Assembly: GCA_037974965.1 (NCBI GenBank)
Contig: JBBPFI010000008.1
Span: 1,240,001-1,304,000 of the forward strand
Source: Dacryopinax spathularia
Lineage: Eukaryota; Basidiomycota; Dacrymycetes; Dacrymycetales; Dacrymycetaceae
Length of the DNA stretch: 64,000 nucleotides
Reading direction: 5' to 3'
Part shown: positions 1 through 64,000 of the stretch, in pieces
How the letters are laid out: each line of letters opens with the position of its first letter
Numbering within the stretch: position 1 is the first letter of the stretch
Translations under genes and position numbers: made by a program
The notes under the pieces: model-generated
Database searches by the model: none
Seen by the model: the letters and a program-made list of their open reading frames with translations, nothing else
Told to the model about the DNA's origin: nothing

Positions 1-1047
1 TCATAGGTAGGAAGGGGGGGTCCTGAAGGATATGGCAAAGAGTGTCGGAAGGGCGGTACCTGAGGGGGTCCGCGGTGACAATGTCGGGAGTTGTGTTTTC
101 GGGCAAACCGACCATTGCGACGGCTGGTATCGCGGCGGACTCCCCACTATCGGAGCCCCACGACAAGCAGAGACTAAGTGCCTTGCAGAAAACGATGTCG
201 TGATGATCTGTGCCGCAAGTTGACGGAGCCTTGGGCCCAATGGTTTGGTCGTACCCTTGAACGATAGGTTGGACGATGCTCAACAATGCTGCGAGCCTAT
301 CTGTGGGCCAGCCAGGGCAGTCAGTTTGCAGGCTGCCATGTAGTGAAGACATTATCTCGAGGAGGGTGCTGAAGGGGGAGAATGAAGCGAGTGAAGGGGC
401 GCAGTGGCGGAAGATAGCTTTTTGTAGTTGAATACAGGCGGGCGGTTCCTGAGTCACAGTGACAAAGGCGAGAAGCGCGTACTCGCATATGACGGATAAC
501 TTCTGGTCTTCTTGCACAGCCTTGCATTGTGGTTCTTCGATAGTGCGGGTGTGGCAAGGAGAAGGGGCTGAGATTCCGGCAACTAGAATGACAATGGGGA
601 TCACCGGCAACAATAATGACAATGGAGATCAATTATATTGAGGGCACGTGGTGCAGCTTCCTTGAGTGGAAGGAAATAGATTCAGCATCCGTTGTAGAGA
701 AGACGAGAAATGGTTAAAATAGAAGGATGGGTGCAGCACCCTAGTTGCACAGGGTCCTCGCAAGGCGGAATCCCTGGTCAACAACCAGGTTTTCTCGGAC
801 GGTCCAAAATTGCATCCGGATCGGCACAAGCGCCGGATTATCTTTCGGTTGGGTACACTTAGTCATCGATTATGACTATTCCGTGTCCGAGTCATCCGCG
901 GACACGGAGTGCCCGTGCTTCGGTGCTTCGATTAGGGTTCGTTATGCCAGCTACAATATTAACCGTGCGTTATGCCTTGCACGATGAGTTGCGACCCGTT
1001 TCCCCTCTTTCTCCTACCACCATTCGACTTCGAGTACGTTATACGTG
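1..1047. other. No clear gene; possible fragment at left edge
   Basis: I see no gene I can name here. One minus-strand reading frame over roughly 1-350 stays open with protein-like composition and could be the end of a gene whose rest lies outside the window or has decayed. A 10-bp perfect stem with a 9-nt loop sits at 880-908 (tccgtgtccg / cggacacgga). Two GTCAT/GACT-type half sites near 860-895 lie upstream of the gene that starts at 1048. Confidence 0.3.
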
Positions 1048-1969
1048 ATGGACGCTGCCGCCGCCGGTGATATCGACGACAAGGCGACGATGCCCTGGCT
1101 CTATTGCAAGTGTGGGGTCTGTTGCGCTCTCCACGTTAGCGAGGCTCCCGGCAGCGAGGGGAACCTTTTCTATAGTAAGTACGACCTCACTATATGCGCA
1201 TATATGCTGACGTTTCGTTGTCAGAATGTCCCAAAGTGAGGTTTGACACGAAGTGCGATGTGAACGGTGCGTTCTCGAGTTCGCCTCGACATGGTTATGC
1301 TGATTCGTTTTAGTGTGGGTCTCCGACGTCGCGGTGAAGTGCGACGTGCCGGTCGACGCGACTATTATTCCCCCTCGCAAGCCGGGGCATCGTCGTTTGC
1401 TCTCCGAGGGCGTGGAAATCGCGTCGGGCGACTTGTTGTGCCCGGCCGAGGAGAAGGTGTTGGCTTCGTTGCCCGGCAGTGTTCTCCGCCGCGATGTCGC
1501 GGCGGGCTTGAAGTGCACCGCTGGGGAAGCGGGTCTCGAAGCGGAGGTACGCGAGGAGAAAGCGTTGAAAACTGGCGGTGCGCACGGCCTATCCGAGAAG
1601 GTCGTGGCGGAGGGTGTGGATGAAGCGGATCGCGCGAGCGTGCGTTTTTTCTTTTGTGCTTCTTGTACCCAGTTGAACGTTGTCTAGAGCGTCTCCACGA
1701 CGTTTTCCGAGTTGTTCGAGGACGACAAGCTGCCTGTCTCGGAGGAGATGTTGGGCGCATTGAAAGGGTTGCCTAGCTTGTTCGACGGGTCGACGGACGA
1801 GATGCATGTCTCCTCCGATGTCGTTCGCTTGTGCCACGATTTGCCCGACGTTGTCGGTGAGCTCGTCAAGCGCGTTCAGAAGGCGGAGAAGAGGGTGAAG
1901 AAGCGGGACAAGGAGTTGCGCATGTATCGTGCTTTCGTGGAGCGTGTTGGGGGCGAGGAAGACGTGTGA
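1048..1969 (+). CDS. GRF-type zinc-finger coiled-coil protein, subtype A (copy 1)
   Basis: Four exons fit with matching phases: 1048-1174, 1225-1266, 1314-1639 and 1688-1969, giving 258 residues. Residues 16-45 carry PWLYCKCGVCC, then GNLFYS, and the 42-nt second exon adds KCPK and a further Cys. This C-x-C ... C ... C spacing with an N/G-x-x-F-Y-x-C core matches GRF zinc fingers, which in known proteins (NEIL3, APE2, TOP3A) bind single-stranded DNA. Exon 3 has a family-specific segment beginning VWVSDVA with a PPRKPGH motif. The last exon ends in a predicted coiled coil (ELVKRVQKAEKRVKKRDKEL). The start is the first ATG before the finger. It is followed by a subtype B copy on the same strand. 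The function is unknown; ssDNA or RNA binding is inference from the finger. Confidence 0.72.
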
Positions 1970-2240
1970 GTCAGTAATAATCAAGTGGTTCGTGTAGTGT
2001 TTCGTGTACGCTATTCATATCCGTAGTGCGCTTTGATACCGTTTGGGGTAATGCACTTGTGTCCTAGAAACTGTGTGATGGTGATGACGAGTCATCGAAT
2101 CAATGTGATCGGAAAGATAGGAGAAATCGTTCATCATTCAAGTCTTGAAGTTTCGAATCGGCGGCGTGTTCGTCTCCTTTTCCCGATGTGAAGTCATGGT
2201 GAGTCGTCGGTTCATTTACGGCTCATGTCCCCTATTCTGT

Positions 2241-2351
2241 GTGGTATAAATTACCGGGCTCTCTCAAGTACGTATCGAGATGTTTTCATCGCCGAATCGC
2301 CTCTCACCCCTCGCTCACACCTGGTATAAATCGCTTGCACTTTGCACCGTC
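2241..2351 (+). promoter_or_regulatory. Candidate promoter of GRF copy 2
   Basis: Two TATA-like elements, gtataaatt near 2243 and gtataaatc near 2324, lie 20-110 bp before the ATG at 2352. An acgagtcatcg site lies further upstream near 2087. Similar TATAAA-CG elements precede the minus-strand copies at 20553 and 22589. Confidence 0.35.
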
Positions 2352-3750
2352 ATGTCCGCTTACAGGCAGCCGTCTTTGCCGTGGCCGTATTGCTCGTGTG
2401 GGTTCCCCGCTGTCGAGCTGATGTCGAAGCGTAACTTGTCGGAGGGACAGATCTTCTTCAGTACGTTTTGTTTGATGCGAGCTGTATGCGTGTGTTGCTG
2501 ACGCAGCACATGCGTAGAATGTCCTCGGACTGGGCAACAATGCGGTCTATGGTGTATGCGTTCCGATTCGACAGACTGCGTTGGTGATACTATTGACTAT
2601 GCGTAGTGTGGTTGCACGCTTATTACAAAACGAACGGATACCCGTTGGACGGGCGGCCGATCCCACCGGGTGAGAAGGGACACCGTGCACACCTTTTCAA
2701 GGGGGTCGAGGTGGCCAGCGGTCCTGCGTTTGACGATGCGGTATACACAGTGCAGCGTTTCCTCCCTGACCAGTCTGTGTTCGAATTGATCGATCCGTCC
2801 AATCCTGCGCGAGGCGTGCGTGCCTTTCAAGGGGTGCCGGATCATCTCACTGGACGGTGAGTGCCCTGGTGACATGACCAGCCGGATCCGGTTGAGGTTT
2901 TTGTACAGTACCTCCGGTCGTTCATCGTCTAGTCAAGCTTCGTGCGCGTCTGGAAACGGAATCAACAAGAGCAAATGCGATGGATCGTCCTCAACCGAGG
3001 GCATACAGTGCGGTGTGAAGCGTGCTGCAGCATTGGAGGAAGACGACCGAAACGTACGGCCACGGGTGTCCAATGCCGACACCAAGGGAAAGGGCAAAGC
3101 GGTGCGTGCAGGTCTTGACCATTGCAAGTCGCGATGACTTACCCATTTGTTCCAAGGTTGTTGTAAAGCACGAACCGGTACGTGTTTGCTTGATAGGTTA
3201 GCTGTTGTTCACCCTTTCGTAGGAAGTGTGGGAGATAGAAGACAATGACGGAGCGTACGATGACCTATTTGCGGTGCGTAGTTGACGTTGTGGAAGTGGC
3301 TTATGTCTTATCGTCGTTCTGTCGCAACTGTTGGTATTGTAGGCTCTGTCTACGTCTCGTGCGGCTATGCCCTCGTCCAGTGTTGCCTCCGGGAGCGGTC
3401 GCAACGGTGCTGGTGGAAGTGCCACTTCCGTGCAGTCGCAGATGGGGATCGATGTGCCGCTGTCGTCTATGAGTGCTGCGGATGGTCGTGCAGTGGCGGC
3501 GCCGTATACCGACGCAGCTTCGCTAAGTGAGCGGTTGGCCACAGGTCGATACGTGGGGAGCACGTTGGGAACCGAGAGTACAACGGTGGATCCCGACTTT
3601 ATGAGAACGATCGGTTCGCTGCCTCAGTTGTTCGAGCGACTGCGCGTGGAGCGGGATGCGCTGTTGCGGCTTATCGAAGAAAAGGATCGTCTTATTCAGA
3701 CCTTGCAAGGCGAGGTGGATGCGTGGCATGCGAGATCGCGGGCTGATTAG
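2352..3750 (+). CDS. GRF-type zinc-finger coiled-coil protein, subtype B (copy 2)
   Basis: Exon 1 (2352-2460) encodes PWPYCSCGFPAVEL followed by LSEGQIFFS. A 42-nt mini-exon (2518-2559) adds KCPRTGQQCGLWC, which completes a good GRF finger. Exon 3 (2607-2856) has the subtype B core VWLHAYY, YPLDGRPIPPGEKGH and FELIDPSNPARGV. Several short exons probably follow: a basic, NLS-like KRAAALEEDDRNVRPRV segment, then VVVKHEPEVWEIEDNDGAYDD, whose VKHE fits a SUMO-acceptor consensus. The last exon holds Ser/Gly-rich sequence and a terminal coiled coil (LFERLRVERDALLRLIEEKD). Exons 1-3 are well supported; the middle exon borders are less certain. Function unknown; nucleic-acid binding is inferred from the finger. 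Confidence 0.68.
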
Positions 3751-3882
3751 CGTGGCCAACTGGAGCGACTGCGATACAGTGCGGAGCAGCTTACGGATGG
3801 ACTCGAGGCAGTACGATACCTTAGATTGCATTGCGACGTGTACTACGAGTAGAAGGAATGACACTTTTCCCGCTGCGAATGA

Positions 3883-4861
3883 TTACCAGTCGACTTCTAC
3901 ATTGTCCGCATACGGAGCGTCCGGGTCGGCTGGTTTGATGACGGTAACCGAGCGGAGTTGGAACATGGCGTGATAGTGACGCTCTTTGGTAGTTCCTTCC
4001 TCCGTGTCGAAGCGTTTGCGAAGACGAAGCTCTTCCACAACGAGGTCCCCTCGGTGGAGGTTGTTTGGATCGAGCGGTACCCTATTGCGTAGTCCATCTG
4101 TTGTGGTGTACACGGCGTTGAACTGCTTCGGCTTAGCCCACGTAAGTAGCGGTATTGGTTTTCCAACGAGAACGCCTACGGTAGGTTGTCGATCCGTCTC
4201 CGCCTTGTTTGCCTCGAACGGGATTTGTATACGTCCGGCGATGATGGTATTGTAGCTGTGTCGGGTAGAGTCTGGTCCATGCTAACGTAGTAAGTTGCCC
4301 GTTTGCGAGTCCTTCGGTGCAGGACTCACGCGTGGGCGGGAAACTGTACTGATTCAGAACCCGGGCCGCAGCCTCACTATCGCTCTCGGATATGGGCCGA
4401 ATGCTGATCCATACCCTAGGCAGCGGTTTTCCAGCGGAGTCGAATAGTGAGAGGGAACTGATGTAACCGCAGACGTAGATAGTCACGGCGAAGTTGCGTG
4501 AGTTGACGAGGAAGTTCGACATGTTGAAACCGGTTTGCTGCGTTCCGAATTGCAAGTCGTCCGGCACCTTTGTGATGTAGTACGAGCCTCTGTCTCGGTT
4601 TTGCTCGTTCCGCATTGTCTTGATACGCCTGGCAGCCATGCCGACCGTCAATAATACTGCATTGCGTTGAGTGACGAGTACATACGATTTCAACCCATCC
4701 TCGAAACCGAACAGGTCGAGGTCGTCATTATCTTCGTCGCTGCAGAACGTGAGGCAGATACGTATATGGCTAGGTTCACGCACAGATGTAGCTCTTCCTC
4801 GACGCTGTTGTCGTCTGCCGCCGCGGCCGCTTCGCTCGGTGGGGAAGACCTGAAGATGTCA
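3883..4861 (-). CDS. Unknown-family protein X1, left member of a head-to-head pair
   Basis: Minus-strand exons give an acidic start (ELHLDEDNDDLDLFGFEDG), then LKSYVLVTQRNAVLLTVGM, then a beta-rich block VTIYVCGYISSLSLFDSAGK followed by PRVWISIRPIS. A short intron of about 31 bp near 4256-4287 leads into YNTIIAGRIQIPFEANKAE, and the gene ends with LHRGDLVVEELRLRKRF and a stop at 3883. Each block has a counterpart in the plus-strand gene at 5311-6491, so the two are paralogues. The true start may lie further upstream: an ATG at 5185 (MSKLEFALTTAALK) is a candidate first exon. No known family was recognised. The G-D-h-V beta pattern might suggest an OB-like fold, but this is not shown. Confidence 0.55.
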
Positions 4862-5310
4862 TGTAGTTAGCGCCGCGATCGTATCAGTCTTTTGGCTCAC
4901 GGTATCGTTGCTGTCGGGCTATTGTCTTCTGCCTCGTGAAGGATGGGCCGCTCCTGCTGTTCGTTTCGTGCCCTTGGATGCAGTCAGTTCAAGCTGATGT
5001 GATCATGCGAGGGGGGCTACGTACGACTTCGTTGGTGACCAAGCTGCGGCTGGTGTGCTTCGCTTCCTCTGCTGTGGTGCCATGGGTGCAATATGGTACG
5101 TCGTACGGGCAGTCCTCATTCCGACCTTTTCCTCTATTCCGGTCTTTAAGGCTGCCGTCGTGAGGGCGAATTCGAGCTTACTCATGGCGGCGTAAGCGGC
5201 GCCCGAAGGTGTCGTTGTTGGGGTGGAGGCTCCACGCCGGACTTTGAATCGTTTGTGTCAAGTGACGGGTGGACCCGTTACATGTCGCACTGTATCGGAC
5301 CGGTTTGTCG

Positions 5311-6491
5311 ATGTTCGCGGAAAACTCCGAATCGGTTCCGTTTCGCCGCAGATCGTCCCCAGGAAACCTGTTATTAACGCGCCAAAACCGGTCTCGTTGT
5401 TTTCTAGACGACGCAACGCGCATGGCGATGTTCATACAAGGTGACGAGTTCAATACCGTCACGACTCGGTCGCTCACTGCTTCTAGCGCCTACTGGTGGG
5501 CTATTACGGGACACTTGGGGATTCCCTGAAGCTGTGTTGCTCAACGAGACAAGCGACCGCGTTCGATTGTTCCCTCCTGATTACGAAGGCGTTTGCGACA
5601 TGTTTGCACTTGTACCGAAACTGGGCTCGAGCGACTCAACCCACGACCGCGACGTGGTGTTGCGATCGGAGGGCAACGATGGCCAATGTGTGGCTACGCT
5701 TCGTCTGCACGGTTTCATTTCGAAATGCGCTCTCGGTGTGTTGGGGGATTGGGATGGGTACGTAACGTCCACCGGTGACGTTGTTTTGCAGCTGAGCTTG
5801 GTGCAGAACGTTAAGAGGTTGTGTGGCAGCGTCGAATACCGTCTTCTTGGAGCCCGGGAGCGGTGCATTTGCCGATCAGTGGCGAGCCACGTGGAAAGCC
5901 GTTAGGCACGTTCGCCGTCTCATATCTGCCGAGTCACATCTGGCGCCGCTCGATCGCACTCCCAATAGCGAGATGGATACCATCCGATGTTCTAAGCGGA
6001 TTTTCCAGAAGGTACGAATGTGACAATGAGGTGTTTCTCACTAATTGTTGTGCTTGTGTTGCCAGGCCGGAAGTTTGGCTCCGGTCAACGTTCGAAACGT
6101 CGATGATAGTGTCACTAGAACCAGCCTGAAACGCGTAGAGAATGTTTGGATGCGAGACGAGGAGGTACAGTTTTGCATTCGCCGGCCTTCGGGCAGTTTG
6201 GCTCGGTGCAATCCCGCCGTATTTTCTCAGGGTGATTTCGTGGACGTCGGGGTGACATTCGATGTGGTCCGTAGAACTGGCGGAGTGAACGTGTATGTGC
6301 GGCTCGAACACATATATCAGCTTGCCAGCATGGAGAATATCAAGTCGCCGGTGAGTCGATTTAGTCGTGCAGGGGGGGAGCGTTCATCGTTGTTTGTTAC
6401 GCAGAGCATCACATCGATACGTGGGGACGCCATCCAGCCTGCCACGGGACGAAGAGCGGCAGCGTCGCTAGCCCACGTCGAAGACGAGTAG
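5311..6491 (+). CDS. Unknown-family protein X2, right member of a head-to-head pair
   Basis: Five exons fit in phase: 5311-5440, 5487-5774, 5830-6011, 6066-6350 and 6405-6491, giving 323 residues. Blocks in order are LLLTRQNRSRCFLDDATRM, VATLRLHGFISKCALGVLGD, NTVFLEPGSGAFADQW and FSQGDFVDVGVTFDVV. They align one by one with LKSYVLVTQRN, VTIYVCGYISS, RVWISIRPIS and LHRGDLVVEELRLRKRF of the divergent gene on the minus strand. The start at MFAENSESVPF is the first sensible ATG, but an upstream exon is possible. Function unknown. Together with its partner it forms a diverged, head-to-head paralogue pair beside the Helitron; whether it belongs to that element is open. Confidence 0.6.
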
Positions 6492-6699
6492 GACCTGATC
6501 GTGTGCAGATCTGCGGTGTATCGCTGACGTGCGATAGCAGAGACGACGCCGAGTGAGTGGAGCCGGCCCGAAGTGTGCGACACAATTAATGGTTCCTTTC
6601 CGGGTTCAAATGTTCGTAGATGGGGTGTTGTCGTTATATACTTGTAGCGCGCGCTCCCTGTCTCGTTTCAGTGGACTTGCCCTCTATCTGACTCTCGAT

Positions 6700-7435
6700 A
6701 TGCTCAAAGTAAGATGCAGCGACGGTGTGTTGATCGAGGTAGCAGAAAGCTTTGCTTCTCTGAGCAGTGTTTTGCGCCACCTTCAGGAAGGTATCGTTAT
6801 GTTATCACTCGCTTGCAAAAGGGATCGAGTCGAAAAATGGTGCAGATGCGACCCCGACCAGCGATGCTATCGACCTTCCGTTCGTGCCCGGTGCACTCCT
6901 AAAAACAGTGGGCATGGTTCTTGTGCGTATCGTTGTGCTCACAATTCGTTTCCTTAGCTATGCTCGTGGAGCGACCGTCATGTCGCCGAGCGCTCCGCGC
7001 AGTCCGGGAACAACCTCCATGCCTGTCAAGTTGACCGGGGAGGCGATGCGTTACCGAGCTGGGAGCGCGACGTCTTGTTAGGGGCTAACACGTCCTTGTG
7101 GGTCTTCTTGCTGATGTTGCGATTGTCTCGTCAGGGAGTGATTCTGTTTCGCAGGGAAGACCTTATACGTGTATAACTTTCACGTCTCGCCGTTGCTGCC
7201 GCTGTTGAAGTCACTGACGATGCATGCAGATTGGAGACTTTCTCGATATACATTGCTTGAGGTGGGTTTCTCTAGCGAGACGATATGGTGTCGCTCAATC
7301 TTCTATAGGAACGCTTGTTTCCAGGTGGTCGTTAGCGAGATGGAGCAGATGGACCGTCAATCCCTCGCAACATATTTAGGTACGGTTATTCGCCATGGGT
7401 CGGTGACGAACGTGCGTACGTCTTGGCTTCGTTGA
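6700..7435 (+). CDS. Divergent Skp1-like (BTB/POZ) protein
   Basis: Exon 1 (6700-6790) starts MLKVRCSDGVLIEVAESFAS and continues LSSVLRHLQE. Exon 2 (6846-6922) reads TSDAIDLPFVPGALLKTVG. These match the start of Skp1 and Elongin C proteins, where an SDG turn, a V-x-x-x-x-A-x-x-S-x-x-L helix and an I-x-L-P-x-V strand occur in this order. The downstream part is less certain: exon 3 (from 6958) contains LPSWERDVL, which recalls the I-x-x-W-D-x-x-F-L step of Skp1. Exons ending at 7261 and 7435 encode LLPLLKSLTMHADW and VVVSEMEQMDRQSLATYLG. Exons 1 and 2 join in phase; the junction after exon 3 is unresolved. Known Skp1 proteins link F-box proteins to cullin ligases; here two F-box-like genes lie about 10 kb away. 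Confidence 0.5.
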
Positions 7436-10400
7436 CATATACTCATGGTACGGAAGGATCGGTTGACATTGCCGGAGACGTCGCAAGTCACAAACCAGGC
7501 GTGGGAGCCGTGTCTTCCTGATATCGATCGCGAGTCAGGGCGTGTAACGAGTCCAACCTCTGGAATTCGTCACGCATCGAGGAAGTGAGGCGCAGGGAGA
7601 ACTTCGTTGGTGGGAATGGGCGCAACACAACCAAGCCGTCGAGCGTTCGTACGCGGGACAGCATTACGTACAAGCTTTGGGAAGTGCGACAGCTCGCAAT
7701 GTCAACTATCGCTGTATCCAGAGAGCGCCCTTGGCTCTTATAGTCCGTGTAGGTGTAAGCAGGAAGCAGAGGTAACTGGGACCTTGTGATTGACGTACCT
7801 TGCCAACGAAAGTGCCGACTGACCGGTACGATTGGGACGACGTTGTCGGGTAGATTGGGATGCAAGCGGCCACAACCCTTCACGTGGACGAACACCACGA
7901 CTGCTCGACAGATCCCTTCTTCACTCTTTTCAACACGCGCCCCGCATACGACACCTTCCGCTCCGTTAACGATATGCTTCGCTATGGCCACATTTTCCGT
8001 GACCATCACTCTCATCCCGTGGAATAGAGGAATGCAACCCAACGAGTCGCCCGATGTTGTAGATGAGATGGACCATGCACCGAGACGGCGTTCCCCGTGT
8101 AATCTCTTGCGCTGCACACGGTCGACCGAGTATAGAAGATGTATATCTTGGCCCAGCGCAGCGGCGTGTTTTCTACTGAGGATGTCATTGAGCGAGTCGC
8201 GCAAGCTTTTTGTTGCAGTTATGATCGGGGCGTCTTGAAATCGTTCGAGTTCGCTGGGTCGCACCATGGCCAAAACATCGAGTTGTCTCGTTCTCAGAAC
8301 TTCAGCGTTGGTGCAACCATACGAGCTATACTGTTTACGGACGTCAGTTACCGCTTTACCAAGCCGAAGCCTCGCTAACAGGTCGGCCCACTGGCTATCC
8401 GCAGACTGTCGCATGTTCTTCGTAAGCAGCACCACGCTTCGAACTTGGCTCCACAGGAAAGCGCCATGCATCGCGTCTTGACCGTGAAGCGATTGCGTTA
8501 TGGATGGTACGGCCCTCTCCGCCAGGTTGCTGTCGAATAATGTCTGACCCTGCACTGGACGAAGTTGGCCAAAGTCGCCGAGGAAAATCACGTTCACACC
8601 GCCGAAGGGAAGCGACAAACCATCGTCTCCTTTCGCCAAGCTTAGTCTCCGAGATATGTCGCTCATGAATTTGGCTGATATCATTGAGACCTCGTCAATG
8701 ATCAGGTACCGCACGTCTCGCCAAAGTTGTTCAAGCGTTCCGAGGTTGATCTGCTTGGACGACTGTGGGAGGAGTGTTAGCGCGTGAATCGTGTATCCAC
8801 CAATGACGGTCGCGGCCGCTCCAGTCGGAGCCGAAATCCGAAGACACTCGGGCACACCGAGCATGTCGAATAAAAGCGTGATACCGCGGATGACATGACT
8901 TTTGCCCGTCCCGCCCATGCCTCCAACATACAACAGCAGTTGGTCGCTCTTCCCGTTCTGAATATGGCTCGCTACGGTATGGATCACCTGCGCTTGTTCT
9001 GCGTTGTTCGTCATTCCAAGGCGCTCCACGACTTCAGCGGCCGGTGTGTTTTCCGTCAGCGCGGCGCTTGCGATATGAAATGCGGATGAATCGCTGCGCA
9101 AGTCGTCTAGCCTTTGTACCTGTGTTACTGGCCTCACCAGGTCACGCGCAATCGGCACGGAACTGCTCGTTACCGACTCTCTTAGTGTTGGACGCCGGTC
9201 CTTGCGAAGTTCTGTCATGGTCTCCGTAAAGTCCCGCACAAGAACTCTATCTGTGGCCGTTGCGCTCCGTATGTCCATGGATGGTGCTGGCGATCCCGCT
9301 CCATCTAGCGAGGTGGTCTGGCTTTCTCCGTGATGTAGCAGATTCCTTACGTGAAGGGCAATCTCGTTATTCAAGCGTTTCATGCTCTCCTCCATCTCGC
9401 CGATCCGGTGCGACTCGCTGCGCTCTGGCTCGTCCATCTCCGTCTCGGGTACGCGCGGCTCACATTCATCATCGACATCTACTTCGGTGGTGTCAAGATC
9501 GTTATCTGTGTGAGCGGCACGTGTTCGGTCCCTTGCGTCTTTGCAGTCGCGTAATGTGCTGATATTTCTCATAGTGCGAAGCGTGCTTTCGGAGAAATCC
9601 ATCGCCGCGTACGCTTGTTCCCATGCCTCATGGTCTGCTTTCAAATCACTCACGACTCTCCACGGCTTGAAAACGATGAGCATCGCTCGACACCAGGCAC
9701 GAAACTCCGTGTCTTTTTGCGGCATCCTTCTTCCCAGTACGACAGGTATGGCTGCGAAGGTAGCGCTGTATGTAAGTCGGTGCGTCTCATGCTGAGGATG
9801 CTGTGGCAAAAACATTTCTTCCAGGTCATCTCCGTTGTCCTCTTCGTCATCCCGCTGCACGGCCGCACCTCCCTCCCGCTTTATTCTTTCCTTCTTTGCT
9901 CTCGCTACGAAGTCATACAAGTTCAATGATTCGAATTCAGGCTGTTGAGGTCTGCAGGTATAGTCTAGCAACTGGTTCGTAGCAGAACTATGCGAGCTGG
10001 ATACGTCTAGTACGAACTCAAGCGGTGTACCGCCGGTGTCGGCGGTTTCAAGTTCGCCTCGAAGAGCCCGGTTACGTCCACGGCGGTCCGCTTCGCTAAC
10101 AAGGTTCCAGAATTCCCCCGGCTCTATTCCGCGCATCGCAGCCATCTCGATATTCTTGGTATCCTCGGCGGACCAGTGTGCGAGGCGAGCGGATCGGAGG
10201 CGTGCGTTGCGACCTTCATCAGTATCGTCTTGTAATATGTATGTGACGACGGAGTCATCATCCGCATGCGTAGTCACGCTCATCGTTTGATAGGTATCCT
10301 CTGTCTCTGTAACGTCCTCGATCACTACGCCTGCACGGATAAGTTGTTGCCGGACTACGTCAGCGCATTCGGCATACTCGTACTCGGTTTCTCGCGGTAT

Positions 10401-13400
10401 ATCACGGACAGCACGGTCAAAAGCGCCCCATTGCATTATACGAAAACGGTGGCTACTGTACACGTCTCCACCGCCCACGTACTGACTCATAACCTGCTGG
10501 TGAGATACTTCCTGCTTTCCCATCATCGCATTCACAAGCCGAGTCAGGACCTTGTTCGATGCCGCAATCGCACTATCGGTTGCGCTTCGGTTTTTCTTAA
10601 TCGCAAGAGCGAGAGCGGTCAGGCCGGCGTGCGCGGTCAGGCTTGGTTTAGTAATGTAGTCGGTAATGTAAAACAGCGCCGATTTGGCCTCTTCCCCCAA
10701 GACGATAGGTTGGATGTCCATGTTGCTTTTCAGCAAGAACATTGCGACATCGTTGTATTCATTGATCCAGGGGTGCAGGCGACGCAAAGAGATCCGTCCC
10801 GTGTCAGCATCGAATGACGATTGCTCCTGCGTTTCCCTGTCCATCCTCATACGGCAGTTGGCGTCTGTGCGAGGCTCCCCAGGCCGCAAACGAGACCAGC
10901 AACCTAGAGTGTGCACATGCCAGTTACATATGCTAACGACATCCTCCAGAAAATCGCGCATAGCGGGTTGAAAGTCTGCATATGTTTCGAAATCGCTCGC
11001 CAACGGTCCGGTCAAAGTGCACGGATTCACGTCTCCTGTCGCCCGGCGCGGGGGTGGCCCGACCGTCTCCTTCGTCACGCCGTTGGTCTGGGAGGGTAGA
11101 TGCGTATGTACCGTTCGCTCGAGCCACTGTACGATCTGTTCTCTCCAAACCTCATCTACTGTCAATCGGTCTCGCATCGTCTGTGGATCCGTCTGTCCGC
11201 GAATCCAAACCAACATGTGGATGTGCAGCGTGCCTCTTCCCTGGGCCTCGACCATGCCGTAGTAACCCGTACATGTGCCTAACAGACCCGGTCCTCTCTT
11301 GTACCGGAGAATAACTCGGATGAAACGTTCGACGATGTCATGAAATACAGCGGCTGAGACCGCAGGGTTGTCAGCGACACGTCTCGCTCGGCGCTGTTTC
11401 GACCCAAACGTCTCGCCTTTCAGTACATCTGCCAGATCGGTATAATCACCCGTCAGCAATCTGATAATGGGGCTGTCTACGTCGCTTGGGGTAAACGTAA
11501 TATAGTACGTCGGCCTGCCCAAGCTCGTCATCATGCCCCTTATCTCGTTCCGCTTGCCCGCCTTGTAACCGTCCGTTCCAGGCGTGTCTCGGCGGACCAT
11601 CTGAATGCTTTGCAGGAGACTAAGAATATGCCTTTCATCGTCACTCAGTGACACTCTTCTCGGATTCGCCTTGAGTTTTGCTGCGAGGCGTTCCACCGTG
11701 TCCGCTTCTAAGTCGGCCATCTCGCGCACGATTGCATCTTTGCGCTTTTCCGACACGCGGAACGAGCAGTCATGATACGCACGCCGCTTTTGGATAATAT
11801 TGTGGAAGATGAATGCAAACTGGGAATCGCGTTGGAATCTCATGTCGTCCCGGCGGAGCAAATGTGACAGTTGACGAGCCATAGATATCGTGTTGCGGCG
11901 ACACGGGTGTTCGAAACCCCCAAGCGCATACGGATCTAAATGGGGCAGAAGACCACCGAGCAGAGTATGATTATGCAAGTCGGGCACAGGCTGGTTACCC
12001 TTCCGACTTAATACGAACGGCTTGCCGCTGAGACACTGTGCCAATGCCCGTGCCTTCATTTCGCGATCGTTCCCCTTATCAAACGCGCCAGGGGCATAAG
12101 CACAGCTCTCCATGAGCAGTTCGTCCGACGGGGCGTCCTCTTCTACAAATTGATTCCTTCGAGATGGCTCTTCCATACTGGCCCATTGGCCATCGCTCAT
12201 TTCGAGGTGACCTATATCAAGCGAGGCGGGGAACGAAGCCTGATCGTATCGACTCGAGTCTGAACCAAAGTGCTCCCGAAAGTTCTCTGGTGAGAAAACC
12301 GCGGCCGGGACATCAAGATCCGCGCGGTACGCTTGACTGTTGTTAACAAGAAATTGCACCAGCGTCCTCACCACGGATGCCGTTGCCAGAAGGGGTCGTA
12401 ATCGAGTTAGCTCATCTTGAGATGGTGGTTGCGCACCAGCGAATACGGCCGTGAACGCGTTACGCAGGCTGCTAACAGGGGGGGGGAGCAGAACGTGAAG
12501 TCGCGCGTGATCTCGTGGCAGGATAATAACGTTTCCTCTGGAATATCGCTGCGCTCCGCTGACTGGATTGCCGTAGTACTGCGTTTTGGTCGGGTCCTCT
12601 TGCAGACGAAAGCAGATATTGTTCGCCTCGTACCTCGCGGCAAGGCGCAGGTCGATGCAAGATGCCCTCTCGAAAGCGATCCGAACTTCATTTGGAAGGT
12701 GCTCGTGAGCGTAGTAAAGACGGTTCGCCAGGGCAAACGGGGGCATCTTCTTTCTCTTCGTGAGGGAACGATTGCACAACTTACACATCGTCAACGTGCC
12801 TTTCATTTCAGCGGGATGTGACAACCCTTTTGGATAGAGGAACGCCCCTTGGTATGCATCGATGTCGTATCCTTTGGGTCGTAAGTGTCGCGGAAACGCA
12901 TCGTCGGCCTGAAGCAATTGAAAATCGACTTTATTGACAGCGACTTTATGCGCATCTTTCGCTCGTATGCGTTCTGCACAGACCGCACAAGCCGTCGTTG
13001 CGTAGCTCTCCAGGCTCGTTTCGTGCTGATATTCCCTGATAATCTGTAACACGAGCTCCGGGTCATAACCAGGCGGGAACACCGTGGACTCCTCCCTGAC
13101 ATGCTCAACCCGAGGTCGTTTAGGATTACCCGACTGCAAAGACGCCGACGCCTTCCGTTTTCTCTCGTTCCGCCACGCGGACTCTCTCGCTCTGCTCCGG
13201 AATGCACAGATGACGCTACTACAAGACAGCGTGCAAACGTGTCGTTCCATCTCTCCTGCAATCGTCGTCCTGCTCTCACGGCAATTGATCGGTATACTAT
13301 GTAAGGCGCATACTTTTATCATGAAGTCTTTACGAACGACCCCAATTATACCCACCAAATCGGACAGACTTTTGAACCTGACGAGACAAACGCGTTCGTC

Positions 13401-13985
13401 GTGGTAGCGCTCTTCATTGGGAACGGCCCGTTCTCCAGCAAAGACATCCAATCCGCGATAATACGCTGCTAAGAACGTAGTAGTCACTTCGGTCTCATTC
13501 GCTTCTCTGTCAGTCGTAACTGCAATCCGAACTCGAAACTGACGACCGTCTGGTACAGGCGGCAACATCACATCAACATCAGCATCGGCAACAACAACGG
13601 CATCCGCATCGGGCAACATCCTTCCATGGCGATCGGCGGCGAACGCGAGTGCTCGGGGTGAACTCGCTGCAGCGAGCGAGACCGGCGGCGTTAACACACG
13701 GGCTAATCGGACTGAAGGACGCATATGGCAAAGCAAGTCATCAGACAAAGGAAAAACTCGGAATAATTACTCACGTTCGCTTGATTCAGCCGATGACTCA
13801 TGGGGGTGCCCCGTGCTCGTGCTGTTGTTCACACCCCCACTCCCTGCCCCACTGGACCGCTGTGTCGGATTGATACTGCTCAACAGGATCAAGTCATGCA
13901 CATTGCTTGAGTCATCCTTCCAGACTCACATCGACATGTCCAAGCGCTACCGCAAGTCTCCTATAGTCAATGATGACTCCGAACG
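7436..13985 (-). mobile_element. Helitron-type rolling-circle transposon (ends not located)
   Basis: The RepHel gene defines the element. Helitrons start with TC and end with CTRR after a short hairpin, inserted between A and T, without target duplications. On the minus strand the 5' end would lie to the right of 13748 and the 3' end to the left of 7488. Several CTAG strings lie in 6.4-7.5 kb but none could be tied to a convincing hairpin by eye, so the borders given are only the minimum span plus flanking DNA. It cannot be decided whether the flanking GRF genes are inside the element or are the site into which it inserted. Confidence 0.6.
7488..13748 (-). CDS. Helitron Rep/helicase (RepHel) transposase
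   Basis: One uninterrupted frame of 2086 residues. The N-terminal third has Cys pairs (CAVCAERI, CKLCNRSL) and a PFALANRLYY segment typical of the region ahead of Helitron Rep domains. The Helitron-like N block (FAFIFHNIIQKRRA) and YITFTPSDVDSPI follow. The rolling-circle HUH motif is GRGTLHIHMLVWI near residue 842. The paired catalytic tyrosines are in YITDYITK near residues 1026-1033. The C-terminal PIF1-type helicase has Walker A GGMGGTGKSH (about 1608), Walker B LIIDEVSMIS (about 1686), GDFGQLRPV and a C-terminal YTDYKSQGRSLD and VMLSRVRTLDGL. All key residues seen are intact, so the element may be autonomous. The exact start is uncertain: MRPSVRLARV (near 13724) is an alternative, and a 5' exon is possible. 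Nuclease and helicase roles in rolling-circle transposition follow from the family. Confidence 0.92.
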   Translation of the reverse strand: MSDDLLCHMRPSVRLARVLTPPVSLAAASSPRALAFAADRHGRMLPDADAVVVADADVDVMLPPVPDGRQFRVRIAVTTDREANETEVTTTFLAAYYRGLDVFAGERAVPNEERYHDERVCLVRFKSLSDLVGIIGVVRKDFMIKVCALHSIPINCRESRTTIAGEMERHVCTLSCSSVICAFRSRARESAWRNERKRKASASLQSGNPKRPRVEHVREESTVFPPGYDPELVLQIIREYQHETSLESYATTACAVCAERIRAKDAHKVAVNKVDFQLLQADDAFPRHLRPKGYDIDAYQGAFLYPKGLSHPAEMKGTLTMCKLCNRSLTKRKKMPPFALANRLYYAHEHLPNEVRIAFERASCIDLRLAARYEANNICFRLQEDPTKTQYYGNPVSGAQRYSRGNVIILPRDHARLHVLLPPPVSSLRNAFTAVFAGAQPPSQDELTRLRPLLATASVVRTLVQFLVNNSQAYRADLDVPAAVFSPENFREHFGSDSSRYDQASFPASLDIGHLEMSDGQWASMEEPSRRNQFVEEDAPSDELLMESCAYAPGAFDKGNDREMKARALAQCLSGKPFVLSRKGNQPVPDLHNHTLLGGLLPHLDPYALGGFEHPCRRNTISMARQLSHLLRRDDMRFQRDSQFAFIFHNIIQKRRAYHDCSFRVSEKRKDAIVREMADLEADTVERLAAKLKANPRRVSLSDDERHILSLLQSIQMVRRDTPGTDGYKAGKRNEIRGMMTSLGRPTYYITFTPSDVDSPIIRLLTGDYTDLADVLKGETFGSKQRRARRVADNPAVSAAVFHDIVERFIRVILRYKRGPGLLGTCTGYYGMVEAQGRGTLHIHMLVWIRGQTDPQTMRDRLTVDEVWREQIVQWLERTVHTHLPSQTNGVTKETVGPPPRRATGDVNPCTLTGPLASDFETYADFQPAMRDFLEDVVSICNWHVHTLGCWSRLRPGEPRTDANCRMRMDRETQEQSSFDADTGRISLRRLHPWINEYNDVAMFLLKSNMDIQPIVLGEEAKSALFYITDYITKPSLTAHAGLTALALAIKKNRSATDSAIAASNKVLTRLVNAMMGKQEVSHQQVMSQYVGGGDVYSSHRFRIMQWGAFDRAVRDIPRETEYEYAECADVVRQQLIRAGVVIEDVTETEDTYQTMSVTTHADDDSVVTYILQDDTDEGRNARLRSARLAHWSAEDTKNIEMAAMRGIEPGEFWNLVSEADRRGRNRALRGELETADTGGTPLEFVLDVSSSHSSATNQLLDYTCRPQQPEFESLNLYDFVARAKKERIKREGGAAVQRDDEEDNGDDLEEMFLPQHPQHETHRLTYSATFAAIPVVLGRRMPQKDTEFRAWCRAMLIVFKPWRVVSDLKADHEAWEQAYAAMDFSESTLRTMRNISTLRDCKDARDRTRAAHTDNDLDTTEVDVDDECEPRVPETEMDEPERSESHRIGEMEESMKRLNNEIALHVRNLLHHGESQTTSLDGAGSPAPSMDIRSATATDRVLVRDFTETMTELRKDRRPTLRESVTSSSVPIARDLVRPVTQVQRLDDLRSDSSAFHIASAALTENTPAAEVVERLGMTNNAEQAQVIHTVASHIQNGKSDQLLLYVGGMGGTGKSHVIRGITLLFDMLGVPECLRISAPTGAAATVIGGYTIHALTLLPQSSKQINLGTLEQLWRDVRYLIIDEVSMISAKFMSDISRRLSLAKGDDGLSLPFGGVNVIFLGDFGQLRPVQGQTLFDSNLAERAVPSITQSLHGQDAMHGAFLWSQVRSVVLLTKNMRQSADSQWADLLARLRLGKAVTDVRKQYSSYGCTNAEVLRTRQLDVLAMVRPSELERFQDAPIITATKSLRDSLNDILSRKHAAALGQDIHLLYSVDRVQRKRLHGERRLGAWSISSTTSGDSLGCIPLFHGMRVMVTENVAIAKHIVNGAEGVVCGARVEKSEEGICRAVVVFVHVKGCGRLHPNLPDNVVPIVPVSRHFRWQGTSITRSQLPLLPAYTYTDYKSQGRSLDTAIVDIASCRTSQSLYVMLSRVRTLDGLVVLRPFPPTKFSLRLTSSMRDEFQRLDSLHALTRDRYQEDTAPTPGL

Positions 13986-14181
13986 ATGTTCCCCTGTTGT
14001 CGCGAAGGCGATCAGGCAGCGAATCTGCTCATGCCCCTAACCGGCACCAGCAGACCCTTCGACAGAAAGTGGCGCCACGGATGCTCCCTAGCGGATCGTT
14101 CGCGCCCGGGATACAAATACAGGCCATCTCGATGGCGAAGCGCCAGCTCACCTCAACAACTTGCGTCTTGTCAGTCTTATC
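13749..14181. promoter_or_regulatory. Shared upstream region of RepHel and GRF copy 3
   Basis: This interval separates the divergent RepHel (minus) and GRF copy 3 (plus). It contains a perfect AP-1/Gcn4-type site gatgactcatgg near 13792-13803, a cttgagtcatcc near 13906, and agactcaca near 13922. Such bZIP sites recur upstream of other genes in the island. No other gene is seen. Confidence 0.35.
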
Positions 14182-15830
14182 ATGTCCCAAATCCACCCTT
14201 ACGTTCCATGGCCATATTGTCACTGCGGTCTACCGACCGTCCAGTTGCGCTCCAAGCGAACTGCTACTATGAACAGCGTATACTTCCGTACGCTACGCCT
14301 CGCTCGCGATCTGCGGTGAGAAGTCTCACTGACGTTGTTCAGGTTGCGTCAAGCCCGCTAAGAAATGCACATTCTTTCGTGCGTGATGCCGTCGCCCATC
14401 GCTACGTTCCAACTGACAATACTGTAGTCTTCTTGGATACCTATCTCGAGCGTAACGCGTTGCCCCCCGTGGGTTGGCCCGCTCCCCCATTTCACCCACT
14501 CCACGTCCCGCTGTTACCCACGAATGTAAAGCTTGCTGAACAAGCTCATCTACTCGCTGCAATGGATCTGGTTGATCACGCGATGATGACCAGAACATCC
14601 GTCACGGCCCTCCATGAACGAGACCGTAGCGGATTACCGACGAAACCAAGCGAAACTTCCACTAGCTTGAACACGACCAGCACGAGCGCTGATACTAGCG
14701 TCCCTTCTTCCTCTACTGCGAGCAATATACCTCTCCCTACGGATACCAGTCCTTCCGCTTCTTTACGCGTCACTCCCACCCAAAACCCTAATATCGGCCG
14801 AAGCATTACTCCGCCGCACTTTTCCCCTCTGTCTGATAACAGGCCGCTCCACATCGATACCAAACGTTGGTGCCGGCGAGAAGACGAACAAACAGCCGCG
14901 ACAACGAACTCGCCTATCGCCGAGGATGACTCGACGACGCAAACTAAACCCATCCAGCGGACGAACCCGACCGCAACATCATCAACCGCCACCATCCAGT
15001 TCCCACGGTTCGAGACTCCGCCGCCCAGCGTGCCCTCTTTACCAGCCTCTAAAACAGTACCTTTGCCAGGCTCAGCAGCAAGAGAACGGCTTCCCTCGGC
15101 TTCCGCGTCAAGAAACGGTCCGCTGGCGATCAATGGTGGGACAGGCAACAAACTATTCCAACCCTTGCAGGGTATGGACGGAAGCATTGCGACGACAAAT
15201 AACCATCCGACTGGCTCCTCGGCGGTTCGCTCCGAAGCCTCTACCACGGCACTCACGCGTTCTGCGCCGGATCGCTCTTCCCGAACCTCCTCGGTATCGG
15301 AATGCGTAACCAAAGGACGCAGTCCACCCCCCACACCTCCACTACCCCGACATCACAACGTGCTGCAACCAACGACTTGCATCAAACCTTTCTCCCGAGA
15401 CGCCTCAAAGGCGCAAACCTCTTCTCTCTCTCAACGTCATAGTTCCTCTTCATTGACATGCAACCCCGCGACGCCTGCTTCCAACAGGGTGCCCACCCCA
15501 TCCCCTTTTCCTTGTGCCACACCAAAGGTTAAACCCCCGGCCGCCGAACCGCCAAACGCGTACACTCGCGTCGGTGGGGTTAAATTCCGTCCTCGCTCGC
15601 TCTCATTGTGCTCCTCTTCCAGCAGCTCACTTCCTGCCGCAGTTGTCGATATCTGCGACCGCAACGTCTCGGAAACATTGGCATCGTTACCCACCTATCT
15701 TGCACAGTTGCTCCAAAGGATTCGCGAAGCAGAGTCACGCAACGCGCGTAACAACATGTATATTGCAGAGCTCGAAAGGGAACGGGACGCATTGCGATCG
15801 CGAACCACGCCCTCCATCACGACCCGCTAA
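14182..15830 (+). CDS. GRF-type zinc-finger protein, long Ser/Thr/Pro-rich member (copy 3)
   Basis: Three exons fit in phase: 14182-14287, a 36-nt mini-exon 14343-14378, and 14428-15830, giving 514 residues. Exon 1 has YVPWPYCHCGLPTVQLRSK, close to subtype B; the mini-exon gives CVKPAKKCTFF, so the finger is present but the GR/GQ core is replaced by MNSVYFR. Exon 3 begins LFLDTYLERNALPPVGWP, matching the subtype B VWLH segment, then runs through about 350 residues of low-complexity Ser/Thr/Pro sequence. It ends in a coiled coil (LAQLLQRIREAESRNARNN). The open frame upstream of 14182 is a chance extension into a non-homologous stretch. It diverges from the RepHel gene across about 430 bp. Function unknown. 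Confidence 0.65.
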
Positions 15831-15922
15831 CCAGTATTGTGCCAACTAGTAGCAGCGCAGCGTTACCTGTACATTATCGTTAATGATATTCACCGTGCGA
15901 TGCCTTGCAAACGGTCCCCTGC

Positions 15923-16870
15923 ATGACTCCTTCGGCCCAGCCGAATGCTTCCGCCCGCTGCCCATGTTCTCGGACCGCTTCGCTTAGGCGCGACGTTGCC
16001 TCTGGGCGCTCACCAATTGCGCAGCGTTCAACTGTGCATGCCGATTACTATCATCATGACTGGTACGTACAGAACCACCATTGTTACACGAACACGAGTT
16101 CATCGCGCTCAGCTCCCACCAAGGTCGCATTTGTCACCCATGACGCTTTCACCGTCCGGCTACAGCCCGTACGATCGTGGTACGTCGTCGAAATACCGAA
16201 TGGAATCGATTCACCCCCCACCTGGCCTACCCTTCTTCATCGCCTTCGACCAGGCGACATTGCGTGGGTCCGCGATCGTTTCAACCGAGTACAGCAATGT
16301 TGGTTCTTGGACGCGGATCGCCGTTGGGTCGTAGGTGCCGCTGCGAGCCGCCACCCAACCCGACCCCAGCTTGTGCTGTGCGTCGTGGATGAGCCGTGCT
16401 GGATGTCTTTGATCTCTCTGATCAAGAAGATGAAATACACCAATCCGGATATCGATGAGCAGGTGCGCACCGATCCATCCAACACAGGCCGCTGCCAACT
16501 GACGACTACCCAGGCAACTCCGCACGCAACCGTTTTGGGATCCTCATGGGATCCATTACCAGACCGACCGGATCTCATGATCACAATAGGAGTCGGTACG
16601 GGCCCGTCGTACCCGCCACTGCTTCCTGACACCCCTCCGTTCGCACTTTGGGTGTTCGGTGCGGACATCCTCAGCCGGCGCATTTGGCTTCGATGCCAAG
16701 ATGGGATCTGGCGCTTGGTTCAGGACGGTATAACCCATCCTGATGGCAGCGGTCGTATCTTGTCCACTGTCCGCCTTGTACCGGTCTGGATATGGGCGTC
16801 CTCTTGGAATGTAAGAGCGAAGCGGAAAGCACTCCAACGAGGGTCGAATGGTCGGAACGAACCGGACTGA
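15923..16870 (+). CDS. Unknown protein, single exon, Trp-rich
   Basis: An open frame of 315 residues from MTPSAQPNAS. The N-terminus has clustered Cys and His (RCPCSRT and later HADYYHHDWYVQNHHCY) that could bind metal. The body has two weakly similar segments, LRPGDIAWVRDRF followed by CWFLDADRRWVVG, and FALWVFGADILSRRIWLRC followed by QDGIWRLVQDG, which look like an internal repeat. The C-terminus is basic. I do not recognise the family. It follows GRF copy 3 by about 90 bp on the same strand and precedes the F-box/NTase-like gene. Codon structure and length favour a real gene, but no homologue was identified by eye. Confidence 0.4.
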   Translation: MTPSAQPNASARCPCSRTASLRRDVASGRSPIAQRSTVHADYYHHDWYVQNHHCYTNTSSSRSAPTKVAFVTHDAFTVRLQPVRSWYVVEIPNGIDSPPTWPTLLHRLRPGDIAWVRDRFNRVQQCWFLDADRRWVVGAAASRHPTRPQLVLCVVDEPCWMSLISLIKKMKYTNPDIDEQVRTDPSNTGRCQLTTTQATPHATVLGSSWDPLPDRPDLMITIGVGTGPSYPPLLPDTPPFALWVFGADILSRRIWLRCQDGIWRLVQDGITHPDGSGRILSTVRLVPVWIWASSWNVRAKRKALQRGSNGRNEPD

Positions 16871-17174
16871 GGCCGCGCATCACAGCGCTCGCACTGATGA
16901 TACCTCGTTGTTCGTGCTGGTGCAACGATGACAACGACGACATATATCCTACACACAGCCCTGTAATACTGTACGATAGCCAACGCACGGAGCCTGATAC
17001 TGTCTGGACACGTGTACAACCGACAACCAATCATAACTGTACTTGTTTCGCACCCGATCACACCCCAGCTTCGACCTCAGCTTCCGATTGGCTCTTTGGC
17101 CGTCGACGCCCCCGCAACATTCCGCGCGGTACATATAGGTTTGTCGGCCGACAAAACATCCCAGCTTCATCCCA
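16871..17174. other. Intergenic, no gene seen
   Basis: This stretch separates the unknown gene from the first F-box/NTase-like gene. Overlapping frames here are short and lack convincing start or splice context. Confidence 0.3.
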
Positions 17175-18267
17175 ATGGACGCTCGCAACTTACACCCCAC
17201 GTCGCTCCTCAATCTGAGCCATGGGCTTTTTTCCGAAATGCTCGATCACTGCAGCTCCGCGCTCCTGGTCCGCCTGTCCGACCTGGACGGCGACCTTGGG
17301 CACCTTGCCCGGTCTCACACGGTGAAGCGATGGAATGTCAAGAGCGTACTCCACCACTTCTTCTCGGATCCAGCGGAGCTCTGCTCGGTCATGCGTCGCA
17401 CCGGTGCAGTGATCAGCGGTTCCCAGCCGCTACAACTCCTCCTTGACATCCGCTGGGAGGAATCCGACCTGGATTTCTACGTGCTACCAGCAACCGCACA
17501 TACTCTCTTCCGTGCCGTCCAAGCCGCAGGCTACGAGGTCCATCAAATCGTCCCTGCCAACTGCTTTCCATCGCGGCAACATGTGCCTCTGTACGGCACG
17601 AATAACGACATTCGTAGCGGTGAGGTTACTATCGTTACGACTCTACACTTCCTGACCCGTCACCAGTTGCCACGTTGCACAAACGCATACGATCCGGCGT
17701 TACCCTGCAGGTTCAAATAATAGTCCCCGCGCACGGCCTGCTAACCTGTATCCTTGGATTTCATTCCAGTACGTCGCACATGTACATAATCCTGTCCGCG
17801 CTCATCTCCACTTCGCAGCATGCGTTATGAATTGGTTGACCTGGGACCGTCTATTCAGCCTGTACCCGGACGCGACAATGTCGCGGATCGCCCTCGCGGT
17901 TGATAGGCGCATCGGACTCCCTACACTGAACGCTATCGATAAGTACAAAGACCGTGGCTTCCGCTATCAATCCGACTTGCCACCACAGGTATTATCGAAT
18001 ACTTTCCCCGTCGGGACACGATTCCTCGGCGATTCACAATCCCTCATTCTCCCTCAAGGGGACGGTGCTTCAACATTGAAAATCGATTCTCCGGCATCGC
18101 AACCGTCCTCCGAATGCTACAGCGGTTCCTGGCTGTTGCTGAAAGACGATCATGGACACTATTTTCATCGCTTTGCACGCACGCCGCACATATACGGAGC
18201 GCCACACCGGGACTTCGTACGGTCAGGCAAAATGTTAGAAACCACGCTGTCGTACTCCCATATCTGA
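17175..18267 (+). CDS. F-box-like / nucleotidyltransferase-fold protein N1
   Basis: Three exons join in phase: 17175-17619, 17667-17768 and 17819-18267 (introns of 47 and 50 bp), giving 331 residues. Residues 10-60 resemble an F-box-like helical region (LLNLSHGLFSEMLDHCSSAL, then WNVKSVLHHFF). The core MRRTGAVISGSQPLQLLL and EESDLDFYVLP has the GS ... D-L-D layout of nucleotidyltransferase folds. Spliced exons give VTLQVQIIVPAHG, then FHSTCVMNWLTWD and RLFSLYPDATM, hallmarks of a multi-copy family I recall from basidiomycete genomes. A GTRFLGDSQ turn follows. Catalysis is not established for this family; the fold call is inference from the motif. The last 40 residues overlap the antisense end of N2, so the 3' end might differ by a small intron. 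Confidence 0.68.
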
Positions 18268-19294
18268 TTACGTTTCCTTCGTCGCACGTGCCTTGCTACC
18301 GAAAGGTACGCTGGGGTTATAGACAATGATTCTCGAGATTTCGTGCTGCACCACATACCCAGACTCAATGCGCGTCAACCACCAATCCGTACAGCAGTGG
18401 CGCAGTGGGTCTCGGCATGTCACCCTCTCCTCCTCTACGTCAGCCCGGCAAGTCGACACCCAGGTCTGCTCGTCTCCAATCCACCTCACTCCAGGCGGAC
18501 ATTCGCTTCGCCTCGCCTCGCTCCACGCAACATTCCGCAGCAGTTGCGGCCATCGATCGCTCGGAGCCACATCGACGCTTGAAATCAAAAACGAGACCTT
18601 GGATCGCAGAGTAGCATTCGGGTACAACGAATACGCGTATCTCGTCGACATAAAGTTCATAAAGCCCGCTGCACAATGCTGAACATCTCGGCAACAGGAT
18701 GTACGACGTCTACGCACTTTCGGGCAATGCGAGAACGCTCAAACTAGGCGTGAACTTCACGGACACAACGCGCATGCGTGCTCGACGAGGGCACTCGATA
18801 AACGTAACTACAGCACGCATTAGCAGCGGGCCGTGTCTGTACGGTTCGTACTCACCGCCGGTCGCGTCCGCTGGCAGTGGGACAGTCGATTGTAAGCTTG
18901 TCGAGGCAGTACCGCTTCCAACCTGGGCTGTGATCGCGCATCCACAATGCAGTAAGACCTCCACGACGTCTGCTGCGTCAACAGATCGGACATAAACATC
19001 GAGCATCCATTCACTGTTGGGCCGACCGAGCAAGAATGACAGCAATCCCATTCCGGACAAAACTGCACCGGTTCGATCCATCACTTCTTCCATGGGCCTC
19101 GTGTCGGTAAGGTATGGTCGCAGGACACGATGCGGGTTCCATCGCTGTATCATCATCTGGCGAACGAAAGAACGCTCGTGCGTGTTCAACTTTCCGACCA
19201 CCACCAGCTCCGGAAGATCGCAATGGGAGAGGATGCGGTGATACGGTTCCGCCGCCCCGACTCGAGCTAGTAGCGACGGATACGACTTTGCCAT
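18268..19294 (-). CDS. F-box-like / nucleotidyltransferase-fold protein N2, convergent paralogue of N1
   Basis: Two exons, 18718-19294 and 18268-18668, joined by a 49-bp phase-1 intron at the same place as the second intron of N1; 325 residues. The parallel blocks are YHRILSHCDLPELVVVGKL (F-box-like), MDRTGAVLSGMGLLSFLL, TGFMNFMSTRYAYSLYPNAT and GVRWIGDEQTWV. Compared with N1 the signature SGS is SGM and SDLD is WMLD, so two of the residues expected in an active nucleotidyltransferase are lost. The start MAKSYPSLLARVG is chosen because it matches the N1 length; an in-frame ATG lies 81 bp upstream at 19375. Its stop codon directly abuts that of N1. Confidence 0.65.
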
Positions 19295-19828
19295 GGCCAC
19301 TCCGGTCACTCTGCTAACGAGCCAATCCGCAATATATCTAATGTAGTTATGTAGTCCATGACAAACGCTTACCACACCAGAGTCATCGCGCTTTGCTCCC
19401 TCTCGTCATGTGGCTCGACTAATATCAGCGCGGTCCGGATAAATCCGGCTGCTAGTGGGCTGTCTAGCATTCCACGTTCATCCCCACGCAAACAATACAC
19501 CACGCAGCCTGGTGCCTGCCGGCACGACCCGTATTCCCGTGCTACAACCCGTCCGTCCATACCAATCCACGCTGGCGCACAGCGGGCCGTAAACCCCAGC
19601 GCAGGCTAAGTATGTCAACGGTCGAGCTCTATGCTCCCAATTCGCGCCTGTGGCTAATCTGCACACAATCGAGACTAACCGTATCAGGTCGGATAGAGGC
19701 TGCAACATCGGCGCTAGTGCGACGTAACCATCTAAAAAGAACAACGCCATATTCGTGCCGACTCGCTTGGTCTGGTACGCCCTCTAGAGAATCCAATATC
19801 CCGATGTGTTTCGCATATTTATCTACTT
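19295..19828. other. Intergenic, no gene seen
   Basis: The interval between the N2 start and the 3' end of GRF copy 4. Only short overlapping frames on both strands; nothing with homology to the neighbours was found. Confidence 0.3.
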
Positions 19829-20553
19829 CTACAACCATGCAAGCCCGTTGTCAATAACATGGTACGCTTCTTCCAGCCTCCGTTCCAAACCCGCCACGCA
19901 ATTCTCCTCTTCCTCAACCCTACTCCGTAGCGCAGCGACCAACTGTCGTACAGGACGAGCTTCCATCGTCATCACCTGTTCACATTCATGCACTGGATCT
20001 GCTAGACCGATCGCTTCCATCATCGCACAGAGTTCGGCATCGTCCTGTGAAGCGAAACTTGCTGAATCCCGTGCTGCAAACAGGGGAACGACCCACTCAC
20101 CCTGAAACCCTCCGTGATACGCTTACGACCATACCGATCTCGGAATGGATACGGTAACAGATGATACGCCTTCTCCGCCGCCTTCCTCCGCACGTCATCA
20201 GACGCCAAAGTCCCAGAACTACTCGAGTACACTTGATGACCGGCGAACCCAGGCGGTACGACTTTCCAAGGTGACGTCAAACCACACACGTCGGCAATAG
20301 CGCTCGCCCAAACTATCAAAACGTTAGTCGCAGGTGACACGTTCCATCAACCCGCCCACCATGTACATCGCAACGCATATTCATCCCAAGCTGCGGACAT
20401 CCTGACTCGGTTGAGCACGACGTGTCCACGTAACAAACGGAGACACTCACTGTAGAAAAGGTTTCCTGCAGACCCAGGAGCGTTGCTGACTTGAAGTGTA
20501 CAAGCTACACCGCAATCGCAGTAGAGCCAAGGCAAAACAGGCAAATCAATCAT
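19829..20553 (-). CDS. GRF-type zinc-finger coiled-coil protein, subtype A (copy 4)
   Basis: Exon 1 (20451-20553) has PWLYCDCGVACTLQVSNAPG then AGNLFYS, close to copy 1. The 42-nt mini-exon 20360-20401 gives RCPQLGMNMRC. Exon 3 (about 20101-20312) starts VWASAIADVCGLTSPW with PPGFAGH, matching VWVSDVA...PPRKPGH of copy 1. A last exon near 19829-20061 encodes DDAELCAMMEAIG and a terminal coiled coil (LVAALRSRVEEEENC). A TATA-like agcatataaagc lies about 50 bp upstream of the ATG, and several GACTCA sites lie at 20630-20730. Phases are conserved with the other copies. Function unknown. Confidence 0.7.
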
Positions 20554-20838
20554 GTTGTGGGGAATGAGACGAGCCGAGACGGCCCACCTGCAAACCGCTT
20601 TATATGCTCTCCGCCGCTTTCTGCGTACATTGACTCACTCGAACTGCACTCCCATCTGAATGGGGCCACTCGTCGACTCACATCACTCGCAATCGATGTT
20701 GCCGGAAGATCGGCGGAGTTGGATCCCATGACTCCGCTGTAACACGCGTGACAATCCACAATGTTCGCTCTGTACGCTCGCACTCGCTTCAGTGACTCGC
20801 TCTGCGCCGTGAGGATAACGATACGCACATCATCTGCC

Positions 20839-21450
20839 CTCATGCGGCCTCCGTGTCGTCCGTTATGAGGCAACCATCCATACGGCTCCCGTAGTCGTGC
20901 CTACACATTGAGCTTCAGTCGACGATGTTCGTTGATAAACCGAGGCAATGCATGCACAGAGACATTCGCTACTTGGTATGTAGGCGACGACGACGTACAT
21001 CCGACATAGTGAAAGACAACGGATGCGGCCCGCTTGACGCCACGCACACGTGAGCGGAACGCATACAGCACACCCGTGCGTCGCCAGCTGAGCATACTGC
21101 CAACGCAACCCTTTCCACCAAACGACCACCACCGGGAATGGGCCAAAGACGCTTCATCAAACCAACAATACCTCGCAAACGCACCTACGTGAGTACATTC
21201 CTGAACCAGACGAATCAATCACTTCCCGCTCTTCCAGGATGAAACGGAGTCAGGCGAGGACGCTCCATCGGCCAGAACGCCCGACCTGAGCCGCCTCATC
21301 GACCGTATTCAAGCCATCCCTGAGTTCATAGAACGATGCGAGGCCAAGCTACACAACCTTGAAAACATCGCCGAAGCCGATGAGATCCTCATTTTCGAAC
21401 TCCAGCAGGAGATCCAACAACTTCGCTCGACCACACAACGTCCACGGTGA
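20839..21450 (+). pseudogene. Probable decayed GRF family member (copy 5)
   Basis: A well-formed 3' exon, 21238-21450 after a gtgagt...ttccag intron, encodes an acidic start (DETESGEDAPS) and a coiled coil (IERCEAKLHNLENIAEADE) like the last exons of the family. Upstream, ERNAYSTPVRRQLS resembles the LERNALPPVGWP block of copy 3. Where the zinc finger should be, the frame starting MRQPSIRLP meets TAG exactly at the expected PWPYC position. Either the finger is mutated or I have the wrong frames. Called a remnant with modest confidence. Confidence 0.35.
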
Positions 21451-21549
21451 CCGGCGCACAACCAGCTCATTTATTATTACAACTTCGCCGCATCTTGTAC
21501 CGTAGCTACACAATTCGCAAACTTTTCCATCAGACGACCCGTCTCGTAC

Positions 21550-22589
21550 TCATCCGGATCTAAGACCGAATCCCACTTTGGCTTGTGACACGGCAACTTG
21601 TAACGACTCTACGTCCGCGTGTCTCTCCATAACCGCCGACGCAAGGATGCGTAAATCGTCCTCCAGACGCGCAAACACTCTGGTCAGCGTGGCCGTAGCC
21701 GTTTCGACGGACTCCACATCGCTATCGCCTGCACAGACCGCGGCAGGCGGCACTTCCAACGTAGCAACGTCGTCCGTCTTCTTCTCAGACTCCTTCTTCT
21801 CCCTGTTTGTGCGCCCACGACGCTTTCTCCTCGAGTCGTCCTCATCAGACTCGTCCTGCCCGCATATAAGCCCAGAAGCTCACAGCGTCGATGCGAACTC
21901 ACCTCGTTCGTGTCATACTCATCACTCCTGCGCCTCTGGCGCTTTCTCGCATTACGACGACCTGCTCTGCCCTTACTACCCTCCGGCCCCGTTGTCTTGC
22001 TACTGCCCACCGCGCCGCTCCGCTCCTCCTGAGTCATCCGTTTCCGACTGCTCCCTCGTCAGTCATCGCACCGTACCACAGGCACGTCACTTACCCGCCC
22101 CGAATACGATCCAGGTGTGCAGCCAGCGCGATAACACCTCTAGACGGGTCCGAAGGATCGGACAACTCAAACTGATCCTGGTCAGGGAGCCACCGCAACA
22201 CCTGCGCAACCGCCTCGTCCAACTCCTTTCCATCAGCCATTTCAACGTCTTCGGCTAGCAGCGGTACATGACCGTCTTCCTCCGGCGGGACGGGCCGTCC
22301 GTCCACCGGATACGCAAACTCCGAGTACAGCTGGTGCAACCAGACTGTAGCGTGCCGTCAGTCTCCAATGTATGCGCCGAGAAAAAAGGATGGCACCCCA
22401 TGTGTCGCACTGATAACCCGTTCGAGGACACTCTGTAACCCTTGAGTCACCACTCGAACGGATGCTGAATGTAGGCGTACTGAAAAAGAATTGTCCCTCG
22501 GACAACGGCTGGCCAGACTGCAACTGGACAGTAGGCAGTCCGCAACGACAATACGGCCACGGCAGCGAGGGTTGGATCCAATGCACCAT
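21550..22589 (-). CDS. GRF-type zinc-finger coiled-coil protein, subtype B (copy 6)
   Basis: Exon 1 (22481-22589) encodes PSLPWPYCRCGLPTVQLQSG and LSEGQFFFS, almost the same as copy 2. The 36-nt mini-exon 22397-22432 adds KCPRTGYQCDTW. Exon 3 starts at 22344 with VWLHQLYSEFAYPVDGRP, VPPEEDGH and FELSDPSDPSRGV. A very basic stretch follows (KGRAGRRNARKRQRRRSDEY, then a further DDSRRKRRGRTNREKK run) that fits a nuclear localisation signal, and the last exon ends in a coiled coil near RVFARLEDDLRILAS. A TATA-like gtttataaag lies about 90 bp upstream. It is the minus-strand counterpart of copy 2. Confidence 0.72.
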
Positions 22590-22908
22590 TGTTGCGCTCT
22601 GCAAGGACGATCGGGATGTCAAATACGAGGTAGTTCGGGAATAGTCAAAACATACCTTGGCTCCCACAAAACTAGTCGCTTTATAAACAGTATCCAACGA
22701 AACATAAGAGTCACACAACCAACGACTCACCTCCTGTTCGCACTGCGCCCGACATGGTAACTCCGCCAAACAAACTTAGGGGTGCGTCGCAGCCTGCAAG
22801 CGTCACGGTCCAAATCACAATCACATGGGGAAACAACCATTGACTCATCATAAACCTATTGTACCAATCGACTCAAAACCGACTCATAAGCGATCGAGCG
22901 TTCACACC

Positions 22909-23769
22909 TCATCCGATCTGACGAAGCGCATCGGCCAACTCTTTCTCCAACTGAACGATCCTCTTGTCCCTACGCTTCACCCGTTTTTCCAACAGCTCGA
23001 TCCGGCCTTGGAGTTCCTCGAAAAACGCGGGCATCGACTTCAACGTCTCAACCATCGAGTTGGAAACGGCAGTAGCCGCGCTGCTCTCCGCCTTCACCTC
23101 GGCCGTCGACTTGAACGCGTTTTCGTAATCGCTCATCTCCGTTTCTCCCTGTTGTTGTCGTTAGTACACCTTGTAATACAACATCGGAGCGATCCCACTC
23201 ACAGCAGAGTCCGATTCCACTGGCCCCTCATACGAGGGGGAACGCTTGGGACGCAACAGTAGCTCGTCCGGCGACTCAGACCGCACCCTGATCCGACGAC
23301 CGCGACTTTGCAACAATCAGCTAGAGTCCAACCGCATACACAATGCGTACCTCGCCAACTCCGCCGGCAGCTTGTTCATCACGAATCGAACACCCGCCCC
23401 GAGCAAATCGACATCCGCCACACGCACCCCTTCCGGGACGTACACGTGATGTCCGGGATGCCCGGGCAATACGAGTTCCCTCGGACTGGCGATCCCTCTC
23501 TCGTTCGCGATGTCGATGACCCAAACTACGTCTTCTTTCAGCGACGGTTCCACCCAAAGGAACAGTACGTACCATTCGTAGTGCAACGGAGATCCTCCCT
23601 CATACGAGCACATTCTGCAACAAATCAGCGCATATACAAACGACTCCGCCACCTTCCACTTACTAAAAAACAGGTCGCCAGCGCTGTCGGCATCCTTGCT
23701 TACGTGCAAGGCACATAACAAACCGCAACGGCATATCAACCACGGCACCACGGTCTCGGCCTGAGGCAT
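22909..23769 (-). CDS. GRF-type zinc-finger coiled-coil protein, subtype A (copy 7)
   Basis: Exon 1 (23664-23769) has VVPWLICRCGLLCALHVSKD and AGDLFFS. The 42-nt mini-exon 23573-23614 gives KCARMREDLRC. Exon 3 starts VWVIDIANERGIASPREL with LPGHPGHHVYVPEGVRVAD, matching the subtype A PGH block. The final exon (22909 to about 23136) is MSDYENAFKSTAEVKAES followed by a classic coiled coil (RIELLEKRVKRRDKRIVQLE), very similar to the coiled coil of copy 1. The frame is open upstream to 24120, but the ATG at 23769 gives the family length. It is the minus-strand counterpart of copy 1 and the last accessory gene before housekeeping sequence. Confidence 0.7.
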
Positions 23770-24176
23770 TGTCCTGTCGGTTTGCTTCCTTGTCGAGGGG
23801 ATGACAGCAGAGTGAGTGACGGAAGTGGCAGTAAGACAGAGGGAGGACGACGACGCCGCGCCAGCGGATGAGTCCCTAACTGCTCGTTTTGCTTCCGTTG
23901 GCCAGGTCCTCCCGGAGGGGTTCTCTATCTGTTTAGGGACCTGTTCACTTAGCGTTTCCGTACGTCTCGGCCCGATACGCCCGATCTCGGGCTTCGCTTC
24001 GCATCGGCGATCCCCTGGTCGTATGGACGCGATAAGGCTCGCGTTCTCGATGTTCACGTCCACCTTCCCAACGCGTGCGAAGTGGAACATGCTCGCTGGC
24101 TCCATCCGATCGACGAGCATATAACGCGGTGCATCAGCCGCGTGAGACAGTGCCAGACCAACCTACGATCGCCATC

Positions 24177-26338
24177 ATGTTGGCCCCCATCCTTGGATTG
24201 ACAGCCCTTGCTCTGCTCGCTCTCGCCCATACGAGCGAGCACCAACACACTCTCACCGACGACGACGATGCGCTCAACCCGCATACATTCTGTAAGCATC
24301 AATGCTGCCTATCTTCAGATATCATGTGCTAACCAGTGGATGTACTCGCTAAGTACGGCCCGCAAGTCGACCTCCCCTTCTCCGGCCCGCTCTCCTTCGC
24401 CCACCTGCCCTACTCCCGCTGCCTCGACCCCAACCCCGCACCGGGATACTCCGAAACGCCCGCATTCGACATTGCCGTCCTGGGCATGCCGTTCGACACG
24501 AGCGTGTCATACCGCCCTGGTGCTCGCTTCGGGCCGTTTGGGATCAGGGCGGGGAGTAGGCGGATCAGGCCGTTGAGAAGCTGGACGATGTTTTGGGAGA
24601 TGGACCCATACGGGAGTGGGGTCGTGCTCGACTGTGGTGATGTGAGTGGCTGCTGCTTCCCTTTTCTCCCTCCGTTTCTCTCACGATTATCCCACTCCCT
24701 TCCTCCTTCGTCCTCATATTTTCCTCCTCGTGTTGCATGGTGCATGGGGCTCATCATGCCCCCAGGTCCCAGTAGCGATTTCGGACAACGCGCTAGCCCT
24801 ATCCCAGATGGAGGCGGCGTACGACTCCCTCCTCGCCCGGCCCACCAAATCGAACAACATCTCCCACACCGCGGCCTTCTCAAAAGACGGAAGAGAACAT
24901 CCGAGAGTGATAACCTTAGGCGGGGACCATACAGTTGTACGTACCCGCATATATGCGCCCATTTTCGGCTGCCTCCCCCCCGAAAAGGTCGGCATGGGCT
25001 GGGACTGATGTGTCTGCTGTAGGTGTTGCCGATCTTGAGGTCGTTGAATAAGGTTTATGGGCCCGTGACAGTCATCGTAAGTCCGTCCGATATCATTCTC
25101 GCGCATATATCTGATTATTACGGTTTCCCTCCACTCCTACTCTTCCTATTTCTCCTTCGCAACCACTGCACTCGTCCCGCAATGCTCATTCGCTCTGCGC
25201 CGTGCTCCGATCTGCCAGCACTTCGATTCCCACCTCGACACTTGGACGCCAGTCAACTACCCCGGTGTGGGCAACGACGAGAACTCGATCAGCGCGATAA
25301 CTCACGGCAGTTTCTTCTGGAAAGCGTGGAAGGAGGGGCTGATGACGCGTAAGAACGTTCACGGCGGTATCCGATGCAAGTTCTCCGTAAGCTCTACTTC
25401 TCGTCCTTTCTGTCCTTCCCCTTCACCAGTATTCCTTCTTCTTCCTTCCCGTACAAGGTCAACAGCTATGCTGAGAACGTACGCAGGGCCCGGAAGACCT
25501 GGAGAACGACGATACCGTCGGGTTCGCACTGATCACTACGGACGATATCGAGTCCCTCGGCACGGCCGGTATCGCACGGGCTATAAGGGACAGAGTGGGC
25601 GACGGGCCTGTCTACCTCAGCGTAGATATAGACGTGATCGACCCCGCGCTTGCGCCTGCCAGTACGTACTTCACGCTTATCAGTCCTTTGCTCTTTTCTT
25701 TCCCTTCCCCTCTTCCTTGGTGCCCTCACGCCAAGCGCGGGCTCGGGCTGTGAGAGGGCGACAGAGGATAAACATAACGCTGCCATGGCTGATTCTAAAT
25801 ACCCTGTCCAGCCGGCACACCCGAAGCAGGAGGATGGACGGTCCGCGAGTTCAAGGCAATTCCGCGGGGTCTCGCAGGATTGAACTTCGTGTATGTCTTC
25901 ATACTCTCGTCAACGTCAACTCCCCTCTGCGCGTCTTAGTGGGATCACAGGGCTGACTCGCTTGCCTAGGGGAGCCGATATTGTCGAGGTCGCCCCGGCT
26001 TACGATACGAATGGTGCGACCTTCCTCTTCATCTTTCCCCGTCTAGAATCGACAGCATCCTTCTCCACCTTCTCCCACACGCCTCTAATTGTGTTTCCCC
26101 TCTCCCCTTTCCCAGCTTGCCTCCTTTGCCGTCCCTCCCAATTTCGTCCGGGTTACGGCCAGCAACAGCCGACTAACAGCCACTGCCAGCGGAAACGACA
26201 TCCCTCATAGCAGCCGACATCGTCCATGAATACATATCGATGTTTTCTTCCGATGCACCGGTGCCAGAGCGCACGCCCGAGAAGCGAGGGTGGACGAAGG
26301 AGGGCTTGTGGGGTGGAAGGAGTGCGCCTGCTGGGTGA
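24177..26338 (+). CDS. Agmatinase/ureohydrolase-family protein, secreted
   Basis: Nine exons fit in phase (24177-24291, 24337-24641, 24766-24936, 25023-25076, 25219-25386, 25487-25661, 25812-25890, 25970-26013, 26190-26338), giving 419 residues. It starts with a hydrophobic signal peptide (MLAPILGLTALALLALAHTS). Manganese-ligand motifs of the arginase/agmatinase family are present in order: GGDHTV, HFDSHLDTW, and SVDIDVIDPALAPATGTP. The C-terminal GWTVREFKAI and GADIVEVAPAYDT are typical of agmatinase-like proteins. Family members hydrolyse guanidino compounds such as agmatine to a primary amine and urea; the exact substrate of secreted fungal forms is not certain. It marks the start of conserved sequence next to the accessory island. 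Confidence 0.9.
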
Positions 26339-26797
26339 GTGCTGCAATTTTTTCCGCCATTGGTGAGCTGAACGATGGCAGATCCGGAAGGGGCAGGGAT
26401 GAGCTCTAGCCCTTCGCTCCGGCATACACTCGCTGTCTGAATCTGGGAGGAGGATAGAGCTGGCAGATGGGGTAAGTTAGATTGACTAGTAAGCAAGCTT
26501 GTCTCCCCTCGGCCCACAAACAACGTTGCGCTGACTTGCTGCGCAGGTGGTCGCTGGGTTTGGTGCGGTTGCGGTGCATCGAAGTTAGAACTTTTAACGA
26601 CCAAGCAAAGAGTTGACGGGTACGCGGAAGGTGAGAACTGAATGTATGGCATGAAAGAGATGGAATGCACGAGCTGAGTTCGAACTAACTGGGGAGCTAA
26701 CTGTAGGCTGGTGCCGGCTGTACTGATTCACTACGGAGTGCAAGTGCCATCTCGGGCATGTGGAGAAGAGCCCACAGCCTGCAGGTTCTCCGTCGCC

Positions 26798-27057
26798 ATG
26801 TCAACGCCTCGTCTTGACGAGCCAATCACCCTTCTCAGAGATGTTCGTTCGGCTCGCAGGATGGGTTTGATCTTGTAAGTCCCGGGCACAAATTCAGTCT
26901 GTTTATGTGGGACAAGCTCGTGTGAGTTTCCCCGTCATCCATCTCTCGATTTTCCTAACTTAACAACGCAGGCAAGTGGTCATCGTAGAGATCTCCCTCG
27001 TAGATCCGTGTGTGCTCCTGTTGCACGGCAGCGCGTGTGCCCTTCGGAGAGCACCTT
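26798..27057 (+). CDS. Possible small spliced protein
   Basis: Three short exons fit in phase around good GT..AG introns (a gtaagt...ttcag intron, then gtgagt...acgcag). They would encode about 62 residues starting MSTPRLDEPITLLRDVRS, with a hydrophobic middle (VQVVIVEISLVDPCVLLL). No family was recognised. The consistent phases argue for a transcript, but the protein is too short to be sure. Confidence 0.28.
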
Positions 27058-27217
27058 AGATTTCTTCGCAGAGATTATAAACGTCGCCTCGTTTACAACG
27101 CAACCGGTCGTTGCATCGCGGCAACGCGCAGCGACTCCGCCCGAGGGGGCCAGACCTACCTTGCAACTCAAAAGAGCCTGATATTAGCATAGGCGTAAGA
27201 TAGATACATCCGTCATA

Positions 27218-30200
27218 TCACCGAACTTCAAACATCTCCCACGCCAGCCCGCGCTCCACAGCATCCCAGTCCACCATCCCATTCGCATACACACTCTCAT
27301 AGGAAGCGATACTCGCCTGCGAGAAGAACGGCAGGAGGTCGCGTATGCTCGTGATTTTCTCGACGGAGCCGAGCATGGGTTTCCTGAGTGTGGAGGAGGA
27401 CGAAGAAGTCGGGATAAGTTCCGGCGGTGGGGCATCGCCTTGCTGATGTCCGTTTGGTTTGCCATTCACAGGTCGCTATGGTGCACGTTAGACGCGCCTT
27501 CTTCAATTCGAATAATGACACGCACCTTCGGGGACGGCAAATTGCTAATCACTTCCGCTATTTGATCCATAAGAGATTGCGGCCTCCAATCGTTCGGCTT
27601 GTAGATCGCATCCACCGTATCCGTTACGAACATCCATTGATGGCTTCCAACTCATCAGCATCTGTGTGCGGCACTCAGGCTGGGAGGACGTACATTTGGA
27701 ACTCCTCGGTTTGCAGTACGAGGAGCAGGTCTAGGAACTTGCACGCGGCAAGCACCACGATTAACTCCTCCGAGTTCTCGGCAGGCGGTTCGAGGATGAC
27801 GTTTTCGAATAAGCGGACCTGTGAGAACACGGTCAGCTCAGTCAACGTCCAACGCGTGTGACTCACCAGTTCCGCCAGAAGGATTGGCCAGAAGGTCGAG
27901 ATATTGTTCGATGAGAAGCGACACAACAGAGCTCGCATACAAAGGTAGACCTGGGTCGTGCTTAGTTATGTTGACATTCCTCTTCATTGTTTCGTTACCT
28001 CTGCATAGACCGTGGGCGGATTGTTGGGACTGCGGAGAATATCAACGAGCTTCTCCTGCATGCTTGGGAGCTGCATGTGGAATTGATCTCTTTCGCCAGA
28101 GAAAAGAATGTATGTCATTCGCCGGATCGTCATGCAACGCAGAAGCGTCTCCATCTCGCGGCTCGTAAAGATAGTCGCGGAAGGGGCCAATCCGACTTGC
28201 CCTGCGGAGATTATTAGCACTTAATGTTTCGAAGCTGCGCGAGTATGCCAACTTACGTATAGTTTCCACAAGGCGATCTTTGTCAGACTCCATGAGCGAC
28301 CGTATGAGTCCCTTCCATCTAACGCCATACTCCGGTTTGTTGACGAAGAAACGAGAATCGGCAAAGACCTCCGCAACTGGGGGTCTCCAAGCCTTCGCGG
28401 CAGCAGGTATCTTGGAGAGTTCAGTTAACAGCACGAAAGTGATATCGGGTAGGTCGAGGGATCTATGTAACTGATGAGTCATAGGCGTCGGAAGGTGGCA
28501 TAGCTCAACGCACCCAGCTTTCGCCTTCAAAATGGGTGTCGTGATGTAATATCCGATATTACTGCACACTCCGGCTATTCGATCAGGATCGTTCAGGAAA
28601 CGGCGGAGATTTGGTAAGATTCGGTTCGCCAGGAATTGCTCGATCTGGGAGACAATAGATCAGAAAAGTGCGGCGTAAGCGCTGTGAGTGACGGACTAAC
28701 CTGCGATATATGCTCATTTGCAGTTATACTCCGAGCAGAGTCCAGAGGAGAGCCAGTGTCGGGCTTCTCGTTCAATGATAAATCCGATTGGGCTAAGAAT
28801 ATCTCAGAAGAGATTTACGGGAAATCGTAGACAACGCACCTTTGGCTAACCCATCAACGTTCAAAGCCGCCCTGCGCATCCAATTGCCTTGATCAAAGGA
28901 ACGGCCCGCCATAAGCACGCAACTATCCAGGAGCTTCACGTACACGTCCTATAGAGCATCAGCACAAGGGCCCCGTTATCATGCAGGACGATACCAGGAA
29001 GTCCCTGCGCATACGCTTGTCGTCGAGCGCAGAACTCTGAGCAAGACGCTCCGCCAGAACCGTCAAGCAGCTAATCGGAATGTACATCAGTTACCGCCTT
29101 CAGGCGATATGCATGAGCACACACCGCAAGACAGGGAAGACCTGCTGTCTGTAGCCATGCATGTTCGTTGTCACGTCTTTCGCCAGCGACAAGGTCCGAG
29201 CCCAAACTTGCACGGCGATGGGACCTTCTAACTGGCTGTAGTATTCTTCGAGGAATGTAAACAGAATAGAATCGGACCTTATTTCACGTTAGCTCTAGAT
29301 CGAGTGCGCATACTGGCAAAGGCACTTACAGGTAGGGATTCATTGCATTTTTCCTAGGTCGATCTGCTTGTACCGGTGTGCGCTGCATTGCGCTCTCGCA
29401 AATCATGTGAACAACGGTCTGAGCGCTGGAGGTCAATGAGTCGACCAGCTCAAAGGCGATCTTGTTGATCTTCTGGCGACCCTGCGCGGGTGGTCAGCGC
29501 CAGCGATTGCAGAAAGACGGTGAAAGCTTACGAGGGTTGGCTCAGTATCCCGGTGCCAGAATTCGACAATCGACTCTAAGACCTCTGTGGGCTGAGCTTT
29601 CCATAGTCTTTCCAATACTTTTCGAGATCTCGCTTTCGTGCGACTGTAGATGTTTTCGACGTTCGCGAAGCCAACTTGCTCTTGCGCACTTTGCCATAGC
29701 GACATCGTGCAGCTCGTGAACAGGACTCGGACCGCATCATGCAGGCAGCGATAGCCCGGAGAACGTGCCTACAAGGAGTGCGTGAACGAATGCACCCGAG
29801 ATGTGAAGGAAACCACTCACGGAAAGGAGTTCATCGGAGATGCTCGGGCCCGAATCGGCTCCGAACACACCGGAGACGTATCCGAGGAAACCGCTGCCCT
29901 CGGTCGTCCGCTCACCGACCTCGTCCTCGCTTGTACGAGTATCAGACAATCGCGAGAGGCTCATCAGCACAAGGCGCTCCAGCGCATTAAGGAGAATGAC
30001 AAATTCGGCATCGTTCGTCGAGGTGGACATGTTGCTCTTGCCCTTCCCTTCTGCCACGGTAACGCGATGTACCTCATGCAGAGCCGTACGCAGTTGCTGG
30101 GAGACACATTGACACAGTGGCAAGATAAGCAGCTGCATGGAATCCGTGAACTGAGGCACCGTCATCAACACGAAGTCGATCCAGTGTTGCAAGATTGGGC

Positions 30201-33200
30201 GATTTGAGATGCGGGAGATTCCATCGAGTAGAGTCTGGATGAGCAGGCCCAGGACTTTGTCGGGTGCCGGTGACTTCTCCTTCTCGTCGCCATGACTAGC
30301 AGACGCTTGGATGGCCTTGGCAGATCCAGGTGAGCCGCGTAGGAGCGGCGCAGTAGCGAGTATGATGCTGTGCAGGACGTGCAGCAGCTTGTTCTGCAGG
30401 TCGAGTCGCGCGGTGTGGATAGAGCCGTAGAGCTTCGATACGATTTGCTGTTGCAGAGACAACAATGAGGGCTTGTCGATCTCCCCTCTGCTGACAATGA
30501 GCTGGAGTATATCGATGGAAGCGGATTGAATTCGACAGGTTGCAGGTGTCATGCTGCGCCTCAGCGACGCCGCTGGCTCGGTTTGCAGGAATCTAGGGTA
30601 CATCAGCAGGAGTCAAGTTGGCAAGAGACAGGGCTCACCGAACGAGGACATCAATGAGCAGCTCGAAATAGTTTGTCGCTTTCCGCTTTCCATGACCTGT
30701 TAAGCTGTTAGACCAGCTGCCTGGAAAGGACCGATGACTCACTACTATCAGAGGTAAGAAAAGACGGCAAGCTGCTCGTCTTGACTGATTTGCCGAACCC
30801 TTGACCACCGAATCGAACAAGCGACAAGAGGTTCTCGAGGAGGTACAGGATCCTGCTTTGATCGACCGAACGCTCGTACTCGAATTCCTGGATCTGGACA
30901 CCTTGATACGTCGAGATTCGGACGACGCCGGAGTATGCCGGCCTAATCAGATCATGAAGGAGGGGATCCAGTACTCTGCTAGGAATTAGCAAAACCGTTT
31001 CACTCAAGTGGCAATAGGACGCACCGATGATACGACTTCAGACTACATCTCATCCACGTTTCACCGATACGGCGGAAATGAGGATCGTCACTCTTCAGGC
31101 TCTCCAAGACGAGGAGCATAGGCGCCTTCAATCGGAAACCGACCATATACGCGTCATCTGAGCTCGCCTTCAGTGGTGGAAACAGTCGCGAAAGGACCAA
31201 TGACTCACCCGTCAATCGCCATAAAATGCCTAGAGCCTCAAACATATCGCTCCTCTGGTCGACGGTGCCGGTTGTCATCCCCTGGCAGATGACGGCTTCG
31301 ACATGATGATGTCCAGCGATGGAATCGACAGCCCAAATGAGCTCTGTCGCCCTAGCGTGACAAGAGGCGCGATGCGGTTCGAGGTACTGGAGCAGCTGCG
31401 TAACGATAGAAACGACACATGGTCGGCTGTCTAGTTCCAGACTTGGCGCGATTCGGGACTTGGCCAAGCTGACGCTGAGAGTTACCAGGCCGTCGACCAG
31501 GTAGAACGTTGATGACTAGATCAACCATCTTTAGTTTTCAGGATCTCAACTCATGAGGGCAACGCTTACCTGAGCAAAGGCATCGAATAAAGCCTGAAAC
31601 CAGTCCAACGGCGACCATTCAATAGCCAGCGAATCGTCTCCCAGAATATCAGTGAGATGCTGCAGTAAGAGAATCGCCATTCCCGTAGATTCTCGGATAG
31701 CAGGACGTGCCGGTAGTTTCTTTGCGGAAATGGTGCTGATCGCCAGCAGATCCTGGAATGCAGAGGTGAAAGGCGAGACTGCAGCGGACGCAGCGGTCGG
31801 AGTTGGCGGGCCTTCGTATGAGTAGGTCTTGTATGCTCGGGACATCGCTGAGCCGGCTTCAGGCTCCTTTTTCTCCCCGGTTTTGGTCGGCTCGATAGTC
31901 GGCCAGATGAAGAGAGTTTCTTTCGGCATCTCGTCCAGGAGCGATACACCCAGTCTGAGCAGAGGAAGTATGACGGATGCTTTCGCGCCGACTGTGTCCT
32001 CTTCCGCCAATGTCTGCACAGAGGGTGAGATCAACATCGACTCAAGATTACCGGGACGCACCTTTGCGAGCTGGATAATGGCGGCAAAGAAAAGGGGAAG
32101 GTGGAGTTGCTCAATCTCTTCGTCCCGTACGTGGAAGGTCGAGAGGATGAATTGGAGCATGTCAATTGCCTATCACGATGTCAGCGTCGTGCACATCTGT
32201 TGAAGAAAGAGGTCCAGACGGGATAAGTCTCCTTATCCGAGTTCGCATCCTCCATGACAGCATGGAACAGCTTTGACCAAACGATAGACGGCTCCATCGC
32301 CTCGTACAGCGTATTCGCAGTCAGGAGGACATCGCCGTCCTCCCCTTCGTCCGACTCGACGGCTTGCTTCAACCCAGTCAGAGCATCAAGACAGAGTCGC
32401 TGAGTGAGGGGGATGCCGATCTCCGATTTATCGAGGAGAGAGATGAAGATCTTGTACGGTCGGGTTTCGCGCTCACCAGCTTGGGTTTGCATCTCGCTCT
32501 GTCAGGCGATCAGCCACCGTCAACCAAGCTATATGCATAATTGTGCACCTTGAGCGTCTCCTCTAACAGGCCAAGCCCGCTCTGGACGAAGTAGGCAACC
32601 TGCGCCTCGCTCGTCTCGCTCGGCCCTAACAGCCACGCATACAGACGCCGGTTCAACGATAGATCGCGGCGTAGGACGACGCTGACCGTCGCTTTCATGA
32701 GCAGGACGCGATCCTCGGACGAGCACTTTTTCAAAGCGAGGCTGTCAACCGGCAGCGACTGGACGAGGATATCCATGATCCCCCGCCGGACGAGCAGGTT
32801 CTCATCCTCCAGGGAGGCGGCGAACGCTCGCACCATCAGCCCGAGATCGTTTCCGACAATAGGGGTGATATCCTCGTCCGCCTTGAGCTTCGGAAGTCGG
32901 CGGGAAAGGTAGTTGAGCGCTGCCGACCGGGCGGAGGGGGAAGTGAGGAGGACGAGCCAGAGGTTCTGGAGGAAGAAAGCGGGGGAGACAGTCCCCGAAA
33001 GTCGGTCGAGCAGGTTGAGGACCTTGTCGAAGAACTCGCTGGTCTCATCTTCGAGGCCAGGAAGGAGCGCGAGTATGAACGCCTTCATCACCGGTCGGAG
33101 CTGGCCCTGGAGGGGAAGGTAGTGGGTGTCGTAGATGTTGAGCAGAGTGGGCTTGACGGACGTCGCTGCGGACTGGAAGAAGGGGAAGAGGCCGGACGAC

Positions 33201-33785
33201 CAGATCTGGAGGTCTCGGGCAAGGCCATCGTGCTACCCTCTGCGCGTTAGTACATCATTTATAGAGAGAGGAAGGATGCGCACCCCGAGGACGGCGAGTA
33301 TGTGCGCATACACATCCAGCGCCCGCTGGTGCACCCCACTAGGCAGAGCGGGGTTCAAGCACTGCGCCAGCCTCTTGGCGACAGTCAGCTTCCTCGGGAT
33401 CTCCTTGAACTGCATGAACGACTGGAACGTCTGCATCGATATGTCAGTACGAGTCCCAGAAATGGAGCGTGCTCATGACAGTGCTCATGGCGGGCAGCAG
33501 GAGACGCACCTTGAGCAGCTTGGTGAGGAAGCTGATAAAGTCCGCCCATTCGTTGATCGTCTCGAACGTCGCTAGGCACTTGTCGACCTGTTGCGCATAA
33601 CGGCGGTACTTTGGATCAGAGGCGAGTGCGGGGTCTACACCATGCCCTCATTAGCAAAGTCCGGGAGAGGGGAGAGGGCGGCAGGAGAGTCGGAAGGACG
33701 TACCTCGGTCTTCGAGCTTGCTGAGGGGCGTCCCCGGCCTCGGGGTAGGCGGAGCGCTGCCCTCGGCCATACTAGTAGCGAACAT
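27218..33785 (-). CDS. DOP1: DOP1 (Dopey) family trafficking protein
   Basis: A long multi-exon minus-strand gene. The N-terminal exons read DPALASDPKYRRYAQQVDKC, INEWADFISFLTKLLKTFQS, IPRKLTVAKRLAQCLNPALP and GVHQRALDVYAHILAVLG, the conserved Dopey N-terminal block. IWSSGLFPFFQSAATSVKPT, LPGLEDETSEFFDKVLNLLD and helical-repeat exons follow. The C-terminal exons include LEPPAENSEELIVVLAACKF and YKPNDWRPQSLMDQIAEVI and end at 27218. DOP1 proteins work with Mon2 and Neo1 in endosome/Golgi trafficking. Two in-frame ATGs, 33785 and 33770, are possible starts. The many small exons mean internal borders are approximate; total length near 1700 residues fits the fungal family. Confidence 0.88.
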
Positions 33786-34536
33786 CGGGTCGCCCCCGCC
33801 TGCCTAGTAGGCGGGGGGGAAGGCGAAGAGGGAGAGAGGGGGATGTATGCTCCTGACCGAGTCGAGGGGTTATAAGGCCGCGCGAGCAGGGTTGATCGGA
33901 CGCCAGAGACAAGTAGAGTTGAACGGAGGCACGTTAGAGCATATACGACCTCGATTTAGAGCACGTCGAGGAGAAAGACAGATCGGGGAATGATGGTGAT
34001 CGAGGATGGTGATCGAGGAGCTGGTGTCTGGGAGTGAGGGACGTTGTCTAGCTCTGTACTGGTTCTGGCTGTCTGTGACGGCGAGCGCGACACTGGGGAC
34101 GGCAGGGACGGCGCGCCCGCTGGTGGCGGTGCTCTGATATGCGCCACGTCCGCAGCGTTTGGCATGATCGCGAACTCGTGAATCACCTTCAGCTGGGTCG
34201 ATTGCAGGATAGGATTGAGACACAGGATACTCATTCTCATCGTATGTCTGGCACTGGCATGCATAACCAACTCCATGTTGTCTGAGTTTCATTGTTAACA
34301 ATAACGCCGACGCCCCCACAGCCACCTTTTTCAGGAAGTCATAATCACGTGCCAGCCCGTTCCGTCAAACAAGCGCCCGATCACCACCCAACTAACATCG
34401 CTTCTCTCAATCTCATATCCCACACCATCCGCCAACTTCTTCGGTCCGACTACGATCAATTTGCTATCGAAGAAGCCAACGCCCTGCCTGGGTAGAGAAG
34501 ATTGGGTCGAAATAGGGAGAAAGAGAGGGGAGAGGG
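33786..34536. promoter_or_regulatory. Upstream region between divergent DOP1 and CstF64-like genes
   Basis: About 750 bp between the two starts. A minus-strand frame at 33956-34276 (starting MELVMHASARHTMRMSIL) is open for 106 codons and may be a small gene, but I see no family or splice support. Confidence 0.3.
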
Positions 34537-35411
34537 ATGGATAAATGCGTCGACCTGATCCGCCTCTCCGGCGTGCCGCTCGAGACGATCCTCGAGCTTC
34601 TACAACAAATGAAGGTCCGTCCCTCCTCCCCTCCACCTCCATATCTCCACCCATCCTCCTCATCCCACCTGTTCCTTTCGATATATGAAAGAGATGGGAT
34701 TTGATATATGAGAGAGATGCATACTAACCGCCCGTGCCACGCAGATGCTAGCCACCGCCGCACCACAACAAGCGAAGCTCATGCTCGCCCAAGACCCAAA
34801 ACTGGCTAATGCGATGTTTCAAGCTATGCTCACCATGGGCCTGGTCAAACCAGAGGCGCTTATGCAGGTGCGCCTCTTTACCCTCCCCCCTCGTCTGGCA
34901 GGATGGCTGATGAGAGGACAGCAAATCCTGGCTATTCAGGCTGCTGCTGCTGGTCACCCTCCCGCTCCAGCGCCAGCTGCCCTCCAGCCAGCTCCAAGGC
35001 CAGCAGTTCCCGTCCCCCTTCCGCCGGCAGCAGCTGTGCCCCCACCGCCGGCGACGGCGACAGCAGCGGCGCCGATAATGCAAGACCCCTCCATGGCGGA
35101 CGAGCAGAAGGTGCGTCTCCCTCCCCACCCCTTCTCTCCTTCTCCCCCGCCCCTTCTCTCCTTCTCGCTCGCCCCTTCTCTCCTTCTCGCTCGCTCGCTC
35201 GCTCGTTCGCGTCCGGGACAAAAAGGCTGACGAAAAGAGCAGGCGATGCTCCTCCGCGTCCTCGCCCTTACGCCAGAACAGATCGCTGCCTTGCCGCCAT
35301 CGGAACAGCAAGCGATCTTGTTGATCGTGCGTCCTTTCCTTCCTTGCTGCTTGCTGCTTGGGGGATGGGGCTGATAGGAAGGTGTAGAGGCAGTCTTTGG
35401 GTGCAGCATAA
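34537..35411 (+). CDS. CstF64/Rna15-like hinge and C-terminal-domain protein lacking an RRM
   Basis: Five exons fit in phase: 34537-34614, 34745-34867, 34922-35110, 35243-35326 and 35388-35411, giving 165 residues. Residues 1-70 match the CstF64 hinge (GVPLETILELLQQMK, AKLMLAQDPKLANAMFQAML, LVKPEAL). An Ala/Pro linker follows, and the end (QKAMLLRVLALTPEQIAALP, SEQQAILLI) is the CSTF C-terminal helix bundle. In known proteins the hinge binds CstF77 or symplekin and the C-terminal domain binds Pcf11. The RRM that normally starts CstF64/Rna15 is absent, and the 600 bp upstream hold no RNP motif. The yeast relative Pti1 is a comparison. RNA 3'-end processing is the likely role. Confidence 0.8.
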
Positions 35412-36564
35412 TACACCCAAGTGCGTTCTGCAACGGTACGAGCGCTCGGCTGCCGACGTTATGCGAAAACGGCTCTGCCTATTCAGCTGTCCGCCAATCT
35501 CTTGAGAGGCGATTGAATGGCGGATGGTGCTGCTCCCTCAGAAGGCTGGGGATGTTCGATGGTGCGTGGGATCAACGGCCGCCGCTATCTCGCCGAGGAC
35601 GGGGTCCCTTGCTCCTGGGATGTTGGGGTATGAAACATGACGACTGTATCGCGCTAAGCGGTATCTATGTATGCATACCGCTGCCCCTATGCGAATGTGC
35701 GTTATCACTGTGGCACAGGACTCATATTATGCACCGAATGCATCAGACGAACAGAAAATGGACACTATGTATTGCTAAGTTACCGTGAATAGACAGGCTG
35801 GTGAAACAAAAGAACCCATCAACCGCACATCATCACGGAACAGAACATCGCCATGCCCTCTTCCCTTCTCTTCTCGAAATCAAATTGGATCAAAATTAGA
35901 ATGACGCGACAGGCCCAGACCCCAGGTTTTTGATGTTCTTGATGGTGATCTTTGATCGCCCTATCACCGCGATTTTTCGTAAATAAGTATTCGCGAGTGT
36001 TCCAAAGATAGACGTCACGTCGCGGGACCGGTTTTTGCCTGTCTGTCGCCTGTCACCACAGGCTGTCGTCAGCCTGGTGCTGATGGAAGGCAACGTGTAC
36101 ATTAACAACCCTCTGCCCGCACAGCACGCATTTTCTTCTGCCTGCACGTCGTTATCTGACAACCAGTTCATCGAACCGCAAAACGTACGTGACGGGGAAA
36201 GTGAATCGCCGGCGCCTATATCCCGCACCAAATAACGAGGACCCTGAACCTCACCGCTCACGATCGGCATCCCGATCACCTGCCTCCCCCGACTGGAGAC
36301 AACCAACCACGTTTCAGACGAAGACCACAACCGACAGTCGACTCGAGACACAGAGAAGGTTATTATTGTCGTAGACTCTTCTAGTGTGTCTCTCCTGTGT
36401 AGGCGGGTGAACACCTCTCCCTGCACTGCTCCTCTTCGTCGTCTGCATAAGGCGCCAGCTCATCCTCCTCCCCCTAACCGACCTGAACGACGAATCCCCA
36501 GTGACCGACAACGACCAACGCGAGCAACGCCCATCTCGACCTAGAAGGGAGAAAGGAGAACGCG
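35412..36564. other. Intergenic, no supported gene
   Basis: A minus-strand frame of 176 codons (35896-36426) exists but shows no recognisable family and lies in the probable 5' region of the Mg transporter gene. Otherwise nothing is seen. Confidence 0.3.
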
Positions 36565-39500
36565 ATGCCCCCCCTCCCGCCCTTCCCGCACTTCGGCTCC
36601 ACACCCGTCGCGCGCTCCTCCTCCTCCCCCTCCTACACGCCAAACAACCCCGGTCCTCCCCCGTCCGACGACAACCCCTCGCACAACCAACCCCAGGACC
36701 CGAACCAGGGGGAAGACGACAACGGCTACGCCTTTCCCGCACTCTCGGCCGAGCCTGTTGGCTCGGGATCTCGAACGCCGTCCGTAGAGGGCGTGCAGCC
36801 AGTTTCTAGGGCGGACTGGGACGTGCCTGGTCCGTCTGGCAGCATCCTTGCGAGCCAGATAAACCGCCCTTTCTCCACCCTTGTCCCGGCCGCCTCTTCT
36901 TCCGCTCCTCAGTCCGCCGAGCTTCACGGGCAACGGGACACTACGGCTTCTCTCGATGACGCGCAAGACGGCGACGAAGGTGAAGCAAGCTCTCAAGCGA
37001 GCGGGGAGGACGTAGACGACGCTGCAATGCCCGACAGCCCCGGCCCTGGTCCTTCCAACGCCGGCCAAGCAGCAGCAGCAGTACCACAAGAACCGTTCGA
37101 GCCGCTCTACCACTCCCCCAACGCCGACCTCGAGCGCAAGCTCATGCAGCAACAGCAAGCGCACGCCCTCGCGCTGGACGTGGCGGTCGAAGATCTCCCT
37201 CGGGGCCGGGGAGGCGCTCGGACGCCCTTGCCGGGAGAGGCGGGGAGCTACCACACAGGCCCCACTGCGGCGGGGACGGGAGCAGCGGAGGGCAGCTCGA
37301 CATTCTCGACCGTCGATACCCGTGTGGAGCGTGATCGGCCGTCTATCCCGCACTTGGGGAAAAGCCTCCCCGCCGGCTCTGGCCCTTCGATCGTCTCGCC
37401 CCTACCACCCGGCGCCGTAGACCCCTCTCTCCTACGGGCCGACTCCCAACCCCCTCCTACACGAGACGGCCGCCCCGCTCCCCGAATCCGACCCAGCACC
37501 TTAAGGGCTATGCAGCTCCACCGAGGCTCCTCGGCTATCCAGGCCCCCGGAGCTGAGCAGGGCGTCGACCCTCGCCGAGATTCAGCCGCCAAGCACTGGG
37601 GGCATATCCAGCAAGCGTGCGCTATCGAGGTCTGCGACTACTCCAGCACGTCCGTCACCTTCACTCGTCTTTCCAACTCCGGGCTCGCTGCTTTCCTCTC
37701 TTCCCCCAGCACACAAGACACGCCCTCCTGGGCAAAAGTAAGATGGATAAACGTCGGCGGGATATCATGGGACGTCGTACGTGCGCTTGCGCTCCGGTAT
37801 GACCTTCATCCGCTCGCGACGGAGGATGTGCTCCGGTGCGGGGAAGTGGGGGCGAGGAGCAAGAGCGACTATTATAGGAATCACCTGTTTTTGAGCTTGA
37901 TTGCCCATTCGCTTGTCGTGGGCGAAGGGGGGGAGGAAGAAGAGTTGCCGAGCTATGACGAGGCGCTTGCTCGTTCTGGCTCTGGGGCAGGGTCGGGGAA
38001 CGCCTCCGTTTCTGGCGAGCAGGGGGAGGGAGGAGGAGCGGTATTCGCCGACTCACCAGTGGACGACGCCAACTCCGGTACGGCCCTGACCGGCTCTGGA
38101 TCCCCTTCCGGCCCCTCTGGCGGTGTGCGTCGTCGACGAGGCTCCAGTGTCTGGAAACGGGCGAAGGATACGGTCGTCGCTGCTGCTGCTGCAGGGGCGG
38201 GGGCGGCGCAGCTCAAACGGACTCAGAGTCGGGACGATATCGAGAGCACTTTGGACAAAGGCGTTAGTGGTACGAGAGGGGGACACGGTGTGCTGCCGGA
38301 TTTGGGGCAGGTTCCTGCGAGTGGGGCGCTGCCGCCGCCGCTGGAGGGGTTGGGGCTGGGGCTGGATCTGGCTGATTCCCCTCCTTCGCTAAAGAAACGA
38401 CTTAGGCGGCGACGGAGTTCCTCGCCCGGCCCCAGTCTGGCCCACCAGCCCAGTCCCACTCTCCGTCCATCCTCGACATTCGCCGCCCCGGACCCGGAGC
38501 GAGATGCCCCAGACCGGAAAGCCGCCGAGGCGCGTACGCTCGCAAAACAGCGCCAGTGGGCGAGCTGGATGAACATGAGTCCTGTGAGGAGGAGGAAGGC
38601 GCTGAATAACGCTGCGCTGCAGGAACTGAAGAGGGGGGCGCATGTGGGGGTGGAGCTGAAGCATATTTATGTGTTTTTGACTAGGGGGGGTGCGTCCTTT
38701 CTCCTCTCTCCTCCCTCCCTCCCTCTCTGCTCTCTTCTTTTCTATCTCTGTGCTATTCCTCGGGTCGCGCTGCTGCTGGCTGCCCGTTCCGTTGCGGAGA
38801 GAAAGGAGGGAGGTTATTGGCGTGACAGTGCTGATGCTGGTTTGTAGGAACGCTCATTACGTTCCACCAAGATCCGGATCTGTCGACGTTCGAGCCTATC
38901 AAGTCCCGTTTACAGCACCAAGATTCCCTCCTCCGTGCACACTGCGACGCCTCGCTGCTCATGCAGTCCGTCGTCGATCTCGGTGAGCCTTTCTTCCCTC
39001 CACCCTCCTCCTAGAAGTAGTGGCTGACAAGTGCGGCGGATAGTGGTGGACAAAGCGCTCGAGATTGTTGAGAGGTATCATGATACCCTGCTGGACCTGG
39101 AGAGGCAGACGTTGATAAAACCCAGTATGAAGACTGTTCGACAGCGTGCGTCCCTCCTCCCCACCGTCGCTCCTTCCCCCTCCCGAGAGCGCATACTGAA
39201 ATCCTCACCGCCCAGTGCACATCATGTCCGGCGACCTAACCCTCCATAAACGCACTCTCACGCCTCTATCAACCATGATCTACGCTCTTAGGCGGTACGA
39301 CCTCGACCGCGCTGTCGCCGCTACCCCCGAGGCGCAGGACGGGAAAGACGTCAAAGTGACTGGATTCTGCAGTCATCAGTGCAAGGTCTACCTTGCGGAC
39401 GTGTACGACCATATGGAGTATATCTTGAGCAGCATGGACATGTTCAGCAGTATCGCGGAGAACTTGATCAACTTTACGTTCAACGTACGTCTGCGCTACT

Positions 39501-39986
39501 TTGCTTTTCCTTTGCGACGGTGTGGAGTAGAGGGCTGAAATTGATGCTGCAGATCGTGTCGTACGAGACGAACCAGTCGATGCGCCGGCTAACAGTGGCG
39601 ACGGTGCTCTTCTTCCCTCTCACGTTCCTCACTGGTTACTTCGTGCGTCTTTCTCCCACAACCGTCTTGCTGTAACTAGATGCTGATACGATGTGATGTA
39701 CGACAACAGGGAATGAACTTCCAGCAGATGAACTCGCTCGTCGGCTCCGACCTTTTCTTTTGGGAAGTCTCCCTCCCCGTCATGTTCGTCATAACGATCA
39801 TGTTCACGTACAACGACATCCTCAAGCTGTACCGTGCGTTCATGCGCAATAGGCGGTTTGATCTAGTGAAGGTGCGTTTTCCTTCTCCCTCTCCCTCTTC
39901 GTCTACATCCCTCAAACTCGGGGTCTCATGCGCTCGAACAGGAGAAACTGAAGATCACGACGACGATGACGGCGAGGCAGCGATAG
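36565..39986 (+). CDS. CorA-family Mg2+ transporter, Mnr2/Alr-like
   Basis: Seven exons fit in phase (36565-38689, 38848-38982, 39044-39145, 39216-39484, 39553-39642, 39710-39871, 39942-39986), giving 975 residues. About 330 residues of low-complexity Pro/Ser/Gly sequence precede the CorA core (KVRWINVGGISWDVVRALAL, HPLATEDVLR). A second long disordered insert splits the cytoplasmic domain. The core resumes at TLITFHQDPDLSTFEPIKSR and MSGDLTLHKRTLTPLSTMIY. Two transmembrane segments follow, the first ending in the diagnostic YFGMNF, the second VSLPVMFVITIMFTY. The size and N-terminal extension fit the yeast vacuolar Mnr2 or plasma-membrane Alr1 group; the membrane cannot be decided from sequence. 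Confidence 0.88.
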
Positions 39987-40071
39987 TATCACCGCATTTA
40001 CACATTTGATTGAGCACGAAGGACGATCTATATCAATGTTTTTCTGAACGTATATACCCCACATATGCACT

Positions 40072-40274
40072 TTACCCAATCTTGAATATGAAGCCGTTGA
40101 CTTTGCCGAGCATGGTAGCCATGAACGTACCGCCGCGCTCGACTTGCATTCCCTAATGTAAATCAAATAAAGAGACCTGCACTTACATTGGCTAGGCCTT
40201 ACGGTGATGGGAGGTCGGAATGGCGAGTAGAGTCCCGCCTTCTGCGTGTCCAGCTTTTGCAGTTGCGCAGATTT
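40072..40274 (-). CDS. 3' exons of an unidentified minus-strand gene
   Basis: Two exons join in phase around a gtaagg...ttag intron: 40203-40274 encodes KSAQLQKLDTQKAGLYSPFR and PPIT, and 40072-40152 encodes GMQVERGGTFMATMLGKVNG with FIFKIG and a stop. The sequence looks like the end of a real protein, but I cannot name it. The upstream exon would lie at or beyond the minisatellite at 40.39-40.65 kb; a coding-like frame starting near 40923 (containing MGTQLSRNLLQREAAYDYP) is a candidate. The gene converges on the Mg transporter gene. Confidence 0.38.
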
Positions 40275-40384
40275 CTTAATGCACTACTTATGATGGTGGA
40301 GGCCAGTGTGGAGAGCTGCTGCGTATTCCTGAGAGGGTGATTATAGTAGTTCGTCGACAGTCGCGATAATCCGACTGCTTTTTA

Positions 40385-40650
40385 GGAGAGCGATACAGCA
40401 AGGTGGGGCAAAGTCGGGCACGGTCCAGCAAGGTCCAGCAAGGTCCAGCAAGATCCAGTGAGGTCCAGTGAGGTCCAGCATGAGTGAGCACAGTTGGGCA
40501 AGGTCCAGCAGGGTTGGGCATAGGCACAGCAAGATCCAGCAAGATTGAGCATGGTTGGGCACGGTTGGGCATGGTTGGACCCGGTTCAGCAAGGTTCAGC
40601 ACGGTTCAGCACGGCTCAGCAGAATCGAGCACGATCGGGCAGGCCTGGCC
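40385..40650. repeat. Degenerate 10-11 bp minisatellite
   Basis: About 25 imperfect copies of units such as aaggtccagc, aggtccagtg, acggttgggc and aaggttcagc run head to tail. Variants cluster: ggtccagca in the left half, ggttgggca and ggttcagca in the right half, as expected from local duplication. Long open frames read through it on both strands are products of the repeat. Confidence 0.85.
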
Positions 40651-41493
40651 GTCAAAGGCGCGTACTCCGGTGACATCCTCGGCGAAAAGGGACATGTCGC
40701 AGCTGTCCCGTTGAGTTCGCAGGCTCGCGAGGGGGTAGTCGTACGCTGCTTCCCTCTGAAGGAGGTTTCTGGACAGCTGCGTACCCATGGCTGGCTTCTT
40801 GTTCGGCCAAGGCGGCTGGGCGTGCAGGTCTGCCTTCATCGGACGCCCGCCGCTCTGCCGGTTGACCCAGGCAGCTGTATGCGCAGGACAACTTGAGCTC
40901 TCAGCGTGGTCCGAATCGTCCACTTGCCCCTGCTAAAGCCCGTCAGCTGAGCTCAAAGCGGTGGCGGATCAAAGCAAAAACAAAAGAAAAGGAAGAGGAG
41001 AAGGGGATGAGAAGGGAGAGGGAAAAGGGAGCGTTATATGAACATGTGAATTCGTACCTGGAACAAAGTGATTGTGTTCGGTGCAGGTTCCTTTATTCGA
41101 GACTAGGTTCGAACCGTCGGATGGAGACGACTTGAGGGAAGACTCGTGGACGAAGACTGGATTGCGAGAGGTTCGGAGCTCCGGAGGTCAGTGACATGTG
41201 GGCGTCTCAGAATGTATCAATCCAATATTTGGGCGTGTCCAGAGCCGCGAAGTACGGTGGAACACGATGATCGCCAGCAAGGTGCTTTTGTGAATTGAGC
41301 GTTTCGCCGCTGGGCTTACTGTACAGGCTTCCCGAACAGATGTCACGGCGCAACACGGGGGAAGATGCTAGAGATATCGCGCCCGTCACCCGAAGAGTGC
41401 TTTGAGTGCTTCATACCAGTTATGATGACGCACGAAGTTGGCAAATATGTCTTCTGTTATACACCGAATATCGCAGAATGCCGTCATTGAGCG
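40651..41493. other. Intergenic, no supported gene
   Basis: Apart from the candidate upstream frame mentioned for the 40.1 kb gene, only short overlapping frames and an A/G-rich tract near 40975-41030 are seen. Confidence 0.3.
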
Positions 41494-42318
41494 CTAACGA
41501 TGGTTCAGCACCTTTTCCACCATCTTCTCTATCCGGCCCTCGACGCCATCTACACCGCCCAGAGCGGCCAGTACGGCCTTCTCGACGTACTTGCCGACCA
41601 TGTCGACCTCGACGTTGACCTTCATGCCCGGCTTCTTCAGCGGGAGGACGATCTTGCTCTGCGTATGGGCAATGAGCATCACGCCAAAGGTACGGTCCGC
41701 ATCGTTGACTTGTGTAAGAGTAAGGGATGTTCCTTCAAGGCAGACGTATCCTTTTGGGATGAGGTAGGGCAGAAGGGAAGGCCGTTCTGCCGTCGGTGGT
41801 GGGAGTTGGAACAGACAGCGGAGTGAGTTCTCGTCTGGTGTCATGGAGACGATCGTTGCGGTCTCGTCAACATGTCCTTGTACGAAATGGCCACCGAACC
41901 GAGTATGCGCGGCCATTGCTCGCTCCAGGTTGACCTTATGTCCGACCTCGAGCTCGCCTGATCGACTCACACGAGTCAGCACATTCCCCGAGATCGTCAA
42001 GACATGAAGCACACGCACCCAGGTCAGTCCTCTCCAGCGTCTCCGGCGCGAGACCAACCTTGAAACTCCCTCCGTTCTTGAGCGTGAACTCCGTCACGGT
42101 CAGACATGCTCCGTTGACGCAGATCGAGTCTCCGATATGACAGTCATCGAGGATGGCAGCGCAGTCCCCGATGGTGAGCGAGAACCCAGACCCGCCGGAC
42201 TCGGTCGTGTCGAGCTTGTTGATCGCTTGGACAGTGCCGAGATGCTCTATCTATCTTTCTTGTTATCAGACATCATTACCTGGAGCAATGGGAGAACACA
42301 TACAATGCCAGTGAACAT
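41494..42318 (-). CDS. RIB5: Riboflavin synthase
   Basis: Three exons fit in phase: 42304-42318 (MFTGI), 42019-42250 and 41494-41957, giving 236 residues, the usual length. The start MFTGI-IEHLGTVQAINKLD and the N-barrel NGACLTVTEF with a KVGLAPETLERTDL motif are typical. The second barrel has FGGHFVQGHVDETATI, the substrate-binding repeat, and YVCLEGTSLTLTQV. The enzyme dismutates two molecules of 6,7-dimethyl-8-ribityllumazine to riboflavin, the last step of vitamin B2 synthesis. It is divergent from SNU114 with about 260 bp between starts. Confidence 0.93.
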
Positions 42319-42577
42319 ATCGCTGAGGGATACCGTTTGGAGTCCTTGCGTTCGTGCAGGCTGACGACACGCACTCGCCTTCGCGAAGCAGAAACCCTCG
42401 ATCAGACTCGATCGCGCCTTTAGCGGCTGTGTTCGGAGGCAAAAGAAGCGGGGAGACCGCGCGCCTGGACTTTTCGCGCCACCGTTTCCTGCTGCTCTTT
42501 GTGGCAGGGGTTCAAGCGCTCAGCTCGCGTGCATCAATACTCGCTGCTTTCCTCGTCAACCCTTCCCCACTAGCAAC
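42319..42577. promoter_or_regulatory. Bidirectional promoter between RIB5 and SNU114
   Basis: A 259-bp gap separates the two divergent start codons. No obvious TATA box is seen. Confidence 0.4.
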
Positions 42578-45500
42578 ATGGCGTCCTTGGATGATTATGA
42601 CGAGGTGAGCAGCTCATGTGGTTTCCGTTGAACACGTACTGACGAGAAAGTCAGTTCGGCAACTACATCGGTGCCGATCTCGATTCGGACGACGAGGAAG
42701 AAGCACCCTTTCAGCAGGCACCTCCGCCTCAACCCAGGGCGTCTCGCAGCTATGCACCGTTAGAGGGGTATGATGACGAAGAAGAGCAGATGTCAGAGGG
42801 GGAGGGCCGACCACAAAACCAAGTAGCGCTTATGGACGTCGACGACTTGCCGTCTGCACGTGCGGTTGTGCTGCATGAGGACAAAAAGTACTACCCGAGC
42901 GCGGAGGAGGTGTATGGACCGGAGGTCGAGGCGATCGTGCAGGAGGAAGATACACAACCGCTGAGCGAACCGATTGTTGCGCCGATAAAAGTCAGGAGGT
43001 TCGCCGTTGAGGAGAAGGGACTACCGGAGACGCGGTTTGACAAAGGGTGTGTTGTCTACTTCCCTCTTGAAGGCACTCGATGTTGACGCGGGCCGCAGGT
43101 TCATGCTGGATATGATGAACTTCCCCGATATGATACGGAATGTCGCGCTTGTCGGCCACCTCCACCACGGCAAAACCGCTCTCATGGACATGCTCGTCTT
43201 CGAGACTCACAAGCTTACGTGGGACTCGGACCACGAGCTGCGGTATACCGACACCCATCTGCTCGCCCGCGATCGTCAAATATCGATCAAGTCCACACCT
43301 ATGTCACTCGTCCTCCAAAACACCTATGGCAAATCTCATCTGTGCCACCTGATCGACACCCCAGGCCATGTAAACTTCCTAGATGAAGTGGCTGCGTCAT
43401 GTCGTCTGGTGGACGGCGTTGTCGTCGTCGTCGATGTGGTAGAGGGCGTCATGGTAGGCACCGAGCAAGTGCTGCGTCACTGTGTGCTCGAAGGCCTCCC
43501 GATGACACTCGTGATCAACAAGATGGATCGGCTTATCCTCGAGCTCCGTCTTCCTCCAGGCGAGGCGTACTATAAGATCAAGCATACTATTGAGGAGGTC
43601 AACACGTATATCAGTGGTATCAACCCGGATCCGTCATTGCGTTTGTCCCCAGAGAAAGGGAATGTGGCGTTCGCGAGCACGCAGATGGGCTGGTGCTTCA
43701 CTTTGAAGTCCTTTGCGCAGATGTATGCGGATACATATGGTACGTTCGCTGTTCTTGATTCGCGCACCGTATCTGATCACCTGCATAGGTAAACTTGACA
43801 CGGAGGACTTTGCACTGCGGTTATGGGGTGACATCTACTTCGACAACGAGTCCCGCAAGTTCTCTCGTAAAGCACGCGACGCCGGCGCACCACGGTCATT
43901 CCAAACATTCATCCTCGACCCGCTGTACAAGCTCTACTCCGCCGTACTAAGCGAAGAGACCGAGCAGCTGAAAGAGACCCTGAGCGGGCTCGGTATCCAG
44001 CTCAAGCCGGTGATGTACAAGATGGACGTAAAACCGCTGCTCAAGGTCGTCTGCGATCAGTTCTTCGGCCACTCAACAGGTTTCGTCGATCTTATTACTG
44101 AGCATCTGCCTTCGCCGGCTGAGGCAACGCGGAGGAAGGTAGAGCGGACGTATACGGGCCCGCTTAATACGCCGTTGGCCGAGTCGATGCTTTCGTGCTC
44201 TGCTGAAGGACCAGCGATGATCCAGATCACCAAGCTGTATCAGACTACGGATGCGCAAGAATTCCGCGCGTTCGGGCGAGTTATGAGCGGTACGCTGAAG
44301 AAGGGTGACGAGGTCAAGGTGCTCGGCGAGGGCTATTCACCAGAAGACGAGGAAGACATGGTCAAAGCCGTCGCTGAACGCCTCTGGATCAGCGAAGCAC
44401 GCTACTTTGTCGAGGCGGAAGAAGTCCCCGCGGGGAACTTGGTCCTTATTGGCGGCGTGGACAACTCGATCACGAAGACTGCGACGATCGCGATCGCCAC
44501 TGAGGAAAATGAGAACCTGCATATCTTCCGACCGATCAAGCATATCACTCAGTCTGTGCTGAAGGTCGCGGTCGAACCGATCACGCCGTCCGAGCTGCCG
44601 AAGATGTTGTCCGGGCTGCGGAAGGTCAATAAGAGCTACCCGCTGCTGCAGACCAAGGTCGAGGAGAGCGGAGAGCATGTTATCCTCGGCACGGGCGAGC
44701 TGTACCTCGACTGCGTCCTACATGATCTCCGAAGGATCTTTGCCGAGATTGAGATTAAGGTTTCCGATCCCGTGACGAAGTTTGCGGAAACTGTGGTGGA
44801 GACGAGCGCGCTCAAGTGTTACGCTGATACCCCTAACAAGAAGTGCGTTTAATCTCTGTTCTTCTGCTATCCATACTGACTGGCTATGCAGAAACCGGAT
44901 AACCATGATCGCCGAACCCCTCGAGCGGGGCATCGCTGAGGATATTGAAGCTGGACGGGTGACGATGCGGATGACGCCCAAAGAGAGGGGCAACTTCTTC
45001 CAGGAGAAGTATCAGTGGGATCTGCTCGCTTCACGGTCAATATGGGCGTTTGGACCTGATGAGCAGGGACCGAACATCCTTGTGGATGATACGCTTCCTT
45101 CGGAGGTCGATAAGAAGATGCTGGGGCTGGTGAAGGAGCATATTAAGCAAGGGTTCCAGTGGGGTGCGCGGGAAGGCCCGTTATGCGATGAACGTGAGCA
45201 TTAACCGTTTCGCTCTGTAATGTAAAACGGCGCCTGACATTGTGAACAGCTATGCGGAATGTCAAATTCCGGATACTCGATGCAACACTTGCTCAAGAGC
45301 CGATCTACCGAGGTGGTGGGCAAATCGTCCCCATTGCGCGGAGAGTCTGCTACTCGTCGTTCTTGATGGCCACGCCTCGCCTGATGGAACCGGTGTACTA
45401 CGTGGAAGTACAGGCGCCAGCGGACTGCGTTTCGGAAGTCTACACGGTGCTGGCAAGACGACGTGGACATGTCACACAGGACATTCCGAAAGCTGGATCG

Positions 45501-45818
45501 CCGCTGTACACCGTCAAGGCGCTCATTCCCGTCATCGATGCGAACGGGTTTGAGACCGACTTGCGAACAGCGACGCAGGGTCAAGCGTTCTGCTTGCAGC
45601 TGTTCGATCACTGGTCCATCGTACCTGGCGATCCTACGGACACCAGCATCAAGCTCCGCCCGCTGGAGCCTGCTACTGGCCAGGCACTCGCGAGGGATCT
45701 TGTCCTCAAGACACGCAGACGAAAGGGCTTGGGCGACCAAATCGCAGTATCCAAGTATTTGGACGACGAGTTTGTGCTCGCATTATCCGCATCTGGACAC
45801 GCGGACCTATTAGGGTGA
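42578..45818 (+). CDS. SNU114: U5 snRNP GTPase Snu114 (EFTUD2/Cwf10)
   Basis: Six exons fit in phase: 42578-42604, 42655-43046, 43099-43739, 43789-44842, 44892-45193 and 45250-45818, giving 994 residues, close to human EFTUD2 and yeast Snu114. The acidic N-terminal extension ([13 protein letters not shown]) is followed by the EF-2-like GTPase: G1 [14 protein letters not shown]3 [12 protein letters not shown]4 NKMDRL. Domain II ([15 protein letters not shown]), domain III ([20 protein letters not shown]) and domains IV-V ([20 protein letters not shown]) follow. It remodels the spliceosome with Brr2 and Prp8. Confidence 0.96.
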
Positions 45819-46135
45819 GAGCAGTCATGGACGTTGTGTAGTTGACACGTATTAGATTTTAGGCGGTTGTGTAGTATCTACCAAAATGTATCATGTGCAA
45901 ATGGCTCGCGAACTTTCGATGGTCCCGCTGGGTTGATATTCCGAAGCGTGATCTGTGCTCGGCGCGTTGGCCGAGGAAGGACCCACGACGTGGCATCGTA
46001 GGATTAGGTTCCGTCCGGTGTCAGTTACATTTCTGGCCATCTGTCAGTGTCCCCTGCGCGCTCACTTCCCACTCACACACCGTTCTCTCCCTCTTCTCAA
46101 CCACCACCACCGTCGTCGGCCTCTCGTTTCTCACT

Positions 46136-47938
46136 ATGCGCGCTGTCGCTCTCTCAGCAGCAGTCCTCGTTGCCGCTTCGGCGGTAGCGGCACAGGACAA
46201 GCCTGTATTCACAGTACGTCCTGCTCGTTATATGCGACACGCGTCGACGTGGAACCTGGAACCCTGACGTCTGTCCCGCAGCCCACATCGATCAAGGCTC
46301 CTTTCCTCGAGCAGTTCACGGACGACTATGCAGAGCGCTGGACGCCGTCAGAGGCGACCGTGCAGACTCCTGTTGGCGGGGAGACCTTCTCATATGTCGG
46401 CCAATGGTCCGTCGAAGAGCCGTCAACCCCTCTCATCATCGGTGACAAAGGTCTGGTCGCAAAGACCAAGGCTGGTCACCACGCCATCTCCGCACCATTC
46501 GAGTCACCCGTCGACCCGAAGGGCAAGCCCCTTGTCGTCCAATACGAAGTCAAGTACCAGAAGGGCGGCAACTGCGGTGGTGGATACCTCAAGCTTCTTG
46601 AGGATGGATTCCAGACTAGCGGGAAGGAGTTCAACGACAAGACTCCTTGGGTGATCATGTTCGGCCCTGATCTGACGTGCCCGGGCACCAAGGTCAGTCG
46701 TCTGCGTACGGTGGTATGAGCTTGGGCTGATGCGTTCCTGCAGGTCCACTTTATCTTCCGTCACAAGAACCCCATTACCGGCGTCGTCGAGGAGAAGCAC
46801 CTGACGAAAGCACCCAAGCCGTCTATCGGCACTGAGACTAAGCTCTACACGTTGATCGTCAACCCGGACAACACCTACGAGATCCTCATCGACGGCAAGA
46901 GCGAGGTTACTGGCAACCTGCTTGAGGACTTTGACCCTCCTGTCAACCCGCCCAAGGAGATCGATGACCCCTCCGATGTCAAGCCCGAGGACTGGGTTGA
47001 CGCCGCCAAGATTCCGGACCCTGAGGCTACCAAGCCTGAGGATTGGGACGAGGATGCACCGGCTCAGATTCTGGATGAGGAGGCGGAGATGCCCGAGGGT
47101 TGGCTCGAGGACGAACCGCTGAAGATCCCTGATCCGGATGCGGAGAAACCTGAGGAGTGGGATGACGAGGAGGACGGTGACTGGATCGCACCCATGGTCG
47201 ACAACCCGAAGTGCTTGGCTGCTCCTGGTTGCGGTCCCTGGAAGCGGTATGTAAACTTCTCAGTGGTTAGGACGGTCGCTGATCATGATTTGCAGCCCCT
47301 ACAAGGCCAACCCTGCTTACAAGGGCAAGTGGTACGCGCCTATGATCGACAACCCCGCATACAAGGGTCCTTGGGCTCCTCGCAAGATCCCCAACCCTGA
47401 CTACTTCGAGGATCTCCACCCTGCTGACCTCAACAAGATCGGCGCCGTTGGTATTGAGCTCTGGACGATGACCGAAGACATTCTCTTCGACAACATCTTC
47501 ATTGGCCAGTCCGTCGAGGATGCCAAGGCGCTCGCCAAGGAGACGTTCGACATCAAGCATGCCATCGAGGAGGAAGCCAAGGCCAAGGCCAAGGCGGAGG
47601 AGCCCGTCACTGACCCAGTCGGCTCGTTCAAGGAGGACCCGATCGGCTTCATCCGCAGCGAAGTCACCAAGTTCGTCGACCTCGCGCTGATCGACCCGGT
47701 GGCCGCATTCAAGGCCAAGCCCGAGGTCGGCGGCGCCCTCGTCGCAACCGTCATCACTCTGATCGGCATGCTCGCGGCCGTCACCGGTCTGATCGGCGGG
47801 TCGTCAAAGCCAGTCATCAAGACCGCGCCGAAGTCCGAGCCGGCAAAGGAGAAGGCACCAGTCGCATCCGCCGGCGGTGACAAGAAGACGGAAGACCCTG
47901 CAATCAAGAAGCGTGCCGCCGCCGCCGCTGCTATGTAG
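46136..47938 (+). CDS. CNE1: Calnexin, ER membrane lectin chaperone
   Basis: Four exons fit in phase: 46136-46213, 46282-46692, 46744-47246 and 47296-47938, giving 544 residues. A signal peptide ([20 protein letters not shown]) is followed by the lectin domain ([35 protein letters not shown]). The P-domain arm carries repeats of the form [14 protein letters not shown] and then [22 protein letters not shown]-terminal transmembrane segment ([19 protein letters not shown]) and a short cytosolic tail ending in KKR and an Ala run follow. It binds monoglucosylated glycoproteins in the ER. The symbol follows the yeast orthologue. Confidence 0.95.
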
Positions 47939-49877
47939 ATTCCCTCAATCCCCTTTCTGAGTGGATTCGGGTTTTGGTAAAAACTTGTTGGGCGCATCCT
48001 GCGGACGCTAAAGGATGCGAAGATGAGGAAATGAGAGAGCGAGAACGGATGAGAGAAGGCAGCTTAGGCTTCGGCATATTATTTGCACGTGTAGGACGAT
48101 AGTTCTAGCTATACAACTTTCCTTTGCATCTATGGTTTTATTCAGTGCGTATCCGGCTCATGCAATGAAAAGCGTTCTCCCCCTGCTGAATGCTTGCGAG
48201 CTCCGGGACGGGACATGCATTTGACACCGTGAAGACCCGCTGATCGACCACCGCCAACGCTGCTGCACCTGAGATCCTTCAAACCAGCAGGCAACATGTG
48301 TCCGAATCTACGCTTTCACCTCAGCTCAAACCATTAGTGACCTCGCGTCGTCTACTGCAGCTCAGCGAGAGAAGTTCAACATCGTCCGCCTCCCGCTGAT
48401 CTATCCAGAGTCTGACCGTATCCAAGGTCTTACGGCTGAGTCGGGCCGACCATCCAGACGACAATCTTCCCTAAGAGTCTATATCAAAGACGATGAGAAC
48501 GGGCCCCATATGTCCCCCTTGAGCTCCATCGACATCCTCCTGGATCGGAACGACGAGGGTACTGTTCAGCTCGAGTAGCAGTCGCGTGTCCGAATCGACC
48601 GGGACGATGATCGCTTGTCGATCCACTTGTTGCTGCCAGATAGTAGAAGGCAGGGGAGCGAGCAAGCAAACACTGAAGATTGATGCTGCTCGATTGGCGT
48701 CGAAGAAACCAAAGCCGTCGAGGGTAGTCTTAATGTGGCCGTATGACTCCACCTGCAGCTGCAGCTGCCGTAACTCTCACAGCATACTGCAGGTAACTCC
48801 CCACGATCCACCCTCGCTGTCCTATAAACGTCCCAGCATCGCATTGACCCTTTCTTCCACGACAAATGATCTTCCCTCCCTCAACAACCATCTCCATTCC
48901 TCCCTTCCCTTGCGGCCTCACGGCGGCGGCCGACCGTCCTCCGATCTGCGCTGCCCTAACCGAAAGGAGCCGAGTCGGTCGCCGTTCGGTTCGGTGCGCC
49001 AAACGCTCGGACATGCGGGGAACACGTTTCGGGGTTGGGGATTGCTTGATCCTATTTGGCTTGGCTTGATCGCCTGCGGCTTGCGCGAGGAAGGCAGACG
49101 TCTAAGATCTGGGGTGTGCGCTCGGCCGGGGTGTGATGGCGTATGACGGGGAAAAGGAGGTCTGATCGGCGCCGGGTTACACGGAATACCGCCGATCTGC
49201 AGGGAAGATACCCTTGGTCTGGAGGTAGGGAGGGGCGGGGGCGGTGAGAGACATCCGGAAGGCGGTCGTCAAGTGCCCTTGAACGTGTACGACGCGAGGC
49301 GAGCAGCCCGGCGTCCTTAGTCGATATGCATAGGTCGGCAGGAGAACCACCGCCGCTGAACGTATCGGATCGGTAGCGTATCGTCTGCGGTGATGTAAAT
49401 CGATCTTGGGTTGAAGAAGGGAGGCGAAGTTCCTGGTTGAGAGTAGGAGCGTTTCCCTTGCCTACCCTGCCAGGACCGGCGTGAGCGGGAAGACGTTTCC
49501 CAAATGCGGACAGCTACCCTCTATGCTGGTCTAGGATGTTGAAGGTGATGGGTAAGATGTCGGGAAGACGCGAGAAGAGGCTGTGGGTGATGCGGTCTAT
49601 AAGTTATCGCCGGACGCGCCAAAGATGGAGATCAGATAAGTAGAGTGTGTGCCTTCTGGACGGTACTATAGCAGTAGAGGGTGTCACATTGGTCAAAGCT
49701 TGCGATGGCGTTCGGAGACTGTATGCGATAACACTGCGTTGTGCACCATAAGCGATTGGGAAGAAGGAAAGCAATGGTGAGCCACGTGCCCTGAGACATG
49801 TAAACATCGCGTCGAGGCCCGATGAGCGATCTGGCTCTTCCAGTCACGACCACTACCACTACCACTTGTGTAACAAC
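47939..49877. other. Gene-poor interval
   Basis: No gene is well supported. A minus-strand frame at 48471-48752 (starting MESYGHIKTTLDGFGFFD) is open for 93 codons with protein-like composition, but no family, start context or splice partner is clear. The 48.8-49.8 kb part has only short frames. Confidence 0.3.
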
Positions 49878-50717
49878 ATGGAGGACCTCAAGCATACCAT
49901 TCCGGATATCAGTCTCAGCCCTGCCGGCTTTGAGGCATGGTACGCTGTTCAACGACAGCTTTCGATGGCGTGGGATCGAGGTGATCCCATCTTTGTGAAC
50001 CAGTACACGCACGCGCAGGATATGTGGACACGCATGACGGCTGAAGGTCCCGACTGGCATTGGGATCCAAGGCGCGCGCTTGATGCGCCTTTTGTTATCA
50101 ATCTTGCAACTCAGCTGCGTGGCACTATTGAGGAGAATGTCAGAATCGCGATAGAGACACCGCATCGGTTTACCATCTCAAAGTAGGGACTACGTGCTAC
50201 AGTGCGCTACATGGAAACTCGATGCTGATGGTCTGAACAGCGAGATGTTCTGCTACTTTGCTGCCTACAACATCATGCGGTTGATCCAAACTTACGTCAC
50301 CTCCACCGAGCCGGGCAAAGAGGCGATCATGGCGATGCTGAGGGCCAAGTTCGTGCCCTCGTTGCGTCGTATTAGGCGCGTATAACCAATTTGCCGGCCC
50401 CTCCCAAGATGATCTCGACTGGGAAAATGTGGGTCATAGACTCACATGACAATGTTGATGCTGATGATCATTCAGTATGGGAAGAGCTTGGAAATCTTAT
50501 CGCTCTACAGATGAATGAACTCGAGATGGGAAAGAAGGCGACGTATACGCGGCTATCCTCGTCTCCTCGTCGGCGGAAGAAGAAGGCAAGTGGGTGGGTG
50601 ATCACGAAGCGTGAATACACCGTCCTTCGTTCGGGAGCAGTCTTGTTTGTGAGGCTATCTCGGACCTCGAGCAGGGGAGGCGAACCGGATCCGGCCGATG
50701 GCGAGTCCCTCCGCTGA
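49878..50717 (+). CDS. Hypothetical protein, possibly frame-disrupted
   Basis: Three successive plus-strand frames look coding: MEDLKHTIPDISLSPAGFEA to about 50186, DYVLQCATWKLDADGLNSEM to 50385, and MISTGKMWVIDSHDNVDADD to 50717. They use different frames. No intron of normal size joins the first two cleanly (the frames meet within about 20 bp at 50186), so this is either a gene with unusual splicing or a recent pseudogene with a frameshift. No family recognised. Confidence 0.35.
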
Positions 50718-53700
50718 GAGCAGCGGGGAAGGGATGGCTCCTTGGACGCTGTGCTTGGATGATAGAGAATGACGATTCCTGTTGGCCCAATCGATTTGAT
50801 GAGAGAGAGATGCGAACCGTGCGCTGACAAAATCGTAGCCGTCGATCTTGAACCTCAGAGCCTGCCAAGGCTTGCACGCCCTTCTCTTCCCTTGACAGAA
50901 TAGATAACGAGCGTAGAGTTCAAGAGTACAGATCCGTGCGTCGAAGCATCGCGAACATCAAGCAGGCAGTCGAAGCACCCAACGCACCGTCAAGACCGTC
51001 TAATACTCAGAGCAGAGGCGAAGCTCTCCCGACAGGGGAGGTCTCAAACCTCCAACTCCAGTAGCGGCGATCCACCCAGACTAGACAGGAGAAAAACGGT
51101 GCTGCAAAAGCAGGAAGTCGAGATGGTTTTGAGCAGAGGTTGACGCAGCGACAGCGCGAGGACGTTGATATCCTCTATCAATCTGTTACGCCACCTAGTC
51201 GCTCCTCATGCTTCAGGCAAATCGTCCACCCGGGAAGTAAACTCCGAAAGAACTCGATACGCGTCTTGTCTTCTCCAATAATAACCCCTCATAACCCCTC
51301 ATAACTCCCAAGAAACCGGGCGTGCGAATCTGCTGGCGATGCTGGCGATGGGATGCTGGCACTCCTTACCTTCTGCTGGCAGGAAGTCGGCCGGCGGAGG
51401 GAGGATGAGGGAGGAGGATGAGGGATTAGGCCGCGGCATATCCATGAGCATCCTCAGTCACTGCAGTTGCCTGTTTGACTGTTCTTGAGGGTTGCGGGTT
51501 GAGGGCTGTGCGGACTGCGGGAAACGGGTGCTGGGATATAGCTGCCTGAGGTGGGCTGACAGTTGATCTTGTCTTAGATAGAACAGATAGAATAGATAGA
51601 ACGGAGAATAAACCGTGCCGAGCCGCACGGACTGGGGAAGAGGAACAGTAAAGGACCAGAGGAGGAGAGGGACAAGTTTACGAGTGGACGACTCAGCGAA
51701 GGAACGGGGAAGGCGCTGCCCAGTGGCCTAGCGAGTGGCCTGAGGGCAAGACCGCCGATCATGACTCTTTATACCCCACCTCAGCTCACTTCAGCTCACT
51801 TCAGCTCAGTCCATTCAGCCCAATTCAGTCCAGTCCAATTCAGTTCATTCAGTCGGCGGTGGGTTGGCGGTGGGTGGCTCCTAACTCCCGCGGGATCTGC
51901 ACAGCGAGGACTCACAAGAAACGGGTGAGACATCTCTCCTCCTCCCCACGGATCCGCCGGACGAAAGCGCTCGATGTACTTAGGTCAAAGTGAGTGTGGG
52001 GCACGGAGCTGGGAACGATCAGATCTGAATCATCGTTAACAAGTTTGAATTTCCTCGGTAAGACAAAGGCAGACGTCGGAGGGAGAGGAAGGACGGCGCG
52101 CGCCGATATTCTCTTGGCGGCCAACCGCGGCGAAGGCTGAGAACAGGGCTGTGCAAGAACCCGCCCTCGGGCATTTTCACGCGCTCTCAAGGGATGATAC
52201 AATGCGGTTCGACATTCCGGTCCATCAGCTCAAGCGCATCAGCGATGAGCTCAGCGGTGCGTGCCGTCTTTGCCGTGGGTGAGACCTGGGCGGGGAAAGA
52301 TCTCGCCAGGCGCAGGGCGAGGCCCGATGCTTCCGCTTCTTCGATCAAGAGCTTGCACGTGTCGTCGCTTTCGCGTTCTGGGCTGCGCAGCGGGCCAGCG
52401 GGAAGCTGAAGGAACCAGGGAAGCACGTCGGAATATGGAGGGAAGCAGGGAAGGAAGATGGAAAATGCCGACCCAACCCGGTCCGCTGCCACCGGTCGTC
52501 TTTCTTTTCTTTTCTTTTTGAGGGGGTTACGTGATGCTACATTACATTAGTTTACGGTACTTTCATACGTATGTATGGTCCGGGATGGTACCTTGCGGGG
52601 ATTGTCTTGGCTTGGCGTGAGCTTTGGTTGACTGAGATTGAGGAGAAGGAAGTGTTGTGGGTGATGACGAGAAGGTTCAAGAACGTGTTTCTCAGTCGAT
52701 CGGGTGACGCCCGCCCGCAACGCCCGCCGTGCTGTCGCATCCCGCATCCCGCTCGCTGTGCTCGCTCGCTATTTCGGTCTCTGATCGTTCGACTCTGTTC
52801 GTGCTCGCGTCTGTCTCACCTCACACGCTGTCTGTCATCGTACCCTCCCTTCCCACTCGCTCGTTCCCTTCCCCCTCCTTCTCTTCTCTTCCCTTCCTTC
52901 CCCTCCCTTCGTTGTCTGCTGGCCCTTTCATCTCCCTCTGACCAGACGGACGGTATACGCCCCCCATTAGCCCCACGACACGCCGTATCCAGCAAGTTGA
53001 GGTCATCAGCTATTACACTTACGCCTCCCTCCCTGCCTTGCAACCCCTGCCTGTTCATACCCCAAACCGATAGCATACCGCTTCAGGCCAGCTCACCCCC
53101 CGACCATCCGCTCTCACGCCAGGCAAGACCCGTACCCGCACTCGCTAGCGCTAGCGTCCGCTGTCGATCGGCATCCCCTTCCCACCTTCGGCCCGCTACT
53201 AGTAGTTGTCACGCAAGAGGAAGAGAGGGAAAGAGCGAGTACACACGCACGCTCAATCCCATCCCTTCCCATCCCGTCTCGTCATCCCGTCTCGCTGGCC
53301 GTACTTGCCACCCCTCCCACTCCGGTCCCCCTCCCACTGTCTTTCCGACCGCTGCCTTGCCCAGTTCTTGGCGTATACTGTAACCCCCACCCCACCCCCA
53401 CCCTCGAGCTGCTCTGCATACGACTCAACGCCCGCATAAAACGCCTTCGAGCGACGCGAGTGTCGCACGGTCCACGGTTGTTAGGCAAGAAGATCTCAAG
53501 TGCGCCCATACCACAGCAGCTGAATATCCGGACATTTAGCTTACCCGCTCCTCTGTCGTTCCAGCACACGTCCGCAAAAGTCGGCAGATCGGCAGATCTT
53601 CCAGCAAAGAGACAACACACGCCACGCCACGCTCGCGTCAGTCATACCGCTGTCGCGCTGCGCAGTGTGCTGGGAACCCAAGCAAGCAAGCAAGCAAGCA

Positions 53701-53898
53701 AGCAGCAGGCAGGCAAGCGGGCAAGCAAGCAAGGCGGGGACATTCTACTGTCTGTTCCCTCTGTACGACCGTGCTCTACCTTACTGCACTTGCACCATAC
53801 TGCACCCACTACGCCCTGCTTGCGGGTGTTAGTCGGTTGACCCGTACCCTCCTACGCTCCCACACGCCGTCTAATCAAAGACGAAGAGCTGGCGGACG
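50718..53898. other. Gene-poor, repeat-rich interval with pyrimidine-rich leader
   Basis: No gene is supported. Short tandem repeats occur: taacccctca copies near 51283-51310, and a ttcagctcac/ttcagtcc array at about 51780-51855. From 52.7 kb the plus strand is very C/T-rich, as in fungal promoters and 5' leaders. An AAGC microsatellite with variants lies at about 53680-53735, shortly before the next gene. Long frames here (for example 52571-53383) have low-complexity composition and no convincing start. Confidence 0.4.
53680..53735. repeat. AAGC microsatellite
   Basis: About nine tandem caag/aagc units interrupted by cagg variants. Confidence 0.85.
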
Positions 53899-56800
53899 AT
53901 GGCCATCCTCTCTCTCCTCAAACGCAAGCCCACTTCGCCGAGCGAGTCCAAGCCCACCTCGGCCGCATCCCAACAACTCCAACAACCCTCGTCGGCCCTC
54001 CAACCCCCTCCGCCTCTCCCAGCCGCCGACGCACCGCGCTCTAACAGTCCCTTCCTGCGCGCCCGCCGTCAACCGTCAGCGAGCTCCAACCTCCAGCTGC
54101 TTTCGCCTTCCTCCGCATCCGCATCCGCATCCAGCACACACACGCCCACCTCCCCCGAGCCGCCAGACTCGCCCCTCCTCCCACCTCCACGCCTCTTCGC
54201 CCCCACCCCTGGCTCTCTACTCTCCTCCGTCCATCTAGGGAGCACGCACTCACTCCCTTCCGCGAGTAGTACGAGCGCGGGGAGCTCGACGACCCTCAGC
54301 TCTGCGTCCAATGGGCCTAGGACGCCAAGTAGCGCACCTGGCAGCCCGGCCGTCGAACTCGGTGCGTTCGTCAGCTCAGCAGGGGGAGGGAAGGAGGGGA
54401 GTAAGAAAGGGAAAAGAGGACTCTTCGGCTGGGGAAAGAAAAAGCAAGATCAAGACGTCTACATCGCGCCGGTTCTCGCTCCAGCTGCGGGCAAGAACAG
54501 GCTTGTTGAGCCAGGCCAAGCTCAGACGGATCCGAAAAAGGGAGGAGAGGGCAGTTTTGCGCTGAGGTCGTTTACGCACGTTCGGCCTTCCTCTCCCGCA
54601 CCTGTCCTTTCCCCGCCTAATGCTAACGCTGGTACTGGTGCGGGAGGACTCCTACCGCCCGTCCATCCTCCATCGCCGCTTTCTATCCCTTCCCCTCTTT
54701 CAACTTCGCCGCACACTCCTCCAGGCACGTCCCCTTCCCGCCCCTCGCCCCTCTCCACCCCCCCAGCCGCCGCAAGCCAAAACCAAACCGAAACAACAGA
54801 GCTCGACCCCTCCCTCGCCGCCTATTCCTACGCCTACGCCTACTCCCTCTCCCCCTCCCATCCCCATCCGCAGCCACCACCGAGATTAAGGACCAACTCG
54901 GGCTCCGGGTCTTCTCTTTCGGGCAGCGTACATTCTAGCAGTGCGGGGACTATGACGGTGGGCGCGTTCATGCAGGCTAGGAGGAGTAGTGGGAACGTTA
55001 GTTCTGGGGCTATGCTCGGTGCCTCCTCCTCTCCCGCTTCTGCTTCTGCGTCTGCTTCTGCGTCAGCCTCTCCTTCTGCTTCAGGTCTTCGCTCTTCTGG
55101 CGCAAGCCCGCCAAATACCTGGCGAGGGGAGGCAGCGAGGAGTAGGAGCACCTCCCCCGACACCTCCTCTGCAGCAGCAGGAACAACAGGCGGAGCAAAC
55201 AGCCGACCACCCCGCCCCACTCCCCCCCCACAAGGTCGAAGGATCTCAGCCCTGTGGGCACAGCACGCCCAATCCCTTCAAACGGATACGGACGCTGCTG
55301 GCCGACGAAAATCCGCACTTCTTGCCGCTGGGTGGAGGGGCGAGGGGAGCGGGACGAGTAGCGAGAGCGAGAGCGCGAGTGGGAGCAGTGGGGATGAGTC
55401 GAGTGATTTGCCCAGACTAAGCAGCAGGAAGCAGACGGCTGGGCGGAGCGGGGGAGGGGACGAGCAGGGCGGGAGGGGGACGAGCAGGGGTAGGGGTAGC
55501 GATCGGGGCGAGCATGCGGGGTTGGATAGACAGAGGACGATCACTCAGTCCCCGGCTCAGGCTCAGGCTCAGGCTGCTCACTTGCAAGGCATCGCGCCTG
55601 CTGCCGTGGCCAAGCAGCCTACGCCAGCGAGGGCTGCGACTTCCCCTCCTGCTTCTGCCGATCCCATACAGGTGCGAGAGGCTGCTGCTCGGAACGCCTC
55701 CCGCTCGCCCACTCGCGTCAACGTCAACGCCAACGTGAACGTCAACGTCAACGCTACGGCTACGGCTACGCAAGTCCCGATGGGGCATGATGGCCGCCCC
55801 GCCTGGACACGCGCGCACTCTGCTCAGCCTCAGCCGGGCAAGGTGCCCAAGGCGGTGCCCAAGGGGGGACGGGCGTCGCTCGACTCCCACTACTCCCACT
55901 CTCCTTTGGCCGCATCTCCGCTCCCTGCTGGCAGTGCCGTTGAGGGGGGTCAGGAGGGGATTTATAGACAGAAACGGGCGAGTGTGAGTGTTGGTGCGCT
56001 TTATTCTCCTCCTTCCTTTGGAACTAGCACTAGTGGGAGGGAAGCAGAGGTAGCGAGGGAAGGGTTGAAGAGCGCTATGAAGAAGAGTCTCGCCTCGCCA
56101 GCATCTGCGACTACGGACCGAACGGCAACGGCCCAAGCAGCAGCACAGAGGAATTCGGCTGCCTTTCCCACCACCTCTTTCCCCTCGAAAGGCTCTTCCG
56201 CGCTCGACACGGACTCCAGCTCAGAGGGAGACGACGTCCCGCTCGGCGTCCGCCAACGCGTCCTTTCCGAGTCTCGCATCCTCGCCGCTTCACCTCCTCC
56301 CATCTCATCAACTCTCCACGAACCCCTCTGTCCACCGCGCGCTCCAGGCCTGTCAAACAGCCCTACTCCAGGCGGCAGCGGACGCAGTTCGCCGGCCAGC
56401 TCCGTGCCTAGCAGTCCTGGTCGAGCGCGTGCCGGTGCGTTCCGTCGCGCGTCGACAGCTGGCTCGCTGAATTTGCCTCTTCCTCCGCTCGCTCCTGCCG
56501 GCGCTGGTTCAGCAGGAGGTAGGAAGCCACTGGTCGACCTGAGTCCTTCCCCGCCGGAAGTCATCCCCGGTGGTCGGCGGCCGCTGGTGGACCTCACCGT
56601 CGGGGGCATACCGGAGAGCGCGCTCCGTCCGCCTTCATCGGCTGCAGAAATAGACGAGCACGGCCGTCATGCAGACCGCTCGCCGCCTGTCGAACGCGAA
56701 TCTTCTTCCCCCATTTCGAGCAGTACGAGCCCTCGTCGCCCGCGCCCGGCTACGCTCGGCCATACCAGATCAGGGTCGAACATGTCCGTCTCGAGCCAAC

Positions 56801-57855
56801 GCTCTGTTTCTCAAGGCACAGAACGGACGATGCATCCTCCCAGCGCGTACTCTCCGCTTCCCCCGCCCTTCCCGCCTCCATGGAGCGACAGCCCTGGCAG
56901 TTCAGCAGGCGGGAGCGTAGTGAGCACGAAGACGTCCGGCTCTGGGAGTGGGAGCCGACGCGGCCCGCTCACGCCTCGCGACGGGAGCGACACCGTGCCT
57001 CCGTCCGTTTCGCCCAGCACAGGCACCCCACCCGCCGTCAAGAGCGTCGCCTTTGCCGGTGTGGAGGAAGATGCCGAGCGGCAGCGGGAGAGAAGGAAGA
57101 GCGAAGCGCGCGCTGCGATCGAGCTGGCGAACATCGTTAATGGACCCGGGCCCCAGTTGACGCCGGACGAGATCGACCATCCGCAGAGCGCGCCCCCGCC
57201 CAGGATCACGCCGCTCTTTTCGACTCCTCCAAGCTCGTTCACACCGCCTATGACGGCGCCCTTCATCAACCCGGCCTTGGGCAACCCTATGGCTATGGGG
57301 AATCCCTATTTCATGTCCGCTCCTCCGGCTAATCCCTATTTCTCCGGTCTTGGTCAACCTTTCATGCCTACTCCGCCAGGCATGCCTGGCATGATCCCGC
57401 ACCCGCAATTGGCCGCCGTCCACCAGCAAGCGATGTTCGCCGCTCGCCAGCAGTTTCAGTTCACGATGGCGCAGCAGGCGATGGCCGCGGCTGGCGAGGC
57501 TTGGGATCTTAACCTGAGCGCCGCGAGCGGGAGCTTGCTGGGCACGCCGAACGGAAGCGTGTATGGGCCGTCTGTGCCTGGCGATATGCAGCACCAGATG
57601 GTCCAGATGCAACAAGCACAACAGATGCAGCGGCCTGACGCGAACAGCAGACGCCAGAGCATGATGAGCGCGTTCAGCGGCTATGCGACGCAATCAAGCC
57701 AGCATCACCGTCATCATCATCAAGAAGCCCAGCAACAGCTGGCGAGCGCTCCGCCGCCGCCGATTACGCAGCGGGAGATGCAGAACCGGATGAGCCGGGT
57801 TGTCAGCCCCGCTCAGGCACCTGGGACTCTGCAGCGCAAGCGCCTCGCAAACTAA
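53899..57855 (+). CDS. Large Ser/Pro/Ala-rich protein with Gln-rich C-terminus, single exon
   Basis: An uninterrupted frame of 1318 residues from MAILSLLKRKPTSPSESKPT. Most of it is low complexity, with short repeats at DNA level (SASASASASA near 55040-55085, QAQAQA near 55555, NVNVNVNV near 55720). Conserved-looking segments are KKGKRGLFGWGKKKQDQDVY (about residue 170), SVAFAGVEEDAERQRERRKS with EARAAIELANIV (about 1050-1085), and a C-terminal block HQQAMFAARQQFQFTMAQQA followed by MAAAGEAWDLN, then a His/Gln stretch. I recall that last block from uncharacterised basidiomycete proteins but know no function. Likely intracellular and mostly disordered. The intronless state contrasts with its neighbours. 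Confidence 0.72.
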   Translation: MAILSLLKRKPTSPSESKPTSAASQQLQQPSSALQPPPPLPAADAPRSNSPFLRARRQPSASSNLQLLSPSSASASASSTHTPTSPEPPDSPLLPPPRLFAPTPGSLLSSVHLGSTHSLPSASSTSAGSSTTLSSASNGPRTPSSAPGSPAVELGAFVSSAGGGKEGSKKGKRGLFGWGKKKQDQDVYIAPVLAPAAGKNRLVEPGQAQTDPKKGGEGSFALRSFTHVRPSSPAPVLSPPNANAGTGAGGLLPPVHPPSPLSIPSPLSTSPHTPPGTSPSRPSPLSTPPAAASQNQTETTELDPSLAAYSYAYAYSLSPSHPHPQPPPRLRTNSGSGSSLSGSVHSSSAGTMTVGAFMQARRSSGNVSSGAMLGASSSPASASASASASASPSASGLRSSGASPPNTWRGEAARSRSTSPDTSSAAAGTTGGANSRPPRPTPPPQGRRISALWAQHAQSLQTDTDAAGRRKSALLAAGWRGEGSGTSSESESASGSSGDESSDLPRLSSRKQTAGRSGGGDEQGGRGTSRGRGSDRGEHAGLDRQRTITQSPAQAQAQAAHLQGIAPAAVAKQPTPARAATSPPASADPIQVREAAARNASRSPTRVNVNANVNVNVNATATATQVPMGHDGRPAWTRAHSAQPQPGKVPKAVPKGGRASLDSHYSHSPLAASPLPAGSAVEGGQEGIYRQKRASVSVGALYSPPSFGTSTSGREAEVAREGLKSAMKKSLASPASATTDRTATAQAAAQRNSAAFPTTSFPSKGSSALDTDSSSEGDDVPLGVRQRVLSESRILAASPPPISSTLHEPLCPPRAPGLSNSPTPGGSGRSSPASSVPSSPGRARAGAFRRASTAGSLNLPLPPLAPAGAGSAGGRKPLVDLSPSPPEVIPGGRRPLVDLTVGGIPESALRPPSSAAEIDEHGRHADRSPPVERESSSPISSSTSPRRPRPATLGHTRSGSNMSVSSQRSVSQGTERTMHPPSAYSPLPPPFPPPWSDSPGSSAGGSVVSTKTSGSGSGSRRGPLTPRDGSDTVPPSVSPSTGTPPAVKSVAFAGVEEDAERQRERRKSEARAAIELANIVNGPGPQLTPDEIDHPQSAPPPRITPLFSTPPSSFTPPMTAPFINPALGNPMAMGNPYFMSAPPANPYFSGLGQPFMPTPPGMPGMIPHPQLAAVHQQAMFAARQQFQFTMAQQAMAAAGEAWDLNLSAASGSLLGTPNGSVYGPSVPGDMQHQMVQMQQAQQMQRPDANSRRQSMMSAFSGYATQSSQHHRHHHQEAQQQLASAPPPPITQREMQNRMSRVVSPAQAPGTLQRKRLAN

Positions 57856-58304
57856 ACTCGCTCGAAAGCATTCAATTTCGGTATGAACCGTCATGACAAC
57901 CCATATTAGATTCCCTTTACATCATTTATCCCTGACACTCTCATTTCCCAATCATCCCCATTCAAGGACTTTGTCTCGTCGCACAAATATGCCGTAACGC
58001 ATTCCTTCTCACTCGGACCTCGTTATGATCGAAAACAAATACCAGGCGTTTTTTGATACATGTCTCACTATTCTTTGTTCCCAGCGAGCATCCGTAACAC
58101 AATTACAGTAAGACACAGTGGAGATCCAAGACAAGTGACAGTGATTTAAAGGCGCTGCAGTCGGCATTAAAATCATGCATCCAATGGATATTGGAATGTG
58201 CGAAAGGATGAGAGGCGATGTGATGATCGGACTGATACCATCTGAGACCGTATCAGCTCAATGTCTAAGTGACTGCCTCCGTACTTACTTACCTTCATGA
58301 CTTC
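57856..58304. other. Intergenic, no gene seen
   Basis: The 3' flank of the large ORF; A/T-richer than its neighbours and without supported frames. Confidence 0.35.
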
Positions 58305-58690
58305 AGGGCTGCTTCGTTCGTCATCACCCCTCCGACATCTCGCACCAGCCAAATTGCGTTGCAGCATGATAGGACGCTGAGAGCATGTAAAAGCAGCTGC
58401 ACTTCAATCTCGTCCTGCTCGGTACGCTATCGTACTCCAGCGCGTCATGAGGCGATTAGGTCGTAATCAGAGCGGGCCGACATCGAATGATCGGAGTCGG
58501 CTGTGGGAAAGTCAAGGTGCGTTCTGCCGCGTTATCTTTACCATGTCATATACTGATATCGACCGTAGTCTTGTCCACCGGTTTGTGAAGGATCAGTTCG
58601 ATGTTTATCGGAAGAGCTTGAACACGGAAGCCGTTCAGCTCGAAGTGACAATGACGCCTCTCTCAGGATACCCCCACACCGAGACAGTTG
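58305..58690 (+). pseudogene. Inverted partial copy of the Rab5 gene (dead)
   Basis: This stretch matches, in opposite orientation, the 5' flank and first exons of the Rab5 gene at 60930-61955. Matching landmarks are the leader (ggctgcttcgttcg against gggccgcttcgtcccg), gacgctgagagcatgt, exon 1, the whole first intron (ggtacgctatc...aggcgattagg), exon 2 (gtcggctgtgggaaagtcaag), the second intron (gtgcgttctgccg...cgaccgtag) and exon 3 ([17 protein letters not shown] against [17 protein letters not shown]). Codon 2 is TAA instead of TCA, an insertion of about 15 bp lies near 58470, and the third intron with part of exon 4 is deleted. The copy retains introns, so it arose by DNA duplication, not retroposition. 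The open frame 58447-58755 is a chance product. Confidence 0.85.
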
Positions 58691-58910
58691 CACGGAAGCA
58701 ACATTCCCCACAGCGTCCCTTGATCACGGAATCAGAAGCGGGGGCATTTGGCTGACACTGCTGCGTGGCCAAAGGGGTTTTGGTGCGCGGCGAGCGAGGC
58801 GGGATACGGGACGGTGAGGGCGCATATCACTACACATCAATACTACACACATCAATACAACACGTCTCTCTTTTCAACGCCCACCTGCTGAGCTTTCCCT
58901 GCCGGCTACA

Positions 58911-60530
58911 ATGGATGCGCCCGCAATCTCAACCCTCGACGACGAGGAATCACCTCCGCCTATTTTCCGCAATGCCGACACCGCCGGGCCGTCAGCACCC
59001 AGGATCAGAGTTAAGGTACGGACAGCCGGACTATGTCGGTCCCACCACAAAGCTGAACTTTTGCTCCTATTCAGCTCCGGATCCCGTCCGCGATGACCGC
59101 ATCGAGCAAGCGCAGCGAGGAAGGCGACTCGGATGAAGAGATGGTGGATGAGCTTGCGGACGACGATGATGCCGCTTCGTCCTCGGCTCACGGCGGTGTA
59201 GGGCCGCACCCACCATTACAGCATAGTTCGAAACCGTCTTCAACGCGAGGCGGCAAAGGCTCCCGCGGCCCGCGAAAGAAACGACCTGCACAGATCGGGG
59301 AGCGGGTGATGTCGCCTCCTCCGCGGACGATCGGCGCCGAATGGGTGGTCCACGTCTCGCAGGAGCAGCCTCTGCCGGGGTCGGACGACGCTAGGTCGGA
59401 GGCGAGCGCGGCTCCTACGCGAGGACGAGGTCGGGGTAGCAGAGGTGGGAAGCGAGGCGTGCCTGGGCCCGGGCGGGGATGGAGGAAGGGCATCACAAAG
59501 TGCGCACCATTTATTGTAAGGACCCCGCCCTGACGACCATCATAGCGCTAAGAAGGCGGCTTGGGAAGCTGAACATGCCGCCCTCAACGACATCACCAGT
59601 GCGCCTGGAATCTTACATTAGGTACAGCCGATGTCAACTTACCTGGCTTTTCTGTATCTAGCCACGCCAGAAGCATTCGCCTCATCCATTCCTCCTGCAT
59701 CTCGCGCTGGCTCTGGCTCTGGCTCGGCCCTGTTTAGGGAATATTACCCGCCGAGCGACGACATCTCCCCTCCTTCGATCCCGGTCCCTCCCCTCCTGCA
59801 AGTAAAGGAACAACCGGACCGACCGCCCAAATACCCCCCCTCGTCCAGTGCAGCAGCGCTCGGTGTCTCCTCCCGGAGCACCAGCAGTCCGTATCCACCC
59901 CCGATCATGCAACCTACTCTTCCGAACCAGGAACTGCGCTACCTCCCTCCAGAACCAAAGCTCGAGCCGGGAATGGCGCCCACGGACCATAGAGGAGGGA
60001 TTGTCATGCCCCGACATGGAATCCCGAGTCGGCCATTCCCGGTCGCCCAGCCGCCAAAGCTGGCCGCGCAGCCACCCCAGGCAGTTGCCCAGCCAATCGA
60101 TAAGGCCGGAAAGAAGTTTAAGGTCAGGAAGTGGCAGAACGTGAGTAGGGAGATCAAGGGTATTGGGGGCAGCAGGTGGTTCGTGAAGACTTGGCTTGGA
60201 GGCATGTTACCCATCACCCGCTTACCGAGATCACATTGATGACTATGCGCCATGTATGTAGGTCCGGACTCGGAATATGCGCGACATCGCACCATGTCCG
60301 TCCCGACTGTCGGCCCATTGCCGACCTTCTCCGCCCGTTTCCGTTTCAAGCAGGAATTCAACGTTTCAGCCGGTGGAACGGCCACAGGCACCGGCAGCCC
60401 AATGGACCGGGGGACGCCAATGGAAGGCACAGCACAAAACCCTGTCATTGTCGACTTGACAGATGATGTCGACATGGAGAGCAGCCCGGCGCCTCAGATG
60501 GAAGGGGCGATCGCTGTGCCGCAGATGTGA
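58911..60530 (+). CDS. Probable INO80 complex subunit Ies4
   Basis: Five exons fit in phase: 58911-59015, 59075-59515, 59553-59598, 59662-60201 and 60262-60530, giving 466 residues. The N-terminal PRIRVKLRIPSA resembles the R-h-h-h-x-L-K-x-P-S strand that starts Ies4. The C-terminal half has KFKVRKWQNVSREIKGIGGS followed by RWFVKTWLGG, which fits the conserved Ies4 pattern of a basic W-x-K segment, a G-x-x-W and a T-W end. Between them lie acidic, Arg/Gly-rich and Pro-rich stretches. Ies4 is a small subunit of the INO80 chromatin remodeller and a Mec1 target in yeast. The last intron appears to be GC-AG. The family call is moderate and based on pattern memory. Confidence 0.58.
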
Positions 60531-60929
60531 AGAGCAGGAGCAGGCACGGATACCCGTGTAATAGGGCTGATTTTTCTAGTGTATTGTGCTGTAGTTATTA
60601 CCCTGTCTTGTCAATATTGTTGTCCTGCATCCCATTGTCCCCAGTCCCTGCCTGCTTGGCTTGCACGTATATATTGATTGTCGGTCTTCATAACGGACGT
60701 AGATTTGTGCGGAAATAGAGAGTCACGCGGTCTGATATATGCAAGGGCCGTCGACTGTGACGGAGCGATAATATAGATTACAAAGGAATGAAAGTGACAA
60801 AGAAGGGGATGAGAGACGTGTAGCGAGAGAGACGGAGAGACATGGGCGAAGGACAGTGTCGGGAATGTACACAATGTGGAAGACTAGCGGACGAGCGAGG
60901 AGAGGCGGAAAGAAAAGTAGTGTTCGATC
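60531..60929. other. Convergent 3' region, no gene seen
   Basis: The shared 3' flank of the Ies4-like and Rab5 genes. No frame here is supported. Confidence 0.35.
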
Positions 60930-61955
60930 TCAGCAGTTGCAGCCCTCTGCCGTCCCGCCTGAGCCAGCACCGCTCTTGTTCAGGTCGACCTTTGCGCCTG
61001 CGGGCTTAGCCGCTGATGCACCTCGCTGCGCCTGCGGAGGTGCGACTTGCGGTAGCTTGTGTGCTGTCATACTGCATCAGCCTCCCGGTTCTGCTAGTCC
61101 ACGGCAGCGACACACGCACCAATCCGATTGAAGATGTCGCTCACACCTTCACCCGTCTTCGCGCTCGTCTCGCACCACATCAGTCCCTCCTCCTCAGCGA
61201 ACTTCTGAGCTTCTTCCTGCGAGACCTGACGGCGGGCTGCAAGGTCGGCTTTGTTCCCGCAGAGAGCGATCACGATCGATGGATCCGCTTGTCGTTGAAG
61301 TTCGCGGATCCAGGATTTAGCTTTCTCGAGGGAAGCCTGATAGGGAAATCAGATGAATGATGCAGGTTTGAAACATTGAGGGCAGCATACGGATTGGGTG
61401 ATGTCGTAGCTATGTGGAATTGTGTAACATCAGTCTCTGAGCGCTAATAAGGCGAATGAAATGGCACATACACACAAATGGCACAAGCTGCACTTCGATA
61501 ATACATCGGCGCTAACGACTTGTATCGTTCCTGACCTGCCGTATCCCTATTACGAGAGTCAGCATCCTCCACAACGGAAAGGCGTGGGGGTCAACATAAA
61601 CATACCAGATCTCGAACTTGACCGATGTCCCGTCTTCAAGCTGAACGGTTTGTGTAAGGAAGGCGGCTATGATAATGATCAGCAAGTGCTCGGAAGGTCA
61701 GTGGGACGATAAACGCACCTCCTATCGTGCTCTCCCGGTAATCATCAAACTGATCCTTCACAAAACGGAGGACAAGACTGCGGTCAATGTCAGCATATGA
61801 CATCGTAAAGATAACCCGGCAGAACGTACCTTGACTTTCCCACAGCCGACTCCCCTAAGTCGATATCGAATGATTAGGACCTAATCGCCTCATGACGAGC
61901 TGGAGTATGATAGCGTACCGAGCAGGACGAGCTTGAACTGCAGCTGTTTTGACAT
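60930..61955 (-). CDS. YPT5: Rab5-type small GTPase (Vps21/Ypt5)
   Basis: Multi-exon minus-strand gene. Exon 1 [13 protein letters not shown] is joined to ESAVGKS (P-loop [10 protein letters not shown]), then [18 protein letters not shown] and [14 protein letters not shown] (switch I), [20 protein letters not shown] (switch II), NKADL and [17 protein letters not shown]. An intron precedes the tail, and the protein ends in GCNC, a C-x-C site for geranylgeranylation. AAFLTQ and the [15 protein letters not shown] block place it with Rab5. It acts in fusion of endocytic vesicles and early endosomes. The P-loop codons are split by two introns. An inverted dead copy of its 5' part lies about 3.3 kb away at 58305-58690. 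Confidence 0.95.
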
Positions 61956-62797
61956 GCTCTCAGCGTCCTATAATAATGAGATGCAATCTGGTTGGTAATG
62001 TTGCGAGATGCCCAGATGGGTGATTACGGGACGAAGCGGCCCGTTTGTGTGAGAGGAGATGATTGGGGACCGGTGACGATGGGATGGCAGGGAGGGGGGG
62101 TTCGCGGACGGTGAGGAGCGGCTCAGACGAACGCGTGGACCGACTGTTCCTGTGCACACTGCGCCACTGACCCGTCAATCGAACGACGACGATCACGGAC
62201 CAGTGCCCGCAGTGCCCACCAAACGGGATCGAATCAGATTGGCCCCGCGGATGCGCGGAGTTGGAAAAAGGGGCCAGCTCAGCTCAGCTCAGCCTCAGTC
62301 GCTGTCGTCGTCCCCCTCCGCTCTTCGTCACTCGCCTGCCTCCAAATCCTTCTCTGTGCCATCCATCAAACGAAATACGGCTTGAGGCGCTAAACAATTC
62401 TCAACGAACCGATATTTGTAGCCGGACTGTCTGCTGAACTAAACCGTTTACTGAGCCTGAGGACGTGAAAGACTCATTCGAAGCCATCACGTTTGAGCAA
62501 AGCCTGCCGCGATCACCTTGGACCGCAAATTCTGAACCTCCCTTCTTCCATCTCTCTCCAGCATCGTCACAAGCATCCACCAGTACCTTTGCTCGAGTTT
62601 GGGAGTACCTCAGTGGAAACGTCGCGTCCAGTAGCTTCGTTTCGAGCCCCTCGCCTCCAAACAACACGCCTGAACGGCCCCGGTCGAAATCAGCGAGTTA
62701 AAGCCTAAAGCCAGGACTTCTTGAAGTGAGACTGTTCGCGGACCGTTCAGAGCAAGTGCGCCTAGAGGAGCCCACTGAGATTCAAGAACGCACCTGA
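61956..62797. other. Upstream region of Rab5 and Mei2-like genes
   Basis: The two genes diverge across about 840 bp. A cagctcagctcagctcag tandem lies near 62276-62295. The leader of Rab5 in this region (about 61960-62045) is the part duplicated at 58305. No other gene is supported. Confidence 0.35.
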
Positions 62798-64000
62798 ATG
62801 AACCCGATGCTGCGAGGTCCTTACAGCGGGTACGACGAGCACGCTGTGCCCATGCGACGACCCTCCCCTCCCCCTCCGCGTTATGATGGAGGAGGTTACG
62901 GCCCACCTGATCCAGGTTACAACAGCTATGGCGGCGGCGCTGGCGGAAATGATCGTCGTGGTCGCGGAGGCCGTGGCAGAAACAGAGGCCGAGGCGGCCC
63001 ACGCAATTCCAGCGGCGCCGGCGGCGGTATGCCGCCTCCGGCGGCCTATGTTGCATATGACGAACCCTCCCTGGATCACTTTTACCCTCCGCCTCCACCT
63101 CCGCAGGAAAGCTACTATCGCGACGATTATGGCCCAGGGAGTTATGATGGTGAGCGTTTCTGTTCTACAGCACTACTCCATGCGCTTGTAGCGCTTTGAG
63201 TTGAGGATTGAGGCATCCTCGAAGTGTCGTCGCTGGGCACGCAGGCTCGGTTAAGCTTGACAGACAAGAGGCTGAGGCTTGAGTCTAAGTCGGTTAAGGC
63301 GGCAAGCTGGAGCGCGCCTGCCACAAAGCTCTTAGGCGGGGTCAGTGCTTAGGGAGTCAGCTTCACCGGCGGACACGCTTTGGAACCTACAGCAGCGGAC
63401 CTCCAACAACGCTCTCGTTTTGAACTACGCCAACCCTTCTCTTGTTCCCATTGCTCCCTCTCCCCTCAAAACCGTGCTCTGAAACCGGGAATAACCACTC
63501 ATCTCTTCTCTTTCTCTGCCAGAGGCCTCTCATCGACGTCCGCCGCCTCCACCGCGTCGCGAACGTGAAGTGAACGACAACATCATCGAAGAACGCCTCT
63601 CCCGCGAAAGACCATGCCGTACACTGTTCATCCGAAACATTAAGGCACGTCGCCCTTCGTTCTGCCACCTTGATCGACATCCCTAACGGGTTTCATAGTA
63701 CGAGAGCAATGGCGATGCTATACGCGCGCGGTTTGAGGAGTTCGGCGAGATCAAGACGTTCTTCGATCTCATCGCCAACCGAGGGATGGTGTTTGTCACT
63801 TTCGTAGGCATACTCGAGTCTAACGAAAGAGGCTGGTCTGATGCGGAGTAGTATGATTTGCGTTCTGCGGAAAGAGCACGGGATAGGCTGCAGGGGACGG
63901 ATATTTCTGGTAGACCCGTGAGCCCGATGACCGTGAACGAAAGTCGCCCATGCTTATTCCTATTGGCCAGATCGACGTACACTATAGCCTGCCGCGTGAG
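62798..64000 (+). CDS. Mei2-like RNA-binding protein, N-terminal part (runs off window)
   Basis: Exons 62798-63149, 63533-63644, 63699-63803, 63852-63917 and 63971-64000 (cut by the window end). The start MNPMLRGPYSGYDEHAVPMR is followed by an Arg/Gly-rich stretch (NDRRGRGGRGRNRGRGGPR) and PPPPPPQESYYRDD. An RRM then begins with RTLFIRNIK (RNP2), YESNGDAIRARFEEFGEIKT and FFDLIANRGMVFVTF (RNP1), then YDLRSAERARDRLQGTDISG and IDVHYSLPRE. The FFDLIANRGMVFVTFYDLR string is typical of Mei2-type RRMs. Mei2 proteins regulate meiosis in fission yeast; the role of basidiomycete members is not established. The intron after NIK has a GC donor. Confidence 0.85.

Follow-up and report, generated by a model that had tools for sequence, protein, structure and literature searches.

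According to the parts of the literature available to us, fungal Helitrons are elements of 6-14 kb with a RepHel and few extra genes (PMC6431247, PMC4289320, PMC5148889), and they reach 14 kb (PMC6431247). The Helitron2-like FoHelis measure about 5-11 kb and have asymmetric terminal inverted repeats, the 3' arm lying about 20-40 nt inside the end, and a hairpin at the 5' end; FoHeli1 and 2 start with TC, and one subgroup carries one further predicted gene (PMC5148889). The HELPO1 Helitrons of Pleurotus contain one to four cap genes, and the accessible text names no GRF finger among them (PMC4289320). Plant Helitrons carry beside RepHel an accessory RPA gene that serves the handling of single-stranded DNA, as far as the available part of that report goes (PMC4683698). 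The GRF fingers of APE2 (PMC6122073) and NEIL3 (PMC9266487) bind single-stranded DNA according to excerpts of the respective reports.

The locus described here was found in a 64,000-nucleotide stretch of Dacryopinax spathularia DNA (the window). Its element shares with the FoHelis the RepHel, the asymmetric terminal inverted repeats, the inner position of the 3' arm, the TC start and, in the form of a short palindrome, a putative 5' hairpin, but differs in its end sequence (GGGGTTCTCTAT), its length (23-26 kb across copies) and its gene content, which includes six GRF genes and the accessory genes G1 and G2. Like HELPO1, it is fungal and has extra genes of unknown function. As in plant Helitrons, the genes beside RepHel may serve single-strand DNA handling, but they encode a GRF-like zinc ribbon instead of RPA. 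The fingers agree with those of NEIL3, APE2 and Top3 (PF06839) in their four cysteines, the GRF spacing and the W (F in gene C) after the fourth cysteine. Unlike these, they occur without a repair enzyme on the same protein, have lost the GRF arginine, are split by two phase-1 introns and are followed by a conserved stretch like P..PPG..GH.

Termini, copies and genes of the element

The features of the element are listed in the table below.

Table. Positions in the window of the element, its termini and its genes.
Feature	Positions	Strand	Remarks
Giant Helitron2-like transposon, whole	771..23928	.	23,158 bp; similarity to the copies at C5 and C14 ends at both borders
5' terminus TCCCTGGTCAACAACCAGG	771..789	+	TC start with a short palindrome; 5' arm of the asymmetric terminal inverted repeat
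GRF gene A	1048..1966	+	type I; exon 1 1048-1174; 42-nt mini-exon 1225-1266; C-terminal coil frame 1688-1966
GRF gene B	2352..3747	+	type II; exon 1 2352-2460; 36-nt mini-exon 2518-2553; C-terminal frame 3343-3747
Accessory gene G1	3928..4630	-	beside many RepHels of the genome
Accessory gene G2	5498..6329	+	adjoins G1
RepHel open frame	7491..13766	-	2,092 codons stop to stop; Helitron_like_N, PIF1 helicase, DUF6570
GRF gene C	14182..15827	+	type II; exon 1 14182-14287; 36-nt mini-exon 14343-14378; finger the most basic of the six (net +7)
Accessory gene	15923..16867	+	one open frame in the window; conserved in C5 and C7
Accessory gene(s)	17175..18264	+	GS..SDLDFYV motif
Paralogue of 17175..18264 gene(s)	18271..19405	-	weak BLAST similarity
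GRF gene E	19832..20553	-	type I; exon 1 20451-20553; 42-nt mini-exon 20360-20401; coil frame 19832-20122
Small coiled-coil gene frame	21205..21447	+	no finger seen; conserved in C5 and C7
GRF gene D	21553..22589	-	type II; exon 1 22481-22589; 36-nt mini-exon 22397-22432; coil frame 21553-21879
GRF gene F	22912..23769	-	type I; exon 1 23664-23769; 42-nt mini-exon 23573-23614; coil frame 22912-23160
3' terminus	23896..23928	+	second inverted-repeat arm CGTTGGCCAGG, 22 nt inside the end; final letters GGAGGGGTTCTCTAT

The element was found at four loci, in the window and at C5, C7 and C14; the C5 and C7 copies were examined in full and the C14 copy in pieces. At their ends, the C14 and C5 copies were 98.5 and 98.9% identical, and the C7 copy and a 0.36-kb derivative, also present in the genome, showed termini resembling those of the window element. 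Asymmetric terminal inverted repeats of the Helitron2/Helentron kind are present: judged by eye, CCTGGTCAACG and CGTTGACCAGG pair at 11 of 11 positions in C5, C14, C7 and the small derivative and at 9 of 11 in the window copy. Hallmarks of Helitrons are a 5' TC, a hairpin near the end, insertion between A and T and the lack of a target-site duplication. The TC start and the 5' palindrome were found here, and no target-site duplication was seen at the element ends. With the end placed at ..TA, the flanks were A in four and T in all of five insertions, read by eye and without an empty site. A search with the left end (up to 2 mismatches) yielded nine matches, of which the five exact ones were the four copies and the 0.36-kb derivative; C7:1677373, the one examined of the four inexact matches, had no similarity to the element. 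With the right repeat (up to 3 mismatches) seven matches were obtained, five of them the known elements and the others at C3:2574510 and C2:3083615.

The RepHel frame combines an HUH Rep (motif at codon 848), a tyrosine pair (YxxxY at codon 1033) and a PIF1-type helicase (Walker A at codon 1616), as is diagnostic of Helitrons, and the three motifs were seen in three element copies. The frame of the C5 copy is interrupted by a stop codon and the C14 match has an open frame of 1,010 codons; both may thus have lost activity. A helicase tree was calculated from 22 of 30 loci, those above 150 bits against the window copy (45 were found in the genome), and the four RepHels adjoining finger genes formed one clade (100/100). 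Of the 45 Helitron_like_N matches, just 4 could be assigned finger genes, with a further variant at C18, the flanks of other RepHels having been covered in part at C3 and C18; the movement of Helitrons in general therefore does not require these genes.

Conserved frames point to about a dozen genes besides RepHel. G1 and G2 occur at 32 and 18 loci of the genome, respectively (matches merged by hand). Pfam and PDB searches with G1, G2 and the other accessory proteins returned no usable match, and the AlphaFold model of the C-terminal exon of G2 had a mean pLDDT of 46. The GS..SDLDFYV motif may reflect a resemblance to nucleotidyltransferases. Neither the RepHel frame nor the ten proteins and pieces that were searched gave an RPA match.

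The split-finger genes and their conservation

The sequence-only reading had proposed a clustered GRF gene family in which the finger is divided between exon 1 and a mini-exon flanked by phase-1 introns. All six positions given for these genes proved to be the ATG opening the finger frame, and the introns on both sides of the mini-exon were phase 1, GT..AG and 47-57 nt long in the six window genes. The idea of a host gene family, however, did not hold, as the genes belong to the Helitron in four copies, with the six in the same order at every copy where the order was read. Within the window the mini-exons have the expected 36 or 42 nt (for gene B the scanner described below lists a 42-nt alternative besides 36 nt) and split every finger, but in the C5 and C14 copies that of gene F measures 39 nt, and gene F of C7 has exons 2 and 3 fused and no second intron. 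This fusion supports the splice model of the mini-exon. A sister Helitron on C18 has a C-x2-H finger variant with a 30-nt mini-exon. The mini-exons (30-42 nt) have lengths divisible by three and a phase-1 intron on either side, so that skipping them would leave the frame intact. The expected VW(L/V) start of exon 3 was exact in genes A and F (VWV) and D (VWL), but read VWA in E, LWL in B and LFL in C. A heptad-rich C-terminal stretch, in line with the predicted coiled coil, was seen in all six window genes; its signal was clearly above shuffles (at most 9/500) in A, D, E and F only, and not in B (58/500) and C (46/500). In C5 the corresponding counts from 500 shuffles were 18 (A), 69 (B), 28 (C), 1 (D), 2 (E) and 0 (F).

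The split-finger architecture was sought with a scanner, which required CxCG, an aromatic end, a phase-1 donor, a 30-48-nt exon with two cysteines and W or F past the next acceptor. It reported six loci in the window, every one inside 771-23928, and none in 40 dinucleotide-shuffled windows, which rules out a chance origin of the split-finger pattern. The scanner, which is strict and misses the C-x2-H variant of C18, reported none in the 137,315 bases examined near Helitron helicases (29 of 30 loci, three of which lie inside copies of the same element, and the C3 and C18 flanks). The loose pattern PW..C.CG matched 33 times in the genome (reversed control: 2), 24 times within the four element copies, six per copy, and nine times outside (C3 twice, C5:533111, C5:820741, C6, C7:664846, C9, C13:481981 and C15). 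When exon 1 of the C5 gene F was used as protein query, all 16 matches lay in the four elements and none at these nine sites. The strict pattern and the protein searches place the split-finger genes in the four element copies only, though the nine outside sites of the loose pattern may include distant members.

The GRF assignment was borne out. Zn_ribbon_GRF was the best Pfam match for all six window genes and matched all but one of the 18 fingers at E ≤ 1, and a profile of the 18 fingers matched NEIL3 GRF structures at 1.4e-5 and 1.5e-4. In the proposed check against PF06839, this best match was offset by scores of 14.7-24.6 bits, all six below the gathering score of 25.9. The four zinc cysteines with GRF spacing, followed by W or F, were present in 18/18 fingers; the namesake arginine (G-R-x-F) was found in one finger and lost in 17/18, one of which has K. 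Net charge is close to zero in the A and E fingers (-2 to +2), and C alone has a strongly basic finger throughout the three copies (+6 to +7). Charge alone decides little, because a Top3-like finger of the same genome is also neutral (5 K/R, 5 D/E). Elsewhere in the genome PF06839 has four matches, compared with 24 finger genes in the element copies.

Across three diverged elements the six finger genes are under purifying selection, with pS near saturation (0.63-0.84) and pN at 0.05-0.35. The sequence-only reading had called the family old or fast-evolving; great age is supported. Positional orthology among the three elements is one-to-one, and the six paralogues fall into type I (A, E, F) and type II (B, C, D). 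The C14 copy, nearly identical to C5, was excluded from the finger tree, in which support was weak for the orthologue groups of A (78/80), B (79/70) and D (40/5). We regard the boundaries, the four copies, the small derivative, the RepHel motifs, the one-to-one conservation of the finger genes, their purifying selection and, by comparison of copies, the mini-exon splicing as jointly close to certain.

Possible roles of the finger proteins

That the giant Helitron2-like element at 771-23928 has its own GRF/coiled-coil proteins aiding the handling of single-stranded DNA is, with the function included, an evenly balanced proposition. RepHel would nick and then peel off one strand. The finger proteins, held together by their coils, would attach to the bared single strand or to the fork, shield it and direct RepHel or host factors. 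This role is the one thought to belong to RPA-like proteins in plant Helitrons, for which, to judge from the sequences, the GRF/coiled-coil proteins perhaps stand in. A doubtful extension is an ancient giant-Helitron lineage in which six GRF-like finger proteins and a finger-less partner, joined by coils, would replace RPA in rolling-circle transposition, with the symmetric mini-exon as an on/off splice switch and G1 and G2 as core proteins shared by the wider lineage of this genome.

The loss of the arginine in 17 of 18 fingers and the near neutrality of A and E would also suit regulators that bind to the element's promoters, to chromatin or to silencing factors or that govern target choice, and do not coat single strands. 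Neutral fingers would then serve for contacts with proteins, and the divergence of the six paralogues, which form two subtypes, suggests several targets. The finger-less coil gene is conserved and skipping of a 30-42-nt mini-exon keeps the frame, and both could provide inhibitors. The nearest sequence relatives of known activity, however, bind single-stranded DNA, and the C finger keeps its strongly basic charge across the three copies; we consider a regulatory role quite possible, though somewhat short of an even chance. That the element picked up the finger genes from the host as cargo, dispensable as in maize Helitrons, is improbable. Helitrons do capture gene fragments (PMC6431247, in the part available), and in one GRF gene of the host, on C4, a phase-1 intron seems by eye to lie one codon ahead of the third cysteine, matching the place and phase of intron 1, but outside the motif the profile of this gene is not similar (hhalign probability 0.9%). 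Moreover, the pS and pN values of all six genes, at one-to-one positions over three elements, reject neutral cargo. An ordinary clustered host family into which a Helitron helicase was inserted by chance would account for the closeness of the six genes and can practically be discounted: the same genes recur at four loci and keep their order wherever it was read, homology breaks sharply at shared termini, and a 0.36-kb derivative exists. The four element copies refute a host gene cluster.

Here, a fungal Helitron of 23-26 kb has a stable, selected gene set. If the fingers handle single strands, the element would represent one more independent route by which Helitrons obtained single-strand-binding proteins, and would make it directly testable which components other than RepHel a Helitron uses. 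Unknown GRF-type gene clusters in fungal genomes may be parts of transposons.

Architecture and identity of the split fingers

All six finger gene positions proposed in the sequence-only reading were found to be start codons. Exon 1 of each gene bears the C-x-C-G half of the finger, and the third and fourth cysteines are encoded on a mini-exon of 36 nt in genes B, C and D and of 42 nt in genes A, E and F. As had been proposed, the introns on both sides of the mini-exon are in phase 1 in all six window genes; intron 1 has GT..AG borders and a length of 48–57 nt, and intron 2 measures 47–53 nt. The splice sites were found again in the copies of the giant element on contigs C5, C14 and C7, with two exceptions. 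The gene F mini-exon is 39 nt long in C5 and in its near copy C14, so the two proposed lengths hold for the window genes but not for F in these copies. In C7, gene F has no second intron, and mini-exon and exon 3 are read through as one frame, joined where the splice had been predicted. This fusion supports the predicted splice, but contradicts the claim that the finger is always split by a mini-exon. A scanner for the architecture returned six loci in the window, all within 771–23928. It returned no locus in 40 shuffled windows or in 137,315 bases near Helitron helicases, a set made up of 29 of 30 helicase loci, three of the 29 inside copies of the giant element, together with flanking DNA of C3 and C18. 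The scanner is strict and misses the variant on contig C18.

Zn_ribbon_GRF was the best Pfam family for the six spliced window fingers (E 2.8e-5 to 0.034); of the 18 fingers in three elements, 17 matched this family at E ≤1. The 18-finger profile, searched against the PDB with E up to 10, matched the NEIL3 GRF structures 7jl5 (1.4e-5) and 7omk (1.5e-4), the sole remaining match lying at 0.59. These matches favor the GRF assignment, but all six window fingers score under the Pfam gathering score and the GRF-motif arginine is lost in 17 of the 18. Aligned by hhalign, an unsplit GRF finger from another part of the genome gave 94.6 percent. Finger C is strongly basic and fingers A and E are near neutral; the unsplit host GRF finger is also near neutral.

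The Helitron carrying the finger genes

The minus-strand frame between the finger genes is the Helitron Rep/helicase frame (RepHel), with Pfam matches to Helitron_like_N (123.6 bits) and PIF1 (75.1 bits). Its HUH, YxxxY and Walker A motifs were seen again in the C5 and C7 copies. A strict exon-1 pattern, allowing up to one mismatch, had 21 matches in the 29.2-Mb genome, and its reversed control had none there. The 20 exact matches fall, five apiece, into four clusters that each surround one Helitron_like_N match, and the one stray match carries a mismatch. A looser pattern gave 33 matches, against 2 for its reversed control; 24 of the 33 lie in the four clusters, six per cluster, and nine lie elsewhere. 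With E up to 10, all 14 protein matches to D exon 3 and all 16 to C5 F exon 1 fell in the four clusters. Two loose-pattern matches, G000:C5:533111 and C13:481981, translate to PWLLCLCG and PWLVCSCG and are possible further finger genes.

At least 45 Helitron_like_N matches were found in the genome. Within 13 kb of such a match lay 30 of 32 loci of the accessory gene G1 and 16 of 18 loci of the accessory gene G2 (∼4 percent expected by chance), and 30 of 45 matches were accompanied by G1, G2 or both. G1 and G2 look like candidate core genes of this fungal Helitron lineage. The predicted fold of part of G2 had a pLDDT of 46 and was unusable. Two G1–G2 pairs have no Helitron_like_N match within 13 kb and are perhaps broken or divergent Helitrons.

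Coordinates and sizes of the giant element, its genes and related stretches
Feature	Location	Strand	Size
Giant element, window copy	window 771–23928		23,158 bp
Giant element, C5 copy	C5		23,453 bp
Giant element, C7 copy	C7		25,724 bp
Giant element, C14 copy	C14		termini 23.5 kb apart
G1, accessory gene	window 3928–4630	-	
G2, accessory gene	window 5498–6329	+	
RepHel	window 7491–13766	-	2,092 codons
Coiled-coil frame without finger	window 21205–21447	+	
Finger gene on C18	L072, about 2800–3250	-	
Non-autonomous derivative	C8:1007410 (L069 911–1269)		∼0.36 kb
Host GRF gene (C4:128924)	L004 1501–1660		
G1–G2 pair, no Helitron_like_N match within 13 kb	G000:C5:1825801–1828514		
G1–G2 pair, no Helitron_like_N match within 13 kb	C7:3836–6644		

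At their two ends the C5 and C14 copies share 98.5 and 98.9 percent identity, which stops sharply beyond, and alignment of the window copy reaches the same limits at 67–69 percent. The element starts with TCCCTGGTCAACnACCAGG and ends with GGAGGGGTTCTCTAT in the window, C5 and C14 and with GGAGGGTTTCCTAT in C7. An 11-bp inverted repeat is present at the left and right ends (9 of 11 in the window), its right arm 22 nt inside the element end; an inverted repeat with inset right arm is likewise described for Helitron2-like fungal Helitrons (PMC5148889). Five genome places have the exact left end: the four elements and the derivative on C8. The derivative shares the left 92 bp with the giant element (93 percent) and also its right repeat as far as GGAGGGG, after which the last bases differ. 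We infer that the ends can be mobilized without the genes between them.

Conservation and age of the split

The window, C5 and C7 elements have corresponding genes in collinear order, with additional DNA between D and E in C7. The small coiled-coil frame between genes E and D is conserved. In a tree of the 18 fingers, grouping followed position A–F and not element, with 5 changes, the minimum possible (shuffled mean 12.4); positions A, B and D were weakly supported and the split of A/E/F from B/C/D stood at 100/100. Over 99–105 codons, differences amounted to 0.63–0.84 per synonymous and 0.05–0.35 per nonsynonymous site. Together with the position-wise tree, these values indicate that the six genes probably predate the split of these elements and that selection has kept them.

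In the RepHel tree the four elements group as one clade, and the next branch, at 53 percent identity, is C18:350686, the RepHel of a sister Helitron. Beside it were found homologues of G1, of G2 and of the paired genes at about 17–19 kb in the window, and also one finger gene. When spliced by eye, this C18 finger gene has PW..C-x2-H where the element genes have C-x-C, a 30-nt phase-1 mini-exon with two cysteines and a P..PPG..GH stretch. Compared with the finger profile, it gave 95.5 percent (E 1.6e-8), and its exon 3 had no second match in the genome. The mini-exon of this variant suggests that the split finger is probably older than the four elements.

Two Top3-like GRF fingers in this genome lack a split, and in an APE2-like gene the split seems to lie a few codons further on (genes named from sequence, intron by eye). 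At C4:128924 an apparent phase-1 intron, also placed by eye, lies one codon before the third cysteine, as does intron 1 of the element genes; common descent of the two is only a possibility, since the rest of the C4 gene has no similarity to the element finger genes. A long insert also seems to precede the fourth cysteine in this host GRF gene.

Possible role of the finger proteins

No open-access title or abstract described a Helitron with GRF genes among the matches listed on GRF fingers in connection with Helitrons, transposons or fungi and on accessory or cargo genes in fungal Helitrons, and the accessible text of a screen for transposon co-option in fungi (PMC10799480) nowhere mentions GRF. 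As the literature covered was open-access only and the sequence comparisons covered this genome, Pfam and the PDB, other fungi can be expected to have uncharacterized relatives.

RepHel would make and unwind a single strand. Binding to single-stranded DNA or forks is described for the GRF fingers of APE2 and NEIL3 (PMC6122073, PMC9266487), and single-strand binders were acquired by other Helitrons at least three times (PMC4683698). That some of the finger proteins are regulatory rather than strand-binding is nearly as likely, because the GRF arginine is lost and the A and E fingers are neutral. If strand-binding, the six finger proteins with their coils, together with the finger-less coil protein, could hetero-oligomerize on the strand.
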